Shown here: positions 1-64,000 of the stretch, one piece after another | Layout: each line of letters opens with the position of its first letter | Position numbering within the stretch: position 1 is the first letter of the stretch | From: Natrinema amylolyticum | GTDB taxonomy: Archaea; Halobacteriota; Halobacteria; Halobacteriales; Natrialbaceae | DNA length: 64,000 bases | Direction: 5' to 3' | Assembly (NCBI RefSeq): GCF_020515625.1 | Contig: NZ_JAIWPJ010000004.1 | Span: 186,001 to 250,000, forward strand | Notes under the pieces: generated by a model | What the model was told of the DNA's origin: nothing | Database searches by the model: none | What the model saw: only the letters and a program-made list of their open reading frames with translations | Program-made: the position numbers and the translations under genes

Positions 1-97
1 CGGCCCCTGTCGTAACTCGTCTCCCATTCGATCCGTGAGACGGCCCCGCAGGACAAAAAGATACCCGATGGCGCGATCGGCACCGGCCGGCATACCG

Positions 98-1957
98 TCA
101 CTCCGCGCGATTCGTGGTCGCGATCTCGCCCGCCCGGCACTCGAGGAGTCGGTCGCCGTCGGCCGTCTCGATCGCGACGCGGTCGTCGTCGGCAGTCACG
201 AGTTCCGGCGTCCGGTCGAAATCGACCGGCCCCTCGGCCGTCGCTCGGACGGCAGTGGCCAGCCAGTGTTCACCGGCGTCGTACTGCTTTCGGAGCGTCG
301 GGACGACCGTACGCGGGTGCATGAGGTTCGTGTTCGGTTCCTCGGGGACGATCTCCGGGTTTCGGTCGGCACGCAGATCGGTGACGACGCTCGTCCCGTT
401 CGGATACGCGGCGCGGGCGGTCGCTCCCTCGGTCCCGTGGGTGAACTGCGTCGGATCGTCGTCGCCCGTCCGATCGAGCGCGAATCCGCCCTCCTCGCTG
501 TGAAGCGGTCGCGACGTCTCGAGGCGGTGGACCCGGACGTGCCAGGGGAGCGCCGGCGCCAGCCAGGTTTCGACGCGGACGTCGTCCCACGGGGACCACA
601 GCGATTTGAGGGTCGTCTCGTCGACTTCGGTCGCGGCGACCGACTCGGAGGCGGGGGTCTTGTACCGGTCGCCGTCCGGGCTGAGCGCGAGCGTGCTGTC
701 GTGTCCCGCCTCCCCGAGGCCCACGTTCTGCCCGGCCATGGAGAACCCGAAGGTCGCGGAGTAGGCGAACTTCCCGTACTTCTCCGGCCCGTAGATGCTG
801 TTCTGGGCGAGCGAGAGCGCGAACAGGTGGTCGTCGTCCCGACAGATGACTTTCCGAGGCTCGGACTGGACGACCGTCTCGGGTCGGTCGGGAAGCGGTT
901 CCTCGTCGGCCTGCCAGAACGGATGCGTCGGCTCGAGCGCGAGCGGCAGGAACGCCTTCGTCGCCCAGTACGGCGAGTTCGGCGAGTTGTACACCTCAGA
1001 CGTCTTCAGCGTCGGATATCGGTAGCCGACCGACAGCAGGCCCCCGTCCGTGAAGATCGGCTGGTTCAGCCACCAGCGGACGTTCCGCGCCCAGAGCCCT
1101 CTGAGGACACCCCACGGGAGCGGGTTCAGGTCGGCGAACGCGAGCGCGCCCCAGAACCCGGCCTGCGCGAAGCGGTAGGTGAGGCTTCGACCGTAGGGGA
1201 GCGCGCGTCCCTCGTCGTCGAACCAGTGGACGTGCTCGGTCGCGAACTCGGCGGCCCGCTCGCGAAACCGGCTGGCCCGCTCCGGATCCTCGTCGCCGCA
1301 GACGGCTGCGTAGACGAGTCCGTAGAAGTGCATCGCCCACGGCAGGTAGTAGTCGATCGGACTTCCATCCCCCACCGGGCCGTCGGTGTACCAGCCCCCG
1401 CCCTGATAGAACGACTCGAGTCGATCCAGCGACGACTGCGTGCCCTCCCAGTCGTGGTCGGCCCCGACCGATCGGAGCCCCATGTTGACCATGACCCGGA
1501 AGAACAGCCAGTTACAGTCGTGGAGGTCGGCGTCGTTGATCTGGTTCAGCCAGCGGACGAGTCGCTCCCGCTCCGGTTCGGAGAGCGGGTCCCAGATTCG
1601 GTCGGGAGTCAACGCGAGTCCGAGCCCGATCGCGGCCATCTCGACGTGTTTCTGGGAGTAGTCGTCCGCCTCGCCCCAGTACTCGTCGTGGCTCGGGTCC
1701 GTGCCGTTGACGAGGCCGCGTCGAACGAGATCCCACTGCTCGGACGTCCCGTGGACGCTCAGCGGAACGAGCCCCCACAGCGGTCGCGCGAACCCCTCGA
1801 GTTCGGCGGCGACGGCGGGGAAGTGAGCGCCGGTCGCCATCGGTCGCACTCGCGCACCACTGGGGCTGGCGTGATCGTACAACGGGTCGACGAGGTCCTC
1901 GACGGCTCGTTCGAAATCGGCTCGCGTCCGGAGCGAATTCTCCGCGACTGGGTTCAT
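98..1957 (-). CDS. DUF2264 domain-containing protein
   Basis: The 619-residue protein matches the DUF2264 family over its whole length. The family is predicted to have an alpha/alpha-barrel N-terminal part followed by beta-rich sequence, and it is often found among polysaccharide-degradation genes. No member has a reaction I can assign with confidence. The N-terminal half is rich in Trp and Tyr (for example WGLVPL near residue 62 and GGWYTDGP near residue 193), as in sugar-binding helical barrels. No signal peptide or membrane segment is visible, so it should be cytoplasmic. The ATG at 1957 lies about 27 bases downstream of a TATA-like TTTTAGA (1980-1986 on the minus strand), which suggests a leaderless transcript. 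It is divergent from the GH2 beta-galactosidase gene, 139 bases away. Confidence 0.85.
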   Translation of the reverse strand: MNPVAENSLRTRADFERAVEDLVDPLYDHASPSGARVRPMATGAHFPAVAAELEGFARPLWGLVPLSVHGTSEQWDLVRRGLVNGTDPSHDEYWGEADDYSQKHVEMAAIGLGLALTPDRIWDPLSEPERERLVRWLNQINDADLHDCNWLFFRVMVNMGLRSVGADHDWEGTQSSLDRLESFYQGGGWYTDGPVGDGSPIDYYLPWAMHFYGLVYAAVCGDEDPERASRFRERAAEFATEHVHWFDDEGRALPYGRSLTYRFAQAGFWGALAFADLNPLPWGVLRGLWARNVRWWLNQPIFTDGGLLSVGYRYPTLKTSEVYNSPNSPYWATKAFLPLALEPTHPFWQADEEPLPDRPETVVQSEPRKVICRDDDHLFALSLAQNSIYGPEKYGKFAYSATFGFSMAGQNVGLGEAGHDSTLALSPDGDRYKTPASESVAATEVDETTLKSLWSPWDDVRVETWLAPALPWHVRVHRLETSRPLHSEEGGFALDRTGDDDPTQFTHGTEGATARAAYPNGTSVVTDLRADRNPEIVPEEPNTNLMHPRTVVPTLRKQYDAGEHWLATAVRATAEGPVDFDRTPELVTADDDRVAIETADGDRLLECRAGEIATTNRAE

Positions 1958-1979
1958 GGCTGAGTTATACTGACACGGG

Positions 1980-1986
1980 TCTAAAA
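1980..1986 (-). promoter_or_regulatory. TATA element for the DUF2264 gene
   Basis: TTTTAGA on the minus strand lies 23-29 bases upstream of the ATG at 1957, the spacing expected for a leaderless haloarchaeal transcript. Prediction from sequence and spacing only. Confidence 0.5.
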
Positions 1987-2090
1987 CGATTGCCCTACTG
2001 GATCCGTTTTGCTTCGAACCCGTGTCACGCTCGAGGCGACGGACTCGGCCCGTCCCGACCGAGGATTGATGATGGTTCGTCGAACACTAG

Positions 2091-5288
<3,198 letters not shown>

Positions 5289-5366
5289 CGCCCCGCGGTT
5301 CGGCCTGCCGATTTCGGTGCGACGAACGACAGTGTGGATCGCCGACAGCCTGACGGGAACGGTGGC

Positions 5367-5372
5367 TTTATG
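5367..5372 (+). promoter_or_regulatory. TATA element for the GH88 gene
   Basis: TTTATG lies about 30 bases upstream of the ATG at 5400 and is the main reason for choosing that start over an in-frame ATG at 5334. Prediction only. Confidence 0.5.
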
Positions 5373-5399
5373 CTCCGATGCGACGCACTGTGCGCCACC

Positions 5400-6608
5400 A
5401 TGGCACGCACACCGGACGCACTGGTAGCAGCGACCGCGGATCACGGCCTTCCGGAGCGCTACACCGAACGGTCGGGAGTCGACCGAGCGGCGTTAGACGA
5501 GGCGCTATCGGTCGCTATCGACCGGGTCGATGACACGCTCGACGAGTTCTACGATCGGTTCCCGTCCCCGTCGAGTCGAGATCTGGTGTACGACGCGACG
5601 GACAACATGGACGGCTGGACCGCGTCCTTCTGGACGGGGCTGTGTTGGCTCGCGTACGAAGTCACGGGAAAGCGCCGGTTTCGGGACGCCGCCGAGACCC
5701 AACTCGAGACGTTCGAGCGCCGACTGAACGAGGGGAACGTCGACACACACGACCTCGGCTTTCTCTACACGCTGTCTGCGGTCGCCGGCCACCGTCTCTC
5801 CGGAAACGAACGGTACCGATCGATGGCGCTCTCGGCCGCGGATCTCCTCGCCGATCGGTTCCTGGAAGCGCCTGGACTCATTCAGGCGTGGGGCGACCAC
5901 GAGGCCACCGAGGAATCCTGGGAACGGGGCCGAATGATCGTCGACACCATGATGAATCTCCCGCTGTTGTTCTGGGCGAGCGAGGAAACGGGCGACCCGC
6001 GGTACGCCGCGATCGCGGAGACGCACGCTCGGACGACCGCCCAACACATCGTTCGGCCCGACGGGTCGACCTACCACACGTTCAAGTGCGACGTCGAGAA
6101 CGGGACGCCGATCGGCGGCGACACGGCCCAAGGGTACGACGCGGACTCCTGTTGGTCGCGGGGACAGGCGTGGGCGATCTACGGCTACGCGATCGCCGGG
6201 GACTACGCCGACGAGGGCGCGTACGCACGGCTCTCGGCGACGCTCGCTAACTACTACCTCTCGCACCTCGAGGACGACAGCGTCCCGCGGTGGGACTTCG
6301 ACGCGCCGGCCGAGCAAGATCACCGGGATACCTCGGCCGCTGCGATCGCGGCCTGCGGCCTCGACGAACTCGCCCGGCAACTGCCGCTCGCGGACGACCG
6401 CGTTCGCGGCTACCGGAACGCCGCCCGCACGACGCTCGGGAGCCTCGCGGAAAACTACTCGACGGTGGGAACCGACTCGAACGGGTTGCTCACGGACGGG
6501 GCGTACGACGTGGCGAACGGGGACTACGACGAGTGTTGCATCTGGGGCGATTACTTCTACGTCGAGGGGCTCGTCCGGGCGACCGAACACTGGTCCCGAT
6601 ACTGGTGA
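5400..6608 (+). CDS. Glycoside hydrolase family 88 unsaturated glucuronyl hydrolase
   Basis: The 402-residue protein is an (alpha/alpha)6-barrel of the GH88 unsaturated glucuronyl hydrolase type. These enzymes hydrate the 4,5-double bond of the unsaturated uronic acid left by polysaccharide lyases and so release it. Typical features are DNMDGWTASFWTGLCWLAYE near residue 70, a central DTMMNLPLLFWASE, and the RGQAWAIYGYA and HRDTSAAAIAACGL motifs that line the active site. Length matches the family (about 370-410). No signal peptide is visible. The start at 5400 is preferred because a TATA element lies about 30 bases upstream. It implies that lyase products, rather than only hydrolase products, are consumed by this locus. 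Confidence 0.92.
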   Translation: MARTPDALVAATADHGLPERYTERSGVDRAALDEALSVAIDRVDDTLDEFYDRFPSPSSRDLVYDATDNMDGWTASFWTGLCWLAYEVTGKRRFRDAAETQLETFERRLNEGNVDTHDLGFLYTLSAVAGHRLSGNERYRSMALSAADLLADRFLEAPGLIQAWGDHEATEESWERGRMIVDTMMNLPLLFWASEETGDPRYAAIAETHARTTAQHIVRPDGSTYHTFKCDVENGTPIGGDTAQGYDADSCWSRGQAWAIYGYAIAGDYADEGAYARLSATLANYYLSHLEDDSVPRWDFDAPAEQDHRDTSAAAIAACGLDELARQLPLADDRVRGYRNAARTTLGSLAENYSTVGTDSNGLLTDGAYDVANGDYDECCIWGDYFYVEGLVRATEHWSRYW

Positions 6609-6671
6609 GAGTAGCTCACTGCGGACGACACGGACAGTACACTTATTTGGGTGACTCATCAAAGCGGTGGC

Positions 6672-7136
6672 ATGGATCATGCACTCGTCGTTATCGACGA
6701 CACTGAGACGCATCGAGCGCTCCTCGCGGAAGCCGGACAGTTAGCCCGCGACACCGACGCGAAATTGACCGTACTCGCGTGGATAACGCCGGATCAGGCC
6801 GACGAGACGGCCGATAGCCTGGAAGTGATCGAACAGGTCGAGGGGACGTCGTACGGCGAACCCGACTCGAACTCCGCGGCGCGGCAGTTCGCACAGCAGT
6901 TCGCGGACGACGTCTTCGAATCGGACGACGATTCGATCGAGTTCACGGCCGATGGAATCGTCATCGAGGACGGCGACCGCGCCGACGAGATCATCGCCGC
7001 CGCGGAGCGCCTCGACTGCGATCACATCTTTCTCGTCGGTCGACAGCGGTCGCCGACCGGAAAGGCGATCTTCGGCGACGTCGCTCAGCGGATCCTGCTC
7101 AACTTCGACGGCACCGTGACGCTCAAAATGGACTGA
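6672..7136 (+). CDS. Universal stress protein, UspA family
   Basis: The 154-residue protein has the UspA fold: an N-terminal beta strand (ALVVIDD), then a C-terminal nucleotide-binding motif GRQRSPTGKAIFGDVAQRIL, which fits the G-2x-G-9x-G(S/T) pattern loosely, with residues to either side conserved. The role is a small cytoplasmic ATP- or AMP-binding regulatory protein whose target cannot be told from sequence. The ATG at 6672 is preferred over the in-frame ATG at 6651, because a TATA-like ACTTATTT lies about 25-30 bases upstream. It stands alone between the GH88 gene and the convergent isomerase gene, so there is no operon link to sugar metabolism. Confidence 0.9.
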   Translation: MDHALVVIDDTETHRALLAEAGQLARDTDAKLTVLAWITPDQADETADSLEVIEQVEGTSYGEPDSNSAARQFAQQFADDVFESDDDSIEFTADGIVIEDGDRADEIIAAAERLDCDHIFLVGRQRSPTGKAIFGDVAQRILLNFDGTVTLKMD

Positions 7137-7172
7137 ATCAGGCGACGTCGAACCCGTCGGCGTCCGCTCCCG

Positions 7173-7925
7173 TCAACGCCAGTTCAACACTGTCGCCATC
7201 GCCTCGTCGGAATCGCCGATCGGCGAGAACTCGCAGCCGACGTAGCCGTCGTAGCCCGTCTCATCGATCGCCGCGAAGATCGTCTCGTAGTCGAGTTCAC
7301 CGGTACCGGGATCGTGTCGCCCGGGAACGGCGGCCACGTGAAAGTGGCCGATACGGTCGATGTTCTCGGTGATATTTCGAATAACGTCGCCCTCGGTGAT
7401 CTGCTGGTGATAGACGTCGTACAGCAGCCTGACGTTCGGCGAGTCGACCGCGTCGATGATCTCGTAGCCCTCCGCGGACGTCTCGAGGTAGTAATCGGGA
7501 TGATCGACCGCCGCGTTCAGCGGTTCCAGAACGATCGTCACGCCCGCCGCTTCGGCGTCCGGCGCAACCCGCGAAAGGACGTCGACGATGGCGTCGTGCT
7601 GGGTCGGCCGATCCAAACCCTCCTGGTCCGGACCGGTCGTCGCGATGAGCGAGGGAATGCCGAGATCGGCTGCCGTTTCAATCGACTCGCGGATCGTCTC
7701 AACGGCGTCGTCGGCCGCATCGGGATCGGTAAGCGTCCCACCCGCGACGCAGCCGATGATCGGGATCCCCGCGTCCGCCGCGGCGCTCTCGATCCGGTCG
7801 AGGTCCTTTCCGCGCCAGTCCCAGAACTCGACCGCATCAGCCCCGACCTCGGCGGCCCGCGAGATCCGCTCGTGAAACGGCTCGTCGTCGTATACCATCT
7901 CCACGCAGACGGAGATCTTCGGCAT
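7173..7925 (-). CDS. Hydroxypyruvate isomerase-like TIM-barrel sugar isomerase/epimerase
   Basis: The 250-residue protein belongs to the xylose-isomerase-like TIM-barrel superfamily and is closest by eye to hydroxypyruvate isomerase. The signatures are EPLN near residue 137, YDVYHQQ near 168, GHFHVAAVPGR near 193 and a C-terminal YVGCEFSP. They supply the Glu, His and Asp metal ligands of that family. It isomerises or epimerises a small sugar or keto-acid; the true substrate is not certain. Its start codon immediately follows the stop codon of the Gfo/Idh/MocA gene with no spacer, so the two form a tight operon and probably act on the same carbohydrate. Confidence 0.85.
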   Translation of the reverse strand: MPKISVCVEMVYDDEPFHERISRAAEVGADAVEFWDWRGKDLDRIESAAADAGIPIIGCVAGGTLTDPDAADDAVETIRESIETAADLGIPSLIATTGPDQEGLDRPTQHDAIVDVLSRVAPDAEAAGVTIVLEPLNAAVDHPDYYLETSAEGYEIIDAVDSPNVRLLYDVYHQQITEGDVIRNITENIDRIGHFHVAAVPGRHDPGTGELDYETIFAAIDETGYDGYVGCEFSPIGDSDEAMATVLNWR

Positions 7926-9035
7926 TCACTCGTCCTCCGTCGTCGGGACGGGCGACAGGTCGCCGGACTCGACCATCGCCTCGAGCGGGTTGTCGTCGAT
8001 GGTCAGCGGGAGATCGACCTGGCCGCGTCGGCGAGCGGACTCCCACGTGGCGAAGATGAGTTCGGTCGCGTTCAGTGCGTTCGCCGCGCCGAGTTCCGGC
8101 TCCTCGTCCGCCTCGAGGCAGCGAACGTTGTCGGCGATCGCGCGGTCGATGAATTCCCAACTGTGCAGGCCGTCGTCGGTCTCGACGGCCGCCCACTCCT
8201 CGTCGCCGGCACGGCGGATCCGCAACGTCGGCAGTTCCTCGTCGTCCTCGCCGGACGGACCGAGTTCGATCGTACCGCGGGTGCCGATCAGTCGGTGGTG
8301 ACACTCGACGGCGCTCGTCGGGCCGCCGTCGTCGGCGCTGTCGCTCGTTCCGAGGCCGCTGACGCCGTTCTCGTACTCCCAGAGCACGACGGCCTGGTTC
8401 TCGTTGTGCGCACCGAAGTGGACGTTCTCCTCGCTGTACTCGATCTGGCCGAGCGCCCAGTCGGCGGGAACCTCGTCGTTGAAGTAGTTACAGAGGTCGA
8501 AGGAGTGCGATCCGTAATCGAAGATGCCGATCGGTGCGGCGAACTCGATCCGCTCGAGGTCGCCGATTTCGCCGTCGTCGAGCAACGCCTTCGCCGTTCT
8601 GACCGCGTCGCTGAACCGCCGCTGGTGGTTGAACGTCAACTGAACGTCGTGCCGACTCGCCTCCTGGGTCATCATGCGCGCCCCGCCGTAACTGTCGGCC
8701 ATCGGCTTCTCGCAGTGGATCGCCTCCACGACGCCCGATCGGATACAGTCGATCGCGATCGTATCGTGGATCGCGGGTGGCACGCACAGCGAGACGATAT
8801 CGGGTTCGACCGCCTCGAGCAGTTCGTCGTACTCCTCGAAGACGTTCTCGTCGGCGATATCGAACTCGTCGGCGAACGCAGCGGCGTTCTCGGGGACGAT
8901 GTCCGCACACCCGACGAGATCGCATTCGGGGTGGTTCTCGTAGGCAGTCGCGTGGTGATACGCCATCGCGTAGCCGTCTCCGTCGGGATTGTCCGGGTCC
9001 GCGCCGGTACCGATCACGGCAACTCGGTGAGGCAT
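7926..9035 (-). CDS. Gfo/Idh/MocA family NAD(P)-dependent sugar oxidoreductase
   Basis: The 369-residue protein has an N-terminal Rossmann fold (VAVIGTG at residues 4-10) and the family motif EKPMA near residue 109. The C-terminal alpha/beta domain holds the usual GIFDYGSHSFDLCNYF helix with Asp and His of the active site. Family members oxidise or reduce sugars, inositols or sugar acids with NAD(P). The ATG at 9035 is chosen because the Rossmann strand begins right after it and an AT-rich TATA-like stretch lies near 9060-9066. It is first in a two-gene operon with the hydroxypyruvate isomerase-like gene. Substrate unknown. Confidence 0.9.
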   Translation of the reverse strand: MPHRVAVIGTGADPDNPDGDGYAMAYHHATAYENHPECDLVGCADIVPENAAAFADEFDIADENVFEEYDELLEAVEPDIVSLCVPPAIHDTIAIDCIRSGVVEAIHCEKPMADSYGGARMMTQEASRHDVQLTFNHQRRFSDAVRTAKALLDDGEIGDLERIEFAAPIGIFDYGSHSFDLCNYFNDEVPADWALGQIEYSEENVHFGAHNENQAVVLWEYENGVSGLGTSDSADDGGPTSAVECHHRLIGTRGTIELGPSGEDDEELPTLRIRRAGDEEWAAVETDDGLHSWEFIDRAIADNVRCLEADEEPELGAANALNATELIFATWESARRRGQVDLPLTIDDNPLEAMVESGDLSPVPTTEDE

Positions 9036-9166
9036 ACGGTTCGGTTCCGGAGAGTGAAACATAATAGTTAGCACTGTGAAACCGCGTCGGATCGGTACCG
9101 TCGAGACGTGCTTCGCGAACGGCCGGCCGTGGTCTTTTTCTCTGCTCGGGACGAGTAGCCGAACCG

Positions 9167-12019
9167 ATGGGTATGATAACTGACGGGCCGCCAGACGGCG
9201 GCGTCCCGATCGTGTACGAGGACGCGGTCGCCGATATTTACGTCGCCGAGGGCGATCACGAGGTCGCGAGGATCGCGGCGACCGACCTCGGCGACGACGT
9301 CGAGCGCGTCACCGGACGCCGTCCCGCGGTCACCGGGTCGCTCGACGACCTCGCTTCGTCCGCCGTGATCGTCGGGACGGTCGGTCGCTCCGAGGGCGTC
9401 GAGCGGTGTCTCCGGGCGAGCGACGTCGACGTCGCGACGCTGACGGACGAACGGGAGAGTTTCGTCATCGAGACGGTCGAAGAGCCGCTTCCCGGCCTCG
9501 AGTCGTGCGTGCTGATCGCCGGGAGCGATCGCCGCGGGACGGCCTACGGCGCGTACGAACTGTCTGAGCGGATCGGCGTCTCGCCGTGGTACTGGTGGGC
9601 CGACGTGCCACCCGAGAAGCGCGACGCGGTCGTCGTCGAGTCGGGGACGTACGAGTTCGGTCCTCCCTCGGTGACTCATCGGGGGATCTTCCTCAACGAC
9701 GAGGATTTCGGGTTGCGGCCGTGGGCGTCGGAGACGTTCGCCCCGGCGGAGGCCGACGATCGGCCCGGGATCGGGCCGACGACGTACGAGCGGATTTTCG
9801 AACTGCTGTTGCGTCTCAAGGCGAACACCGTCTGGCCGGCGATGCATCCCGGGACGAAGGCGTTCTACCGGTATCCGGAGAATTCGGCCGTCGCCGACGA
9901 CTACGCGATCATCGTGGGAACGTCGCACTGCGAACCGATGCACAGAAACAACGTCGACGAGTGGAACGACGCCGACGGTGAGTGGAACTACGCGACCAAC
10001 CGCGAGCGGATACTGGCGTACTGGCGGTCGCGCGTCGAAGCCGTGGCGGACTCCGAGAACGTCTTTACGCTTGGAATGCGCGGCATCCACGACGCCGGCA
10101 TGCCAGGCGGGGAGACGCGAGCGGAGACGGCCGAGTTGCTCCAGCGGGTGATCGACGATCAGCGGCGACTGCTGGACGAGGCCCACGACCGGCCCGTCGA
10201 GGAGATCCCGCAAGTGTTCTGCCCGTACAAGGAGGTCCTCGACGTGTATCGCGAGGGAATCGACGTCCCCGAGGACGTCTGTCTACTGTGGCCGGACGAC
10301 AACCACGGCTACGTCCGGGAACTGCCGACCGACACCGAGCAGCAGCGTGAGGGCGGGTCGGGGCTGTACTATCACCTCTCCTACTGGGGCCGTCCGCACG
10401 ATTATCTCTGGCTGTCGAGCGTCCCGTTGGGCCTCGTTCGATCCGAACTGACGAAAGCGTACGACGCCGGCGCTCGCGACTACTGGGTCGTGAACGTCGG
10501 CGATATCAAACCGACCGAGACGGAGTTGGAGTTCGCTCTCGATCTCGCGTGGGACGTCGAGGCGACCCGCTCCGTCTCGAGCGCTGAGTGGCTGCGCGAC
10601 TGGGCCGCCCGCGAGTTCGGCGAGACCCACGCCGACGATATCGCCGAGCTTCTCGCCGAGTACTACCGGCTGGCGCTCGCCCGAAAGCCCGAACACATGG
10701 GGTGGTCGTCGGTGTATCCGGACACGCCACCGGACGAGCCCGCGTTCAGTTTCGTCCGCGAGGGCGACGAAGCGCGCCGCCGAGTCGACGCGTTCGAACG
10801 CCTCGTCGAACGAGCGGAGGCGGTCAGCGAGGCCCTTCCGCCGGAGCGACGACCGAGCTTCTATCAGTTGGTGCTGTATCAGGTGCGCTGTGCCGCAGCG
10901 ATGGCGGAGAAGTACCTCCACGCGGCCCGAAGCCGGCTGTACGCCGGACAGGGCCGCACGAGTGCCAATCGCTACGCCGACCTGGCCGAGCGCGCTCACC
11001 GGCGGATCGAAGGCGAGACGCGATACTACAACGAGATCCTCGCTGACGGCAAGTGGGAGGGGATGCTCTCACACCGGCCTCGAGACCTGCCAGTGTTCGA
11101 CGCACCCGCGACGGCGAATCTCACGCCGCGGGAGGGCGCTGCGCTCGGCGTCGCCGCGGAGGGCCGTCGGACGCCGATCCGCGGGGACGAGCGCACGCTG
11201 CCGGCGTTGCCGACGTTCGATCCGGGAGTCGACCCGGACCGCTTCGTCGACGTGTTCACTCGCGGCGACGACCCCGTCGAGTGGTCCGCGACGCCGAGCG
11301 ACGAGTGGATCGACGTCGACGCCACCGAGGGAGTCGTCGAGGACGAACGCCGATTGTGGGTCGGGGTCGATTGGGACGCCGTCCCGGATCAGGGGGCGAC
11401 CGGCGACGTGACGATCGAGGGGGCGGGCGTCGAAAAGACCGTTCGCGTCGACGCGGCGGCGCCGCGAGGCGACCCCTGCAGTGATTTCGTCGAGACGAAC
11501 GGCGCCGTCGCCATCGAGGCGGAGCGGTACAGCAGCGCCCGCGACGGCGATCCGGGCGTCTGGACCCGGTGTGACGTCCCGGGGCGCGTTTCGGGAACGA
11601 CCGTCGCCGTAGAGCCGTCGATCTTCTCGAGCCACGATCCGGGGAGCGACGACGCCCCGCTGTTGGAGTACGACATCGAGCTGTCCGCGACCGGCTCCGT
11701 CGACGTCGAGGTCCAGTGCATTCCGACACAGGCGCTCAACGAGCGGCGGGATCTGCGGTACGAAGTAGCCATCGACGGCGGCGAGAGCGCGGTCGTCTCG
11801 ATCGATCCCGACGGCGGCGAGCACGACCCCCAATGGCAAGCGAACGTCCTCCGCGGAGCCGCGATCGGGACGACGACACACGAGATCGAGACGGCGAGGA
11901 CGCACACCCTCCAACTACACGCGTTGGATCCCGGTCTCATCGTGGACCGGATCGTCGTCTACACCGACGGCGAGCGGAAGACGTACCTCGGCCCGCGAGA
12001 ATCGGCCATCGAACGGTGA
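9167..12019 (+). CDS. Glycoside hydrolase family 115 (xylan alpha-1,2-glucuronidase-like)
   Basis: The 950 residues match GH115, which removes (4-O-methyl-)glucuronic acid from xylan chains. The N-terminal alpha/beta domain (to about 150) precedes a barrel with conserved YYWWADV-like (WYWWADVPP, about 143), RGIFLNDEDF (about 170), KANTVWPAMHP (about 220) and GTSHCEPMHRNN (about 250) motifs. The C-terminal 250 residues form the beta-sandwich GH115 tail. There is no signal peptide, so glucurono-oligosaccharides would be cut inside the cell. ATG at 9167 is used, though the third codon (ATG at 9173) is also possible. It is divergent from the Gfo/Idh/MocA operon and convergent with the beta-helix gene. 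Confidence 0.92.
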   Translation: MGMITDGPPDGGVPIVYEDAVADIYVAEGDHEVARIAATDLGDDVERVTGRRPAVTGSLDDLASSAVIVGTVGRSEGVERCLRASDVDVATLTDERESFVIETVEEPLPGLESCVLIAGSDRRGTAYGAYELSERIGVSPWYWWADVPPEKRDAVVVESGTYEFGPPSVTHRGIFLNDEDFGLRPWASETFAPAEADDRPGIGPTTYERIFELLLRLKANTVWPAMHPGTKAFYRYPENSAVADDYAIIVGTSHCEPMHRNNVDEWNDADGEWNYATNRERILAYWRSRVEAVADSENVFTLGMRGIHDAGMPGGETRAETAELLQRVIDDQRRLLDEAHDRPVEEIPQVFCPYKEVLDVYREGIDVPEDVCLLWPDDNHGYVRELPTDTEQQREGGSGLYYHLSYWGRPHDYLWLSSVPLGLVRSELTKAYDAGARDYWVVNVGDIKPTETELEFALDLAWDVEATRSVSSAEWLRDWAAREFGETHADDIAELLAEYYRLALARKPEHMGWSSVYPDTPPDEPAFSFVREGDEARRRVDAFERLVERAEAVSEALPPERRPSFYQLVLYQVRCAAAMAEKYLHAARSRLYAGQGRTSANRYADLAERAHRRIEGETRYYNEILADGKWEGMLSHRPRDLPVFDAPATANLTPREGAALGVAAEGRRTPIRGDERTLPALPTFDPGVDPDRFVDVFTRGDDPVEWSATPSDEWIDVDATEGVVEDERRLWVGVDWDAVPDQGATGDVTIEGAGVEKTVRVDAAAPRGDPCSDFVETNGAVAIEAERYSSARDGDPGVWTRCDVPGRVSGTTVAVEPSIFSSHDPGSDDAPLLEYDIELSATGSVDVEVQCIPTQALNERRDLRYEVAIDGGESAVVSIDPDGGEHDPQWQANVLRGAAIGTTTHEIETARTHTLQLHALDPGLIVDRIVVYTDGERKTYLGPRESAIER

Positions 12020-12053
12020 TCGGCACCCCTACCGGAGGCGCGTTCGGAAGCGA

Positions 12054-14084
12054 TCACAGTCGATCGAAGCGGAACTGCTGATTGAGAGTCCCGTCGAAGG
12101 ACCGCTGCGTTATCCTCGTTCCGGGAGCCCGCCCCCATTCGGCGACGGTGGCGGCCCGACCGCTGTGCACCGCTTCGATGCGGTACCGGCCGCCGAGGAG
12201 CGGGGTGATCTCCCACCGCTGATGGGGCGCACCGACGTCTTCACCGACGGACAGTACCGCGCCCTCCTCGCTCGAGGCGTCGGCGACCTCGAGAACGCGT
12301 CCGTCGTCGGCCGCGATCCGATAGGTGCCGTCGGCGAGCCGGTCGACGGTCCACCGCTGCTCCGTGGCGGCCGACCACTCGTCCTGGACCACGTCCGATC
12401 CGTCGACTGCCAGCGAGAGATCGGTGTGTCGAGCCCTGATGCGATAGGTCCCGGTAGTGACGGGAGACGCGTCCGCCTCGGTGAGCGGCCCAGCGGTGCC
12501 TCGCGTCCGGTCGACGATGTAGTGCAACTCGAGGTCGTCGTCGGGGACGGTCTCCCACTCGACGACGAGGTCCCAGGCGTCGCCGGTCCACTCGAAGCGA
12601 TGGGTCCAGGCGACCGGACCGGTCGGGGCGGCCGCGAACTCGGCGCGCAGCGACAGTGATCCTGCATATTCGTCCGAGACGTCCGCGACGCGCGCGGCCG
12701 GGATAGATCCGGACTCGAGGGTGACGGTCCCGGAGTCGACGCCGTCGCCCACGTTATCGCGGACAATCGTATCCGGCGAATCAGCCTCGATGAGCCCCTT
12801 GGCACCGCCGTTCCGGACGTCGTTGTCGACGAAGCGGCCGTTCGTGCCCTCGGAGACGATCGCGTAGGTTTGATCGCACGCCGTCGGCGGCCGGTCGTCG
12901 GTGATTCGGACGTCGCTGACCGAGACGCCGTCGCCGGTAGAGAGGATCGCTTCCTTCGTGACGTTCTTGATGAGGCCGCCCTGCAGCGTCACGTTCTCGA
13001 CGTCGTCGATCTTGACTCCTCTGTCTTTGGCACCGATAACGGTGGCCCGTCCGATGGTGACATCGTTCGAATCGGTCGTGATGTGAATTCCGCGGGGCGC
13101 GTCTCGACTGACGATCTGGCCGACGGTGACGTTTCTGCAGCCGTTTGCACACCGAAACGTCGCGTATAGCGACGGGGAAGACGGATTGTCACCGACGACG
13201 CTATCGACCGTGGCGTCGGTCGTCCCGTTGAGCAGGACGGAGGATCCGCCGTGGCCGGTCGCGAGGACTCGACCGATCTGGACGCGACGCGTGTCGTACG
13301 TTTCGACGGCGTGATGTCGCGCGTTCTCGACGTAGGCGGACCGCAGCTGAATGTCTTCGGCGTCTGCCTCGCGCGCCCGTCCCGAGAGGCGAATTCCCTC
13401 GTTGATCTGCCCGACGTGAACGGGATCGGCCAACTGCTCGTCCCGCGTTCGGTCCGGATCGTGTGACGGCGGAAAGCTGTCGGGCGGATCGAAGTCGGGA
13501 TGGTCCTCGTACGGATCCAGCGCGTCGAGGTCCCGGAACCGGACGCGAACGTCCCCGAGCGTGACCCGGTCGCAGTTCTGGAGGACGAGACCGAACCGAG
13601 GGTTCCCCGCTATCGAGAGGCGCGGTATCTCGATGTCCGTTTCGCCGAGCGCGCGGAAGGGAATGACCAGCGATTCGCCCTCGTCTTCGACGGTGATCTG
13701 TGCCGGGACATCGACAACGGTGTGACTCGGCAGCACGACCTGCGTGAGCTCGTCGACGGGGCCCACCGTTCCGGCCGATGCGACGAGAACGCGTTCTTTC
13801 GTCGTACGGTCGTCGCTCAGACCGTCGACGGCCGCCTGAATGACGTCGAGCATGGCGGTTCCGCTGGCGATACGCTCGTCGGTCCCGTCCGCGTGGAAGA
13901 CGCCGTCGTCGTCTTTCCACACGACGACGTCGGCCTCGCGCGCAGACGTGTGAACGTGATCGACGTCTACTCCGCCGAGATTCGCCAGATCGACCCCGCC
14001 AGCGTCGATATTCGTCTCCCACTCGGCACCCGAAAACCGGCCGTTCGACTCGTCGCGTTCGTTCCGCGTTGCTCTATCGTTCAT
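12054..14084 (-). CDS. Parallel beta-helix protein with C-terminal ricin-type beta-trefoil domain
   Basis: The 676-residue protein has three parts. A short N-terminal module (about 20-80) has a NLGGVDVDHVH segment and a DDDGVFHADGT segment. A right-handed parallel beta-helix (about 90-440) shows repeating V-x-I/V-x-V rungs and many Asn/Asp turns. A C-terminal ricin-like lectin domain (about 540-676) has repeated YRI and QRW motifs. Such proteins often bind or cleave polysaccharide, but no catalytic family can be assigned. No signal peptide is apparent at the ATG, so either it is cytoplasmic or it uses a non-classical route. The N-terminal module resembles that of the Tat-exported beta-helix protein at 33753-35783. 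It lies convergent to the GH115 gene, 34 bases away. Confidence 0.8.
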   Translation of the reverse strand: MNDRATRNERDESNGRFSGAEWETNIDAGGVDLANLGGVDVDHVHTSAREADVVVWKDDDGVFHADGTDERIASGTAMLDVIQAAVDGLSDDRTTKERVLVASAGTVGPVDELTQVVLPSHTVVDVPAQITVEDEGESLVIPFRALGETDIEIPRLSIAGNPRFGLVLQNCDRVTLGDVRVRFRDLDALDPYEDHPDFDPPDSFPPSHDPDRTRDEQLADPVHVGQINEGIRLSGRAREADAEDIQLRSAYVENARHHAVETYDTRRVQIGRVLATGHGGSSVLLNGTTDATVDSVVGDNPSSPSLYATFRCANGCRNVTVGQIVSRDAPRGIHITTDSNDVTIGRATVIGAKDRGVKIDDVENVTLQGGLIKNVTKEAILSTGDGVSVSDVRITDDRPPTACDQTYAIVSEGTNGRFVDNDVRNGGAKGLIEADSPDTIVRDNVGDGVDSGTVTLESGSIPAARVADVSDEYAGSLSLRAEFAAAPTGPVAWTHRFEWTGDAWDLVVEWETVPDDDLELHYIVDRTRGTAGPLTEADASPVTTGTYRIRARHTDLSLAVDGSDVVQDEWSAATEQRWTVDRLADGTYRIAADDGRVLEVADASSEEGAVLSVGEDVGAPHQRWEITPLLGGRYRIEAVHSGRAATVAEWGRAPGTRITQRSFDGTLNQQFRFDRL

Positions 14085-14171
14085 GCGTAACTGTGGTATT
14101 CGTTCACTCTATGTGAATCCCTGAGATGTTCGGTTCGAAGACCATCTCCGCGTCTCGAGCGCGCGTCGGAG

Positions 14172-14810
14172 TCAGTCTCGCGCCGAGTCGACGGCATCGA
14201 CCATTCGGCGTGCGTTCTCGGAGATCGTCGCGTAGTCCCCGGCAGCGACGGCCTCGTCGTCGACGATCGAACTGCCGGCACCGACTGCGACGGCTCCCGC
14301 CTCGAGATACGCCGTGACGTTCGACGGGCCGACACCGCCGGTCGGCACGAGCGGGATCTGTGAGAGCGGACCGCCTATCGCGGCGACGTGTTCGGGCCCG
14401 CCGGTCTTCGCCGGGAATATCTTCACGAACTCCGCACCGGCTTCGGCGGCTCGAAGCGCTTCGGTCGGCGTGAACGCACCCGATGCGACGGGCGTTCCGT
14501 AGCGGTTGCCCATTTCGATGACAGCAGGGTTGACGGTCGGCGTGACCAGGAACTCCGCACCGGCGAGTTGGACGGCCCGTGCGGTTTCGGCGTCTAAGAC
14601 GGTTCCCGCGCCGACGAGCACGTCGTCGAAGCGGTCGGAAAGCGTATCGATCGTTTCGGTGACGTTGGGTGTGTCGGCCGTGACTTCGAGTGCCGTTACG
14701 CCCCCGTCGACGATTGCGGAGGCTACGTCGACCGCGGACTCCGTATCGACGCCTCGGAGTATCGCAATGACACCGCTATCGACGATCCGATCCATCCGTT
14801 GCGTAGGCAT
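14172..14810 (-). CDS. eda: 2-keto-3-deoxy-6-phosphogluconate (KDPG) aldolase
   Basis: The 212-residue protein is a class I aldolase of the KDPG/KHG family, which cleaves KDPG to pyruvate and glyceraldehyde 3-phosphate at the end of the semi-phosphorylative Entner-Doudoroff and hexuronate pathways. GVIAILRG near the start, the catalytic Glu in LEVTADTP, the GAGTVLD loop, the TPTVNP segment and the Schiff-base Lys in EFVKIFPAK are all present, as is the phosphate-binding PTGGVG. The ATG at 14810 is preferred over 14825 because a TATA element lies about 28 bases upstream. With the hexuronate-releasing GH88, GH105 and GH115 enzymes nearby, it would finish uronate or galactonate catabolism. No KDG kinase gene is in the window. 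Confidence 0.93.
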   Translation of the reverse strand: MPTQRMDRIVDSGVIAILRGVDTESAVDVASAIVDGGVTALEVTADTPNVTETIDTLSDRFDDVLVGAGTVLDAETARAVQLAGAEFLVTPTVNPAVIEMGNRYGTPVASGAFTPTEALRAAEAGAEFVKIFPAKTGGPEHVAAIGGPLSQIPLVPTGGVGPSNVTAYLEAGAVAVGAGSSIVDDEAVAAGDYATISENARRMVDAVDSARD

Positions 14811-14832
14811 ACGAACAGCCGACACACCGGGC

Positions 14833-14842
14833 CTACTAAATT
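14833..14842 (-). promoter_or_regulatory. TATA element for the KDPG aldolase gene
   Basis: AATTTAGTAG on the minus strand is centred about 28 bases upstream of the ATG at 14810, matching leaderless initiation. Prediction only. Confidence 0.5.
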
Positions 14843-14878
14843 GGACCGGTGCCGGTCAGCGTTCCCGGTGTACCGAAC

Positions 14879-14961
14879 TATAGTAGCCACTGAACGTCAT
14901 GCACAACTGATCGCACGACAGCGTTGCGATCAGTATGTCAATCGTTTCGGTGGCTACTATA
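14879..14961. repeat. MITE-like palindromic element
   Basis: An 83-base segment is bounded by 16-base inverted repeats, TATAGTAGCCACTGAA at 14879-14894 and TTCGGTGGCTACTATA at 14946-14961, with 15 of 16 positions pairing. A second, inner inverted repeat (GATCGCA at about 14909 and TGCGATC at about 14924) is nested inside. It has no coding capacity. Compact nested palindromes of this sort are scattered through haloarchaeal genomes, where they behave as non-autonomous mobile elements or structured RNAs. It lies just upstream of the eda promoter. Confidence 0.65.
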
Positions 14962-15612
14962 TCTGTTACTACTCGAGTCCCCGTCGACTGACCGCTTCGA
15001 CCTCGGGTTCGGAGATTCCCGCCAGACCGCCCCTGATGGTTCACTTCAGCGCTGCCGCCGCTCCCGCTCTAGTGCGTCGGTCGCGGATTCGTCGCGGCCG
15101 TACCGCGAGAGGAACGCACCGACGAACGCGTCGTCGGAGCCTCCGCTCTCACTCTCTCGAACTGGCGAAGCGGCGATTCGTCTCGAGGTGGCCAGAGATC
15201 GACGCCGCGAGAACCCGCCGCTGTCGTCGCGGCGTGAAATCGGGAACTCGACTCTCGGCCCGGTTTTTCGTACAGATTGTGGCGAATGTCATTCGTCGCG
15301 GTCCTGCGAACTGGTCCCAGTTCCCTCGCCGTATTTTCTCTGCTTATAGAGATTGTTTCGTGAATCCGAACGATACGCTATTATAGAGAATTACGTTCGT
15401 AATTTCGAAACAGAGTTATTACATTCATACGGTTGTAATCTTTCCGTGTCCGGTACGAGTACGTATTCAGGCAGAAGGAAATAATTCGTCGGATATAGCG
15501 GTCAACAGTCTCGAATAGAGCGTTTCGAGATTTCCAACGAGGGAACTCGAGTTCCAAATAGAGATAGATGTAAAAGAGAATATTGTTCCAGAACTGAGAA
15601 CACTACATAATC
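14962..15612. other. Intergenic stretch without an intact gene
   Basis: About 650 bases with no convincing gene. On the minus strand a 50-70-codon frame ending near 15058 (terminal residues ALERERRQR) has haloarchaeal composition but no start codon, so it could be a gene remnant. The part from about 15340 to 15610 is unusually AT-rich for this genome and includes a 7-base inverted repeat AATTACG/CGTAATT at 15389-15404. It ends where the TnpB remnant begins. Confidence 0.5.
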
Positions 15613-15958
15613 CCCGACGGCTCGGAGACGCCACCGACGAAGTACGTCTCCGACCCTCTAGAGTCGTTCGAGTGTCAGCAGTGCGGGTGCGAGAACCACG
15701 CGGATTACGACGCTGCGAAGAATAGTGGGTTGCAGTCTCGCCGGCAGGCAAAACACAGGTGATGGAGGCGCACCCGTAGATGTGTGCTTGAATCGCGGGA
15801 CGCTGAACGTGAGCGGGGAGTACGTACCCCTGCCTCGATCGGGACATAGAACGGGGTCTACGCGAAAGCCTCGGGGTCGTTCGGAAGGTTCTGGATCTTC
15901 CGTGATCAAGGGAATCCGTCGGATTCGCGGACCTCGCCGGAGCGAAGCTCCCGCTTAG
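15613..15958 (+). pseudogene. tnpB: 3' remnant of an IS200/IS605-type TnpB gene
   Basis: The translated remnant starts abruptly with PDGSETPPTKYVSDPLESF, which in intact haloarchaeal TnpB proteins lies between the two halves of the C-terminal zinc ribbon. It keeps the second Cys pair (CQQCGC) and the third RuvC motif region ADYDAAKN. A one-base shift near 15745 then separates this from the familiar tail (TGDGGAPVDV, LNRGTLNVSGEY). Everything upstream, including the first two RuvC motifs, is missing. The 3' flank to about 16000 still looks like the element's right end. It is a dead mobile-element fragment. Confidence 0.75.
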
Positions 15959-16004
15959 TGACGAGACGGCGAAGGCGTCTCGAACCACGTGACCTCGAGG
16001 CTGT

Positions 16005-16259
16005 TCACGAACCGTACTGATACCAGACGCGATACGCGACGTATCCGACGACCGTGGTGGCGAAGAGCGAAAGGCCCCACAGCCCGAGCACGCCTGCCAT
16101 CGGGCCGTCGAAGAAGAGCATACCGGTGAGTATCAGCGCGATCGCGATCCCGATCGATATCCACAACACCGGACTACCGGGAAGGGACACCGATCGACGT
16201 CGTCTGGTGTTCGACTCGCTGGACGTTTCCATACTGGTATTGTCGGTCATATCGGACAT
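16005..16259 (-). CDS. Small membrane protein at the end of the family 5 ABC operon
   Basis: A protein of 84 residues from the ATG at 16259, or 93 from a GTG at 16286 that overlaps the ATPase stop codon by 3 bases. It has a polar, Ser/Thr/Arg-rich N-terminus and two membrane segments (about residues 32-53 and 58-77 from the ATG), with a short Tyr-rich tail. No known domain is recognised. As last gene of the transporter operon it may be an accessory to the permease, but this is inference. A similar arrangement, with an unrelated sequence, closes the second ABC operon at 46165-46341. If translation is coupled to the ATPase stop codon, the GTG start is the better one. Confidence 0.65.
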   Translation of the reverse strand: MSDMTDNTSMETSSESNTRRRRSVSLPGSPVLWISIGIAIALILTGMLFFDGPMAGVLGLWGLSLFATTVVGYVAYRVWYQYGS

Positions 16260-16282
16260 ATCTATTTCGTCGGAACGGCCTC

Positions 16283-17371
16283 TCACGGGGAGTCAACTGG
16301 CGGCTCATCCGTTATCTCGGGGCTGTTCCAGTACTCGTGGGTCTCGTCCGCCCGGAAGCACCGAGCGTAGTTCTCTTCGTTGCCGTTCGCGTGGATCCGT
16401 CCCGGATGCTGGCGTTTGCACACTTCTCGAGCGTTCGGACAGCGCGGGTGGAAGTGACAGCCGGAGGGGAGATCCGTCGGATCAGGGACGTCGATTTTCC
16501 GCAAGGGGAACTCCTCGTCGTCTTCGTCCTCGTAGAGGTTCGCCGTCGCCCACTGCAGCGCTTTCGTGTAAGGGTGTTGTGGGTTTTCGACGATTTCCTC
16601 GACTGTTCCGATCTCGACGATCTCGCCGAGGTACATCACGGCGATCCGTCCGCCGGACTTTTCCGCGATGTACCGCGCGTTCGAGAGATCGTGCGAGATG
16701 AACAGGTACGAGGTCTGGAACAGGTCCTGCAGCTCGAGCATGAGATCCATCATCTCGACGCGCAGGGAGACGTCGAGCGCGCTGATCGCCTCATCGGCCA
16801 AGATCAGATCGGGATCCAACAACAGCGCCCGAACGAGGACCGCACGCTGTGTCTCTCCGCCGCTCAACTGGTGTGGGTACCGGTTGAGGTAATCGCCGGG
16901 CGGTGACATTCCGACGCGTTCGAACAGCGTGTGGATGCGCTCTTCTCGCTCGTCGCGGCCGAGGTCGGGGTACCACTTCTTCAACGGTAGCATCAGCGAG
17001 GTGAGGATCCGCTGATTCGGATTGAGCGCGCTCCCCGGATCCTGATGAATGATCTGGAGCGAGTGGCGGATCTCGTCGAACGAGATCGACGCGTCGCGGG
17101 GACTGTTTCGCGCTTCCCAGACGTCCTGTCCGCGATACCTGACCGTCCCGCTGGTCGGCTTCTGAGCGCCGATCGCCGTCTTCCCGAGCGTCGATTTGCC
17201 GCAGCCGCTCTCGCCGATCAGCGTGAGCGTCTCTTCTTCGCCGAGCTCGAGGGAGACGTCGTTGACCGCGCGGACCGTCTCCGAATCGCCGAAGAGATCG
17301 AGCAGCCCGCCGTCGTTGGTGAACTCGACGGAGACGCCGTCCATCGAAATTATCGGTTCGGACGGCGCCAT
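16283..17371 (-). CDS. ABC transporter ATP-binding protein, oligopeptide/dipeptide type (DppF/OppF-like)
   Basis: The 362-residue ATPase has Walker A GESGCGKST at about 53-61, signature LSGGETQRA, Walker B LILADEAISALD and the C-terminal OppD/OppF extension with a Cys-rich GCHFHPRCP motif. It powers import together with the DppD-like ATPase and the two permeases. Its start overlaps the stop of the DppD-like gene by one base (TGATG), so the two are translationally coupled. Family 5 systems in archaea import oligosaccharides as well as peptides. Given the surrounding glycosidases, a sugar oligomer is the likelier cargo here. Confidence 0.92.
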   Translation of the reverse strand: MAPSEPIISMDGVSVEFTNDGGLLDLFGDSETVRAVNDVSLELGEEETLTLIGESGCGKSTLGKTAIGAQKPTSGTVRYRGQDVWEARNSPRDASISFDEIRHSLQIIHQDPGSALNPNQRILTSLMLPLKKWYPDLGRDEREERIHTLFERVGMSPPGDYLNRYPHQLSGGETQRAVLVRALLLDPDLILADEAISALDVSLRVEMMDLMLELQDLFQTSYLFISHDLSNARYIAEKSGGRIAVMYLGEIVEIGTVEEIVENPQHPYTKALQWATANLYEDEDDEEFPLRKIDVPDPTDLPSGCHFHPRCPNAREVCKRQHPGRIHANGNEENYARCFRADETHEYWNSPEITDEPPVDSP

Positions 17372-18435
17372 CAGTTCTCACCTCCGTCGGTCGCGGCGCT
17401 TCGACCGGACGTCGGGGGGGAGTCGGGCGCGGCGCTGATCGGTACCGCGTCCGCGGCCTCCTCGTGGTAGAAACACGCCGACTCGTGGGAGTCGCTCACC
17501 GTCATCATCGGCGGGTCGTCGGATCGACAGCGGTCATCGGCCATCGGACACCGGGGGTGGTACGAACAGCCCGGAATGTGGTCGACGGGATCCGGTTTGC
17601 TCCCTTCGATGATGTTCATCTCATCGACCGGCACGTTCAGATCCGGCGTCGTGTCGAGGAGCGCGCGCGTGTACGGGTGCGACGCGTCGTAGAGTAGATC
17701 GTCGGTCGTCCCGATCTCGACGATGTTGAACGCGTACATCACGGCGATGCGGTCGGCGAGCTTGGTCAACAGCGGGAGGTCGTGCGTGATGAACACGAGC
17801 GTCAGATCGTACTCCTCCTGAAGTTCGCGCAGGAGCGTGACGATCGAGCGCTGCATCAGCAGGTCAAGCGCGGCCGTCGGCTCGTCGAGAACGAGGACGT
17901 CCGGCTCGAGCACCAGTGAGAGTGCGATGAGTGCGCGCTGTTTCATGCCGCCCGAGAGCTCGTGTGCGTAGGAATCGAGGATCCGATCCGGATCGAGGTA
18001 GACGCTCTCCAAGAGTTCACGCGCGCGATCCATGCCGGCGGGAATGTCGCGGTCGTGATCCTGCAGGGTCTCCCTGAAGTGCGTTCGAATCTTCGTGACG
18101 GGGTTGAACGAACTCATCGCCCCCTGGAAGACCATGGCGACTTCCTCCCAGCGGAACCGATTCAGTTCGGACTCGGAGAGCTCCAGCACGGAGACCGGGT
18201 CGCCGTCCTCCGGGTGGTACGTGACCTCGCCGGTCGAGACGCCGGGTTCGACGACGGCGTTGAGAAACGACGAGGCGAGCATGGACTTGCCGCTCCCGCT
18301 TTCGCCGATGATGCCGAGCGTCTCGTTGCGAGCGACGTCGAGATCGGCGTCCCGGACGACGCGCGACTGTCCACGATTCATCTGGAACGTGACGTTGAGG
18401 TCGCGGACCTCCACGATCGTATCTGTGTTACTCAT
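17371..18435 (-). CDS. ABC transporter ATP-binding protein, oligopeptide/dipeptide type (DppD/OppD-like)
   Basis: The 354-residue ATPase has Walker A GESGSGKS at 44-51, signature ELSGGMKQRA, Walker B VLVLDEPTAALD, an H-loop ITHD and the Cys-containing OppD/OppF C-terminal domain (GCSYHPRCP). It ends in a Ser/Pro-rich acidic tail of about 25 residues that may be lineage-specific. It is the fourth gene of the operon: binding protein, two permeases, this ATPase, second ATPase, small membrane protein. A 69-base gap separates it from the upstream permease gene. Confidence 0.92.
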   Translation of the reverse strand: MSNTDTIVEVRDLNVTFQMNRGQSRVVRDADLDVARNETLGIIGESGSGKSMLASSFLNAVVEPGVSTGEVTYHPEDGDPVSVLELSESELNRFRWEEVAMVFQGAMSSFNPVTKIRTHFRETLQDHDRDIPAGMDRARELLESVYLDPDRILDSYAHELSGGMKQRALIALSLVLEPDVLVLDEPTAALDLLMQRSIVTLLRELQEEYDLTLVFITHDLPLLTKLADRIAVMYAFNIVEIGTTDDLLYDASHPYTRALLDTTPDLNVPVDEMNIIEGSKPDPVDHIPGCSYHPRCPMADDRCRSDDPPMMTVSDSHESACFYHEEAADAVPISAAPDSPPTSGRSAATDGGEN

Positions 18436-18504
18436 TCGTTGTCTTGTCGGAGTGAATTGCGGACAGTAGTATAGTACTACCGTTACATATTCTAATTGAT
18501 GGTT

Positions 18505-19500
18505 TCATGGTTCGGGACCTCCGTCGTCGTCGATCGTCGACGAGTGACGCGCCCTGAGTCGGACGTTGAACACGCTGTCCATCCCCTGGGAGAACAACAC
18601 GAGCCCGAACGACATCAGGAAGATGGTCAGTAACGGGAACGCGAGGAAGTGGTACATGCTCGGCCGACTCAGTGCGCCACCCTCGTAGGCGACGTTCATC
18701 ATGACGCCCCAGTTGAACGTCGTGAACGGGAGGATCCCGAGGAAGTACAGCCCGACGGACTCGAAGATGATGCGTCGGGACGCCAGCGCCGAGTTCACCG
18801 TGATGTAGGGCATCAGCTGGGCGAGGACGTCCCGGCGGAGGATCGTCCCCGTCGAGATGCCCATGATCTGCGACGCCTCCACGTACGACTCCTCACGGAT
18901 ACTGAGCACTTGCGAACGCACGGTCCTCGCCAGCCCGGGCCAGTTGTCGAGCCCGAGCAGGACGCCGATGACGTACGGACTCTCGGGCCGGAAGATCGCG
19001 ATCAGAACGATGACCAGCGGGAGTCCGGGGATCGTGATGATGATGTCGGTGATCGACATCAGTATCGTGTCGATCTTCGACCCCCGGAGGAACCCCGAAA
19101 CGATGCCGACCAGCGCCGCGAACCCGATGCTCACGACCGCCCCGGCGAACACCATTCGGAACATATCCGGCGTCGCGTGGATTAGTTGCGCCCCGATCGG
19201 CTGCCCGAAGGTGTCCGTCCCGAGAATGTAGTTGAGGTTCTGGAACGGCGGTGCGAGAACGGGCGCGTCGCCGCTCGTCGGTCTGTCGACGAGCCAGACG
19301 CCGACGGTTCCCATCAGGAAGAATATCGTGATGATCGCCGTCCCGACGATGGCTCGCCAGTCGGTCATCGCCACCCGGGCGGGAGCAACGACATACAGGT
19401 CGAACTGTCGCTTGAGCCGCTGCGACCGCGGCGTCGGTTCTCGATCGATATCCGCGTCGAAGAGCGTCTCGAGGTCGTCGTCGGGTCGTTCGTTACTCAT
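18505..19500 (-). CDS. ABC transporter permease, DppC/OppC-like
   Basis: The 331-residue membrane protein has a cytoplasmic acidic N-terminus, a first membrane segment near 48-70 (IVGTAIITIFFLMGTVGVWL), and the periplasm-facing GTDTFGQP motif diagnostic of DppC/OppC permeases. Five further membrane segments follow, with the EAA-type loop (EASQIMGIS...) that contacts the ATPase. It pairs with the DppB-like permease whose gene overlaps its start by 8 bases. The C-terminus is polar and acidic. Confidence 0.92.
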   Translation of the reverse strand: MSNERPDDDLETLFDADIDREPTPRSQRLKRQFDLYVVAPARVAMTDWRAIVGTAIITIFFLMGTVGVWLVDRPTSGDAPVLAPPFQNLNYILGTDTFGQPIGAQLIHATPDMFRMVFAGAVVSIGFAALVGIVSGFLRGSKIDTILMSITDIIITIPGLPLVIVLIAIFRPESPYVIGVLLGLDNWPGLARTVRSQVLSIREESYVEASQIMGISTGTILRRDVLAQLMPYITVNSALASRRIIFESVGLYFLGILPFTTFNWGVMMNVAYEGGALSRPSMYHFLAFPLLTIFLMSFGLVLFSQGMDSVFNVRLRARHSSTIDDDGGPEP

Positions 19501-20512
19501 TGGTACCTCCGGACGAGATTCGTGGATCGATGAAGCCGTACGTCAGATCAGCGATCAGGATCGCGACGATCGTCACGAGCGTAAAGACGATGAGCGATCC
19601 CATGAGGACGGGGTAGTTGCGCACCTGAATGGCGTCGTACACCAGCAGTCCCACGCCCGGGTAAGAGAAGATCTCCTCGACGATGACGGAGCTGCTGAGC
19701 ACGCCGGCGATACCGATCATGAACTGCGTGTACATCGGCAAGATGGCGTTTCGGCCCACGTACTGGGTCGCGATACGGGAGTTTCGCAGTCCGCGAAGTT
19801 CCGCGACGCGAAGGTAGTCCTCCCCGAGGACGCGGACGGAGTTGCCCCGCATCGTCAGCGCCGTCCCGAGTCCGAGGACGCTCATCGACAGTATCGGGAG
19901 CGCGGCGTGGAGCGCGATACTCTGCATGAACGCCAGGTTGAATCCCGCTTCGATACCGAGTCCGACCCGTCCGCCCGTCGGGAAGACCTTGTATCGAATG
20001 CTGAAAAAGAAGATAAAGAGGATCCCCGCAACGTAGTACGGCGTGGAGTTGAGGCCGATGACGACGACGGACGACACCGAGTCGAATCGGGATTTCTCCT
20101 TGAACGCCATCACCGCCCCGAGCACGATGCTCACGGAGTAGCCGATGACCATCGCGTAGACGCTGATGAGCATCGACCACGGGAGTCGTTCGGCGAGTAG
20201 CTCCGTCACGGCGGCGTCCTCGTAGAGTGACTCGCCGAGATCGCCCTCGAGGAAGACGCTGCTCATGTACTGGACGTACTGCACGTAAATCGGTGCGTCA
20301 CTCTCTAGGTTCGTATAGTTCGCGATTAGCTGTTCGATCTGCTCCGGATTAATCGTATTCGACGACCCCATCTGCTGGGCGAGGATCTGGTTTCGAAGCG
20401 CCTGGGCAGGGCCACCTGGCATCATCTGATACAGAACGAACGTCAGCGTCACTGTCGCGAAAAACGTCAGCAGCGCCTGTCCAACTCGTTTGGCGAAATA
20501 ATTCGCTTCCAT
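19493..20512 (-). CDS. ABC transporter permease, DppB/OppB-like
   Basis: The 339-residue membrane protein starts with the typical DppB N-terminus (first membrane segment TFFATVTLTFVLYQMMPGG, about 16-34). A long external loop of about 75 residues is followed by five membrane segments and the EAA loop (RVAELRGLRNSRIATQYVGRN) that docks on the ATPase. It forms the import channel with the DppC-like subunit. It lies 42 bases downstream of the binding-protein gene and overlaps the next permease gene by 8 bases, so the operon is compact. Confidence 0.92.
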   Translation of the reverse strand: MEANYFAKRVGQALLTFFATVTLTFVLYQMMPGGPAQALRNQILAQQMGSSNTINPEQIEQLIANYTNLESDAPIYVQYVQYMSSVFLEGDLGESLYEDAAVTELLAERLPWSMLISVYAMVIGYSVSIVLGAVMAFKEKSRFDSVSSVVVIGLNSTPYYVAGILFIFFFSIRYKVFPTGGRVGLGIEAGFNLAFMQSIALHAALPILSMSVLGLGTALTMRGNSVRVLGEDYLRVAELRGLRNSRIATQYVGRNAILPMYTQFMIGIAGVLSSSVIVEEIFSYPGVGLLVYDAIQVRNYPVLMGSLIVFTLVTIVAILIADLTYGFIDPRISSGGTNE

Positions 20513-20554
20513 GACTATATCCTGTTGTGTAAGGGGGTTGTGATCGGGAGACGC

Positions 20555-22330
20555 TCAGTTCGTCGAAATACGCCCTCTCATCAACGCGTACGGGCCCGGA
20601 TTCGGACGGTCCATCCGGAACTCGTCCTCGCTCGGGAAGTCGAAGTTCTCCACGTCACCGGCGAAGCCGCGGTTCTCCTGCAAGTGAATGATCGCGGGCA
20701 GGTCGAAGTTGACCCACTGAACGAGCGTTCGCGTGATCTCGATCGTTTCCTCCTCGGAGGACGCCGCCTCGAGGTCGACCATGAGCTGTGCCGGATTGAT
20801 CTCGACGCCGTTGTTCCCGATCTCCCTTGCGCCGACTTCCTCGGGGATCTCGAGCGAGAACGGTACGCCGGTCGGGCCGGTGTCGCTATCGCTGTTGACG
20901 TCGCCGGCGAGGAGGCCGTAGAAGTTGTTCGAGAAGTACGCCATGGGATGCCAGTACGGGAGGGCGACGTGCCACATCCAGGCGATGTCGAACTCCCACT
21001 CCTGGACCCGCGAGTAGTAATCCTGCCCGACGGCCTCCATCTCCGCGTTCAGCCCGAACTCGTTGAGGTGGTCGGTGAAGACTTTCGTCGGCTGGGACTG
21101 CGAAACGGCGGACTGCGTGATGACAGTGAAGTCAGTCGTGTTGCCGTCGGGACTGACCCATTCACCGTCTTCCCTCGAGTAGCCGGCGTCTTCCATATGG
21201 GCGATCGCCGCCTCCTCGTCGGCCTCGACGGGGTAGTTGATGAGCTGGTCGACGAAGTCCTCGCCGAGGTACTGATCTTCGATGGTCTCCCGGATCCCCG
21301 TCTGGACCTCCGTCGCGCTCGCGAGCATTCCCGTCTGCGTCGCGGCGTCGATGATCGAGGGGATATCGATCGCGGAGATAATTGCCCGGCGAACCGATCG
21401 GTTCGCGAGGTGCTCGTTGTTCCAGTTCAACATGTACTTCTGACAGTTGTAGTGACTCAGTTCGTAGATGTTCTCGATGTTGTCCGGGTATTCCGGCCGC
21501 TGACTCTCGGTGATGTACTGAGTCATGTCGAGCTCGTTGCTCTTCTCGAGTTGCTCGACCTGCGTCCCCGATTCGACGTTCGGAAGGACCCGAATCTGCT
21601 CAATATCCGTCTCGTCCGCCCACGGATGGTCCTCCCATTTGGTCGCCAGCGTCTCGGAGGAGTTGAAGTCCTCGATGCGGAACAGCGAGCTTCCGTATCC
21701 CTCCTCAACGAACTCCTCGGTGTCGATCGTCATCTGGAGGAGATCCTCGGTGACCGCCTGACGGCCGCTTTCTCCGCCCGCATCCTCGTAGCGCTCGTAG
21801 TACTCTCGGAAGACCGATTTCGGGGCGGTCGTCCCGCCGCCCGCGTTCGATCTCGCGATGACCGGCGAAACCTCGTCCTTGTATATTCGCTTGACGGTGT
21901 AGTCGTCGACCAGTTCGTGACCTTCGAACGGCGAGGCCTCTGGGTTCTGGTAGCGCCAGATCTCGGCCGAGATCAAGTAGTCTTCGGCGGTGATGTCGTT
22001 TCCGTTCCAGTAACTCCACTGGTCCGAGAACTCGATCGTGACCTCGTTGCCGTCGACACTGACATTCTCGAAGAAATCCGTGGACACCGTTCCGTCGGAA
22101 TGCGTCACGAGCGTTTCCTGGAGCCAGTAGATACTGTACGTCTGAGCGTAGTTCGACGCGTTCCACGGATTGAACTGGACTTCCGTCGGCGGGCGACCGC
22201 CTTCGAACGCCGTGACGAACTCCGTATTGTTGTCGCTGCCACCGACACACCCAGCGAGCGTCGCGGCAAGCGTCCCAGCGCTGGCCCCGACAAAGTTACG
22301 TCTGCTTAAATGACTGTGGTCATTGATCAT
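20555..22330 (-). CDS. Family 5 extracellular solute-binding lipoprotein
   Basis: The 591-residue protein starts with a twin-arginine signal (SRRNFVGASAGTLAATLAGC) ending in a lipobox, so it should be exported folded and lipid-anchored. The mature part is a family 5 (peptide/nickel/oligosaccharide) binding protein. It captures the ligand for the ABC importer encoded downstream. ATG at 22330 is favoured over 22360 because a TATA-like element (22359-22368) lies about 33 bases before it, and because the signal then has a usual length. Ligand unknown; the flanking glycosidases suggest an oligosaccharide. It is the first and promoter-proximal gene of the operon. Confidence 0.9.
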   Translation of the reverse strand: MINDHSHLSRRNFVGASAGTLAATLAGCVGGSDNNTEFVTAFEGGRPPTEVQFNPWNASNYAQTYSIYWLQETLVTHSDGTVSTDFFENVSVDGNEVTIEFSDQWSYWNGNDITAEDYLISAEIWRYQNPEASPFEGHELVDDYTVKRIYKDEVSPVIARSNAGGGTTAPKSVFREYYERYEDAGGESGRQAVTEDLLQMTIDTEEFVEEGYGSSLFRIEDFNSSETLATKWEDHPWADETDIEQIRVLPNVESGTQVEQLEKSNELDMTQYITESQRPEYPDNIENIYELSHYNCQKYMLNWNNEHLANRSVRRAIISAIDIPSIIDAATQTGMLASATEVQTGIRETIEDQYLGEDFVDQLINYPVEADEEAAIAHMEDAGYSREDGEWVSPDGNTTDFTVITQSAVSQSQPTKVFTDHLNEFGLNAEMEAVGQDYYSRVQEWEFDIAWMWHVALPYWHPMAYFSNNFYGLLAGDVNSDSDTGPTGVPFSLEIPEEVGAREIGNNGVEINPAQLMVDLEAASSEEETIEITRTLVQWVNFDLPAIIHLQENRGFAGDVENFDFPSEDEFRMDRPNPGPYALMRGRISTN

Positions 22331-22358
22331 CTTTCCCACGAGGTATCGGTTAGCATGC

Positions 22359-22368
22359 ATACTTATGT
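22359..22368 (-). promoter_or_regulatory. TATA element for the family 5 ABC operon
   Basis: ACATAAGTAT on the minus strand lies about 33 bases upstream of the ATG at 22330. It argues against the upstream in-frame ATG at 22360. Prediction only. Confidence 0.45.
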
Positions 22369-22544
22369 AACTTTTGGTAAGATACCATGGGTGTTATAAC
22401 ACACAGTAGGAGACCAGTTGCCAAGCCATTCCGACGGGTCGAGCGGACGGGCGACCGACAGTACGTCGTGCCAATTTCACCGCACGAGTTCATCCCAGCG
22501 TACGCCGTCTCGTCGCAGGACGCGCCCAAGATGACCGCCGACGA

Positions 22545-22769
22545 TCAGTCGCTTCGGCGCCCACAAACGACCATCATCCCGAACGAGAGCGATCCGATCA
22601 CGAGGAACGTGACGATCTGTAGCACCGTGATAACGTACGTGCTGGTTCCCCTCTCGATGGCCGTTAGCGCCGCCCCGAGTACGAGTAACGACAGCGCCGA
22701 AACCATAAACAGGAGGCGGAAGTGGTGTCGGAACCGACAGAGCACGTCGACAAACGTCTCTTCTGGCAT
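22545..22769 (-). CDS. Small two-helix membrane protein of unknown function
   Basis: A 74-residue protein with a basic and aromatic N-terminus (RFRHHFRLLF) followed by two hydrophobic segments, about residues 19-38 and 45-68, and a short polar tail (CGRRSD). No domain is recognised. It is divergent from the GH42 gene and oriented like the ABC operon but 185 bases upstream of its promoter, so it is probably separate. No clear TATA element was found at the usual spacing. The composition and membrane segments support a real gene, with moderate confidence. Confidence 0.6.
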   Translation of the reverse strand: MPEETFVDVLCRFRHHFRLLFMVSALSLLVLGAALTAIERGTSTYVITVLQIVTFLVIGSLSFGMMVVCGRRSD

Positions 22770-23155
22770 CTCGTTCGTAGTTCTCGCTCATCCATCACAA
22801 AGGTTACTGTGGGACCCCCGTGGGGGCTATCGCCCGTGCGGCCGGGACGTGAGACGTCTCGACGGTATCGCGTTGCGAATGGCAGCATCGAAGTCAGAGT
22901 CAGTCGGCCCGCTCGGAGGATCGGCGATGATGGATCGGAGACGGCCGGACCACTATCGACGGTCCGCTGGAAGACCGGTATCAACGGTGCCGCTTGAAGA
23001 CCAGTACCGACGGACCGCCGCTAGAAAAACGGTATCCGACGCCACAGACGACATCCGGATTTCCGCGGCCGCGGCCGAATGGAACGCTGACGAGACGAGT
23101 CCCCCCGAAACTGGTACATGATAACATTTACAAAGACTGACGTGAACACTAATCC
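22770..23155. other. Intergenic region upstream of the GH42 gene
   Basis: No gene is supported here. The last 35 bases hold an AT-rich CATTTACA (about 23125-23132) about 28 bases before the GH42 ATG, a probable TATA element. Two imperfect copies of a segment containing CGGTATC...GACCG occur near 22975-23030. I see no other structure. Confidence 0.4.
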
Positions 23156-25165
23156 ATGTCAATAGGGGTATGTTACTTCCCGGAGCACTGGCCGCGCGAA
23201 CAGTGGGAGACGGACGTTCGGCAGATGGCCGACGCAGGTATCGAGTACGTACGCGTGGCCGAGTTCTCGTGGCGCGTGCTCGAGCCGGCACGCGGCGAGT
23301 TCGACTTCGAGTGGCTCGACGAGATCGTCGCCCTGATCGGCGAGAACGGGATGCAGGCCGTTCTGTGTACGCCGACGGCGGCACCGCCGCGGTGGCTCGT
23401 CGAGGAACGGCCCGAGATCCGCCAGCGGGACCGCGACGGGACCGTCAGGGACGTCGGGAGCCGACGCCACTACTGTTTCAACTCCGCGGCCTATCGCGAG
23501 GAGACCGAGCGCATCGTCCGGGCGATGGCGGGCCGCTATGCCGACGATCCGCGCGTCGTCGGCTGGCAGACCGACAACGAGTACGGCTGTCACGGCACGA
23601 CGCGCTGTTACTGCGACGACTGCGCCGCCGCGTTCCGGGACTGGGTCCGCGAGGAGTACGGGACCGTCGACGCGCTCAACGAGGCGTGGGGGACGACCTT
23701 CTGGAGTCAGCAGTACGACGACCTCGAGCAGGTCGACGTCCCGCGTCCGACGCCCGCGCAGGATCACCCGTCGATGATGCTCGATTTCGCCCGGTTCTCG
23801 AGCGACAGCGTCGTCGAGTACAACCGGCTGCAGGCGGACCTGCTTCGCGAGGCGAACGATGAGTGGTTCGTCACGCACAACTTCATGAACCTATTCGAGT
23901 CGGTGGACACCTACGACTTCGACGGCGACCTCGATCTGATTTCGTGGGACTCGTACCCGACGGGTCACGTCCAGCAGGCCGGCGGCGAGACGACGACCGA
24001 CGAACTGCGCGCGGGGAACCCAGATCTGCTCTCGTTCAACCACGACCTCTACCGGAGCGTGCTCGACCGACCGTTCTGGGTGATGGAACAGCAGCCGGGC
24101 GACGTCAACTGGCCGCCCCACTCCACGCAGCCCGCGGAGGGGGCGATGCGCCTGTGGGCACACCACGCGACCGCCCACGGCGCCGACGCCGTCGTCTACT
24201 TCCGCTGGCGGCGCTGCCTCGAGGGCCAGGAGCAGTACCACGCCGGCCTCCGCAAGCAGGACGGGTCGCCGGATCGGGGGTATCGCGACGCGACGCGGGC
24301 CGCCGAGGAGCTGTTCGACGTCGACGACGTCGACGCGCCCGTCGCTCTCCTTCACGACTACGAGAACGCGTGGGCGCTCGGCGAACAGTCCCACGCGCCC
24401 GATTTCGACTACTGGCAGCTGTTGCAGTCGTTCTACGCGGCGCTCCGAGCGCGCGGCGTGCAGGTCGACATCGTGCATCCCGAGAGCGATCTCGACTCGT
24501 ACGACGCGGTCGTCGCGCCGACGCTCCACCTGGTGACCGAATCGCTGGCCGATCAGTTGACCGCGTACGTCGAGTCCGGCGGCGAACTGCTGCTCGGCCC
24601 GCGGACGGGCGTCAAAGACGAGTCCAATAAACTCCGACCCGAACCCCAGCCCGGTCCGCTGTCTGATCTCGTCGGCGCGAGAATCGATCAGCACGAGACG
24701 CTTCCGGCGCAGTTCGATCCGGCCGTCGTCCGACCCGACGAAACGGACACTGATTACGCGTTCCGGACGTGGGCCGAGTGGCTCGACGCTGATGCGGCCG
24801 AACCGGTGCTCGAGTACGCGGGCGACGATATCGAAGCCGGCCGAACGGCGGCCGTTCGAAACGCGGTCGGTGACGGCCGCGTCGTCTACTGCGGCGTCTG
24901 GCCCGAGGCCGAGCTCGCGACCGAACTCGTCGGATCCCTCCTCGACCGCGCCGGCGTCCGCCGTGCGGAGCCGCTCCCCGAGGGCGTTCGCGTCGCCTGC
25001 CGTGACGGCCACACGTGGGTGATGAACTTCAGAAGCGAGCCGGTCGCGGTGACGGTCGAGGAGGAGACGTCGTGGCGGCTGGGCGGCTCGGAGATCGATC
25101 CGTTCGACGTCGCGATCGCCGAGACCGACGTTGTCGATGGCCTTTCAGCCCGGATTCTGACGTAA
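23156..25165 (+). CDS. bgaH: Beta-galactosidase, glycoside hydrolase family 42
   Basis: The 669-residue enzyme is very close to the haloarchaeal GH42 beta-galactosidase BgaH. The N-terminal TIM barrel has acid/base Glu142 in the DNEYG motif and nucleophile Glu311 in FWVMEQQPG, positions nearly identical to those in other GH42 enzymes. A cysteine cluster (GCHGTTRCYCDDC, about 145-157) forms the zinc site. A trimerisation alpha/beta domain (about 395-600) and a small beta domain complete it. No signal peptide, so it is cytoplasmic. With the GH2 enzyme it would release galactose, which fits the galactonate dehydratase gene downstream on the same strand. A TATA element lies about 28 bases before the ATG. 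Confidence 0.96.
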   Translation: MSIGVCYFPEHWPREQWETDVRQMADAGIEYVRVAEFSWRVLEPARGEFDFEWLDEIVALIGENGMQAVLCTPTAAPPRWLVEERPEIRQRDRDGTVRDVGSRRHYCFNSAAYREETERIVRAMAGRYADDPRVVGWQTDNEYGCHGTTRCYCDDCAAAFRDWVREEYGTVDALNEAWGTTFWSQQYDDLEQVDVPRPTPAQDHPSMMLDFARFSSDSVVEYNRLQADLLREANDEWFVTHNFMNLFESVDTYDFDGDLDLISWDSYPTGHVQQAGGETTTDELRAGNPDLLSFNHDLYRSVLDRPFWVMEQQPGDVNWPPHSTQPAEGAMRLWAHHATAHGADAVVYFRWRRCLEGQEQYHAGLRKQDGSPDRGYRDATRAAEELFDVDDVDAPVALLHDYENAWALGEQSHAPDFDYWQLLQSFYAALRARGVQVDIVHPESDLDSYDAVVAPTLHLVTESLADQLTAYVESGGELLLGPRTGVKDESNKLRPEPQPGPLSDLVGARIDQHETLPAQFDPAVVRPDETDTDYAFRTWAEWLDADAAEPVLEYAGDDIEAGRTAAVRNAVGDGRVVYCGVWPEAELATELVGSLLDRAGVRRAEPLPEGVRVACRDGHTWVMNFRSEPVAVTVEEETSWRLGGSEIDPFDVAIAETDVVDGLSARILT

Positions 25166-25486
25166 CGGTGAGACGATAGTCGGACCGAGAGACGGTCGAC
25201 CCGATCGATGCCATCCGCGCGGAAGCGACCTCGAGAAACGGATCGCCGGACCGAATCGATTTCGATTTTTCCGCCTCCGATCGCAACGGACGCCGTCTGT
25301 CCGGTGATGTCGGACAATATCTCGATTCGAATCGCAATTCTCCTCGAAGGGCGTCCCAACGCGGCCTCGACGGAGAGCCAGCGACACCGACGACCCAGCG
25401 GAGGTCGACTCGACGGCATCGGCCGACGTGGGGCCCTGAAGTGCTCCGAAACGACTAAACGAAAGTCGCTCGGAGTGAGAACACAG
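25166..25486. other. Intergenic region between the GH42 and galactonate dehydratase genes
   Basis: The reading frame of the downstream gene stays open through this stretch, but its translation has no similarity to galactonate dehydratase. A GACTAAACG TATA-like element (about 25453-25461) about 30 bases before the ATG at 25487 supports an independent promoter and the shorter protein. Confidence 0.45.
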
Positions 25487-26641
25487 ATGACCGAAATCGT
25501 CGACTACGAACTGTTCGCGGTGCCGCCCCGATGGCTGTTCCTCCGTCTCGAGACGGACGACGGAACGGTCGGCTGGGGCGAGCCGATCGTGGAGGGGCGT
25601 GCGAAGACCGTTCGAACCGCGGTGGAGGAGCTCATGGACAACTACCTGCTGGGGGAGGATCCGACCCGGATCGAGGATCACTGGCAGACGATGTACCGCG
25701 GCGGCTTCTATCGAGGCGGCCCCGTGTTGATGAGCGCGATCGCAGGCATCGATCAGGCCCTGTGGGATATCAAGGGCAAGCGACTGGGCGTCCCGGTCCA
25801 CGAACTCCTCGGCGGGCCGGTCCGGGATCGGATCCGAGTCTATCAGTGGATCGGCGGTGACCGCCCCGCCGACGTGGCCGAACAGGCCCGAAAGCAGGTC
25901 GAGGCGGGCTTTACGGCGCTCAAGATGAACGCGACGGAAGAGGTCGAGCGCGTCGACGATCCCGCGACGATCGAGGCCGCCGTCACTCGGCTCCGCGAGG
26001 TCCGCGAGGCGGTCGGCGACGACGTCGACATCGGCGTCGACTTCCACGGTCGCGTGTCGAAACCGATGGCGAAGCGGCTCGTCAAAGAGCTGGAACCGCA
26101 CGAACCGATGTTCGTCGAGGAGCCGGTCCTGCCGGAACACAACGATGCGCTGCCGGCGATCGCGTCCCACACCACGACTCCGATCGCCACGGGCGAACGG
26201 ATGTTCTCCCGGTGGGACTTCAAGGAGGTCTTCGAGAGCGGGGCGGTCGACGTGATCCAGCCGGACCTCAGCCACGCCGGCGGAATCACCGAGGTCGCGA
26301 AGATCGCCTCGATGGCCGAAGCGTACGACGTGGCGATGGCTCCCCACTGCCCCCTCGGACCGCTTGCGCTCGCGTCCTGTCTCCAGGTCGACGCCTGCTC
26401 GCACAACGCGCTCATTCAGGAACAGAGCCTCAACATCCACTACAACGAGACCAGCGACGTACTCGAGTACCTGGCCGATCCGTCCGTGTTCGACTACGAG
26501 GACGGCTACGTCGAGATCCCGGACGAGCCGGGCCTCGGCGTCGAGATCGACGAGGATCACGTCCGAAGCCAGGCCGAACTCGAGCACGACTGGCACAACC
26601 CCGTCTGGCGACACGACGACGGCAGCGTCGCCGAGTGGTAA
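25487..26641 (+). CDS. dgoD: D-galactonate dehydratase (enolase superfamily)
   Basis: The 384-residue protein follows the E. coli DgoD sequence almost end to end: PPRWLFLRLETDDG near the start, FYRGGPVLMSAIAGIDQALW, GVDFHGRVSKPMAK with the metal ligand Asp, FVEEPVLPEHN with Glu, GERMFSRWDF with Glu, and the catalytic His in MAPHCPLGP. It dehydrates D-galactonate to 2-keto-3-deoxy-D-galactonate in the oxidative galactose pathway. The ATG at 25487 gives the DgoD N-terminus and sits behind a TATA-like element. Placed after the GH42 gene, it links galactoside cleavage to galactose catabolism. Galactose dehydrogenase, KDGal kinase and a dedicated aldolase are not evident nearby, although the KDPG aldolase at 14172-14810 may act on the phosphorylated product. 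Confidence 0.95.
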   Translation: MTEIVDYELFAVPPRWLFLRLETDDGTVGWGEPIVEGRAKTVRTAVEELMDNYLLGEDPTRIEDHWQTMYRGGFYRGGPVLMSAIAGIDQALWDIKGKRLGVPVHELLGGPVRDRIRVYQWIGGDRPADVAEQARKQVEAGFTALKMNATEEVERVDDPATIEAAVTRLREVREAVGDDVDIGVDFHGRVSKPMAKRLVKELEPHEPMFVEEPVLPEHNDALPAIASHTTTPIATGERMFSRWDFKEVFESGAVDVIQPDLSHAGGITEVAKIASMAEAYDVAMAPHCPLGPLALASCLQVDACSHNALIQEQSLNIHYNETSDVLEYLADPSVFDYEDGYVEIPDEPGLGVEIDEDHVRSQAELEHDWHNPVWRHDDGSVAEW

Positions 26642-26756
26642 CCTGACTCTCGGAGCGACTCCGCTGTAAGTCGACCACCACTCAGACTCCGACGCCGGTT
26701 CGAGGGGAACACGTCACTACCCGTACTGATTTAGCCGTTCTGCAAGAAGAACGAGT

Positions 26757-27492
26757 ATGAGTCGAAGTACCAGTGCTACCGTCCGCGTCGGCGTTCGAAC
26801 GCGGTCTCTCTCGGACCGGAGATTGCGATACATGCGTCAGCTCGGTGCGACCGATATCTTCGTCGATCACGCCGATACGGAGGAGGAACCCGACGAATTC
26901 AACGATCGCGATGTAAGCGATACGATCGCAGTCGATCCGAACCAGATCCCGTCAGTCTCGGAACTCACGGCCGCTTGAGATCGTGCTGCCGGTCGCAGAG
27001 AAGGCCGGCGTCGACCTCGCACTCCACCCGGTCGACCCTCCGAGTCTCGAGTCGCTCGGGGGCATTCCGCGTCTGTTCCGGAGCGTCGAGAACTTCGAGA
27101 AGGCCATGGAGCTCGTTCCGAGCGACAATCACGGGTTGAAGCTCTGTCTCGGCTGTTTCTCACAGATGGGCGAGGACGTGACCGAGGTCATCCGCCGCTT
27201 CGGCGAGCGTGACCAGATCGGTTTCGTTCACTTCCGTGACGTCGTCGGAACGGTACCGAAGTTTCACGAGACGTTCGTCGATACGGGGAACTTCGACACC
27301 GCAGAGGCAGTCAGAACGCTCCACGACGTCGGGTACGAGGGGACGGTCATTCCCAACCACGTGCCGAAGATGGAAGGTGACGACGATTGGCGGCATCGAT
27401 CGCGAGGGTTCACCGTCGGCTACCTTCGCGGCGTCATCGATACGGTGCGGTCGGAATCGACGCGGACGACGCGAGTGACGGAGACCGAATAG
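26757..27492 (+). pseudogene. uxuA: Mannonate dehydratase pseudogene (internal out-of-frame deletion)
   Basis: The first 73 codons (to a TGA at 26976-26978) give an N-terminus of haloarchaeal mannonate dehydratase type (VGVRTRSLSDRRLRYMRQLG). Right after the stop another frame continues with its C-terminal half: LPVAEKAGVDLALHPVDPP, LCLGCFSQMGED, IGFVHFRDVVG, and NHVPKMEGDDDW near the end. About 100 residues between, carrying part of the barrel and metal site, are missing, and the junction is out of frame. The enzyme would convert D-mannonate to 2-keto-3-deoxygluconate in glucuronate catabolism. A TATA-like GATTTAGCC lies upstream near 26728. The deletion is too large for a sequencing slip. 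Confidence 0.85.
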
Positions 27493-27696
27493 GCCGGTCC
27501 TCCGATACTGCCGGTTCGAAGCGACCGTCGCTTCTTCCTCGAAGCGGTCGAAACCCGATCCCTTCCGCAGAAGAAGATCGGAGTCCCGTCCTCGTCACCG
27601 TCGAGCGCCCGCTGGGAGAGCAGCGACGATCGGCGCGGCGAGGTCGTCTCTGTGACGCAGAACGGTTCTCACCCGGATGGTGAGCGGCGTGACCGG

Positions 27697-28773
27697 TTAC
27701 GACCCGTCGGCGAACTGCGACGCGGCGAGGAGGAAGAATCCCTGCCCGTACGACGTCGACGTCAGCGGTGCGCCCGGGCCGCCCGGCGGACCGGCGACCC
27801 GGCGGACAGCGCCCTCGTCGTCGACGAGACCGATCGCGACTTCCATCGCGTCTCGCGCCGCCCGCTCGTATTTCTCGTCCTCGACGATACCCAGTTCGAG
27901 GGCGCGCTTGAACGCGTAGGTGTACATGAGCGTGCCCGAACTCTCGAGGGGCGTGTGGGGGTCGTCGACGATGTTGTACCACATCCCGCTGTCGTCCTGA
28001 CGTTCGACGACCGCCGAGGAAACGTCGCGGAAGATTTCGATCAGTTCGTCGCGGTCGGGATGGTCGTCGGGAAGGTACTCCAGGACGTCCACGATTGCCG
28101 CCTGAATCCAGCCGTTCCCGCGGGCCCAGAAGGTGCTCTGCGGGTAGCTGTTGGGCTGTTCGTGCCAGATGTGACGGAACAGTCCCGTGTGTAGGTCCTG
28201 AAGGTGTTTCGCGTGGACGATGATTTGCTTGGCAGCTTCGTCGAACGCCTCGGGCTCGTCGGCGGCCGCTCCGTACCGCGCGAAGAACGGACACATCATA
28301 TAGACCGAGTCGATCCAGAGGCCCTTCACGCCGGACAGCTCCGGAACGTGGTGGGGGATACCGCCGTCCTCGGTCCGTTCGACCGACTGGAGATTGTCGT
28401 ACTCGCCGCGGGCGGCCTCGAGGTACCGCTCCTCACCGGTTCGGCGATAGAAGTCGAGGACGCCGTGGCCGATCGAGGTCGTGTTGTTCGTGTTCATCGC
28501 CTTCCGCTCATCGATCTCCCAGTGGGCGTCGTACTCCTTGCCGTGCTGAAAGACCTCAATCGGGTAGCTCGGGCCGTAGGAGAGTTGCCCGTTGCTGTCC
28601 TGGGTCTCGACCGCACGGTCGACGAGCGCCCGTGCGGCCTCGGTGCAGTCGTCGCGGTCGGCGGCGAGCAGGCCGTTTATCGCGACGCCTTTCTGCCAGA
28701 CCTCGTTTTCCATGTCCTTGTCGATAGTATACGCTGCGACAGCCGCGATCGTCTCTTCGAGGGACGGTATCAT
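27697..28773 (-). CDS. Glycoside hydrolase family 105 unsaturated rhamnogalacturonyl hydrolase
   Basis: The 358-residue protein is an (alpha/alpha)6-barrel of the YteR/GH105 type, which removes unsaturated galacturonic acid from rhamnogalacturonan oligosaccharides made by PL-family lyases. Typical motifs are WQKGVAINGLL near residue 25, GVKGLWIDSVYMMCPF with the active-site Asp (about 155-170), FWARGNGWIQAA (about 225) and ESSGTLMYTYAFKRA near the C-terminal third. No signal peptide. The frame stays open upstream to 29202, but that part has no family similarity. The ATG at 28773 has a TATA-like element (28803-28814, CTGATAAATCTT on the plus strand) at the right distance. Confidence 0.93.
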   Translation of the reverse strand: MIPSLEETIAAVAAYTIDKDMENEVWQKGVAINGLLAADRDDCTEAARALVDRAVETQDSNGQLSYGPSYPIEVFQHGKEYDAHWEIDERKAMNTNNTTSIGHGVLDFYRRTGEERYLEAARGEYDNLQSVERTEDGGIPHHVPELSGVKGLWIDSVYMMCPFFARYGAAADEPEAFDEAAKQIIVHAKHLQDLHTGLFRHIWHEQPNSYPQSTFWARGNGWIQAAIVDVLEYLPDDHPDRDELIEIFRDVSSAVVERQDDSGMWYNIVDDPHTPLESSGTLMYTYAFKRALELGIVEDEKYERAARDAMEVAIGLVDDEGAVRRVAGPPGGPGAPLTSTSYGQGFFLLAASQFADGS

Positions 28774-28802
28774 AGTGACGATAGCTAAATCTCCGCGGGA
28801 TC

Positions 28803-28814
28803 GCTGATAAATCT
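28803..28814 (-). promoter_or_regulatory. TATA element for the GH105 gene
   Basis: AAGATTTATCAG on the minus strand lies about 33 bases before the ATG at 28773 and supports that start. Prediction only. Confidence 0.45.
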
Positions 28815-29317
28815 TCCTGACGGGACGGACGCGGCTGTCCTTGCAGCTCCAGACTGACGGTGGTACGGCCGACCGCGCGTCCGTCCCGATCGGATCGGTC
28901 TCGAATGTCCGACGCCACCGGAAAGGGCCGAACGGGGACTCGAACGAGTGATAGTCGAATTCCCGAACGGATCCCGAACACTCTCCGACAAACGGTTGTA
29001 CGGATCCGTCCGGCAAAGCCGGAAATATAGCTAGGGCTTCTGAACAGACGTCGCTTCCGATTACAACCATACGTTCGTAAATGTCGCACGGGATTCCGAG
29101 ACGAAGGGCCGGCAATCCGAGCAGGAACGGAGCGAGAACGCTCGAGAGCCGAATAGAATAGCTTTCCGGCGATACCGGATGGAGTGTGCGGGGGATTGGC
29201 ACGAATGGGGTCGCCGAGAGGGACGACCGATCGGACAGCGTGGCGCTACTGGCCCTCGGCGACGATCAAAAGGAGTCGAATACTCGGGCGGCGATCGACC
29301 GCGTCGCGGTACGCCCG
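28815..29317. other. Intergenic region upstream of the GH105 gene
   Basis: About 500 bases between the GH105 promoter and the mutarotase stop codon. Frames stay open here on the minus strand but show no recognisable protein. A short palindromic core TACGTTCGTAA occurs at 29070-29080 and recurs at 15392-15402. No other structure is apparent. Confidence 0.35.
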
Positions 29318-29623
29318 TTAGATCATTCGGTAGACTTCGTCCATCCACTGATCGGAGTCGTCCTCGACGACGATTCCGTCCATCTCCTCGGCCCACCGAG
29401 CCTGCGCATCGCTCGTGTCCATTACCTCTTGGATCGCTTCCGGATCGTCGAGCTCTAAGAACCCAAAGACGTGGCCATCCGACTCGAACACGCTATAGGT
29501 CTCGAGGCCGGCATCGGACTCGAGATAGGCCTCCTCGAGCCACTCGGGAACGTTCTCGTGTGCGTCGCGGTACGCCTCGCGCTGTCCGTCGGCGATCTCC
29601 AGATGGAACGCAATCCGTGCCAT
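29318..29623 (-). CDS. rhaM: L-rhamnose mutarotase
   Basis: The 101-residue protein matches the RhaM family in length and sequence: AFHLEIADGQREAYRDAH at the start with the active-site His, a central YSVFESDGHVFGFLELDD, and a C-terminal WMDEVYRMI with the conserved Trp. It interconverts alpha- and beta-L-rhamnopyranose and so feeds the dehydrogenase that starts oxidative rhamnose breakdown. The ATG at 29623 was preferred to 29683 because it gives the standard N-terminus and lies 25-35 bases after a TATA element (29648-29658). It stands between the GH105 and oxidoreductase genes, transcribed in the same direction. Confidence 0.93.
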   Translation of the reverse strand: MARIAFHLEIADGQREAYRDAHENVPEWLEEAYLESDAGLETYSVFESDGHVFGFLELDDPEAIQEVMDTSDAQARWAEEMDGIVVEDDSDQWMDEVYRMI

Positions 29624-29647
29624 ACGAGAGACGAATCGAACGGCAGT

Positions 29648-29658
29648 CCTATAGCTAT
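29648..29658 (-). promoter_or_regulatory. TATA element for rhaM
   Basis: An ATAGCTATAGG stretch on the minus strand lies about 30 bases upstream of the ATG at 29623. Prediction only. Confidence 0.45.
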
Positions 29659-29810
29659 TCCCCTGTGTCCGCCCGGTGGTCACTCGAGTCGGTTCCGGTC
29701 GACGGCCGTGCCGTCGCGACTCTCCGATCGACGTCTCTCGGCCCGGACGGAGAACAGTAAAGCGAAGCGGGAGCCGAAAAACGCGACGATGATCGGTGGC
29801 AACGAACGCG

Positions 29811-30842
29811 CTATCGGAACTGCGGCATCACTTCATCGGCAAACAGTTCCATCCCGTCGGTGTCGGGGAAGTCGATAAACCAGCCCTGGAACTTCGTCAC
29901 GCCGGCGTCGATCCGGCGCTCGATCGCCTCGGCGCACTCCTCGGGCGTGCCCATGACGAAGTAGTCGCGGGCGTCGGCCTCCGTCTCAATGTCGGCCTGG
30001 TCGATGTACTCCTCCTCGAACTGGATCGGGAGCATCAGGTCGAGCAGGCGCTCGAGTTTCTCCTCGTCGCGCGTACAGATGACGTGGCCGTCCCACGAGT
30101 ACTCAATCTCGTCGGAGTCGCGGCCGACCGTCTCGCAGTGGTCCTCAATAACGCCGATCTTGTGCTCCAAGGTCTCCGGCGTCCCGTTGAACACATCCGT
30201 GTTCCAGATGTCGGCGTGTTTCGCGACGAGTTTCAGCGTCACCTCTTCGCCCTGTCCGCCGACGAGGATCGGCGGATGCGGGTCCTGGACCGGGCCGGGC
30301 TCGCAGTAGGCGCCGTCGATCTCGTAGCGCTCGCCCGAGAACGAGGCGGCCTCGCCGGGATCGGTGGCCCACAGCTCCTTCATCAGGCGGATGCTCTCGT
30401 CTAACCGCATCAGCCGCTCGAAGCCATCGCGGTACTCCCAGCCGTAGGCCTCGTACTCGGGTTCGTGCCAGCCGGCGCCGAGTCCGAGCTCGAGGCGGCC
30501 GTCGGAGATGACGTCCAGCGTTGCGGCCATCTTCGCGACGAGCGCGGGGTTGCGGTAGTCGTTACAGAGGACGAGCGAGCCGAGGTTGATGTCGTCGGTG
30601 AGGCCGGCCAGTGCGGACAGCAGCGTCCAGCACTCGTACTCGGCGTGATCGCGCCCGAGCATGAGGTGGTCCGGCGCCCACGCGGCGTCGAAGCCCAGTT
30701 CCTCAGCTTTCAGGACGCCCTCCTTCGTGGTCTCCCAGTCGAGTCGTTCGTAACACGGCGTGTCGCGGTGGACGGGATCCGTTCCCGACTCCGGCGCGCC
30801 CGCGAACACCGGCACGTTGTACTCGAAGGTGACGTCGGCCAT
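29811..30842 (-). CDS. LLM-class flavin- or F420-dependent oxidoreductase
   Basis: The 343-residue protein is a luciferase-like monooxygenase-fold (LLM) oxidoreductase: an N-terminal barrel with AWAPDHLMLG near residue 55, LGSLVLCNDYRNPALVAKMAATLD (about 85-110), RLELGLGAGWHEPEYEAYG (about 115-135) and PPILVGGQGEE (about 190). Archaeal relatives mostly use coenzyme F420, which haloarchaea make. The gene starts 3 bases after the stop codon of the L-rhamnonate dehydratase gene, so the two share an operon. That suggests a redox step on rhamnose or a product of rhamnonate dehydration, though no family member is known to me for that job. Substrate and cofactor are inference. Confidence 0.85.
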   Translation of the reverse strand: MADVTFEYNVPVFAGAPESGTDPVHRDTPCYERLDWETTKEGVLKAEELGFDAAWAPDHLMLGRDHAEYECWTLLSALAGLTDDINLGSLVLCNDYRNPALVAKMAATLDVISDGRLELGLGAGWHEPEYEAYGWEYRDGFERLMRLDESIRLMKELWATDPGEAASFSGERYEIDGAYCEPGPVQDPHPPILVGGQGEEVTLKLVAKHADIWNTDVFNGTPETLEHKIGVIEDHCETVGRDSDEIEYSWDGHVICTRDEEKLERLLDLMLPIQFEEEYIDQADIETEADARDYFVMGTPEECAEAIERRIDAGVTKFQGWFIDFPDTDGMELFADEVMPQFR

Positions 30843-30845
30843 GGA

Positions 30846-32051
30846 TTACTTCACGCTGTAGTGCTCGAGAGCCTCGGGATTGGTCTCCGAACTCAGCCCG
30901 ACGGTGTCGGGCAGCGGGATGGTCCCGTTCTCGGCGTTCGGCGGGTTGGCGTAGATGGCGTCGGCGTAGGTCGACTCCTGTTCGCCCTGGCGCTCCTGAT
31001 ACCACTCGGGGATCGGGAAGTACTCCGCCATCGGCGCGTTGGTCGACGCGGCGATGAAGTGCAGGGTCGGGTTCGTGCCGGAGTGGGGGATCACCGGCAC
31101 GTCGCGGGCGCTGGCCATCGAGTCGATCTTCAGCAACTCCGTCAGCCCGCCACAGCGGTGGACGTCGGGCTGGAGGATGTCGACGGCCTCGCGCTCGAGC
31201 AGTTCCTTGTGCCCCCAGCGGGTGAACTCGTGTTCTCCGCCGGAGATCGGCACGTTCGAGGCCTCGCGGACCTCGGCGTAGCCGTCGATGTCGTCGGGGA
31301 TGACCGGCTCCTCGACCCACTCCATGTCGTAGCGCTCGAGGCGCTTGAGCATCTTCTTGGCGTACCGAACGTTCCAGCCCATGTAGGCGTCGCCGGCGAT
31401 CGCGAGTTCGTCGCCGACGGCGTCCCGGACCGTCTCGACGATCTTCTCGTTCTCTTTCATCCCCTCGCGACCCGCTTCCGGTCCGTACCGGAACCGGAGT
31501 TTCATCGCATCGAACCCCTGTTCCGCGTAGTTCTGGGCCTCTCGAGCGAGTTTCTCGTGGTCGACGGGATGGAGGTTGCTCGCGTAGCAGGGAATCTCGT
31601 CCGTGACCGGTCCACCGAGGAGTTCGTACACCGGCTTCTCGGCTTCCTTGCCGGCGATGTCCCAGAGCGCGAGGTCGACGGCGCTGATGGCCTCGATGGC
31701 CGCACCCTTCCGACCAAACGGGATCGTCGCTCGGTACATCATGTCCCACAGTCGTTCGCGTTGGTGGGGGTCCTCGCCGATGACGAGCTTCGAGAGCGTC
31801 TCGTTGACGATCGTCTCGATCGAGCCCGTCGCCCAGTTGCCGACGCCGACGCCGGTGATGCCCGCGTCCGTTTCGACTTCCACGACGACGTCGCCGACCG
31901 GCCCCATCCACTTCCGACGGGCCTCCGGATTGTCGCCGTCGGCGTTGTTGTACTCGTCGAACTTGCTCATGACGGTGACGAGCGGGAACTCGACGAACTC
32001 TCCCCAGGAATCGGTACTTACCTTCGTGACGTTGATATTCGTTATCTCCAT
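30846..32051 (-). CDS. rhmD: L-rhamnonate dehydratase (enolase superfamily)
   Basis: The 401-residue enolase-superfamily enzyme resembles L-rhamnonate dehydratase. FDAMKLRFRYGPEAG supplies the conserved Lys, AIAGDAYMGWN an Asp metal ligand, WVEEPVIPDD a Glu ligand, SGGEHEFTRWG a further Glu, and VIPHSGTNPTLHF the catalytic His with the rhamnonate-type following motif. It converts L-rhamnonate to 2-keto-3-deoxy-L-rhamnonate. ATG at 32051 begins the family N-terminus. An upstream TATA (about 32108-32117) implies a 35-base leader or the longer start at 32105. It heads an operon with the LLM oxidoreductase and is divergent from the zinc dehydrogenase gene. Confidence 0.9.
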   Translation of the reverse strand: MEITNINVTKVSTDSWGEFVEFPLVTVMSKFDEYNNADGDNPEARRKWMGPVGDVVVEVETDAGITGVGVGNWATGSIETIVNETLSKLVIGEDPHQRERLWDMMYRATIPFGRKGAAIEAISAVDLALWDIAGKEAEKPVYELLGGPVTDEIPCYASNLHPVDHEKLAREAQNYAEQGFDAMKLRFRYGPEAGREGMKENEKIVETVRDAVGDELAIAGDAYMGWNVRYAKKMLKRLERYDMEWVEEPVIPDDIDGYAEVREASNVPISGGEHEFTRWGHKELLEREAVDILQPDVHRCGGLTELLKIDSMASARDVPVIPHSGTNPTLHFIAASTNAPMAEYFPIPEWYQERQGEQESTYADAIYANPPNAENGTIPLPDTVGLSSETNPEALEHYSVK

Positions 32052-32418
32052 GTGTCTAAAGTCACTTCCAACGGACTCAGTCCGACGTGTGTTCAACAGC
32101 CACATAAGTGTTTATAGTACCCGCACGCCCGAACCACGAGACGACCGCTTCGGACCGTCTCTCTCCGAGTTCCGTTCGTTCGCCACTCGAGACGAGACGC
32201 GGAAACCGTCGGCCGCCGTTGACGCGAGTTCCGACCACCGGCGAGACCATCACTGCTCTCGCTCGAACGGGCCGACCGCGGTATCGATATCGAACGGGGA
32301 TGACAACGAGCGGTCCCAGTGGTGAGTAGCCGTCCGACCGACGATATCTCACACCTAAAGTTATATGTAGGTGAGTCCCCCACATATTGATAGCTCGACC
32401 AGAGCGAGGTAACCCTAC
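32052..32418. promoter_or_regulatory. Divergent control region between rhmD and the zinc dehydrogenase gene
   Basis: The 367 bases hold two outward promoters. Minus-strand GTACTATAAACAC (about 32106-32118) serves rhmD. Plus-strand AGTTATATG (32359-32367) serves the dehydrogenase, with a leader of about 35-40 bases. The latter TATA box is framed by the inverted repeat listed separately. The middle of the region holds nothing I can recognise. Confidence 0.5.
32352..32373 (+). promoter_or_regulatory. Inverted repeat framing the TATA box of the zinc dehydrogenase gene
   Basis: CACCTA at 32352-32357 and TAGGTG at 32368-32373 form perfect 6-base arms around a 10-base spacer that contains the TATA box. 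The geometry fits an operator where a dimeric regulator would compete with, or help place, TBP. Regulator unknown; the IclR protein encoded at 51264-52028 is a candidate by analogy with the rhamnose regulator RhcR of Haloferax volcanii. Confidence 0.4.
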
Positions 32419-33453
32419 ATGAAGGCCATAGTACATACCGGACCGAAATCCATCGAGATCCGCGAACGTGAGCGGGCAGTTCCCGACGACGACGAAGTAT
32501 TAGTTCGCGTTCACTCGGCGGGCCTGTGCGGAAGCGATGCGCACGCATACAAGTACGAGGACGGCTACGAGTGGATCCCGATTCCGCGAATTATGGGCCA
32601 CGAGTACTCCGGCGAGGTCGTCGAAGTCGGCGACGACGTCACCGACTTCGCGGTCGGCGACCACGTCGTCGAGGAGCCGATCCACGACTGCGGCTCGTGT
32701 TTCCAGTGTAAGAACGGGCAGCCGAACGTCTGCCAGAACTTCGAGATCACGGGCATGCACAACGACGGTGCCTACACCGAGTACACGACGGTGCACCCGA
32801 AAGATCTGCACCTGATTCCGGACGACGTCCCGCTCGGACACGCGAGCATCACCGAACCGCTCAGCATCGCGACGCGCGCAGTGTTCGATCAGTCCCACGT
32901 GACGCCGGGCGACACCGTCCTCGTGGAGGGTCCCGGCCCGATCGGCGTGCTCGTCGCGGCCGTCGCGGACTCGATGGGTGCCAACGTCTTCGTCTCGGGA
33001 CTGGGCAAGGACACCGAGTATCGACTGCCGCTGGTCGAACGGCTCGGGATCGAGACGATCGATATCGAGACGAACGACCTCTCGGACGTCGTCGACGAGC
33101 GAACCGACGGCGTCGGCTTCGACGCGGTGTTCGATACGACCGGCCACTCGAGCGGCGTCGAGATGGCCATCGACCACGTCCGGAAGGGCGGACAGGTTAT
33201 CGTCGTCGGTCTCCCCGGCTCCCCCAGCGAAGTGTTCATGACGCCGGTCGTTCGCGGCGAGGTCGACGTGAACACGTCCTACGGCTCGACCTGGCAGAAC
33301 TTCGAGCAGGCCATTCGACTCCTCTCGGCCGGTGCGATCGACGCCGACGCGATCATCGACCGCTCGTTCAGCGTCGACGACCCGACCGCCGCGTTCGAGG
33401 CGTTCCTCGAGTCGGAGACCTGTAAGCCGGTCTTCTCGTTTTCAGATCAATAA
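32419..33453 (+). CDS. Zinc-dependent medium-chain dehydrogenase (sugar or sugar-acid dehydrogenase)
   Basis: The 344-residue protein is a zinc alcohol dehydrogenase of the sorbitol/threonine dehydrogenase type. Catalytic zinc ligands are Cys37 (AGLCGSD) and His61-Glu62 (MGHEYSG). Four cysteines in the HDCGSCFQCKNGQPNVC stretch hold the structural zinc, and GPGPIGVLVAAV is the NAD(P)-binding loop. Its place opposite L-rhamnonate dehydratase suggests L-rhamnose dehydrogenase or 2-keto-3-deoxy-L-rhamnonate dehydrogenase, the two oxidations of the diketo-hydrolase route. Sequence alone cannot decide between them or exclude another polyol. Confidence 0.88.
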   Translation: MKAIVHTGPKSIEIRERERAVPDDDEVLVRVHSAGLCGSDAHAYKYEDGYEWIPIPRIMGHEYSGEVVEVGDDVTDFAVGDHVVEEPIHDCGSCFQCKNGQPNVCQNFEITGMHNDGAYTEYTTVHPKDLHLIPDDVPLGHASITEPLSIATRAVFDQSHVTPGDTVLVEGPGPIGVLVAAVADSMGANVFVSGLGKDTEYRLPLVERLGIETIDIETNDLSDVVDERTDGVGFDAVFDTTGHSSGVEMAIDHVRKGGQVIVVGLPGSPSEVFMTPVVRGEVDVNTSYGSTWQNFEQAIRLLSAGAIDADAIIDRSFSVDDPTAAFEAFLESETCKPVFSFSDQ

Positions 33454-33727
33454 GAAGCGCCGGATCGGTTCGCGGAAAGGTGCTCGACCACCGAGAACGG
33501 TTTTTCGTCGGGAGGACAGTTGTGAAACGTTCGCTAGTCGCACGCTCGAGGTCGTCGCTGGTGCTCGGCGTGGGACCGCTCGGCAGGTCGGCTGCCTCCG
33601 AGCGAGCGTCAGAGATCGATCGGGTGCGTTCGGACCGTCGGACGGATGCTGCGATCACCGATTCCAGGATAAGACCAGTAGAGTACTAGTCAATAAATAA
33701 TATATAGTCGTCTCTGTAACAGAGTGA
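33454..33727. other. Intergenic region upstream of the Tat-exported beta-helix gene
   Basis: No gene is supported in this stretch of about 270 bases. Near its end an AT-rich run (about 33695-33712, AATAATATATAG) is the likely TATA region of the next gene, placing transcription start close to the palindrome at 33728-33746. Confidence 0.4.
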
Positions 33728-33746
33728 TTGCCACGCACGGTGGCAA
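33728..33746 (+). promoter_or_regulatory. Palindrome near the transcript start of the beta-helix gene
   Basis: TTGCCAC at 33728-33734 and GTGGCAA at 33740-33746 are perfect 7-base arms around a 5-base spacer, 7 bases before the ATG at 33753. It could be an operator over the start site or a small hairpin in the leader. Confidence 0.4.
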
Positions 33747-33752
33747 ATACCT

Positions 33753-35783
33753 ATGACAGGAGACGAGACTCCGTCCGACGGAGAGGAATCGAACGTGACG
33801 ATGGCCCGGCGCGGGGCGCTCGGGCTGCTCGGTACCGCTGGGCTCGGGACCGTACTCGCCGGCACCGCATCGGCACAGGGGAAGGGCAACCAGCCATGGC
33901 ACGAGTGGGACGCTGACGTCAACGCCAACGGCCACAGTCTCACCGAGCTGGGCGCACTCGCGACGGTCGCAAACGACGCGCCGATCGCGGACTTCGCGGG
34001 GGAGAACCTAAATGTGGACGATGACGGCGTCCTCAACGCCGAGGGATCGCCCGAATCGATCCACGTGGTCACCGAGTATCCCGGCGACACGCTCGACCAG
34101 AAACTGGAGAACGTCCTCGACGCGCTCCCGGAGGGCGACGACATCCCGAACAAGCAGCCGGGCCACAAGATCGTGATCCCCGCGCCCGATCCGGACGATC
34201 CGGCAGCGGCCGACGGCCTGCCGGCCTGGCGGTTCGAGTCCCCGGTCGAGATCGACGACAACACCGGCAAACTGGTGTTCGAGATGGGATGGACCCTGAT
34301 CTACGCCACGGAGTCGATCGAGAGCTTCTTCGTCATCGGACCGGACGAGAAGACCGAGAACATCAACCTCTACGGCGGGATGTTCTACGCTAAAGGGAAC
34401 GTAGAGCGGTCGTTCATCGATATTCAGGGGGTCGGCCACATGCACATCTCCCGGCTGTACCTCCAGAACCTGGCGGAGCGAAACAGCGTACCGGCTGGGA
34501 TCCGACTTGCGGACTACCACGGCTCGAGCGAACTGACGATCAAAGACACTGAAGTGACTGGCTGTCGCGACGGCTTCCTCGCCGAGTACGGGAGCGACGA
34601 CGTCCCGTACGGTCCGTCGTTCGACCTCGATATCTCCAACTGGCGCGCGGGCGGCGGCGAGCACAGTATCCGGATCGACGGCGGCGCGTCGATCACGCTG
34701 GACTCGATCCAGGTCGGCGGCCACCCGCTCCAGTCGGTGAGCGAGGACATCATCAGACTAGAGAACTCCGTCAACGAGACTCGGAGCGTGTCGATCTCGA
34801 ACGTCCACGAGCGCCACAACGCGATGGACTACAACAGCGGCGTCAAGGTCGTCGACGTGACCGACGGCGAGGGGCCCCGCCACAACGGGATCATCGTCGA
34901 GAACGTCGACCTGTTCCACGCCGAGTACAGCACCGATATCGAATACGCGTCGTACTTCGATCAGCAGAACCTGCGTCCCGCGCCGAAAGTGAACGACGAC
35001 GCGGCCGGGTCCACGCGCTGGTTCGACGATGGCGTCCAGAAACACGAGACCTACAGTTCCCACGAGTTCCACGCCGGCGGGTCGCCCACGCTCGCCGTCG
35101 GCGAGGACGACGTCAGAATCGACGGCGCCGGCAACGGGGCCGTCCTCACGACGCCTGACGGCCAGAGTCGGTATCGCGTCCGGGTCGACAACGACGGGAA
35201 CCTGATCACCGAAGAAATCGAGGACGGTGACGATCGGACGGGAATCATCGAGAGCTTCGAGGACGGCGACCTCGCCGAGTACGAGGGCGAGACGGACGCC
35301 TACGCGATCGACGACTCGGCGCCGGTCGGCCACGGCGACGCCAGCCTCAAGAACACCTCCGGCGGCACCGCCGTCATCGTCTCGACGAGCGGGCTAGCAC
35401 AGTACCCGCGGGCCGGGGACGCGTTCGCCGCGCAGGCGGCCCGGACCGAGACGAACGCCAATCTCGGCATCGCCTTCGGGGCACAGGACACGGACAACTT
35501 CTACTTCGCTCGGATCTATCCCGAGAGCAACGGCGACCGTCTCCAACTGTACAAGCGCGTCGACGGGGAGTACACCGAACTCGCCAAGGCGAACGTTTCA
35601 GTCGAACGAGACACGCTGTACGACTTCGTCGTCGACTGGGGCGAGTTCGGCGAGATAGACGTCGAGGTCCGAGACCCGTCCGGCGACGCGATCGGGTCGG
35701 TCACCGCCACGGACGAGACGTTCACCGAGGGCGGTATCGGCGTCCGCAGCACCGGCGCCCTCGACAACGTTCGATTCCGCTGA
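33753..35783 (+). CDS. Tat-exported parallel beta-helix protein with C-terminal laminin-G-like domain
   Basis: The 676-residue protein has a twin-arginine signal (MARRGALGLLGTAGLG then AGTASA before the likely cleavage at about residue 42). An N-terminal module (WDADVNANGHSLTELG, DDDGVLNAEGS) is followed by a parallel beta-helix (about 140-400, with repeated V-x-I-x-N/D rungs). A C-terminal beta-sandwich (about 490-676) carries the NFYFARIYPESNGDRLQLYKR and TLYDFVVDWGEFGEIDVEV strands typical of laminin-G/concanavalin folds. No known lyase or hydrolase catalytic motif is recognised. It is the only secreted non-lipoprotein in the cluster, so it may bind or depolymerise the polysaccharide outside the cell. 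It is similar in layout to the protein at 12054-14084. Confidence 0.82.
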   Translation: MTGDETPSDGEESNVTMARRGALGLLGTAGLGTVLAGTASAQGKGNQPWHEWDADVNANGHSLTELGALATVANDAPIADFAGENLNVDDDGVLNAEGSPESIHVVTEYPGDTLDQKLENVLDALPEGDDIPNKQPGHKIVIPAPDPDDPAAADGLPAWRFESPVEIDDNTGKLVFEMGWTLIYATESIESFFVIGPDEKTENINLYGGMFYAKGNVERSFIDIQGVGHMHISRLYLQNLAERNSVPAGIRLADYHGSSELTIKDTEVTGCRDGFLAEYGSDDVPYGPSFDLDISNWRAGGGEHSIRIDGGASITLDSIQVGGHPLQSVSEDIIRLENSVNETRSVSISNVHERHNAMDYNSGVKVVDVTDGEGPRHNGIIVENVDLFHAEYSTDIEYASYFDQQNLRPAPKVNDDAAGSTRWFDDGVQKHETYSSHEFHAGGSPTLAVGEDDVRIDGAGNGAVLTTPDGQSRYRVRVDNDGNLITEEIEDGDDRTGIIESFEDGDLAEYEGETDAYAIDDSAPVGHGDASLKNTSGGTAVIVSTSGLAQYPRAGDAFAAQAARTETNANLGIAFGAQDTDNFYFARIYPESNGDRLQLYKRVDGEYTELAKANVSVERDTLYDFVVDWGEFGEIDVEVRDPSGDAIGSVTATDETFTEGGIGVRSTGALDNVRFR

Positions 35784-35968
35784 GACCGACGCGTCCGCTC
35801 GGCGACGGATCGGTCACGGGTGAGTGTGTGAGAACGAATCGAATCGAACGGAACCCATAGCAACCCCCATTTCCGCGCGTCGCGGGCGCAATCTCTCGGT
35901 CGATCTGACGACTCACTCCCGTGGCCGACCGGGCGCTTCCTCGATTTCGTCTCGCGTTCAACACAACG

Positions 35969-35977
35969 TTTAGTATC
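35969..35977 (+). promoter_or_regulatory. TATA element for the lactonase-like gene
   Basis: TTTAGTATC lies about 32 bases before the ATG at 36004 and decides the start in favour of that codon. Prediction only. Confidence 0.45.
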
Positions 35978-36003
35978 GCCCGATGCGACGCTTTCCGCAC
36001 ACG

Positions 36004-36873
36004 ATGGTGCTGGATACCCACACGCACGCGTGGACGCGACCGACTCGAGCGCAGCCCTGGATCAACGGACCGCTCGTCGACACCGTCGACGAGTTCGACG
36101 TCGACACCGTCTACACCGCCGAGAAGCTCCTCGCAGATATGGACGACGTCGGCGTCGACGAGGCGGTCGTCGTCGGCTACCCGATCTGCGAGTGGACCGA
36201 CAACCGATACACGATCCACTGCGTCGAGGAGCACGACGCGCTCTCGGGAATCGTGATGCTCGATCAGTTCGCCGACGACGCGGCCGACAGGCTGCGCGAC
36301 GGGATGGCCGTCGACGGGATTCTCGGGTTCCGTCTCGGTGCGATCTGCCCGTACGATCGCATGTGGGAGACGTTCGATCCCAGCGTAGACTGGCTGCGTG
36401 AGGCGATCGACGAGACCGCGTTCTGGGAGGCCGCCCGCGAGACCGACGCGCTGGTCCAGCTCCTGGCCCACGTCGACCAGCTCGACCAGGTGATCGAGCT
36501 CGTCGAGACCTACCCCGATCTCACTTACGCGCTCGATCACTTCTGTCACGCCGGCCCCGACGTCCCGCCCGAAGACGCGCTCGGCGCGCTCGAGCCCCTC
36601 GCCGGCGATGAGTACGACGTCGCCGTGAAGATCTCCGAAGTCGTCCACCGCTCCGAGGAGGGCTTCCCCTACCGGGATATGCACGACCACGTCCGCTGGC
36701 TGCTCGAGACGTTCGGCCGCGAGCGCGTCGTCTGGGGGTCGGACTTTCCGAACGTCAGCGACGAGGCGACCTACGAGGAGAGTCTGCGGTGGCTCGAGCA
36801 CGTCGACTGTCTCTCGAAGAACGACCGCGAGTGGATTACCGGGCGGTCGTTCGAGGATCTGGCCGGCATCTGA
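36004..36873 (+). CDS. Amidohydrolase-2 family protein, probable sugar lactonase
   Basis: The 289-residue TIM-barrel metal hydrolase belongs to the amidohydrolase-2 group that includes 2-pyrone-4,6-dicarboxylate lactonase and L-rhamnono- and L-fucono-lactonases. It has the N-terminal metal motif VLDTHTHAWTRP, a central YALDHFCHAG with the conserved His, and a C-terminal VVWGSDFPNVSDEAT with the catalytic Asp. In this context hydrolysis of L-rhamnono-lactone to L-rhamnonate is the obvious hypothesis. The ATG at 36004 is used rather than 35983 because a TTTAGTATC element at 35969-35977 lies about 32 bases upstream. Confidence 0.8.
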   Translation: MVLDTHTHAWTRPTRAQPWINGPLVDTVDEFDVDTVYTAEKLLADMDDVGVDEAVVVGYPICEWTDNRYTIHCVEEHDALSGIVMLDQFADDAADRLRDGMAVDGILGFRLGAICPYDRMWETFDPSVDWLREAIDETAFWEAARETDALVQLLAHVDQLDQVIELVETYPDLTYALDHFCHAGPDVPPEDALGALEPLAGDEYDVAVKISEVVHRSEEGFPYRDMHDHVRWLLETFGRERVVWGSDFPNVSDEATYEESLRWLEHVDCLSKNDREWITGRSFEDLAGI

Positions 36874-36892
36874 GGAGCGACTCACCCCGCGT

Positions 36893-39800
36893 TCAGTTCT
36901 CTCGTCGGCGTTCGAACGCGTAGGTTCCGGCACCGATTTCGGCGACGAACTCTCCGTCCTCGAGTCGAACGGAACTGACGCCGTTCGGAAGCGCATCGGC
37001 CGGTTCTCCCTCCCAGAGCCGCTCGCCGCCCTCGTCGACGACCGCGTCCTCGTCGGCGGGGAGTCGAACCGTCGCCGTCGTGTTCCAGGGTACCTCCGCC
37101 TCGAGAACGAGCCCATCGTCGGTTCGCTCCCAGTGCGAGGCGAGCGTTCCGTTGACGGTCTCGATTTCGCCGGCGGCCCACTCGAGATCGTCGACGATCG
37201 CGGGAGCGATTTCGACCGAGCCGCGGCCGTGCATCGAGTCGTCGAACCGGAGCCCGGCCAGCGCGGTGTAGAACCACTCGGAGACGAAGTTGAGCGGGGA
37301 GTGATTGAAGGAGTTCATCCCGTCACCGATGTGATCGTCGGCGTCCCAGCGCTCCCACATCGTGGTCGCGCCCTGGCGGGACATGTACACCCAGCCGGGG
37401 CGTTCGGGCTGACTGACGACCTCGTAGGCGACCTCTTCGTGGCCGAAATCGACGAGCGCGTGGACGAGCGGCCGGGTCCCCAGGAAGCCGGTCCGGAGTT
37501 TGCCGCCGTCCGCCCGCACCGTCTCGGCGAGATTGGCGGCGACGGCCTCGGCGTGTTCGTCGGGCACGAGGCCGACGAACAGCGGGACCGCGTACGAGGA
37601 CTGCGTTCCCGGCCCGTACCGACCGGCGTCGACGTCGAAGAATGCCTCGTTGAACGTCGCTGCGATCGACTCGGCGCGGGCGGCGTAGCGCTCGGCGTCG
37701 TCCGTGCGGTCGAGAACGGCGGCGATCTTCGCGAACAGGTTCGTCGTGTGGTAGTGGAAGGCGGTATTGTACAGATCGAACGGGAGCCCGCGACGGCCGT
37801 CCGCGTTCTCGAAGGTCAACCAGTCGCCGTAGTTGCCGTACTCGCCGGACACCAGTCCGTCGTCGGACTCGGAATGCCAGTACTCCAGGTATTGACGCAT
37901 CCCTTCGTAGTGGCGCTCGAGGACGCCGACGTCGCCGTAGTGACGGTAGAGGTGCCAGGGGATCGTCACCTGCGTGATCCCCCAAGTCCGATCCTCGGGG
38001 ATCGTTCCGTAGCCGTAGGGGACGGTGTCGGCGATGTAGCCGTGCTCGGAGCGAACGTCCGCGTGGTCGTCCATCCACTTGCGATAGAACCGGTCGGCGT
38101 CGAAGTTGTAGCACAGCGCCCGCGCGGCGATGTGGTTGTCGCCGGTCCAGGCGAAGCGCTCGTCGCGCTGCGGGCAGTCGGTGAGCACGCCGTGGGCGTT
38201 CCCGCGCAGGCCCCACTCGGCGTTCCGCTGAACCCGTGAGAGCTCCTCGTTCGAGCAGTCGAACGCGCCGATCGGATCGAGGTCGGTGTGGACCACCTTC
38301 GCGGTGACGCGTTCGGGCTCGAGGTCGCCAGGATACCCCGTCACCTGCACGTACCGGAACCCGTGGTAGGTGAAGCGCGGCTCGTAGGTCTCGACGGGCG
38401 CACCGTTCGCGACGTAGGTGTCGGTCGCGTCGGCCGACCGAAGGTCCGCAAGCGCGAGGCTCCCGTCCTCGAGCAGCGTTTCGGCGTGGCGGAGTTCGAT
38501 CTCGTCGCCCGCCGACGCGCCCTCGACGGTCAACTCGACCCAGCCGACGAGATTCCGCCCGAAGTCGAGGATCGTCCCCTCGTCGTGCTCGAGGACCGCC
38601 TCGGGCTCGACCGTCTCGGTGACTCGGATTGGCGGCGTCTGCTGGGGGACGAGGTCACCGCCCGGCCCGTCGACGACCGTCGCGGGCTCCCAGCCGGCGT
38701 CGTCGAAGCCGAGATCGGCCCACCCCTCGTACTCCTCGCGTGCGTCGTATCTCTCGCCGTCGTAGAGGTCGTTCTCGAGTACGGGACTCGAGGCCGCCCG
38801 CCAGGAGCCGTCCGTCGAGACGGTGCGCGTGGTGCCGTCTCCGTACTCGATCTCGAGTTGGAGGAGCCCCCGCGGGGCGCCGAAGCCGGTCCAGTTCTGG
38901 ACGTTCTTTCCGAACCAGCCGCGGCCGAGCCAGAGTCCGACGGCGTTCGCGCCGGCCTCGAGGTGGTCGGTGACGTCGTAGGTGCTGTAGACCGCCCGCT
39001 CGTCGTACTGGGTCCAGTCCGGGTTCAACGCGTCGTCGCCGACCCGCTCGCCGTTTACGTAGAACTCGCCGTAGCCGAGCCCGCAGACGTGTGCGCTGGC
39101 GCGGGCCACGTCGGTCTCGAGATCGACTTCGGTCCGCAACAGCGGCGATCCGGGGGCGGTACGAGACTCCTCGTGGCCGTCCACTAACTTCTCTCGTCCC
39201 CAGGTAGCGGTCTCGACGCTCGAGGACGCCGCGACCGGCTGCTCCGCCGCGATGTCCGCGCCGGTCTCGTCCCGGACGACGAGTGCGGCCAGCGCGAACA
39301 CCTGCCAGGCGCGGCGCTCCTCGCGGATGTGCTCGGGATCGAACTTCGGGTGGCTGGACGGCGGCGAGGCGGGATCGAACTCGTAGGGATCGGACGCGAC
39401 GACGCGGACGTACCGCGCCTCGCCGTCCGCATCGACGGTCACACCGTCGGGAGCGGGGTTTTCCGCATCGGTCCGCTCGAGGACGGTTCGCGCGTCTTCG
39501 AACGCGTGATCGTCGGCGACTTCGATCCGGTAGTCCGACGGAAACCCGAATCCGGCAGGGCCGTTCGTGACGGCGTCCGACTCCGCCTCGTGGCTGTAGC
39601 GTTCCGATACCGCCGTTCCGTCGGGCGTCGTCGGTCCGTCGAACGGATCGGCCGGGTGGAGTTCGATCCGTTCGAATCGGCGAACGTCGCCCAGATCGAC
39701 CTGTACCCACTCCGCGACGTCCGCATCGGCGGGGTGCCAGTGGCTCCGGTAGCCGTTCGAATCGCCGCCGTCGGGACGGTAGCCGATCCACTCGCCCTCC

Positions 39801-40180
39801 CACTCGGACTCGCCCGCGAGCGTCGTCGAGAACCGGGCCGGTTCGGCCCACTCCGAGGGCTCGTCGGTTTCGTCCCAAACGCGGACGGTCCAGTAGTAGT
39901 CGGTCGCCGACTCGAGCGGGACGCCGTCGTAGGGGACGCACGTCGAATCCGGAACGGCCACCTTCCCGGAATCCCAGCAGTCGCCGCGTCCGTCCTCGAG
40001 CGCCGCCTCGGATCGGGCGACGAGGATCCGATAGGCGGTCTGGCGCGCGCCGCGATCGGGAGACGCGACTCGCCACGAGAAATCGGGCGTCTCCGGTGCG
40101 ACGGTACTGGGTGCGGGCTCGTAATCGACCCGGAGGGTGACGGGTCTGGTGGGATGGCGGTCCCTCACGTATGTTGTCAC
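36893..40180 (-). CDS. Alpha-L-rhamnosidase, glycoside hydrolase family 78, with an inserted discoidin-like domain
   Basis: The 1095-residue protein is a GH78 alpha-L-rhamnosidase. It has a fibronectin-like N-terminal domain, the rhamnosidase-N jelly roll (YVNGERVGDDALNPDWTQY), a concanavalin-like domain, the (alpha/alpha)6 barrel and a C-terminal beta domain. The general acid Glu lies in DCPQRDERFAWTGD and the base Glu in TTMWERWD. Between the first two domains, about residues 140-310, sits extra sequence that looks like an F5/8-type (CBM32-like) sugar-binding domain (EWVQVDLGDVRRFERIEL, ARYVRVVAS), explaining the length above the usual 900. It has no signal peptide. The GTG at 40180 is chosen because a TATA element lies about 28 bases upstream; a TTG at 40198 is possible. 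Confidence 0.93.
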   Translation of the reverse strand: MTTYVRDRHPTRPVTLRVDYEPAPSTVAPETPDFSWRVASPDRGARQTAYRILVARSEAALEDGRGDCWDSGKVAVPDSTCVPYDGVPLESATDYYWTVRVWDETDEPSEWAEPARFSTTLAGESEWEGEWIGYRPDGGDSNGYRSHWHPADADVAEWVQVDLGDVRRFERIELHPADPFDGPTTPDGTAVSERYSHEAESDAVTNGPAGFGFPSDYRIEVADDHAFEDARTVLERTDAENPAPDGVTVDADGEARYVRVVASDPYEFDPASPPSSHPKFDPEHIREERRAWQVFALAALVVRDETGADIAAEQPVAASSSVETATWGREKLVDGHEESRTAPGSPLLRTEVDLETDVARASAHVCGLGYGEFYVNGERVGDDALNPDWTQYDERAVYSTYDVTDHLEAGANAVGLWLGRGWFGKNVQNWTGFGAPRGLLQLEIEYGDGTTRTVSTDGSWRAASSPVLENDLYDGERYDAREEYEGWADLGFDDAGWEPATVVDGPGGDLVPQQTPPIRVTETVEPEAVLEHDEGTILDFGRNLVGWVELTVEGASAGDEIELRHAETLLEDGSLALADLRSADATDTYVANGAPVETYEPRFTYHGFRYVQVTGYPGDLEPERVTAKVVHTDLDPIGAFDCSNEELSRVQRNAEWGLRGNAHGVLTDCPQRDERFAWTGDNHIAARALCYNFDADRFYRKWMDDHADVRSEHGYIADTVPYGYGTIPEDRTWGITQVTIPWHLYRHYGDVGVLERHYEGMRQYLEYWHSESDDGLVSGEYGNYGDWLTFENADGRRGLPFDLYNTAFHYHTTNLFAKIAAVLDRTDDAERYAARAESIAATFNEAFFDVDAGRYGPGTQSSYAVPLFVGLVPDEHAEAVAANLAETVRADGGKLRTGFLGTRPLVHALVDFGHEEVAYEVVSQPERPGWVYMSRQGATTMWERWDADDHIGDGMNSFNHSPLNFVSEWFYTALAGLRFDDSMHGRGSVEIAPAIVDDLEWAAGEIETVNGTLASHWERTDDGLVLEAEVPWNTTATVRLPADEDAVVDEGGERLWEGEPADALPNGVSSVRLEDGEFVAEIGAGTYAFERRREN

Positions 40181-40203
40181 ATACCGGGATTGGAGCAACC
40201 GAC

Positions 40204-40213
40204 GCTTATAGAT
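40204..40213 (-). promoter_or_regulatory. TATA element for the GH78 gene
   Basis: AATCTATAAG on the minus strand lies about 28 bases upstream of the GTG at 40180, which favours a leaderless transcript with a GTG start. Prediction only. Confidence 0.5.
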
Positions 40214-40303
40214 TCGGGTGCGGCGGGTCGTGGCTCGAGACGCGAGTGCGACCCGAACCGCGAAAATCGAAGGAGAACTCTAACGTGGCCGAAATCGATG
40301 CCG

Positions 40304-41140
40304 TTACTCGCCGACGACGTGGTTCTCGAGCGTGCCGATGCCCTCGACCTCGGCTTCGACCGTGTCGCCCGGTGAGAGCAGTTCCGGCGGATCGCGGAAG
40401 ATGCCGACGCCGCCCGGCGTGCCGGTCGAAATGACGGTGCCCGGCTGCAGGGTCATTCTGTGACTGAGGTACTCGATGGCGTCGCCGACGTCAAAGATGA
40501 ACTCCGCGGTCGAGGACTCCTGTTTCACCTCGCCGTTGACCCGAAGTTCGACGTCGGCGTCGTTGGCGTCGATCGCTTCGGGTGCGGTCAGGGCCGGCCC
40601 CATCGGTGCGAACGTGTCGTAGCTCTTACCCCGGAAGAACTGGCCGTCCTCGAACTGGGCGTCGCGCGCGCTGACGTCGTTGACGACCGTGTAGCCCGCG
40701 ACGTACTCCTCGGCCTCGTCGGCCGAGACGTCGCAGGCGGTCCGACCGATGACGACGCCGAGTTCGACCTCGTAGTCGACCTGCTCGACGTCCTCGGGAT
40801 GGACGATCGGCGCGTCGGGATCGGTGACGCTCGAGGGCGATTTCGCGAAGAGCATCGGCTTGTCCGGGATCTCCTCGTCCTGCTCTTCGGCGTGATCGAA
40901 GTAGTTCAGCCCGATACAGATGATCTGCTCGACCGACGGGATCGGGGCCAGCCGGTCCTCGGGCTCGTCGATTTCCGGGAGTTCCCCCGTCTCGACGGCG
41001 CGGCGGACGCGGCGACGGTAGCCCGGCGTCGCGAGGTCCTCGATCGTCGGTTCTCCGAAACGGTCCAGCGCGTACGACTGGTCGTCGACGGTAACGCCCC
41101 AGCGGACGCCACCGCTGGTCGCGAATCGAACGAATTGCAT
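40304..41140 (-). CDS. Fumarylacetoacetate hydrolase family protein, probable 2,4-diketo-3-deoxy-L-rhamnonate hydrolase
   Basis: The 278-residue FAH-family protein has the fold's N-terminal cap, IICIGLNYFDHAEEQ, then YEVELGVVIGRTACDV with metal-binding Glu residues, NDVSARDAQ, and FFRGKSYDTFAPMGP with the conserved Lys. In the diketo-hydrolase pathway an enzyme of this family splits 2,4-diketo-3-deoxy-L-rhamnonate into pyruvate and L-lactate. Placed between the rhamnosidase and the lactate oxidation genes, that role is very likely here. Start is the ATG at 41140 (a GTG precedes it directly). It follows the Fe-S gene after 70 bases. Confidence 0.88.
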   Translation of the reverse strand: MQFVRFATSGGVRWGVTVDDQSYALDRFGEPTIEDLATPGYRRRVRRAVETGELPEIDEPEDRLAPIPSVEQIICIGLNYFDHAEEQDEEIPDKPMLFAKSPSSVTDPDAPIVHPEDVEQVDYEVELGVVIGRTACDVSADEAEEYVAGYTVVNDVSARDAQFEDGQFFRGKSYDTFAPMGPALTAPEAIDANDADVELRVNGEVKQESSTAEFIFDVGDAIEYLSHRMTLQPGTVISTGTPGGVGIFRDPPELLSPGDTVEAEVEGIGTLENHVVGE

Positions 41141-41210
41141 CACCTCAGAATTCCTGTCCTGGATCTTGAATCTTTCTCTCGGGTCGCGGGGACGGACCGC
41201 ACCCGCCCGA

Positions 41211-43433
41211 TCACTCGGACTCGTCCGGTGCGACGAGCGAGATCGGGTGGCGCGGCCGACGGGCGAGGAGCCCGTCCAGTTGCTCGAGACACGACGTCCC
41301 GCTCGCGACGACCGTTCGATCGGCGGCGTCTGGCGACTCGAACTGCTCTCTGAGTCGGTCGCCGACGTCCATACTCAGTTCGTAGTACTCGCTCTTGTAG
41401 CCGAAGCTCCCCGCCATGCCACAGCACTCGACGTCGGAGGTGAGGACGTCGTACCCCAATCGGTCGAGGACGTCCGTCGTGTAGGCCTCGAGTTCGAGCG
41501 TTCGTTGCTGGCAGTGGGAGTGGTACGCGATGTCGGCTCCGACGCCGCCCGCGTCGACGCCACGCAACGGGGCCGGATCGGCCCCGTTCTCGAGGAGGCC
41601 GTAAACGTACTCGAAGACCTCGTAGCTGCGCTCGGCGAGGGCCTCGTAGCGGTCCGCGTCGAGGAGTCGCTCGTACTCGCCGCGGAACATGGCGAGGTCG
41701 CTGGGTTCGATCACGACGACGTCGTAGCCCGCCTCGAGGTGGGACTCGAGGTCGGCGGCGACGTCGCGAGCGTGGTCTTCAGCGGTGGCGATCATCCCTT
41801 GGGAGAGCGGCGCGCGACCGGATGAGGCGACGTCGGGGACTTCGACCGCGACGCCCAGCGCCTCGAGCGTTCGGACGGCCGCCTTCCCGCGGTCGGTCCG
41901 GATGTAGTTCGTGTAGAGGTCGGGGTAGACGACGGCGTGGTAGTCGGCGTCGACAGGCCGGGGCTCGTCCCGGTTCCGGAACCACTCGACGAACGTCTCG
42001 CGCTCGAATTCGGGCAGGTCACGGCGGCGGTCGACGCCGATGACCCGTTCCATGAGCGCTCGCGAGGGCAGCGTGTCCGCGACCCAGTTCGATACGGGTG
42101 CGGTCGCGGATCCGAGTTTCGCGAGCGTCGAGAAGTTACCGAAGAAGCGCTTTTGCAGGTCGAGGCCTGCGGGCTCCTCGTCCGGAGTGAGTCCCTCGAC
42201 CAGGAAGTCGAGCTCTCCGCCTTCGGCCCCGCGATTGCGCCGATCCCGGACGACCGTGTTGATCCACGGGATGTCGATCTTCACCGGACACTGGTTGACA
42301 CACCGCGAGCAGCCGGTACAGAGGTCGTTGAACTCGTCGGCCGACTCCTGACCGTGGACGCCGGCCTCCCAGCCGGTCGCGATCCCGCCCGAATAGGTCT
42401 CGCCGCCGAAGACGTGGCCGCCGACGGACTGGAAGTTCGCACACGAGTTCGCACAGGCGGAACACCGGATACAGTAGAGGGTCTCCCGGAGCTGGTCGTC
42501 GTCGCGCATATCCATCCGGCCGTTGTCCAGCAAGACGAGATGGAAGTCCCGCTCGGCCGGATCGTCGGCGATCGGCTCGTCGTCATCGAAATCGACCGGC
42601 GGCGTCGAGACCGGCGGCGAGAAGAGAGAGACGTAGGAGGTGATGTCCTGTCCCGTCCCCGAGCGCGCGATCAGTTCGACGAACGGCTGGAGGTCCTCGA
42701 ACGTCGGGATTACCTTCTCGACGCCCGCCACCGCGACGTGCGTGTCGGGCACGGCGACGGTCTTGCGGGCGTTGCCCTCGCTGGTTACCAGCGCCATCGT
42801 CCCCGTGTCCGCCGTCACGAAGTTCGCGCCGGTCACGCCGATGTCCGCGTCCTCGATCCGCTCGCCGAGGTACTCCCGCGCGAACGCGGTCAGCTCCTCG
42901 GCCGTCTCGAGTTCCTCCTCGGGTTCGAAGTACTCGTTGAACAGGGCGGCGATCTCCTCGCGCGACTGGTGGATCGCCGGCGCGACGAGGTGACTGGGCG
43001 CTTCGTCGGCCACCTGCAGAACGAACTCGCCCAGATCGGTCTCCCAGACCTCGCAGTCCTCGGCCTCTAGGTGCTCGTTGAGGTCGATCTCCTCGGTCGT
43101 CATCGATTTCGACTTGACGACGGTCTCGGCCGCCCGCTCGCGGGCGAGTTCGCGGACGTACCGGTTCGCGTCGGCGGCATCGTCGGCAACGTAGACAGTC
43201 CCGCCGTTCGCCTCGACCGCCTCGCGCACCTGCTCGATCAGCTCGGGAAGGCGTTCGATCGCGTCTTCCTTGATAGCCCGCGCTCGGTCCTTGTACGCGT
43301 CGTAGTCCTCGAGTCGGGCGACGGACTCGTATCGCCCCTCGTTGAATCCGCGGGCGTTGCGCTCGACGCTGTCGCCCTCCGTTTCCATGACGTGCCGGAT
43401 CCGATCGGCTTTCCGGGATCGCTCGCTCGCCAT
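41211..43433 (-). CDS. Fused LUD-domain / iron-sulfur / CCG-domain lactate oxidation protein (LutB-LutA type)
   Basis: The 740-residue protein joins two subunits that are separate in bacteria. The first part (about 1-460) is LutB/LldF-like: a LUD domain and two [4Fe-4S] sites, CIRCSACANSC near residue 320 and CTGCSRCVNQCP near 375. The C-terminal part (about 500-735) is LutA/LldE-like with a CCGMAGSFG cysteine motif near 670. The LutABC complex oxidises L-lactate to pyruvate. The start ATG overlaps the stop of the LutC-like gene by one base (TAATG), so the two are coupled. Two CCG repeats are usual in LutA; I clearly see only one Cys-Cys-Gly motif here. Confidence 0.88.
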   Translation of the reverse strand: MASERSRKADRIRHVMETEGDSVERNARGFNEGRYESVARLEDYDAYKDRARAIKEDAIERLPELIEQVREAVEANGGTVYVADDAADANRYVRELARERAAETVVKSKSMTTEEIDLNEHLEAEDCEVWETDLGEFVLQVADEAPSHLVAPAIHQSREEIAALFNEYFEPEEELETAEELTAFAREYLGERIEDADIGVTGANFVTADTGTMALVTSEGNARKTVAVPDTHVAVAGVEKVIPTFEDLQPFVELIARSGTGQDITSYVSLFSPPVSTPPVDFDDDEPIADDPAERDFHLVLLDNGRMDMRDDDQLRETLYCIRCSACANSCANFQSVGGHVFGGETYSGGIATGWEAGVHGQESADEFNDLCTGCSRCVNQCPVKIDIPWINTVVRDRRNRGAEGGELDFLVEGLTPDEEPAGLDLQKRFFGNFSTLAKLGSATAPVSNWVADTLPSRALMERVIGVDRRRDLPEFERETFVEWFRNRDEPRPVDADYHAVVYPDLYTNYIRTDRGKAAVRTLEALGVAVEVPDVASSGRAPLSQGMIATAEDHARDVAADLESHLEAGYDVVVIEPSDLAMFRGEYERLLDADRYEALAERSYEVFEYVYGLLENGADPAPLRGVDAGGVGADIAYHSHCQQRTLELEAYTTDVLDRLGYDVLTSDVECCGMAGSFGYKSEYYELSMDVGDRLREQFESPDAADRTVVASGTSCLEQLDGLLARRPRHPISLVAPDESE

Positions 43434-43936
43434 TATTCCTCCACGATGACCGCGTGCGTCTCTCGCGGGCCGTGCACGCCGTAGACGAGTTCGCCCATGT
43501 CGGCGGTCGCGCTCGGACCGGTCGCGATGACGGCGTCTCCGTTGCCGTTTCGGAACCGGTCGCCCAAGCGCTCGAACGCCGACGCCATATCGGGGACGAG
43601 ATCCCGCTCCCGAACGACGATCACGTGCCGGTCGGGAAAGAGACCGGCGAGTTCGGCACCCGCCGGCGTCGACTCGAGGACGACCGAGCCGTAGTCGGCG
43701 ACGCCGAGCGCGGCGGGGGTCACACCGCAGGCAGCCTCGCGGAGCTGGTCGGGCGTCGGATCGAGGACGATGTCCGTTCCCTCGAGCGTGATCTCCTCGA
43801 AGGGGAGCGAGGCGCCGATCGCGGGCTCGTCGACGACGTCGGCGAGCGCGTCCTGAAACGCGGCCGGTGAGGTCCGAGTAACGGCGGTCCGGACGTTTCC
43901 GAGGTTCGTTTCGAACGTTTCTAGCTGTGTCTCCAT
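43433..43936 (-). CDS. lutC: LUD-domain lactate utilisation protein (LutC/LldG-like)
   Basis: The 167-residue LUD-domain protein is the third component of LutABC-type lactate oxidation. It has ACGVTPAALGVADYGSVVLES, VIVVRERDLVPDM and GPSATADMGELVYGVHGPRE, the family's C-terminal signature. The ATG at 43936 gives a usual N-terminus. The frame continues upstream but without similarity. It is the first gene of the lutC-lutBA pair and is transcribed towards the FAH-family hydrolase and rhamnosidase genes, placing lactate oxidation next to the reaction that makes L-lactate from rhamnose. Confidence 0.88.
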   Translation of the reverse strand: METQLETFETNLGNVRTAVTRTSPAAFQDALADVVDEPAIGASLPFEEITLEGTDIVLDPTPDQLREAACGVTPAALGVADYGSVVLESTPAGAELAGLFPDRHVIVVRERDLVPDMASAFERLGDRFRNGNGDAVIATGPSATADMGELVYGVHGPRETHAVIVEE

Positions 43937-44121
43937 TGCGTGAGCGTGACTAACTGATGCCACGGATTTGGATCTTGTCATTGGCCACCACGTCGGCGCG
44001 GGGACGCGAGCGCGAAACTGAGCGGTCGACCCGTCGACTCGCCGGCGGCGGCACTGGCAGCGACGAGAGCGGTAGACCTCAACACCGCGCCGAGGGGGAG
44101 GACGCTGTCTCGACGCCGGAA

Positions 44122-45804
44122 TCAGAGCGGCGGGACGTTGCCCGCGGTCCGGTAGCCGCAGTCGCCGTCGATCGGCGTCTCGGCGGCAGTGCAATCGTTG
44201 TTCGCGAACAGGCGGTCGTCGTCGCAGTCCCTCGCAGAGAGGAAGGTCCGGGTCCCCGGACTCGCCCGGCAGTTCCTGATCGTACTCGTCGTCGTTCCCC
44301 GGAGCGAGATCGCTGCGGCCGTCGTGACCGACCCCGTCTCTGCCGTCCCCGCGGTTGACGCCGTCGCTTCCGGCCGTGCCTGCCGTCCCGCGAACCCGTC
44401 GATCGCGAGCCTCTCGACGTCGACACAGCGGATCCCGTGGGCGAAGTAGTCCGGAAGCTCGTCGCCCCACTTGAGAGCCACGTCGGACAGCGCGAGATCG
44501 GTGACGCGCTCGCAGTGGAGCCCGGAGATATCGGACTCGTAAATCGGGGCCGTTACCGCGGTCGGTTGGAGATCGACGTTCCCGCCGACGCGGTCCGCAT
44601 AGCGGCCGCCCTCGATCGACAGCGAGACTGCATCGAGGCGGATCTCCTCGAGCGTCGCGTCCGCGTGTCCGTAGAGGAGCGCACCGTTCTCCGCGTCGGC
44701 GACGACGTTCGCGAACCGGACGTCTCTGACCGCACCGAGATCAGTGTCGTCGTCGCGCGGGACCGACGTCACGTAGATCGGCTCGGCTTTCCCCCACCAC
44801 GGCCCCGGAAGCAGGTGCGTCTCGACGGTGATGTTCGAGAACAGGACGTGCTCGATCAAGCCGCCGTCGCGGTGCTGGATCCCCAGCCCCCGGTTCGAGC
44901 CGTAGACGACGCAGTTATCGAACGTACAGTGGCGGATATCGCCGCCGGTCTCGGAGCCGAATTTGATCGCACACGCGCTCGAGGCGAGCGTGCAGTTGGT
45001 GACGGTCACGTGCTCGCAGGGCCGTTTTCGGTCGTCGTGAGAGACGAGCGTAATCGCGTCGTCGCAGGCCTCGATCGCGCAGTCGGCGACCCGAACGTTG
45101 CGGGAGTTGCCGATCGCGATCCCGTCACAGTTCGGGATCCGCATGTGGTTGCGGATCGTGACGCCGCGGATATCGACATCGACGCAGTCATCGAGGCTGA
45201 GCGTCCACGCGGGCATGTCTCGTAGCGTGATATCGCGGATCGAAACCCCCTCACAGTCGACGAGGTGAATCATCGGTCCGGGCCGAAACGACGGCTTCGC
45301 GACCGGCCACTCGTCGATCGCTCCCGACCAATCGAGGTAGTCATCGCCCTGTCGGGCGCGATGGGGCGCGTTCGAGACGAGCGGATGTCCCTCGCTCTCG
45401 CCGGAGTGCTGACGGATCGGTTCGTCCGTGTCCATGATCTCGGTCCCCCGTCCGTCGATCGTCCCCTCGCCGACGACGGCGACGTTCTCGACGCCCTCAG
45501 CGAGGACGAACGGCCGCTCGCCGTCGGGGCCGACGTGGCGGTCGACGTACGCCGACTCCGACTCGGCGGGGCGCAGACGTGCCCCCGCCTCGAGGCGGAG
45601 CGTCACGTCACTGCGGAGATGGACGGTTCCGAGGACGTACTCGCCGCTCGAGACGGTAACGGTACCGCCGCCGTCGTCGCGGCAGGCGTCGATCGTGCGC
45701 TGAAAGCGTTCGGTCGCGAGGTCGTCCGTCGACTCCGCGTCTCGGTTCGATTCGGCAGGCGGTTCGATCCGAAACGACGCAGTCGGCTCCGTGGGCTCGG
45801 TCAT
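44122..45804 (-). CDS. Glycoside hydrolase family 28 (polygalacturonase-like) protein
   Basis: The 560-residue parallel beta-helix protein is of GH28 type. An N-terminal pectate-lyase-like strand set (FQRTIDACRDDGGGTVTVSSGEYVLGTV) is followed by the catalytic region PNCDGIAI near residue 226 and EACDDAI near 248, which supply the conserved Asp residues, and KFGSETGGDIRH further on. GH28 enzymes cut galacturonic or rhamnogalacturonan backbones. The C-terminal 100 residues have an Ala/Thr/Gly-rich low-complexity segment. No signal peptide, so it would act on imported oligomers, unusual for a polygalacturonase. A TATA-like ATTTAGACC lies about 28 bases before the ATG. Confidence 0.87.
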   Translation of the reverse strand: MTEPTEPTASFRIEPPAESNRDAESTDDLATERFQRTIDACRDDGGGTVTVSSGEYVLGTVHLRSDVTLRLEAGARLRPAESESAYVDRHVGPDGERPFVLAEGVENVAVVGEGTIDGRGTEIMDTDEPIRQHSGESEGHPLVSNAPHRARQGDDYLDWSGAIDEWPVAKPSFRPGPMIHLVDCEGVSIRDITLRDMPAWTLSLDDCVDVDIRGVTIRNHMRIPNCDGIAIGNSRNVRVADCAIEACDDAITLVSHDDRKRPCEHVTVTNCTLASSACAIKFGSETGGDIRHCTFDNCVVYGSNRGLGIQHRDGGLIEHVLFSNITVETHLLPGPWWGKAEPIYVTSVPRDDDTDLGAVRDVRFANVVADAENGALLYGHADATLEEIRLDAVSLSIEGGRYADRVGGNVDLQPTAVTAPIYESDISGLHCERVTDLALSDVALKWGDELPDYFAHGIRCVDVERLAIDGFAGRQARPEATASTAGTAETGSVTTAAAISLRGTTTSTIRNCRASPGTRTFLSARDCDDDRLFANNDCTAAETPIDGDCGYRTAGNVPPL

Positions 45805-46164
45805 CTCGTCCGGGTCATCGGGACGAACGGTCTAAATCCCTCCGCTCACTGGCGTGTTATCCGGTCGGTCCGCCGTCTCGCTGCGATATGCACGCCGGTA
45901 CCGACGTCCATCCCAGAAATCGAGTCGCACTGCCACAGTACTATTCGCTTTACTGATGTGTTACTGCCGGATATCGGCAACTCGTGGCGAAGAAACGGTC
46001 TTAGCCGTCGGTTTCGACCTCCCGGTCCACCGTCTGTCACGATCGGTGTAACGAAGAAACGGAGGGCTCCACGGTCGAAAGCGGCCGTATCACTGTCCAC
46101 GGAGACGGACGGGAGGTTTCGAAACGGCGACGAAAACCGACGCCGGTCCGAGACGGAAGGACGC
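45805..46164. other. Intergenic region between the GH28 gene and the sugar ABC operon
   Basis: No gene is supported. The GH28 promoter occupies the left end (TATA-like element near 45830). The rest is the region after the ABC operon's last gene; no obvious hairpin terminator was found by eye. Confidence 0.35.
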
Positions 46165-46341
46165 CTAGATGTACTCTTCCGGATCGGGACGGTGGGCCCG
46201 TTCATCGTCGCGCAGGTACGTCCGTGCGGCCGGGAGGAACCGGTACCGCAGATCGAAGTAGAACGAGACGATCCCGTAGATCCAGAAGAAAAACAGGATG
46301 ACGGCGGACACGATGAACAGGATACCGGTAGTCGTCACCAT
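46165..46341 (-). CDS. Small single-pass membrane protein at the end of the sugar ABC operon
   Basis: A 58-residue protein starting at ATG 46341, 7 bases after the ATPase stop codon. It has one strong membrane segment (about residues 6-25, including VSAVILFFFWIYG) and a charged tail with RYRFLPAARTYLRDDE and ending RPDPEEYI. No domain is recognised. Spacing and direction make it the last cistron of the operon. A role in transporter assembly is inference. Confidence 0.72.
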   Translation of the reverse strand: MVTTTGILFIVSAVILFFFWIYGIVSFYFDLRYRFLPAARTYLRDDERAHRPDPEEYI

Positions 46342-46348
46342 CGTTCGA

Positions 46349-47527
46349 TCACCCCTGAATCTCTTCGGACGAGCCGGCCTCGGCTTCCATCGAAACCCGG
46401 TCGACGAGCGAGTGTGCGATCGCGTCGCCCGTGGATCCCTTGAAGAGGTGCACCTTGTCTCGATCGAGGACGACTTCGACCGTCTCGTCCTCTTCGATGA
46501 CGGTATCGGGATCGATAGTCACGAGCAACTCCGCGGCGTCCCCGCCCATGACTTCCGTTTCGTCCGACGCGGCGGTCTGGGGAACCAGGTAGGCGTACGT
46601 CTGATCGCCGACCGGCTCGAGCACGTCGACGACGGCCTCGAAGGGGTCACTCGGCGTCGCGGGGTCGTCCGGGCTCGAGACGAGGTAGACGTCTTCCGGA
46701 CGGATGCCGACCCTGACGTCAGTGCCGTCGCGTTCGGTACCGAGCTCGTGACGGAGCTGGAAGTGCTCGAGGTCGATCGTCTCCCCGCTCATGGCTCCGT
46801 CGAAGATGTTCATCGACGGGCTCCCGATGAAGCTCGCAACGAACTCGTTGACCGGCTGATTGTAACACTCGAGAGGCGGGGCGCACTGCTGCAGGTTCCC
46901 CTTATTGATGATGGCGATACGGTCCGCCATCGTCATCGCTTCCTCCTGGTCGTGGGTCACGTATACCGTCGTGATTCCCAGGTTCTTCTGTAGCCGCTGG
47001 ATCGCGGTCCGCATGTGGACGCGAAGCTTCGCGTCGAGGTTCGCGAGGGGTTCGTCCATGAGGAACACTTCCGGTTCGCGGACGATCGCGCGGGCGATCC
47101 CGACGCGCTGTTGTTGCCCGCCGGAGAGTTCGCTCGGGCTGCGATCGAGCATTCCCTGAAGCTGGACGGTCTTCGCCGCCTTCTCGACGCGGCGGTCGAT
47201 CTCGTCTTGCTCGAAGTTTCGCAGCCGAAGCCCGAAGCTGATGTTCTCGTAGACGTCCATGTGCGGGAACAGCGCGATGTTCTGGAAGACCATCGAAATG
47301 TTCCGATCCTTGGGCGGTTCGTTCGTCACGTCCTCGCCGGCGATCTCGACCGTGCCGTCCGACGGGAGCGTGAGTCCTGAAATCATTTCCAGCGTCGTCG
47401 ATTTTCCACAGCCCGACGGGCCGACGAGACAGAGGAACTCGCCGTCCTCGATCTCGAGGTTCATTTCGTCGACTGCAACGACGGAGTCGTACCGTTTCGT
47501 CGTGTCGTTGAGATTAACGTGTCCCAT
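46349..47527 (-). CDS. Sugar ABC transporter ATP-binding protein (MalK/UgpC family)
   Basis: The 392-residue ATPase has Walker A GPSGCGKS at about 36-43, signature ELSGGQQQR, Walker B VFLMDEPLANLDAKLR, the H-loop VTHDQEEAMT and a C-terminal OB-fold (MOP/TOBE) regulatory domain from about 240 (VGIRPEDVYLVSS). It drives a carbohydrate importer of the CUT1 type with the two permeases encoded just upstream. It starts 4 bases after the stop codon of the MalG-like permease gene. Substrate is set by the binding protein and is not clear from this subunit. Confidence 0.94.
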   Translation of the reverse strand: MGHVNLNDTTKRYDSVVAVDEMNLEIEDGEFLCLVGPSGCGKSTTLEMISGLTLPSDGTVEIAGEDVTNEPPKDRNISMVFQNIALFPHMDVYENISFGLRLRNFEQDEIDRRVEKAAKTVQLQGMLDRSPSELSGGQQQRVGIARAIVREPEVFLMDEPLANLDAKLRVHMRTAIQRLQKNLGITTVYVTHDQEEAMTMADRIAIINKGNLQQCAPPLECYNQPVNEFVASFIGSPSMNIFDGAMSGETIDLEHFQLRHELGTERDGTDVRVGIRPEDVYLVSSPDDPATPSDPFEAVVDVLEPVGDQTYAYLVPQTAASDETEVMGGDAAELLVTIDPDTVIEEDETVEVVLDRDKVHLFKGSTGDAIAHSLVDRVSMEAEAGSSEEIQG

Positions 47528-47531
47528 GTTG

Positions 47532-48452
47532 TCACTCCTTTAAGCCGCCTTGAGTTAAGCCTCTAACGATGTGTTTCTGCGCGAAGACGACGACCAGTGC
47601 AACGGGGATGATCCCCACGATGCTCGCCGCCGCCATCATGTTGTACAGCTGTCCGCTCTGTTGTTCGAACTCGAGGATCCCGTAGACGAGGACCGCCCAG
47701 TTGTCGGCTTCACCGTCGGTCATCATGAACGAGAAGAAGAACTCACGGTAGACGCTGATGAAGACGATGATCGCGGCCGTCGTGACGCCGGGGGCCGACA
47801 GCGGAAGGATGACCCGGAATAGCGCTCCGAGTCGCGTCGTCCCTTCGACCCTGGCAGCGTCTTCCAGTCCGTCGGGGATCTGGCTGAAGAACGTCGTCAA
47901 GATGAAGATCGTGAGCGGGAGGGTCAACATCGTGAACGGGAAGGCCATCGACCACGGCGTGTTGTAGAGGTCCGGCGTCATGAACGGACCGATGGTTAGC
48001 GTGCCCGTCAGCATCTCGTAGAGCGGAATCAGATACGCGATCCCGGGGAAGTACGAGACGACGAGCAAGAGCAACATTAGCGGTCCCTTGCCCCGGAAAT
48101 CGACACGCCCGAACGCGTATCCCGCGAGACTGCCGAGCAACAGGCAGATCACGACGGTGATCGACGCGATGACGACGCTATTGAAGATGTAGTGGTGGAT
48201 CGGGTACTGTTGGAATATTTCGATGAACACCCCGACGTTGGTCCCTTCGGGAAGGATCCCCATCCCGTAGAGCTGATCGCTGGGCGTGATCGCGAGGACG
48301 AACAACCAATAGAATGGGAACAACGTAACGATGATGAACGACGTCAGCCCTACGTAGAATAGGATCCTGTAGGTATCGTACGGGTTGTTGATGAGCAGAT
48401 CGACGAACTGGCCGACGCGGCTTCGGGACTCATCTTGAACTGGATTACTCAC
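47532..48452 (-). CDS. Sugar ABC transporter permease (MalG-like)
   Basis: The 306-residue CUT1 permease has an initial membrane segment (TSFIIVTLFPFYWLFVLAI, about 36-54), an external loop, and five more membrane segments. The EAA loop EDAARVEGTTRLGALFRVILPLSAPG near 210 contacts the ATPase. It forms the translocation pore with the MalF-like subunit, whose gene it overlaps by 8 bases. The C-terminus QKHIVRGLTQGGLKE is typical of MalG-like proteins. Confidence 0.93.
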   Translation of the reverse strand: MSNPVQDESRSRVGQFVDLLINNPYDTYRILFYVGLTSFIIVTLFPFYWLFVLAITPSDQLYGMGILPEGTNVGVFIEIFQQYPIHHYIFNSVVIASITVVICLLLGSLAGYAFGRVDFRGKGPLMLLLLVVSYFPGIAYLIPLYEMLTGTLTIGPFMTPDLYNTPWSMAFPFTMLTLPLTIFILTTFFSQIPDGLEDAARVEGTTRLGALFRVILPLSAPGVTTAAIIVFISVYREFFFSFMMTDGEADNWAVLVYGILEFEQQSGQLYNMMAAASIVGIIPVALVVVFAQKHIVRGLTQGGLKE

Positions 48453-49404
48453 TGGTAGTCACCTCGTTGCGGAATTGGACGAGATACACCATCACGATGA
48501 GTGCGATGATGAGCGCCGTCAGGAAGGCGATCGCGGACGCAGTCGCCCACCGCTGCATTCGGAACGTGTCGACGACGAGGCACGTCAGCGTCGGAACCGT
48601 ACCACAGCCCGCAGACGCCTCCACGACACCGTAGACCTTCATCGAACTGATCGTGTAGAAGATCATGCCGATGAAGACGACGGGTTTGATCAGTGGGAAC
48701 GTGATCAGTTTGAACTCCTGCCACTTCGAGGCACCGGCGACCTTCGCCACGTCATAGAGGCTCTGATCCACGCTCGCGAGACCGGCGAGGATAATGAGCG
48801 CGATGAACGGCACCCGCCGCCAGACGTCGACTAGAATAACGACGATGATCGAATCGCGCGTACTGACGAGCGGATTCGCCGAGAACAGTCCGAGGCTGTG
48901 CAGCGGCTCGACGAGGAAGCTGATCGACGGCTGGAACAGCAGGTAGAAGATCATGCCCTGAATGACGATCGGGATCGACCACGGGAGGAGAACGACCATC
49001 CGTGCGACCGCGCGGCCGCGAAACCCCTTGTTAAGAAGTAACGCCATTCCGAGACCGAGAACGGTCCCCAGAGTGACGCTCACGGCCGTAATGAGGAGCG
49101 TGATGACGAGCGCACTCGAAAGCGGATTGCTCAGGCTGAAAAACGGGTCGCTGAGAATGATGTTGGCGTCTCCGCTGAGAATCGCGGCGTACGTATCGAA
49201 GCCGTTGAATGCTCCGACCGGATGTGAACCGTAGAGATCATCGCTGTGGAGCGAGACCCACAACGTCCGAAGAAGCGGATAAAATGCGAGAACCGAGAGG
49301 ACGAGGATCATGGGTCCGATAAGGAGATACCCGTACTTGTCCTCGTCTAACCGTTCAATCCTGTATAGGATGGGCGATACAGCGCGGTATACGTTCTCTA
49401 ACAT
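48445..49404 (-). CDS. Sugar ABC transporter permease (MalF-like)
   Basis: The 319-residue CUT1 permease has a cytoplasmic N-terminus, a first membrane segment around residues 29-48 (LIGPMILVLSVLAFYPLLRT) and a loop that faces the outside. The EAA-type loop ASVDQSLYDVAKVAGASKW (about 208-226) binds the ATPase. Six membrane segments in total are apparent. It overlaps the MalG-like gene by 8 bases and follows the binding-protein gene after 82 bases, in line with strong expression of the binding protein. Confidence 0.93.
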   Translation of the reverse strand: MLENVYRAVSPILYRIERLDEDKYGYLLIGPMILVLSVLAFYPLLRTLWVSLHSDDLYGSHPVGAFNGFDTYAAILSGDANIILSDPFFSLSNPLSSALVITLLITAVSVTLGTVLGLGMALLLNKGFRGRAVARMVVLLPWSIPIVIQGMIFYLLFQPSISFLVEPLHSLGLFSANPLVSTRDSIIVVILVDVWRRVPFIALIILAGLASVDQSLYDVAKVAGASKWQEFKLITFPLIKPVVFIGMIFYTISSMKVYGVVEASAGCGTVPTLTCLVVDTFRMQRWATASAIAFLTALIIALIVMVYLVQFRNEVTTSE

Positions 49405-49486
49405 TGTAGTGGCCTATTGCACACAAGATTCGCGAACAATCTTGTAAGTTTCGTTCTCCCTGTTCGAATGGTGGCCGTCAGGGCGA

Positions 49487-50971
49487 CTAGAGGTTGGAGT
49501 TTTCGATTTCTTCGACGGCTTCCTGTGCCGACGTAACGGCCTCTTCAGGCGACTGCTCCTGGTTGAGACATGCGTGGAACTCGTCGGCGATCGCATCCTT
49601 CTGCGAGTCCCAGATCTGGTTGATCGGGTGGACCCATTGATTCTCCGATTGGAGCTGGAGCGTGTCGAGATAGCGGCTCATCACCGAGACGTTCTGCGCC
49701 TGATCTGACTCGTACAGGGCTGGCTTCGGTGGTGTCGACCCGGTGTACTCGAAGATATCGAGATAGAACTCGTCAGACGTCATCGCCTTCAGCACTTCGA
49801 CGGCCGCGGGGAGGTTCTCGGAGTTCGGGTTCAGCGAGAGGTGCCAGCCGCCGAGCGTCGCGTTTGTTCCGCCGGTCCCGTCGTACTCCGCTTCGTCCTT
49901 GCTCACGCCGTAGGGGAACGGCATGAGGCCGATGTTGTCCCCGAACGCGTCCTCGCCCGCGAACTGTGCGATCGCGTACGACCAGTTCCGGTGGAAGACC
50001 GCTTCGCCAGCAGCGAACGATTCCTGGGACGGTTGCGTGTCCCAGCCGAGCGCCTCGGATGGGAGGATATCCCCGGTCATCCCGTCCAGAGCATGTTCGT
50101 CGTCGGACCCGTGCATGAACGTTCGCAGTAATTGGAGCGCCTCGATCACCGGCTCGTCGTCGATCGTGATTGGCCGGTCCCCGATGGGTCCGTGCTGGTT
50201 TTCCATGTCACCGAAGTAGTTCCCGCCCATCGTGACGACCTTCTCGTAGCCGGTCTGGTGACCGATCGTCCGCTGATTAAGCGTCGTCGTGTAGGCGTGA
50301 TCGACGTCGTTCGCCTCTCTCGCATCGCGAGCGATTTCAGCGAACTGCTCCCACTGCATCGGCTCTGTCGCCCAGTTTTCGCCCTCCGGATCGTAGCCGG
50401 CGTTCTCGACGTAATCTTTGCGGTAGAGGATCGCCGGAATGTCGACGAACTGCGGAACGCCGTACAGGCCACCATCCCACCGCATCGAATCGACCATCAC
50501 CTGATGATAGTCGCTCTCGATCTCGTCGAGTTTCTCCTCGGGGAGTGCCTCGTTCAGATCGACTAACCATCCCCGCGGCGCGAACGAGGACGTGTACGAG
50601 AAGTTGGTTAGCATAATGTCCGGCGTGCTTCGGCCGGCCTGGAGGATCTGGTTGTACCGATCCTCCTGATCGTCCGCGCCCCAGACGCCAGTCGAAAACT
50701 CGACGTCGATGTTTTCGTGGAGGCCAGCGTTTCGCATCGACTCCTTCAGCTGGTCTTTGATGTCTCCGAAGAGCGGCGCAGTACTGTACTCGACCGTTGC
50801 TTCCTCGCCGTCGTACTCCGAGAAATCTAATTCGTTATCCTCACTGCCGCCGATACAGCCTGCGGTTCCAACGACCCCAGCGACACCGGCCGCCGAAAGA
50901 AATCGTCGTCGTGAGACCGAACTATCGGTTTGCATTCTACCCGTGAATCTATGGTTGACCCTATCTGCCAT
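49487..50971 (-). CDS. Sugar ABC transporter solute-binding lipoprotein
   Basis: The 494-residue protein has a Tat-lipoprotein signal: VSRRRFLSAAGVAGVVGTAGC, with the lipobox Cys near residue 39. A family 1 solute-binding fold with two alpha/beta lobes follows. The start at 50971 is supported by a strong TATA element about 25 bases upstream, giving a slightly extended n-region. An in-frame ATG at 50935 would leave a shorter signal. It is the first gene of the CUT1-type operon and is divergent from the IclR regulator gene. L-rhamnose or a rhamnose-containing oligosaccharide is a reasonable guess from context only. Confidence 0.93.
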   Translation of the reverse strand: MADRVNHRFTGRMQTDSSVSRRRFLSAAGVAGVVGTAGCIGGSEDNELDFSEYDGEEATVEYSTAPLFGDIKDQLKESMRNAGLHENIDVEFSTGVWGADDQEDRYNQILQAGRSTPDIMLTNFSYTSSFAPRGWLVDLNEALPEEKLDEIESDYHQVMVDSMRWDGGLYGVPQFVDIPAILYRKDYVENAGYDPEGENWATEPMQWEQFAEIARDAREANDVDHAYTTTLNQRTIGHQTGYEKVVTMGGNYFGDMENQHGPIGDRPITIDDEPVIEALQLLRTFMHGSDDEHALDGMTGDILPSEALGWDTQPSQESFAAGEAVFHRNWSYAIAQFAGEDAFGDNIGLMPFPYGVSKDEAEYDGTGGTNATLGGWHLSLNPNSENLPAAVEVLKAMTSDEFYLDIFEYTGSTPPKPALYESDQAQNVSVMSRYLDTLQLQSENQWVHPINQIWDSQKDAIADEFHACLNQEQSPEEAVTSAQEAVEEIENSNL

Positions 50972-50990
50972 GGTTACCCAATGAGTAGAC

Positions 50991-51002
50991 CATTATATAA
51001 AC
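50991..51002 (-). promoter_or_regulatory. TATA element for the sugar ABC operon
   Basis: GTTTATATAATG on the minus strand is centred about 25 bases upstream of the ATG at 50971. It is one of the best archaeal TATA boxes in the window and supports a leaderless start. Confidence 0.6.
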
Positions 51003-51236
51003 ATAACTATTTATCCTACACACAAATCGGATACATTGCAAGTCAAGGCCGTCCCGTCAACTAAAACAGGAAAGCGATGCGATTCGAAGACCTCTCGAAT
51101 CGTCTCTCTCGAGTGCGATTCACGTCTCAGTCGGACGTGTCGAAGCCAGTTGCCCTCACAGAACGGTCGGCGATCGCTCCTCGTTGACGACTGCGACAGT
51201 ATCGCGAAAATGTCCGGCCACGCCGGATAACTATTA

Positions 51237-51253
51237 TATAGAACCGGTCTATA
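51237..51253 (+). promoter_or_regulatory. Palindrome at the promoter of the IclR gene
   Basis: TATAGA at 51237-51242 and TCTATA at 51248-51253 are perfect 6-base arms around ACCGG, centred about 19 bases before the ATG at 51264 and next to the TATA region. IclR-family dimers bind this kind of short palindrome, so autoregulation is plausible. Confidence 0.45.
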
Positions 51254-51263
51254 CTAGGGAGAT

Positions 51264-52028
51264 ATGACCGACGATTCACGCTACCCGGTCCAAGCCGCTG
51301 CGACGACGTTCAGAATCATCGAAACGCTTCACGAACTCAATGGAGCGGGCGTTACCGAACTCTCCGCCGAACTCGGAATGGCGAATAGCACGGTTCACGA
51401 TCACCTCCGGACGCTCGCCGAAGCCGAATACCTCGTCAATGAGGGAGGAACCTATCACATCGGTGCGCGATTTCTCGAACTCGGCGGGTTCGCCCGCAGT
51501 CAGATGAAACTCTACCAGATCGCCTCCCCCGAAATCAAGAAACTGGCGGAAGAAACGGGTGAGCACGCGAATCTCATGATCGAGGAACACGGCAAGGGGA
51601 TCTTCCTTAACAAGGCTAAAGGACCGGACGCGGTGAATCTCGATACGCACATCGGCAAGCGAGTACATCTCCACACCACCGCAATGGGAAAGGCGATTCT
51701 CTCGAGGCTCTCCGAAGCGGACGTCGACGAAATTATCGATCGACACGGACTTCCCGGGGTGACCGAGAAGACGATTACTGAGGTCGATGAACTGAAACGC
51801 CACTTGACGAAGGTTCGCGACCAAGGATACGCGATCGACGACGAAGAACGGGTCGCCGGAATGCGGTGTGTCGCAGCGCCGATCTGTGACGACAACGAAG
51901 AACCGATGGGCGCGATCAGCGTTTCCGGACCGACGAACCGGTTCGACGACGAAATGTTTGCGACCGAAATTCCAAAGACCGTCCTGAGCACTGCGAACGT
52001 TATCGAAGTGAACATGACTTATTCGTAA
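51264..52028 (+). CDS. IclR family transcriptional regulator
   Basis: The 254-residue regulator has an N-terminal winged helix (about 8-70, RIIETLHELNGAGVTELSAE with the recognition helix NSTVHDHLRTL) and a C-terminal IclR effector domain (about 75-250, with HLHTTAMGKAILSRL and GMRCVAAPICDDN). Such proteins bind a sugar-acid or aromatic ligand and act on neighbouring operons. It is divergent from the sugar ABC operon, its probable target. In Haloferax volcanii the rhamnose regulator RhcR responds to 2-keto-3-deoxy-L-rhamnonate; a similar role is inference. A palindrome overlaps its own promoter. Confidence 0.93.
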   Translation: MTDDSRYPVQAAATTFRIIETLHELNGAGVTELSAELGMANSTVHDHLRTLAEAEYLVNEGGTYHIGARFLELGGFARSQMKLYQIASPEIKKLAEETGEHANLMIEEHGKGIFLNKAKGPDAVNLDTHIGKRVHLHTTAMGKAILSRLSEADVDEIIDRHGLPGVTEKTITEVDELKRHLTKVRDQGYAIDDEERVAGMRCVAAPICDDNEEPMGAISVSGPTNRFDDEMFATEIPKTVLSTANVIEVNMTYS

Positions 52029-52159
52029 TTCATCCGGTATCGCCGGATCGAACGAAGAGCGTGGAATCGATATAAGTCTCTCCATAGTTCCGTCTCGGAC
52101 TGGGGAACGAGGATGAGAGGTAGCCCGTCACTCCAGTGGTTCGCAGATTCGGAGACGAG

Positions 52160-52350
52160 ATAACGTACGGCCGGCCCGAGTAATTCGTTTGGGAACATAT
52201 ACGGGACGGTCGGTGATCAAGACTATACAAGCATACGAATGTAATAGGAGTCTCGAGAGCGAAGGACAGGCGTTTCCGGTATTACCGAATTTATCCGTGT
52301 AAACCGATAACAGGAACCTTAAATCAGACGGAACGTTCATGATGAGGACA
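52160..52350. repeat. Diverged direct repeat, copy A
   Basis: This stretch aligns by eye with 62010-62195 in the same orientation, including GGGAAC near the left end, CTATACAAGCATA (CTATACAAACATA in copy B) in the middle, and CAGACGGAACGTTC (CAGACGGGACGTTC) near the right end. I estimate roughly 60-65% identity. No protein is recognised in any frame. It may be the edge of an old duplication or a non-coding element. Confidence 0.5.
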
Positions 52351-52755
52351 TCGTCCGGACGTCTCTACTCAGTCCCAACGAGGGATTCGTCAAGGAGTAC
52401 TAGTCGGTTTAAGCCGCTAATCCCGCAGTATCAGGTGACTACAGAGCGTGGGAGAATCGATCGTTTCGTTCGGCATTACATAATTGTAGGTGGAAACGCC
52501 ACGAGCGGTCTCGAACCGGATACAGTGGTGCAAGTACGTGACCGTCCCTTACCGGTTACCGATCCGAGTTAGTTTCAATAGGGCGTTTGTGACTGGATCC
52601 AGACGCCACAGTTGAGCGCGTTCTGCGTCATACTCGAGATCTCGAGACGAAGCTATCGATCGGGTCCTGAACTCGCTATCGATCCACACCCGGTGTCCGT
52701 TCCCTTCACAGATTCCGTGCCCCTCATACGCTCGACTGCGCCTCAATCGTCCTCT
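52351..52755. other. Decayed intergenic region
   Basis: About 400 bases with no gene I can support. A minus-strand frame of 65 codons (52549-52746) has plausible haloarchaeal composition but no family. It lies just downstream of the barrel-protein pseudogene and may be a remnant of the same lost operon. Confidence 0.35.
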
Positions 52756-53480
52756 CAGGGGAGTTCGTAGCTCGGGTCGTTCGCGAAGCGATCAAGGGCC
52801 GTCGACAGCGATAGTTGCAAGCCGCTCAGGAGCGATACCCGAATCGTGTTCGACTCGAGGTACCCCCGGTCGCCCTCGAACAGAACGGCATTCTCTGCGG
52901 CGATCGTCGGACCAATACCGACGTGGTGCCAGCCGCCTCACGGCCAGCCGTAGTAGCCGCCGAACCACTTGCCACCGGTGTACTCCACAGTCTCGCCCGA
53001 GCGGCCGACGTTGTCGGGATGATCCCGCCGTTTTCGGCGGTACGCTCGCGCCTCTCAAAATAGTCGGTGAACCACTCCCGGTACCGGTTGTCGCCGGTGT
53101 GGAGATAGGCATTGGTAATCAAGTTCATAACGGTGAGATTCAGCGGGGAGTCGCCCTTCGCACACCGTTCGTTGAGGACAGAGAACAGTCGCGCCTCATT
53201 GTCGGGGTCGAGCAGCTCCGTTGCCTCGTCGAACTCAAGGTTCCGCCATGGGAGTCCGTAGCTCGCCCAGCGGTAGTCCGCGCCGTAGGAGTGGTGTTCG
53301 TACGCCGATAAGTCACAGAAGTCCGGCCACCATGCTTCCGCTCATCGGCCCGCGGACGAGTCGGTTCTCGCCATCGTAGTTGTTCACGTCCGCGTCGTCG
53401 AAATAGAGGCGTTCGAACCGCTCAGCTCGTTCGACGACGAATCCGATCACGGACGCGAAACGCTGTCTCGACAATTTTCC
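52756..53480 (-). pseudogene. Decayed helical-barrel-like protein gene
   Basis: Read on the minus strand, one protein can be followed through three frames. It runs from FASVIGFVVERAERFERLYF to WWPDFCDLSAYEHHSYGADY after a one-base shift near 53330, then LPWRNLEFDEATELLDPDN and MNLITNAYLHTGDNRY. A second shift near 53010 leads to YTGGKWFGGYYGWPW, where TGA replaces an expected Trp codon, and the frame ends in ANDPSYELP. The aromatic-rich repeats suggest an (alpha/alpha)-barrel glycosidase-like protein, but I do not recognise the family. The 5' end is missing: the small-protein gene at 53486 directly adjoins. Confidence 0.7.
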
Positions 53481-53485
53481 TGCGA

Positions 53486-53854
53486 CTACGCGTCGAGATT
53501 CCCTTTCGACTCCCAGATTTCGAGGAGGAGGTCGACGAACAGCGACGTCCGTTTGGGATAGCCGTCGGCAGTCGTCTCGTCGATCGAGCAGTTCTCGAGA
53601 TTTGCGACGAATTCCTCGGTGTGAGGCATCTCCCCTACAACTTCGCGGGTATCGAACGTGATCGTATTGTCGTCGTCCGTCGCTAACCACGCGGCTGCGC
53701 TTTGCTGATCGGTGTATTCGAGCGTATACGTTTCGCCGCCGACCAACTCGACGATGCTGGCCATCGGGCCGACCTCGAGACGACGTTGTCCGCGTTCCAG
53801 ATAGAGCGTCTCGTCCTCAATCCGGGGTTCGTATCGAGGGTTATCCGTCATCAT
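53486..53854 (-). CDS. Conserved haloarchaeal small protein, paralog 1
   Basis: The 122-residue soluble protein contains PRYEPRIEDETLYLERG, GGETYTLEYTDQQSAAAWL and, at the end, RTSLFVDLLLEIWESKGNLDA. It is closely similar over nearly its whole length to the protein at 63073-63465, including an almost identical C-terminus. I have seen this type of protein in haloarchaea but know no function. A CATTTATATT TATA element (about 53882-53892) lies about 33 bases before the ATG, so it is probably expressed. Its neighbour downstream is a pseudogene. Confidence 0.82.
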   Translation of the reverse strand: MMTDNPRYEPRIEDETLYLERGQRRLEVGPMASIVELVGGETYTLEYTDQQSAAAWLATDDDNTITFDTREVVGEMPHTEEFVANLENCSIDETTADGYPKRTSLFVDLLLEIWESKGNLDA

Positions 53855-54075
53855 GTATTACTTGACGGCACAGTCTACGCAAATATAAATGATGTGCTCT
53901 CCGTTCCGTCACGCGTCTCGGACGCCGGACGAGCGAAAGAACTAGCAACTGCTATAGAATCGTTCCGTCCCATTGTTCACGCGTGCCGAAAGAGATGCCT
54001 AGCAAGATTTATTTACTATGGAGAATATTTTGAGGTAGGATATGAATGTAGACTGGCCAGTGGAGGGGATCCGGG

Positions 54076-56523
54076 GTGAGTAGTGAAAGCTCGATCGGGG
54101 GACGACTTATTCGAACGATCACTCCGTCCGTCATTCGGCAGCGGTTTGCGTACAAGTTGGGCGTATTGCTGCTCATCTTCGTCATTATACTCGCGCTCGT
54201 GGGAGGCGTCGGCTACGTCCGCGCCAACAACTCCGTCGAGAACAACGCCGACCAACAGATGCGGTCAGTGGCGTCGATCCAGAGCAACGGAGTCGGCGAC
54301 TGGATCCAGGAGATGAAACGTCAGACGAGCGCGGTGGCCACTGACGATGAACTCAAAGGCGACGACCCCGAAATCATCGAGGGGCAGCTGATTTCTCGAT
54401 CGAATAACATGCCCCAAACGGTCCGGGAAGTCCACGTGATCGACCGTACCAACGGGACGCTCATCGCCTCCCATTCCAAGGGCTCGAGCGGCGAAACCCT
54501 CGAGGATATCGATGAACCGTGGGCGGACGCCTCGCAGTATCAGGACATCAGCGACTCGGTGTACCAGGTGGACATGAGCGAACGGTCCTACGAGGCCGCC
54601 GACGGTCGCGCCGTCTACTTCTCCACGCCGGTGATGGGCGACGAGGACAGGGTCGTCGTCCTCGTCGGCGGCATCAAAGAGCAGGTGCTGGGACTCCACC
54701 AGCCGTTCGACGAACAAGAAACGACGATCGTCACCGCTGACAACGCCTCGGTGGTGGCCGGGGCCGAGAACGCGCCACTCCCGTCGGAGATACGTAACGG
54801 CGAGGCGGACCTGGGTATCGAGTCGATCGAAACGCTCGAAAGCGACTCGCACGTCCACGCGGCCACGATGATCTCCGGCACCGCCCCTGGTACCGACTGG
54901 CTGCTGGTCACGACGGTCCCGAGATCGGTCGCGTTTCAAACCGCGAACATCGTCGGTCAGTCCATGCTCGGCGTCGTGGGCGTCGGACTGATAGCGGTGC
55001 TCGGGATCACGTTCGTCATCGGACGGCAGACCTCGGGGCCGCTCAGGCAGCTGCGGGACAAGGCCCAGACGATGGAGGAGGGGAAGCTCGACGTGGACCT
55101 CCAGACGTCTCGGGTCGACGAGATCGGACAGCTTTACGACAGGTTCGGATCGATGCGTGACGCGTTACGCGACCACATCCATGAGACCGAAACGGCCCGA
55201 CAGACGGCCGAAGAGGCGAAACAGGAGACCCAACGCACCAACGAGCATCTCGAACGCAAGGCCGACGAGTTCAGTCAGGTCATGCGCGAGTGCGCGCAGG
55301 GTGATCTCACGCAGCGGATGGATCCCGACAGCGACAACGACGCGATGGAGTCGATCGCCCTAGAGTTCAACGAGATGATCGGTGCCATCGAGGAGACGAC
55401 CGCGCACGTCAAACAGTTCGCCACCGAGGTCGCGGCCGCGAGCGAGGAGGTGACCGCCAGTTCCGAAGAGGTCAGGAACGCGAGCGAGCAGGTCTCCGAG
55501 TCCGTCCAGCGGATCTCCGACGGCGCGGAGCGCCAGCACGAATACGTCGAGGAGGCGACCGGCGAACTGAACACGCTCTCGTCGACGACCGAGGAGATCG
55601 CGTCGTCCTCGAATGCAGTGGCGGACATCGCCGAACGGACCGCCACGGCTGGCGAGCGCGGACGGGAGGCGGCCAATCAGGCCGCCGAGGAGATGACCAT
55701 CGTCGCTGACGACACCGACGACGTCGTCGAGCAGTTCGAGCGCCTCGAGCGGGAAGTCGAGCAGATCGACGACCTGATCGAGTTCATCGACGAAATCGCC
55801 GAGCAGACCAACATGCTCGCGCTCAACGCCAATATCGAGGCCTCGAGAACCCACGACGACGGCGGCGACGGGTTCGGTGCCGTCGCCAAAGAGGTGAAGC
55901 AACTGTCACAGGAGACCAGGGAGGCGACCGAGCAGATCGAACAGCAGTTGACGAGCGTGCAGGCGGCGGCCGACGACGCCGCCACGGTCGTCGGACGGAC
56001 GAGCGAGCAGGTCACCAAGAGCGTCGACACCGTCGAGGAGGCCGTCGAGGCGCTCGAGGAGATCGCCACGTACGCGGAGCGAACCAACGAGGGTGTCCAG
56101 GAGATCAGCACGGCCACCGACGATCAGGCCGTCGCCGTCAACGAGACGGCCGAGGTGGTCGACGACGTCGCGACGATCAGCAGACAGACGTCCAAAGAGA
56201 CGGAGTCCGTCGCCGCGTCCGCCGAGGAGCAGACGTCGGCGCTGACCCAGGTGTCGCACAACGCCAGCCGACTGGCCGAGCAGGCCGGGCAGTTGAGCAA
56301 CACCCTCGACCGGTTCGACACGGCGGTCGACGTGGAGGGCGACGGGGTCGTCGCCGACGAACTGGAAGACGTCGATACCGACGTCGATGTCGACGAGGCG
56401 AGCGACGACCTCGCGGACGGATCCGAGGCCGAGGACAACGTGTTCGAGTACGTCTCCGACGACGCGTCCGGAGATGTCGACACCGATCGGGAGGGGCAGT
56501 CGCGTCCCGCCCCCGACGAGTAA
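54076..56523 (+). CDS. Methyl-accepting chemotaxis transducer (Htr-type)
   Basis: The 815-residue receptor has a first membrane segment (about 27-49), an extracellular sensor domain of about 245 residues (Cache-like fold likely) and a second membrane segment (about 296-316). A HAMP domain (about 316-370), a coiled-coil methylation region, and the signalling hairpin with EIAEQTNMLALNANIEASR and FGAVAKEVKQLSQETREAT follow. It would pass a ligand signal to CheA/CheW and the archaellum. The acidic tail of 70 residues is haloarchaeal in style. The start is a GTG with GGAGGGG at 54062-54068, a Shine-Dalgarno match seldom seen in this window. No che gene or binding protein is adjacent. Confidence 0.94.
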   Translation: MSSESSIGGRLIRTITPSVIRQRFAYKLGVLLLIFVIILALVGGVGYVRANNSVENNADQQMRSVASIQSNGVGDWIQEMKRQTSAVATDDELKGDDPEIIEGQLISRSNNMPQTVREVHVIDRTNGTLIASHSKGSSGETLEDIDEPWADASQYQDISDSVYQVDMSERSYEAADGRAVYFSTPVMGDEDRVVVLVGGIKEQVLGLHQPFDEQETTIVTADNASVVAGAENAPLPSEIRNGEADLGIESIETLESDSHVHAATMISGTAPGTDWLLVTTVPRSVAFQTANIVGQSMLGVVGVGLIAVLGITFVIGRQTSGPLRQLRDKAQTMEEGKLDVDLQTSRVDEIGQLYDRFGSMRDALRDHIHETETARQTAEEAKQETQRTNEHLERKADEFSQVMRECAQGDLTQRMDPDSDNDAMESIALEFNEMIGAIEETTAHVKQFATEVAAASEEVTASSEEVRNASEQVSESVQRISDGAERQHEYVEEATGELNTLSSTTEEIASSSNAVADIAERTATAGERGREAANQAAEEMTIVADDTDDVVEQFERLEREVEQIDDLIEFIDEIAEQTNMLALNANIEASRTHDDGGDGFGAVAKEVKQLSQETREATEQIEQQLTSVQAAADDAATVVGRTSEQVTKSVDTVEEAVEALEEIATYAERTNEGVQEISTATDDQAVAVNETAEVVDDVATISRQTSKETESVAASAEEQTSALTQVSHNASRLAEQAGQLSNTLDRFDTAVDVEGDGVVADELEDVDTDVDVDEASDDLADGSEAEDNVFEYVSDDASGDVDTDREGQSRPAPDE

Positions 56524-56585
56524 GCGACCCGCCGGACGAGTCGGTTCCGGTGCAACCAAGGCCCGCCCGCTCGTTTCGTTCGACC

Positions 56586-57637
56586 GTGACTCGACGGCGT
56601 TCGCAGCTGACGTTCGTCTGTTCGGCCGGAAGCGACGTCGACGGCATCGTCACCGTGGAGATACCGCCCGACGGGACGCCGACCGAACGCGCACGCATAC
56701 CCGCACCGAACCCGATGTTTCTGGCGATCCGCCCCGACGGCGAAACCCTCTACGCGGTCGAGCGCGTCGAGGGCGGGTGCGGTCGGCATACCGAATCGAC
56801 GCCGAGAGCGGCCGACTCACGCGGCTCAACGGTCGCTCGAGCGAGGGCGACGGCCCCTGTCACGTCAGCGTCGACGCGACCGGCCGCTACGCGTTCGTCG
56901 CAAACTATCAGGGCGCGACCGTGGCGGCGTACCCGCTCGCGGACGACGGCCGACTCGGCGAGGCCGCCGACGTCGTCGCCCACGAGGGCTCCGGCCCCGA
57001 CCCGGAGCGGCAAGCGGCCCCGCATCCGCACGCGATCGCACCCGGCCCGGAGAATCGGTTCTGTTACGTCCCGGACCTCGGAACGGACCGCATCGAGATC
57101 TATCGCCCCGACGAGTCCAGCGCGCTCCGGCCGACCGAGGCCGAGCCGGTGACCGCCCGTCCGGGCGCGGGACCGCGTCACATCGCCTTCCATCCGACCG
57201 AGCCCTACTGTTACGTCGTCGAGGAACTCGAGTCGACGGTGAGCGCGTACAAGCGCGACCCTCGGACCGGCGGGCTCGTATCGATCGACCGGACGAGTAC
57301 CCTGCCGGCCGCGTTCGACGGGGACAACGAGTCCGCCGACGTCCACGTCCATCCGTCCGGTCGGTGGGTGTACGTCTCCAACCGAGGCCACGACAGCGTC
57401 GGCGTCTTCGCGGTCGACGCGGCGACGGGCCGCCTCGAATCTGTCGACCACGAACCGACGCGCGGGGAGACGCCCCGCGACATCGCGCTCGCTCCCGACG
57501 GCTCGGTGCTCCTCGCCTGCAATCAACACGGCGACTCGGTCGTGAGCTTCGCGATCGACGGGGCCGGACGCCTCGAGTTCGTCGCGGCGCTCGACGTCCC
57601 GAAACCGGTCTGTGCGACGTTCCTCGAGTCGGCGTGA
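56586..57637 (+). pseudogene. Frameshifted beta-propeller lactonase (6-phosphogluconolactonase-like)
   Basis: From a GTG at 56586 the protein reads TRRRSQLTFVCSAGSDVDG and FLAIRPDGETLYAVERVEGG, the first blades of a seven-bladed lactonase. Near 56770-56780 the frame must shift by one base to continue as VRSAYRIDAESGRLTRLNG and then run intact to 57637 with GDGPCHVSVDATGRYAFVANY, PGAGPRHIAFHP and TPRDIALAPDGSVL, typical of that family. The whole would be about 350 residues, normal for the family. One indel separates it from a working gene, so a sequencing error is possible. Its role would be hydrolysis of a sugar-acid lactone. Confidence 0.8.
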
Positions 57638-57658
57638 CGTCGGCTTACTGACCGCCCG

Positions 57659-58654
57659 TCAGGTGTGGTCCTGCAGATCGCGCACCTCGTCGACGCGGAC
57701 GGGGCGATCGAGGTCCGCCGAGGCGTAGGCGGCGAGGACGACCTCGACGGCCTCGCGCGCCTCTCGACCGGTGACGATCGGATCGCGGTCCTCGCGGACC
57801 GCCCCGACGAAGTCCCGGACCTGCCCCTCGAGTCCCGTCCCGCAGGGCGGGTCGGCGAGTTCGGGGTCGACCTCCTCGTCTCCGAGGACGAACGTCCCCG
57901 AGTTGTACGAGCCTTCGGTGCCGTTCAGTTCGACGCGCTCGCGCCCGCCGCGGACGCCCGTCGTCGCCTCGATCGTGCCGCGCGCGCCGTTCTCGAATCG
58001 GAGGGAGACGACCGCGACGTCCTCGCACTCCATCTCGTGGGCCATCGTCTCGGTCTCGGCGGTCACGCGCTCGATCCCGCCGGTCAGCCACTGGAGCAGG
58101 TCGACGAAGTGGATCGCCTGCTGTATGAGTGCGCCGCCGTCGAGATCGCGCCGACCGTGCCAGTGGTCCTCGTAGTAGCTTTGCGGGCGGTACCACTTGA
58201 CCGCGGTGTCGGCCAGCAGCAGGTCGCCGAACCGCCCTTCCTCGACCCACTGTCGGGCGGTCCACCGCTCTGGCGTGAAGCGGCGCTGGAAGATCCCGCC
58301 GAGCCGAACGTCGTTTCGATCGGCGGCGTCGATCATCCGGTCGACGCGCTCGATGTAGACGTCGAGCGGTTTCTCCGAGAGGACGTGAATCCCGGCCTCG
58401 GCGGCGGCGACCGCGATTTCGGCGTGGGTCCCCGAGGGCGTACAGACGCTGACAGCGTCGAGTTCCTCTTCGGCGAACAGTTCCTCGTAGTCGGTGTATT
58501 CCGCCGCGTCGTAGTCCGCCTCGAACGGCGCGATCGACTCCTCGCTTCGGGCCGTGCCCGCGACGACCTCCGCGCCGTCGACGGCTTCGACCGCGTCCGC
58601 GTGGTTGCTTCCGTACCCCGTCACGCCGACGATCCCGTATTTAACAGTCTCCAT
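57659..58654 (-). CDS. Gfo/Idh/MocA family NAD(P)-dependent oxidoreductase
   Basis: The 331-residue protein has an N-terminal Rossmann fold (YGIVGVTGYGSNHADAV), the SEKPLDV motif with its catalytic Lys near residue 94, and GGALIQQAIHFVDLLQWL in the C-terminal domain with the active-site His. It is a sugar or sugar-acid dehydrogenase of unknown substrate. Beside a lactonase-family gene (now frameshifted) it could form an oxidation-plus-lactone-hydrolysis pair such as L-rhamnose dehydrogenase with lactonase, or act on another aldose; this is inference. The two genes converge and are 21 bases apart. Confidence 0.9.
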   Translation of the reverse strand: METVKYGIVGVTGYGSNHADAVEAVDGAEVVAGTARSEESIAPFEADYDAAEYTDYEELFAEEELDAVSVCTPSGTHAEIAVAAAEAGIHVLSEKPLDVYIERVDRMIDAADRNDVRLGGIFQRRFTPERWTARQWVEEGRFGDLLLADTAVKWYRPQSYYEDHWHGRRDLDGGALIQQAIHFVDLLQWLTGGIERVTAETETMAHEMECEDVAVVSLRFENGARGTIEATTGVRGGRERVELNGTEGSYNSGTFVLGDEEVDPELADPPCGTGLEGQVRDFVGAVREDRDPIVTGREAREAVEVVLAAYASADLDRPVRVDEVRDLQDHT

Positions 58655-58799
58655 GAGATACCCTACCGACTGTTCGACCGCACTTCAAATTTGGTGACGG
58701 CGGGCGATCGGTACGCCGACACCACATAGGAGGGATCGACACTACACGGTCGGGATCGCAGCTACTCGCGCCTCTCTCCGCCTGCCGCGGTGTCAACGT

Positions 58800-59207
58800 T
58801 TATTCCGACGGCCGTTCCACGGGGAGACATGGAATCGTTCGAATCCGACGACGGACACGTGATCGTCCGTCTCGACCGCGGCGATATGGCCCTCGAGTCG
58901 ATCGAACGGGCCTGCGAGGAGTACGACGTCGACACCGGCGCCGTCGCCACCAGATGAAACCGTAGAGGCCCAGTCCGACGAGGATTAGCCCGAAACCCCA
59001 GACGGCGAAGATCGCCGACCAGATACCCATCAGTTCGCCCTCTCCCCTGATGGTTGCCCCGTTCAGAATCGCGCCCAGCGCGACGATGACGGCGCCCGCC
59101 GCCGCGATTTTCAACAGGAGAGAGTCGATGATCGGATCGAGAACCGTTTCTCGAAATTGGGACGTCGTTTCCGGATCGTTCGCTCGCTGCGTGGAACTCA
59201 TTACCAT
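58800..59207 (-). CDS. Small two-helix membrane protein, C-terminus altered by a junction
   Basis: From the ATG at 59207 (or 59201) the protein has a polar N-terminus (STQRANDPETTSQFRETVLD) and two membrane segments, AAAGAVIVALGAIL and MGIWSAIFAVWGFGLILVGLGLYGF. After FIWWR the frame enters antisense sequence of the truncated PPC/DUF296 gene and gives about 50 Arg-rich residues that look accidental. The natural stop codon was probably lost in a rearrangement near 58950. A TATA element (ATTTATAG, about 59224-59232) lies upstream. Function unknown. Confidence 0.6.
   Translation of the reverse strand: MVMSSTQRANDPETTSQFRETVLDPIIDSLLLKIAAAGAVIVALGAILNGATIRGEGELMGIWSAIFAVWGFGLILVGLGLYGFIWWRRRRCRRRTPRRPVRSTRGPYRRGRDGRSRVRRRIRTIPCLPVERPSE
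58829..58957 (+). pseudogene. Truncated PPC/DUF296-domain gene (5' fragment)
   Basis: An intact promoter (TTTATT near 58797, about 30 bases before the ATG) is followed by 42 codons whose product (ESFESDDGHVIVRLDRGD, SIERACEEYDVDTGAV) matches the start of haloarchaeal PPC/DUF296 proteins, which usually have about 140 residues. After DTGAV the sequence changes abruptly and meets a TGA. The remaining two-thirds of the domain is missing. The lost part is replaced by the convergent membrane protein gene. Confidence 0.7.
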
Positions 59208-59344
59208 GATGGTTTGCTTCACCCCTATAAATTAGTTAGGGTTCGCTACGCCGAGCAGACGCCGTCGAGACCGTCATCACTGACGCTGGTAATATTGCCG
59301 GGAAACAAAGCTTCGTATGGAGAACAGCGGAATAACTAGTCTGA

Positions 59345-60799
59345 ATGCCGACAGCGAATCGTAACTACGTCGATGGTGAGTGGGTAGAATCGCGTTCCGG
59401 AGATACGTTCGAGGTACTGAATCCTGCAAACACGAACGAGGTCGTCGGAGAGTTCCAGTCCTCCTCGGCTGCGGACGCCGAGGAGGCCGTCGAGGCCGCA
59501 GTCGCCGCCGAGGACGAGTGGGCGTCGACGCCCGGCCCGTCCCGCGGCGCGATCCTCAAGGAGACGGCGCAGATCCTCGAGGACCAGAAGGACGAACTGA
59601 CCGAGACGCTGACCCGAGAGGAGGGGAAGACGCTCGGCGAAGCCGGCGGAGAGGTCCAGCGTGCGATCGACATCTTCTACTACTACGCACAGAAGGCCAG
59701 CGACCTCGGCGGCACCGTCAAGTCCTCCAGCAGCCGGGACACGGAGCTCTACACCAAGCGCGAGCCGCTCGGAACCGTCGCGCTGATCACGCCGTGGAAC
59801 TACCCCATCGCGATTCCGGCCTGGAAGCTGGCACCCGCGCTGGCGGCCGGCAACACGGCCGTCCTCAAGCCCGCCTCGGCGGCGCCGACCGTCGCCTCGA
59901 AGCTGCTCGAGGCGCTCGACGAAGCGGGACTGCCCGACGGCGTCGCGAACTACGTCACCGGCTCCGGGAGCGAGGTCGGCGGCGTGCTGACCGACCACGA
60001 GGGCGTCGACGCCGTCTCCTTTACCGGGAGCACGCAGGTCGGGACCGCCGTCGCACAGGCCGCCGCAGACGACCTCAAACGCGTCCAGTGTGAGATGGGC
60101 GGCAAGAACCCGACGGTCGTGATGCCCAGCGCGGACGTCGACGAGGCGGTCGACATCGTCGGCGCCGGCGCGTTCGGCGTCACGGGCCAGGCCTGTACCG
60201 CCTGCTCCCGAGCGATCGTCCACGAGGACGTCTACGACGAGTTTGTCGCGGGCGTCACCGACTACGCCGAATCGATCGAGATCGGCCCTGGCGACGAGGA
60301 CGTCGACATGGGCCCCCACGTCACGAACAGCGAACTCGAGGGCACGCTCGAGTACGTCCAGATCGCCGCGGAGGAAGACGGCGCGACCCTCGAGACCGGC
60401 GGCGAGCGACTCACCGGCGACGAGTACGACGACGGTTACTACGTCGAACCGGCCGTCTTCTCGGACGTGGAAAACGACATGCGCATCGCTCAGGAGGAGG
60501 TCTTCGGTCCGGTGCTGGCGGTGCTGAAGGTCAGCAGTTTCGAGGAGGGCCTCGAGGTCGCCAACGACATCGACTACGGCCTCTCGGCGAGTATCGTCAC
60601 GCAGGACCTCACCGAGGCCAACCAGTTCGCCGAGAACGTCGAGTCGGGCGTCGCGAAGGTCAACGAGAAGACGACCGGGCTCGAACTGCACGTTCCCTTC
60701 GGCGGCTATAAACAGTCCTCGACGGACACCTATCGCGAGCAGGGCGACGCTGGACTGGACTTCTTCACGTCGACGAAGACGGTCTACATGAACTACTAA
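59345..60799 (+). CDS. NAD(P)-dependent aldehyde dehydrogenase (alpha-ketoglutarate semialdehyde dehydrogenase-like)
   Basis: The 484-residue protein is a full-length ALDH: TPWNYPIAIPAWKLAPALAAG, the cofactor loop SFTGSTQVG, the active-site Glu in CEMGGKNPTVV and the catalytic Cys in GQACTACSR, ending with LHVPFGGYKQSSTDTYREQG. The last motif and overall similarity recall the haloarchaeal alpha-ketoglutarate semialdehyde dehydrogenase of oxidative xylose and arabinose breakdown. An enolase-superfamily dehydratase remnant lies about 620 bases downstream, as in that pathway's gene cluster. Substrate assignment is moderate; it could serve another short aldehyde. Confidence 0.9.
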   Translation: MPTANRNYVDGEWVESRSGDTFEVLNPANTNEVVGEFQSSSAADAEEAVEAAVAAEDEWASTPGPSRGAILKETAQILEDQKDELTETLTREEGKTLGEAGGEVQRAIDIFYYYAQKASDLGGTVKSSSSRDTELYTKREPLGTVALITPWNYPIAIPAWKLAPALAAGNTAVLKPASAAPTVASKLLEALDEAGLPDGVANYVTGSGSEVGGVLTDHEGVDAVSFTGSTQVGTAVAQAAADDLKRVQCEMGGKNPTVVMPSADVDEAVDIVGAGAFGVTGQACTACSRAIVHEDVYDEFVAGVTDYAESIEIGPGDEDVDMGPHVTNSELEGTLEYVQIAAEEDGATLETGGERLTGDEYDDGYYVEPAVFSDVENDMRIAQEEVFGPVLAVLKVSSFEEGLEVANDIDYGLSASIVTQDLTEANQFAENVESGVAKVNEKTTGLELHVPFGGYKQSSTDTYREQGDAGLDFFTSTKTVYMNY

Positions 60800-61416
60800 C
60801 CCGTCGACGATCCGTCCCAAACACTCGTTTCGATATCGATTCTTTTGGACAGTCGATCATTGTTCAGTTCGACACCGGTACCGTTCTGCATCGATCTATC
60901 GCCGGCTCGATTCGTCCGTCTCGGTTCCAGGAGGCGATTTCGTCGCCTCGACTGAATCGGTTTACGCACTGATCGGGAAGCCCTCGTGCGATCAGATGGA
61001 CTGACGTTCGACGAGGCGATCTATCTCGATAGAACGTGTCCCGACTGATACAGAACGAATCAGGTCTCTCCCGAACGGATCTCGTGGCGATCAACACGAC
61101 CTCGATGGTTTCGATACGGGGCCTCGCAACCGTCGTCACTCGAGGACCTCGAGTCGAGCGATGTCGGCACCTCGCGAGCGGACGCGAACCCGGTAGTTGC
61201 ACGGGACGGCCGCTCACTCGTTTCGCTCGTTCGTTGAGAATGGGATCTTACCCACCTTCACAGCACCGTTCAGATGAATGTAACTCCGAGGGATCACGGA
61301 TACCTTCGATACGCCGCCCATGCCCGTGCCGGAGATGGTACCACAGCCGAACAGTCCCGCCCAGTAGTCAGGCGAACCGAGGAAAGTGATCGGCGATGCC
61401 GTTCCCGCTCTCGCTC
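60800..61416. other. Intergenic region after the aldehyde dehydrogenase gene
   Basis: About 600 bases with no supported gene. A segment near 61205-61225 (CTCACTCGTTTCGCTCG) is a short imperfect palindrome of a sort often found near haloarchaeal insertion sequences. Nothing else stands out. Confidence 0.35.
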
Positions 61417-61987
61417 TCAGTCGGAGCGGTAGCGTTCCAGCGCGTCCAGATCGAGTTCAATGCCCAGTCCCGGCTCCTGCGGGACGTCGATGGTGCCGCC
61501 GGCAGGATCGAAGTGTGTCTCGAGCAACTCGCTGCGCATCGGGTTCTCGCTGCGATCGAACTCGATCAGCATCGGTTCGGGGACGTTGCGCGTGTGGGGG
61601 TAGTTCGAGATGCTGGCGGCGAACTGCACCGCGGTGGCCATGCCGACGGCGCTGTTCCAGATGTGGAGTCTGGCGGCGATGTTCTCGGTCGCGGCCATGC
61701 TGGCGATCAGCCGCGCCTCCGAGAGGCCGCCACAGCGGCCGAGGTTCGGCTGGACGATGTCGACCGTCCGGTCGTCGATCAGTTCCTTGAACTCAAACCG
61801 TCCGTAGGGCGATCGGGACGTCGATCTTGCTCCGCAGTTTGCGGTAGCCCGACGCGTTCTCCGGCGGCATGGGCTCCTCGATCCAGATCACGTCGTACTC
61901 CTCAATAGCCCGCGCGGACCTGACGGCCTGATGCGAGCGGTAGTTGCCGTTCATGTCGACCATCAGGTCGGCGTCGTCGCCGAGGGA
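61417..61987 (-). pseudogene. Enolase-superfamily sugar-acid dehydratase remnant
   Basis: The minus strand encodes the C-terminal half of a mandelate racemase/muconate lactonizing-type dehydratase: DADLMVDMNGNYRSHQAV, then VIWIEEPMPPEN. After a disrupted stretch near 61790-61800 that removes the next metal-binding Gly-Glu segment and changes frame, it continues with VDIVQPNLGRCGGLSEARLI and ends LGIELDLDALERYRSD. The N-terminal half is cut off sharply at about 61987, where the diverged repeat copy B begins. Closest known context is the xylonate- or arabinonate-type dehydratase paired with the aldehyde dehydrogenase. It is not functional. Confidence 0.8.
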
Positions 61988-62009
61988 TTGTATATTGAAT
62001 ATCGAAATG

Positions 62010-62195
62010 AAGTGCGCCGGATCAAGCGATTTGTACGGGAACGGATACGGAACGAACTGGCGACTAGTCCTATACAAACATATGGGCGTAATAAGGAACT
62101 TCAAGAGAGAACCCGACATTTACGGTGTTAGTGGAACCATCCCTGTCAGTAAATAACATGAATCACCGATCAGACGGGACGTTCGCAATGAAGAT
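62010..62195. repeat. Diverged direct repeat, copy B
   Basis: Aligns with copy A at 52160-52350 as described there. Its left edge coincides with the truncation point of the dehydratase remnant, so this sequence was probably joined in by recombination or insertion. Confidence 0.5.
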
Positions 62196-62860
62196 AGCGC
62201 CAAAAACGGCTATATTCGGGTCGCAACGAGAGGGTCGACAACGGCGTCGTCGACCGGAACGAGTCACAGGAGGGCACCGATCAGTGTACCCGTATCGAAC
62301 GGTGAACGATCACTTCGATCGTACCGGCCATTTCCCCTCGGAACGACTTGAGGATGCTCACAGACTCCCATCCGTGTGCCAGAGTCGATTTGCACGTAGG
62401 TATGGTTGGCTTCCATGATCCGCTCGGGATAGCGGAAACGGTCGAGGTGCGCGAGCCAGACATACTCGTGTCTGGCATTGTGTTTGTTCGACGGACGGGA
62501 GTCGACCTGCGTCCGACCCCGCGTACCCCATGTCGCGAAGTCAGTTGATACGCGAGCGGTCCGCCTCAGAGAGGAACACGTACCAGCGGTGGACGGTGTC
62601 GGTGACTCGAATAGCTTGCGCTGTAACGTAACCGACTCCAGAGTTATCTGTGAGCGTTGCTCAGGCTGACTGATATCCGGTCGGAGAGTCTACAGGTATA
62701 GCAGGGCGAGTGACTTAGGACTCGACCCCAAGGGTGAAGCCCGCCGAGAAATATATAAATATATTATACTTATGAAGGGAGGATACTTTTAAAAATATTT
62801 GAAACACCGATATGAAATAATTAGTAGAAAGGAACTGCGACTCCTCTCAAAACCTGCCAT
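62196..62860. other. Decayed region without supported genes
   Basis: No intact gene. A minus-strand frame around 62280-62480 (with YPERIMEANHTYVQI) has no family I can name and may be a remnant. From about 62745 to 62830 the DNA is strikingly AT-rich for this genome (ATATATAAATATATTATAC and following). Confidence 0.35.
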
Positions 62861-63056
62861 AGGCGGTGAGACGGGAGTTGTCGGGTCGTGGGGGGTGCCG
62901 ATCCTCACGGGCGCACCGAACGTTCGGGTGTTACTTCCAGCCGACTTCAAGAGAAGAAGATCGAGGGGAATTAAATTCACCTGCGTCCGTTTGCCCACGT
63001 TTCGGGCGCTCGGACAAAACGGTGAAGCCGCAGGGTGCGACCCTGAGGTACTTCAC
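62861..63056 (+). mobile_element. Probable right-end remnant of an IS200/IS605-type element
   Basis: The segment ends in a strong hairpin: GTGAA at 63022, CAGGGT at 63031-63036 and ACCCTG at 63040-63045, then a terminal CTTCAC at 63051-63056. Similar GTGAAG/CTTCAC hairpins close many haloarchaeal IS200/IS605-type elements, where they also form the scaffold part of TnpB guide RNA. The upstream sequence has no intact tnpB. Assignment rests on the hairpin and position only. Confidence 0.4.
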
Positions 63057-63072
63057 TATCTGTTCGTGGTGC

Positions 63073-63465
63073 CTATGCATCGAGGTTCCCCTTCGAGTCC
63101 AGAATCTCGGTGAAGTGGTCGACGAACAGCGACGTCCGCTTCGAATGGCCGTCGTCGGTCGTCTCCTCGAGCGGTGCGTTCTCGAGGTTCGTCGCGAACT
63201 CCGGAGTGTGAGGGAGTTCTCCGACTACCTCGCGAACGTCGAACGTGATCGCGTTCTCGTCGTCTGTGTCGAGCCACGCGGCCGCGGTCTGTTGGTCGGT
63301 GTACTCAATGGTGTACGTCTCCCCGCCGGCCAACTTGACGATGTGCTTCATGGAATCGATCTCGAGGCTGTGATCGTCGCGCTTCAAATAGAGCGTCTCG
63401 TCGGCGATTCGGGGTTCGTATCGGGGTTGGTCTGTCGTTATGTGGTGACTGGAATCATAAGTCAT
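63073..63465 (-). CDS. Conserved haloarchaeal small protein, paralog 2
   Basis: The 130-residue protein is similar over about 120 residues to the one at 53486-53854: PRYEPRIADETLYLKRD, GGETYTIEYTDQQTAAAWL, FDVREVVGELPHTPEFATN, and RTSLFVDHFTEILDSKGNLDA at the end. The N-terminus has about ten extra residues (TYDSSHH). No function is known to me. A TATA-like GTTATTTATC (about 63472-63481) lies only about 10 bases upstream of the ATG, so the start may be imprecise. Both paralogs sit beside mobile-element or pseudogene debris. Confidence 0.8.
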   Translation of the reverse strand: MTYDSSHHITTDQPRYEPRIADETLYLKRDDHSLEIDSMKHIVKLAGGETYTIEYTDQQTAAAWLDTDDENAITFDVREVVGELPHTPEFATNLENAPLEETTDDGHSKRTSLFVDHFTEILDSKGNLDA

Positions 63466-63510
63466 GAAGAGATAAATAACGTGTTTGTTTATTTCCCTGT
63501 CTGGTACTGT

Positions 63511-64000
63511 CTAGTTCTGAACCGCCACGACTGGCGTTTTTCCGTCGGGAGTTCGATGCAGTCTATGACGGATGCAGTAATGTGCGAGCGGTTCAATCCA
63601 CTCACGGGCGCTCGCCCGACTGCCCACCTACGAGTTGCGGAAGCGACCAACGCACATTTCGATGTGTGAAACCACGGTTCAATGGGGTTTCGTTCGTATA
63701 GTTAACTGGACGACTCAGTCCAAACCTCGAGATTGCCGTCCGATAGACGAATTGATCGATGAGAAACTCAGACCCGGATAGATTGTGTCTCTCGCGGATT
63801 TTCTGGAAAATGCAGCCGCCAGATTGGTGTCGTGCCAGCCAAATAGCTCGGTTTCGAGAATCAACTGTAATTCGATATTTATTGCAGTATACACCCAAGA
63901 CCACTCACCGTTTCTTTCGACAACGGTTTCGTCAACAGTGACCCGTAACGGCATCACCGTCCGCTCGTTCTTCTCAACAACCTGTTCGTTCCTCAACTGG
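63511..64000 (-). pseudogene. IS6-family transposase pseudogene, continuing past the window edge
   Basis: The minus strand carries a decayed DDE transposase of the IS6 family. From the window edge it reads VTVDETVVERNGEWSWVYTA (first Asp), then in a second frame RERHNLSGSEFLIDQFVYRT (second Asp). NPIEPWFHT, with the catalytic Glu, lies in a third frame, and the C-terminal REWIEPLAHYCIRHRLHRTP and DGKTPVVAVQN run to a TAG at 63511-63513. At least two frameshifts are needed. The 5' part lies outside the window. Terminal inverted repeats were not identified. Confidence 0.8.

Follow-up and report, generated by a model that had tools for sequence, protein, structure and literature searches.

The window, i.e. 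the whole 64,000-nt stretch of DNA analyzed here, harbors a locus in which predicted L-rhamnose genes lie together with lut genes and glycoside hydrolases (Table 1). Specifically, a lactonase, a keto-deoxy-rhamnonate dehydrogenase and a diketo-hydrolase are all found in the same locus as a rhamnonate dehydratase, and the parts of a LUD-type L-lactate dehydrogenase are present as a LUD domain and an FeS centre fused to the LutA part, plus LutC. Every gene named in the original prediction was recovered, in DNA of haloarchaeal, Natrialbaceae-like character, and the families were confirmed with Pfam and NCBIfam; that gene list lacked the luciferase-like (LLM) oxidoreductase, the 676-aa protein, the ABC transporter and the IclR regulator. 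Location, plus resemblance to permeases in related clusters, is the sole basis for calling the two transporter permeases.

Table 1. Features of the locus with their predicted functions (positions within the 64,000-nt window)
Feature	Position	Strand	Family match and remarks
GH105-type unsaturated uronyl hydrolase	27697..28773	-	PF07470, 208 bits; frame 27697-29202, likely start 28773
L-rhamnose mutarotase (RhaM)	29318..29623	-	PF05336, 52 bits; frame 29318-29683, likely start 29623
LLM (luciferase-like) oxidoreductase	29811..30842	-	PF00296, 183 bits; candidate F420-/flavin-dependent sugar dehydrogenase
L-rhamnonate dehydratase (enolase superfamily)	30846..32051	-	PF13378/PF02746; frame 30846-32105, likely start 32051
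Zinc dehydrogenase, 2-keto-3-deoxy-L-rhamnonate dehydrogenase (RhcE type)	32419..33453	+	PF08240/PF00107
676-aa protein, Tat-like N-terminus	33753..35783	+	no family match
Amidohydrolase, L-rhamnono-lactonase (RhcC type)	35983..36873	+	PF04909 (Amidohydrolase_2)
GH78 alpha-L-rhamnosidase	36893..40198	-	PF17389, PF08531, PF05592
FAH-family 2,4-diketo-3-deoxy-L-rhamnonate hydrolase (RhcF type)	40304..41143	-	PF01557
LutBA fusion (LUD + FeS + CCG-type), L-lactate dehydrogenase large subunit	41211..43433	-	PF02589 + Fer4 families
LutC, LUD-domain subunit	43433..43981	-	PF02589
GH28-family protein	44122..45804	-	PF00295
CUT1-like sugar ABC transporter (ATPase, two permeases, binding protein)	46349..50971	-	ATPase PF00005, binding protein PF01547
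IclR-family regulator, RhcR-like	51264..52028	+	PF01614/PF09339

The best NCBIfam model for the dehydratase is L-rhamnonate dehydratase (259 bits, cutoff 393), and that for the FAH protein is NF053535, 2,4-didehydro-3-deoxy-L-rhamnonate hydrolase (208 bits, cutoff 500), while LutBA is best matched by LdhH (NF045670; 449 bits, cutoff 800) and LutB (349 bits, cutoff 445). Because these scores fall under the curated cutoffs, genes were assigned by best-scoring model and synteny. Eight cluster proteins share 60 to 82% identity with counterparts in the rhc cluster annotated in Haloarcula pelagica, including the dehydratase (74% to rhcD), the zinc dehydrogenase (72% to rhcE), the amidohydrolase (65% to rhcC) and the FAH protein (60% to rhcF), and the IclR regulator is 57% identical to the IclR gene of that cluster. 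The H. pelagica cluster spans 16 kb of plasmid NZ_CP126162.1 and, as here, holds mutarotase, rhcC, LutBA, LutC, ABC transporter, rhcE, rhcD, LLM, IclR and rhcF genes; it differs in having a short-chain dehydrogenase (SDR) gene at the mutarotase, and in a LutBA that belongs to another lineage and sits beside rhcC rather than rhcF.

These family-level identities and the conserved linkage described below, both read from sequence, make it very probable that the locus serves the oxidative breakdown of L-rhamnose from rhamnogalacturonan, with the resulting lactate oxidized by the linked LutC and LutBA. In the pathway that we infer, including its substrates, order of steps and co-expression, GH28, GH78 and GH105, together with a PL11 lyase outside the window, would release free rhamnose, which the mutarotase and a first dehydrogenase would convert to rhamnono-lactone. 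Lactonase, rhamnonate dehydratase, zinc dehydrogenase and FAH hydrolase are predicted to take the lactone to pyruvate and L-lactate, and the LutC/LutBA complex would turn L-lactate into pyruvate. The diketo-hydrolase rhamnose pathway originally proposed beside polymer-cleaving enzymes is borne out, at the level of families and rhc identities. Published passages on the rhc system of Haloferax volcanii report pyruvate and lactate as end products, the IclR activator RhcR and the ABC transporter RhcJ (PMC8305020, PMC11519228), so that, as far as these passages go, it shares with our locus the predicted end products, an IclR regulator, an ABC transporter and Lud genes. Compared with that system, known here from such passages rather than from gene order, the locus has lut linked to the hydrolase gene and pectin-type hydrolases interleaved among the other genes, in a genome with no close SDR.

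The nature of the polymer is suggested by the surroundings of the locus. Some 4 kb ahead of the window, its contig carries the end of a PL11 rhamnogalacturonan lyase gene (PF21348), and annotations of rhamnogalacturonan lyase and oligogalacturonate lyase adjoin related clusters. Ulvan use also involves GH78 and GH105, and these two families would also suit ulvan or another rhamnose-rich uronide as the substrate; with the PL11 gene nearby, GH28 in the locus and the lyase annotations at related clusters all speaking against it, we consider such a polymer improbable and retain rhamnogalacturonan. Speaking against the overall reading, haloarchaeal isolates with rhamnogalacturonan genes are reported not to have grown on rhamnogalacturonan (PMC9726719), and growth of haloarchaea with pectin genes on pectin or rhamnogalacturonan often failed (PMC9726719, PMC12343721).

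Polymer cleavage, rhamnose oxidation and lactate disposal were originally described as one unit, which is too strong: genes of the locus occupy both strands, and the window yielded no shared operator. Around lut, the sole candidate operon, judged from gene order, is GH28-lutC-lutBA-FAH-GH78 on the minus strand, where the LutC and LutBA genes overlap by 1 base and a gap of 67 nt separates LutBA from the FAH gene. A k-mer and palindrome search revealed no regulator motif common to the promoters of the window. The palindrome CCGRTGWCAYCGG is found in some lutC and ZnDH/GH78 promoters of the Haloterrigena group, a hint of a common operator there, and its 16 matches within the window are at chance level (14.3 expected). 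The same layout is found in Haloterrigena, Natrinema and Halostagnicola clusters, and this recurrence indicates that the layout is not due to chance.

We surveyed 391 genomes drawn from the class, with self-chosen E thresholds of 1e-140 (dehydratase), 1e-110 (LLM), 1e-70 (SDR) and 1e-75 (FAH). The weakest accepted matches were 1e-204, 1e-183, 3e-87 and 5e-77, respectively; the interval between threshold and weakest match is thus broad and empty for the dehydratase and the LLM and narrower for the SDR, while FAH matches extend almost to the cutoff. Counting against the rhamnose reading, the FAH protein occurs without the dehydratase in 15 of 60 FAH genomes, and 4 of 49 dehydratase genomes have no FAH protein at this threshold.

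The search for lut linkage in other haloarchaea returned a positive result: in 28 of the 49 dehydratase genomes, from five families, a LutBA gene sits no more than 20 kb from the rhamnonate dehydratase, and a limit of 30 kb raises the number to 31, where rough arithmetic gives an expectation of ~1 of 49. One may ask whether the lut genes serve general use of L-lactate or 2-hydroxy acids, their adjacency to the hydrolase being incidental. Consistent with this, LutBA is present in 170 of 194 genomes and falls outside the 20-kb range in 21 of the 49, including all 8 genomes of one genus (g43), probably Haloferax. The number of linked genomes argues against it, as does the derivation of the linked copies from at least 2 LutBA lineages: the linked label changes 7 times on the LutBA tree, 5 of the changes being forced by well-supported branches, in a tree built by a quick method without bootstrap and with 2 of 77 copies (partial ones) left out. 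LutBA of the window's lineage (at least 80% identity) is also found in just 6 of 194 genomes, all of which carry the dehydratase, and deletion of ludBC impairs growth of H. volcanii on rhamnose, according to passages of PMC8305020. General lactate use with incidental adjacency is, therefore, an unlikely explanation, and we keep lactate oxidation linked to rhamnose breakdown.

Presence of LutBA was rejected as evidence of coupling, as it is uninformative when nearly universal in the class. The genome itself holds a second, unlinked LutBA (69% identity) that could do the job. LUD-type systems such as LudBC, LutABC and LdhGH resemble the LutB-LutA fusion plus LutC in their LUD and FeS domains; the lut genes here differ in sitting in a sugar cluster and in having this second copy elsewhere. 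Of the proposal that the cell also uses the lactate, the linkage of a LUD-type lactate dehydrogenase to the rhamnose genes stands and its novelty does not, given that the need for ludBC on rhamnose is already in print for H. volcanii (published passages of PMC8305020). The core rhamnose-lactate idea is already known, and what is added is physical linkage across haloarchaea, i.e. a lactate link known from one species is widely written into gene order, with LutBA lineages recruited more than once.

The survey also reveals a close association of the dehydratase with the LLM oxidoreductase, whose gene starts 3 nt downstream on the same strand. Both occur in the identical 49 of 391 genomes (hypergeometric P = 1e-63, relatedness of genomes ignored) and are adjacent on one strand in all 49, even where the trees of the two disagree. 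The four best NCBIfam models of the LLM protein are F420 subfamilies, all scoring under cutoff (top TIGR03560, 222 of 231 bits), and the PDB matches of its profile mix F420 and FMN enzymes. Among these, the F420-dependent glucose-6-phosphate and sugar-6-phosphate dehydrogenases (FGD/FSD; 5lxe, 3b4y) share the LLM superfamily at a remote similarity (E ~1e-13), and 3rao (an uncharacterized LLM protein), methanopterin reductases and FMN monooxygenases match equally or better. FGD/FSD oxidize sugar phosphates, and FSDs are weakly active on free sugars (passages of PMC6279831). An AlphaFold model built from six sequences was discarded for its mean pLDDT of 39, and a scan of viral contigs confirmed no further LLM relatives.

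Which enzyme performs the first oxidation was approached through the SDR of Haloarcula-type clusters, presumed from its place in the cluster to be the rhamnose dehydrogenase. A close copy is present in only 19 of the 49 genomes with LLM and dehydratase, which thus hold both LLM and SDR. The window contains no homolog of this type, a gap passed over in the original prediction, and the best SDR of the genome lies outside it (39% identity, 138 bits), orthologs elsewhere scoring at least 293 bits. By these scores, the first dehydrogenase here is not the SDR of Haloarcula-type clusters. Since that SDR is found in so few genomes and has no close copy here, the LLM protein may be the first-step dehydrogenase, and it is our leading, tentative candidate.

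We lean slightly toward another account, in which an unlinked NAD(P) dehydrogenase or one of another class (another SDR or a Gfo/Idh/MocA protein) performs step 1 and the LLM protein acts, for example, in detoxification or a side reaction of a keto-deoxy acid. The genome has 37 SDR matches, the window encodes two Gfo/Idh/MocA proteins (7926-9074 and 57659-58654), and three clusters without a close SDR (L047, L048 and L049) have another SDR of ~35% identity nearby. LLM and the Haloarcula-type SDR coexist in 19 genomes, and distant LLM relatives (~40%) adjoin peptidases, not sugar genes. Weighing against this account, the genome's best SDR is the distant one noted above, and no other recognized aldose dehydrogenase family recurs in the 21 SDR-less loci, a survey with crude gene calling in which some LLM genes were split and several recurring families were left unannotated.

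A role of the LLM protein as an F420-dependent (or flavin-dependent) L-rhamnose 1-dehydrogenase that is standard in most haloarchaea, with the SDR a later addition in some Haloferax-like or Haloarcula-like lineages, is possible and rather doubtful. No paper among the literature matches listed ties an LLM oxidoreductase to rhamnose. HVO_B0113, an unassigned F420-type homolog in a list in PMC8305020, may be the LLM protein of H. volcanii, and a literature search found no paper on the neighboring locus tags. According to the same paper, how important F420 is to haloarchaea is enigmatic, and just one reaction that depends on it has been reported. If the LLM protein does oxidize rhamnose with F420, this coenzyme would gain a place in haloarchaeal sugar metabolism, with F420H2 as one electron carrier of the pathway beside the lactate-derived quinol electrons. 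Distributed like rhamnonate dehydratase across the 391 genomes, the LLM gene gives a concrete substrate class for testing the role of F420.

The 676-aa protein has no match in Pfam, NCBIfam or PDB, and a 92% copy of it is present in the Natrinema zhouii cluster.

The genome that holds the window (G000, 4.71 Mb in 11 contigs, 99.98% complete) is haloarchaeal, and family models place in the locus every gene that the original prediction had named, at the level of the family. For the dehydratase, the putative 2,4-diketo-3-deoxy-L-rhamnonate hydrolase (FAH), and LutBA, specific NCBIfam models are the best matches with scores under their cutoffs, so that what supports the specific functions is synteny together with the 60 to 82% identity of the cluster proteins to the Haloarcula pelagica rhc cluster, whose genes carry the NCBI annotations rhcC, rhcD, rhcE, and rhcF. 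We regard the finding as real and its reading as a rhamnose pathway as sound.

The part of the locus worth following is the bond between the dehydratase and the luciferase-like oxidoreductase (LLM), which starts 3 nt past it in the window and is absent from the original prediction. Among 391 genomes of the class, the LLM is present in 49 and the dehydratase in the identical 49, and in every case the two genes share contig and strand. In 46 of 48 loci for which it was measured, the distance from dehydratase stop to LLM start is between 1 and 4 nt; the two exceptions have −4 and 10 nt. The LLM is the most conserved of eleven window proteins against H. pelagica (82%, the others at most 74%). The LLM and dehydratase trees conflict: two genomes of the same genus (G356 and G191) have sister LLMs (100/99), while the deepest split of the dehydratase tree, a well-supported one, separates their dehydratases; a third (G270) displays a conflict of the same pattern. 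The conflicting trees indicate that one partner was exchanged with adjacency kept, which argues for a functional bond and not common descent alone.

Beyond this group, the nearest LLM relatives show 44 to 46% identity. In the neighborhoods inspected, these nearest relatives, paralogs from Haladaptatus halobius (L179) and Haloarcula sp. GH36 (L184), have as neighbors an SDR (short-chain dehydrogenase), a mutarotase-family gene, an SMP-30/gluconolactonase, and a sugar ABC transporter. This is again a setting of sugar oxidation, in a further cluster that includes an LLM. For three remoter relatives (~40%), the neighbors are peptidases or genes with no evident relation to sugars.

Locations of features in the window and in related loci
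Feature	Location	Strand	Remark
GH2 beta-galactosidase, GH115, beta-helix/ricin-lectin protein, KDPG-type aldolase	window 2097-14825
Mannonate dehydratase, apparent remnant	window 26983-27492	+	only C-terminal part open (PF03786 profile positions 192-350 of 352)
LLM	window 29811-30842	-
L-rhamnonate dehydratase	window 30846-32051	-
676-aa Tat-like protein	window 33753-35783	+	without any family match
IclR gene, RhcR-like	window 51264-52028		57% to IclR of Haloarcula cluster
Sugar-oxidation clusters with an LLM paralog	L179 5395-11159; L184 15776-19106
Mycofactocin biosynthesis genes	L034 27556-32361		Haloterrigena turkmenica plasmid, near rhamnose cluster

Which enzyme catalyzes the first oxidation in the window locus? 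The H. pelagica cluster has an SDR gene at the mutarotase, without a specific NCBI name or an NCBIfam model that decides its function; we infer that it is the rhamnose dehydrogenase by position and by fungal precedent, as a characterized fungal L-rhamnose dehydrogenase is an SDR (PF00106). Its orthologs occur in 19 of the 391 genomes, all among the 49 with LLM and dehydratase. No ortholog was found in the window genome: it has 37 SDR matches, all outside the window, and the closest reaches 39% identity. Comparing 36 LLM loci (15 with the SDR, 21 without), we recognized no other recurring family as an aldose dehydrogenase in the SDR-less loci, and the LLM is the leading single candidate for this step, though less likely than not. 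We put at slightly better than even the chance that another dehydrogenase (a different SDR or a Gfo/Idh/MocA protein) acts instead: three SDR-less loci have a different SDR at ~35% identity close by, the window encodes two Gfo/Idh/MocA proteins farther from the cluster, and the co-occurrence of LLM and SDR in 19 genomes counts against the LLM. The window genome has 12 further LLM matches.

The functional idea of coupling rhamnose to lactate is already in print for Haloferax volcanii, in which loss of ludBC impairs growth on rhamnose (PMC8305020), and our linkage counts extend it. Of 194 genomes sampled from the class, 170 have LutBA, and all 49 dehydratase genomes have at least one copy, so only its distance to the dehydratase is informative. 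The original prediction proposed a search for the adjacency in other haloarchaea. In this search, 28 of 49 genomes have a LutBA no more than 20 kb from the dehydratase and 31 have one within 30 kb, against about one expected by chance (our own estimate, assuming ~1.6 LutBA copies per 4-Mb genome). The 28 span five families (f1, 12; f3, 9; f4, 4; f7, 2; f2, 1), and all eight genomes of one genus, probably Haloferax, are unlinked. Seven of the relatives examined (L039 to L044, L046) share the window's arrangement, with LutBA preceding FAH by 71 to 132 nt; in one more it is 2.1 kb upstream, and in others it is downstream or on the opposite strand. In a quick tree of 75 of the 77 LutBA copies, the linked label needs seven changes, at least five forced by well-supported branches. 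Some linked copies, the window's among them, belong to a Natrialbaceae-type group, and others to a distinct group that includes Haloarcula-type copies; linkage was thus gained or lost several times. LutBA at least 80% identical to the window's occurs in 6 of 194 genomes, all with the dehydratase. Two loci (L053 in G298, L061 in G264) link FAH to LutC/LutBA in genomes without the dehydratase at the threshold used, possibly another deoxysugar route to lactate; L061 has, by eye, a UxaA-like dehydratase nearby.

The suggestion that the locus forms one unit goes too far. On the minus strand, GH28, lutC, lutBA, FAH, and GH78 follow each other with gaps of 140, −1, 67, and 105 nt by their coordinates, and could form one or two transcripts, but the zinc dehydrogenase, the 676-aa protein (the Natrinema zhouii cluster has a copy at 92%, and similarity elsewhere is partial), and the lactonase lie on the opposite strand. 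Exact copies of the palindrome CCGRTGWCAYCGG precede lutC in one locus of the Haloterrigena group and zinc dehydrogenase/GH78 in two further loci; in the window, with two mismatches allowed, 16 matches against 14.3 expected are no excess, so a shared regulon of rhamnose and lut genes is only possible.

A PL11 lyase (PF21348, 800 bits) lies on the window's contig, ending ~4 kb ahead of the window, and related clusters have annotated rhamnogalacturonan or oligogalacturonate lyases. Together with GH105, GH78, and GH28, the PL11 lyase fits rhamnogalacturonan I as the substrate. PL11 and GH105 genes were noted earlier in H. turkmenica (PMC3102087); as to growth, other studies report none on pectin or rhamnogalacturonan for isolates with such genes (PMC9726719) and marginal growth at best in liquid culture (PMC12343721). 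The partial mannonate dehydratase looks like a decayed gene, and a relative's cluster has an annotated full-length copy.

What the first reader, a model, noticed from the sequence alone, without database searches (positions are those of the whole stretch)
33753..35783. Single Tat-exported beta-helix protein as candidate new polysaccharide lyase or binding protein
All recognised glycosidases of the island (GH2, GH28, GH42, GH78, GH88, GH105, GH115) lack signal peptides, while GH88 and GH105 need lyase products. The only secreted, non-transporter protein is this beta-helix protein with a laminin-G-like tail and no known catalytic signature. It may be the extracellular depolymerase, or the polymer is cut by an enzyme encoded elsewhere.
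Basis: partly seen in the sequence, partly recalled or inferred. Interest (0 to 1): 0.6.

Follow-up and report, generated by a model that had tools for sequence, protein, structure and literature searches.

The report
Orphan exported beta-helix protein, sugar island
A salt-loving archaeon exports a protein of an undescribed, haloarchaea-only family that probably helps cut or grip a rhamnose- and uronic-acid-rich polysaccharide outside the cell; the "missing" conventional lyase of this gene island lies just beyond the window's edge.

Summary
The gene is real: 676 codons, Tat signal without lipobox, orphan core (residues about 98-430), conserved cap, jelly-roll tail. The core matches no Pfam, NCBIfam, PHROG or PDB sequence. 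It occurs in 11 haloarchaeal genomes here and is under strong purifying selection. A low-confidence AlphaFold model of the core aligns to right-handed parallel beta-helices (Z about 15 to polygalacturonases; tailspikes, PL6 and a surface adhesin score similarly). The tail models as a concanavalin-like CBM66-type domain.

A Tat-exported PL11 rhamnogalacturonan lyase lies 4-6 kb left of the window, with a second Tat beta-helix/RICIN protein and a PL22. But 9 of the 11 genomes lack PL11, two also lack the RICIN-type protein, and in the neighbourhoods examined the gene travels with a sugar ABC importer, IclR regulator, GH88/105 homologue and L-rhamnose genes; in five it is divergent from the importer's binding-protein gene.

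Best reading: an exported beta-helix carbohydrate-active protein, more likely an enzyme (lyase over hydrolase) than a pure binder, feeding that importer. Catalysis, substrate and active site are unshown. One orthologue (Halomontanus) lacks signal and tail, arguing against an obligate extracellular role.

The parts
33753..35783 (+). Orphan Tat-exported protein, 676 aa: signal, N-terminal module, orphan beta-helix-like core, cap, jelly-roll tail
   Evidence: ORF; no Pfam, NCBIfam, PHROG or PDB sequence match; 10 orthologues; purifying selection
33753..33875 (+). Tat signal peptide (residues 1-41; RR at 19-20, TASA before residue 42, no lipobox)
   Evidence: Sequence; RR conserved in 9 of 10 aligned sequences, absent in Halomontanus
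33888..34043 (+). N-terminal module 'NQPWxxWDADVxAxGHxLxxLGAL...' (residues 46-97), shared with many exported haloarchaeal proteins and with one annotated 'tail fiber domain-containing'
   Evidence: phmmer and tblastn matches limited to this stretch in otherwise different proteins
34044..35042 (+). Orphan core (residues 98-430): N-terminal helix then regular short strands; right-handed parallel beta-helix predicted at low confidence
   Evidence: AF2 pTM 0.46; VIA-align Z up to 15.5 over 243 residues; most conserved part of the protein
35043..35222 (+). Conserved cap (residues 431-490; about 453-490 recur in other haloarchaeal and actinophage proteins)
   Evidence: tblastn hits limited to residues 443-490; alignment
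35223..35780 (+). C-terminal concanavalin/LamG-like jelly-roll domain (residues 491-676), CBM66-like fold; absent in 4 of 10 aligned sequences and also fused to sibling beta-helix proteins
   Evidence: Foldseek to CBM66 4b1m, E 8.5e-5, prob 1.00
46349..50971 (-). Sugar ABC importer: ATPase 46349-47527, permeases 47532-48452 and 48445-49404, Tat lipoprotein solute-binding protein 49487-50971; homologues are direct divergent neighbours of the orthologue in five genomes outside the window's family
   Evidence: Pfam; synteny
51264..52028 (+). IclR-family regulator, homologue next to the orthologue in several genomes
   Evidence: Pfam; synteny
27697..29202 (-). GH88/105-type hydrolase (PF07470, 208 bits); homologue within about 16 kb of the orthologue in seven genomes
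44122..45804 (-). GH28 protein without signal (PglB/rhamnogalacturonidase-like), near the orthologue in several genomes
12054..14084 (-). Second beta-helix protein with RICIN domains; shares the N-terminal module but has no Tat signal

Best explanation
The protein is an exported carbohydrate-active protein of a new, haloarchaea-restricted family: a right-handed beta-helix carrying, in most orthologues, a jelly-roll carbohydrate-binding-like tail. It is folded in the cytoplasm, exported by Tat and released outside. There it most likely cleaves (lyase more likely than hydrolase) a rhamnose- and uronate-containing polysaccharide such as rhamnogalacturonan I or a microbial exopolysaccharide. The fragments enter through the linked ABC importer, cytosolic GH88/105, GH28 and GH78 trim them, and the L-rhamnose is oxidised. 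Shown: Tat signal, orphan core, conservation, linkage to importer, GH88/105 and rhamnose genes, lack of PL11 in most carriers. Inferred: beta-helix fold (low-confidence model), carbohydrate binding by the tail (fold match only), catalysis, lyase chemistry and substrate.
For: Tat signal without lipobox. Core model aligns best to carbohydrate-active beta-helices: GH28 Z 14.5-15.5, PL6 13.6, tailspike depolymerases 13-14.6. Tail aligns to CBM66. Linkage to importer, IclR, GH88/105 and rhamnose genes across three haloarchaeal families; in five genomes it is divergent from the solute-binding-protein gene with 64-172 bp between. L-rhamnose mutarotase and GH88 near it in Haloarcula JP-L23 and N. zhouii. 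9 of 11 carriers lack PL11; PL1 is absent or marginal; two also lack the RICIN-type protein. The core has the lowest dN/dS and many invariant charged residues: 9 His, 12 Arg, 18 Asp, 9 Glu.
Against: Models are poor (pLDDT 41 and 45) and no residue-level active site could be shown. All orthologues are at least 64% identical, so invariance is weak evidence for catalysis. The Halomontanus orthologue has no signal and no tail, with no room for them upstream, and that genome has PL11. PfbA, an adhesin, aligns as well as the enzymes. The GH88/105 homologue's nearest curated (sub-threshold) name is a beta-galactosidase, so it need not act on lyase products. Other lyase families (PL3, PL4, PL9, PL10, PL26, PL42) were not searched in the carriers, and the G263 replicon holds two further beta-helix proteins far from the gene. 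Haloarchaea with PL genes did not grow on pectin or rhamnogalacturonan in culture (PMC9726719).
Confidence: 0.5

Rival explanations
1. Non-catalytic polysaccharide-binding or surface protein: the beta-helix and the jelly-roll tail hold a polymer at the cell surface and present it to a lyase such as PL11 or to the solute-binding protein.
For: CBM66-like tail; adhesin PfbA among the best fold matches; no known catalytic signature; in this genome a PL11 supplies the cutting activity.
Against: The tail is missing in 4 of 10 aligned sequences while the core is the conserved part; 9 of 11 carriers lack PL11, so a cutting partner is not known there.
Confidence: 0.25
2. A highly diverged GH28-type hydrolase, perhaps an extracellular rhamnogalacturonan or polygalacturonan hydrolase, rather than a lyase.
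For: GH28 polygalacturonases lead the structural ranking (Z 14.5-15.5); the gene sits in a GH28-containing island.
Against: No GH28 match in any of 10 orthologues; GH28 motifs NTD/NCDG, GHG and RIK absent and no DD motif in the strand core; no sequence similarity to the island's own GH28 above shuffles or by profile. Z differences among beta-helix families are small.
Confidence: 0.15
3. Tailspike-derived or virus-related cell-surface protein unrelated to nutrition (beta-helix with phage-like N-terminal and cap motifs).
For: N-terminal module matches a protein annotated 'tail fiber domain-containing'; the cap stretch also occurs in actinophage proteins; tailspikes are among the fold matches.
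Against: No PHROG match; no core relative in IMG/VR by pattern scan; phage matches are limited to the cap and tail; linkage to sugar uptake and catabolism genes.
Confidence: 0.05

Closest known systems
GH28 polygalacturonases / rhamnogalacturonan hydrolases
   Same: Predicted right-handed parallel beta-helix, best VIA-align Z (15.5 over 243 residues, low-confidence model); pectin-type gene island
   Different: No Pfam match in any orthologue; GH28 catalytic motifs missing; no detectable sequence similarity
PL6 / PL1 / PL9 beta-helix polysaccharide lyases
   Same: Fold class (PL6 Z 13.6, low-confidence model); exported; island with GH88/105
   Different: No sequence match; no lyase signature found; lyase activity untested
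PL11 rhamnogalacturonan lyase (present 4-6 kb outside the window)
   Same: Tat export, same island, plausible shared substrate
   Different: PL11 is an unrelated family with strong Pfam matches (PF18370, PF21348) absent from this protein
Haloarchaeal Tat-exported beta-helix + RICIN proteins (window 12054-14084, C4:182225-184534 and relatives)
   Same: Tat signal in most, the same N-terminal module, often in the same loci; some carry the same jelly-roll tail
   Different: Core not detectably homologous (hhalign probability under 1%)
CBM66 / concanavalin-like lectin domains
   Same: Fold of the C-terminal domain (Foldseek E 8.5e-5)
   Different: 15% identity; no Pfam or PDB sequence match; ligand unknown
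Phage tailspike depolymerases
   Same: Predicted fold class; N-terminal and cap motifs resemble tail-fibre sequences
   Different: No PHROG or viral-contig relative of the core; Tat signal; located in a catabolic island

Membership tests
GH28 | Sequence match to the family profile (PF00295) | tested here: not met
   No Pfam match for the protein; among the 10 aligned sequences only DUF5818 in one, E 0.002
GH28 | Catalytic motifs NTD(G), DD, GHG, RIK | tested here: not met
   Motif scan negative; the only DD hit is at residue 414, after the strand core
GH28 | Right-handed parallel beta-helix | tested here: inconclusive
   VIA-align Z 14.5-15.5 with a pLDDT 45 model
PL1 pectate lyase | Match to PF00544 | tested here: not met
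   No Pfam match; PF00544 absent from the own genome
PL6 lyase | Beta-helix fold | tested here: inconclusive
   Z 13.6 to 7dmk, tied with other beta-helices
PL6 lyase | Lys/Arg base-acid pair with Ca2+ ligands | not testable with these tools
   A crude regular expression found no K..R motif; no reliable model to place residues
PL11 | Match to PF18370/PF21348 | tested here: not met
   No match in this protein; the true PL11 is a separate gene at C4:180030-182039
Any polysaccharide lyase | Beta-elimination giving 4,5-unsaturated products (A235) | not testable with these tools
   Needs an assay
Tat-exported proteins | RR motif, hydrophobic region, signal-peptidase site, no lipobox | tested here: met
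   Sequence and conservation in 9 of 10 aligned sequences; no dedicated predictor was available
Haloarchaeal beta-helix + RICIN family | Homologous core | tested here: not met
   hhalign probability 0.8%, E 0.073; only the N-terminal module matches
Concanavalin-like / CBM66-type domain (tail) | Jelly-roll fold | tested here: met
   Foldseek E 8.5e-5, prob 1.00 to 4b1m; that region of the model has pLDDT about 50-79
Phage tailspike | Relatives in viruses | tested here: not met
   No PHROG, no IMG/VR relative; phage tblastn hits only in cap and tail

The most novel reading that the evidence does not exclude
Founding member of an undescribed polysaccharide lyase (or hydrolase) family confined to haloarchaea: the extracellular enzyme of a rhamnose/uronate-polysaccharide uptake locus that works without PL11 or PL1, possibly on exopolysaccharides of hypersaline microbes rather than plant pectin.
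Probability: 0.4. Interest if true: 0.62.

Novelty: new variant of a known kind. Interest (0 to 1): 0.42.

Why it matters
Haloarchaeal genomes carry polysaccharide lyases, yet strains with them have not grown on pectin or rhamnogalacturonan, and enrichments on pectin or alginate failed, so their real substrates are an open question (PMC9726719; PMC12343721). A conserved exported protein tied to one sugar importer in three haloarchaeal families, and missed by all family libraries used here, gives a concrete and testable handle on it: one gene to express, one locus to delete. If catalytic it would found a new carbohydrate-active enzyme family from archaea.

Tried and rejected
Structure: two AlphaFold jobs (full length and core, 10 rows each) gave pLDDT 41 and 45 because all orthologues are closely related; no active-site geometry can be read. 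Foldseek on the core gave nothing significant (best E 0.23, PL6). Deeper homologues: scans of the two other haloarchaeal families that hold carriers added one orthologue (G728); weak profile hits looked like chance or generic beta-helix pieces. Two Streptomyces tblastn hits at E about 1 are repeat regions of proteins with AAA-type ATPase domains, unrelated. Homology of the core to the island's own GH28 or RICIN-type beta-helix was tested and not found; a by-eye coil-register match to GH28 was therefore not used as evidence. A sole-secreted-enzyme claim for G325 and G263 was weakened, because the G263 replicon has other Tat proteins, including GH43+RICIN and beta-helix proteins more than 100 kb away. 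PADLOC: no match. 'Lyase missing from this genome' rejected by the PL11 beside the window.

Full report
1. The observation. The ORF 33753-35783 (+) encodes 676 aa. The N-terminus MTGDETPSDGEESNVTMARRGALGLLGTAGLGTVLAGTASA is a twin-arginine signal with an acidic n-region and no lipobox. A scan of the window for RR plus a hydrophobic stretch flags only this protein and two solute-binding proteins; no dedicated signal predictor was available, and the scan is crude.

2. The gene family. The protein matches nothing in Pfam, NCBIfam, PHROGs or PADLOC, and a profile of its core matches no PDB sequence even at E 10. Its core (residues about 98-430) is found in 10 further haloarchaeal genomes held here: three more from the window's own genus, one in another genus of the same family (identified as Halomontanus rarus by its plasmid record), five in one genus of a second family and one in a third family. 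A plasmid of Haloarcula sp. JP-L23 carries one too, and the Natrinema zhouii copy is annotated 'hypothetical protein'. A phylum-wide sample of 393 genomes had no other carrier and IMG/VR none. The core is the most constrained part (dN 0.02-0.22 against dS 0.28-0.80), more than the N-terminal module or the tail.

3. Anatomy. Residues 46-97 form a module (W..DADVDA.GH.L..LGAL) shared with many otherwise different Tat-exported haloarchaeal proteins. The cap (431-490) has short matches elsewhere, including actinophage proteins. The tail (491-676) is missing in four of ten aligned sequences and occurs on sibling beta-helix proteins in N. zhouii, so it is a mobile module; its model, the best part of the prediction, matches CBM66 and galectins. 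The Halomontanus orthologue consists of the core and cap only, with no signal, and about 146 bases separate it from the upstream gene.

4. Fold. The core model is poor (pLDDT 45.5, pTM 0.46). The ranking does not decide between enzyme and binder, or between lyase and hydrolase. GH28 motifs are absent.

5. The wider island. The window is C4:186001-250000 of a 4.71-Mb genome. Just left of it are a Tat-exported PL11 rhamnogalacturonan lyase (PF21348 749 bits, PF18370), a Tat-exported beta-helix + RICIN protein, a PL22-type oligogalacturonate lyase whose start overlaps the window's first 93 bases, and, further left, what looks from its N-terminus like a second rhamnosidase (C4:176962-179724, not scanned), a GH2, a GDSL esterase and a GH4. 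This genome therefore has a conventional extracellular route to unsaturated rhamnogalacturonan fragments.

6. Does the family need PL11? Apparently not. Of 11 carrier genomes only this one and Halomontanus have PL11; PL1 is absent or marginal; the RICIN-type beta-helix protein is lacking in two. In the neighbourhoods examined the gene travels with the importer (solute-binding protein, two permeases, ATPase; about 60-94% identical), an IclR regulator, a GH88/105 homologue (61-93%) and, nearby, L-rhamnose catabolism genes (mutarotase, zinc dehydrogenase, enolase-superfamily dehydratase, amidohydrolase, FAH-family hydrolase, LUD proteins), though not every gene was seen in each stretch. In five genomes it is divergently paired with the solute-binding-protein gene across 64-172 bp. 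In this window the same genes are present in another order. That linkage is the strongest evidence for function: an outside step in the use of a rhamnose-containing polymer.

7. Mechanism. Export by Tat (shown by sequence), action on a polymer (inferred), uptake by the linked importer (inferred from linkage), trimming by cytosolic GH88/105, GH28 and GH78 (family knowledge), L-rhamnose oxidation (family knowledge; NCBIfam places 40304-41143 nearest, below its cut-off, to 2,4-didehydro-3-deoxy-L-rhamnonate hydrolase). I prefer lyase to hydrolase because a GH88/105 homologue is close in every neighbourhood where it was looked for with enough flank, and such enzymes commonly take unsaturated uronides; but its nearest curated name is a beta-galactosidase (sub-threshold), so this is an inference. 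The cytosolic-looking Halomontanus copy and the adhesin-like fold matches keep other readings alive.

8. Novelty. The fold class is ordinary and haloarchaeal pectin-type genes are known (PMC3102087); the core sequence family is undescribed in every library used. The literature notes that haloarchaea with PL genes failed to grow on pectin or rhamnogalacturonan (PMC9726719), with one later strain isolated on rhamnogalacturonan plates but growing marginally or not at all on such polymers in liquid culture (PMC12343721), so the substrate should not be assumed to be plant pectin. Filed as a new variant of a known kind, moderate interest.

Noticed in passing
12054-14084 (-): Beta-helix + RICIN protein whose aligned relatives carry a Tat signal; here the N-terminus (MNDRATRNERDESNGRFSGAEWE...) has none, and only 87 bp separate it from the upstream aldolase gene: apparently a lost export signal.
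   Followed up: partly
contig C4:180030-186093, just left of the window (L053, L063): Tat-exported PL11, Tat-exported beta-helix + RICIN protein and PL22: the pectin-type island continues well beyond the window's left edge.
   Followed up: yes
L007 1402-2697 / L094 11896-13197 (Halomontanus rarus): Orthologue reduced to the core and cap, without Tat signal or tail, near a GH28, an alpha/beta hydrolase and a zinc dehydrogenase.
   Followed up: partly
33888-34043 and many loci (L008-L042): A short N-terminal module (W..DADVDA.GH.L..LGAL) shared by many otherwise different Tat-exported haloarchaeal proteins, similar in style to phage tail-fibre repeats; function unknown.
   Followed up: partly
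L047 286-1632; also L051 17756-19105 and L117 19805-21154: A nickel-pincer cofactor-dependent isomerase of NCBIfam group 22 (488.9 bits, above cut-off, scored on the L047 copy) recurs near the importer in these loci; its substrate is unknown.
   Followed up: no
98-1957 (-): DUF2264 protein at the left end of the window, within the polysaccharide island.
   Followed up: no
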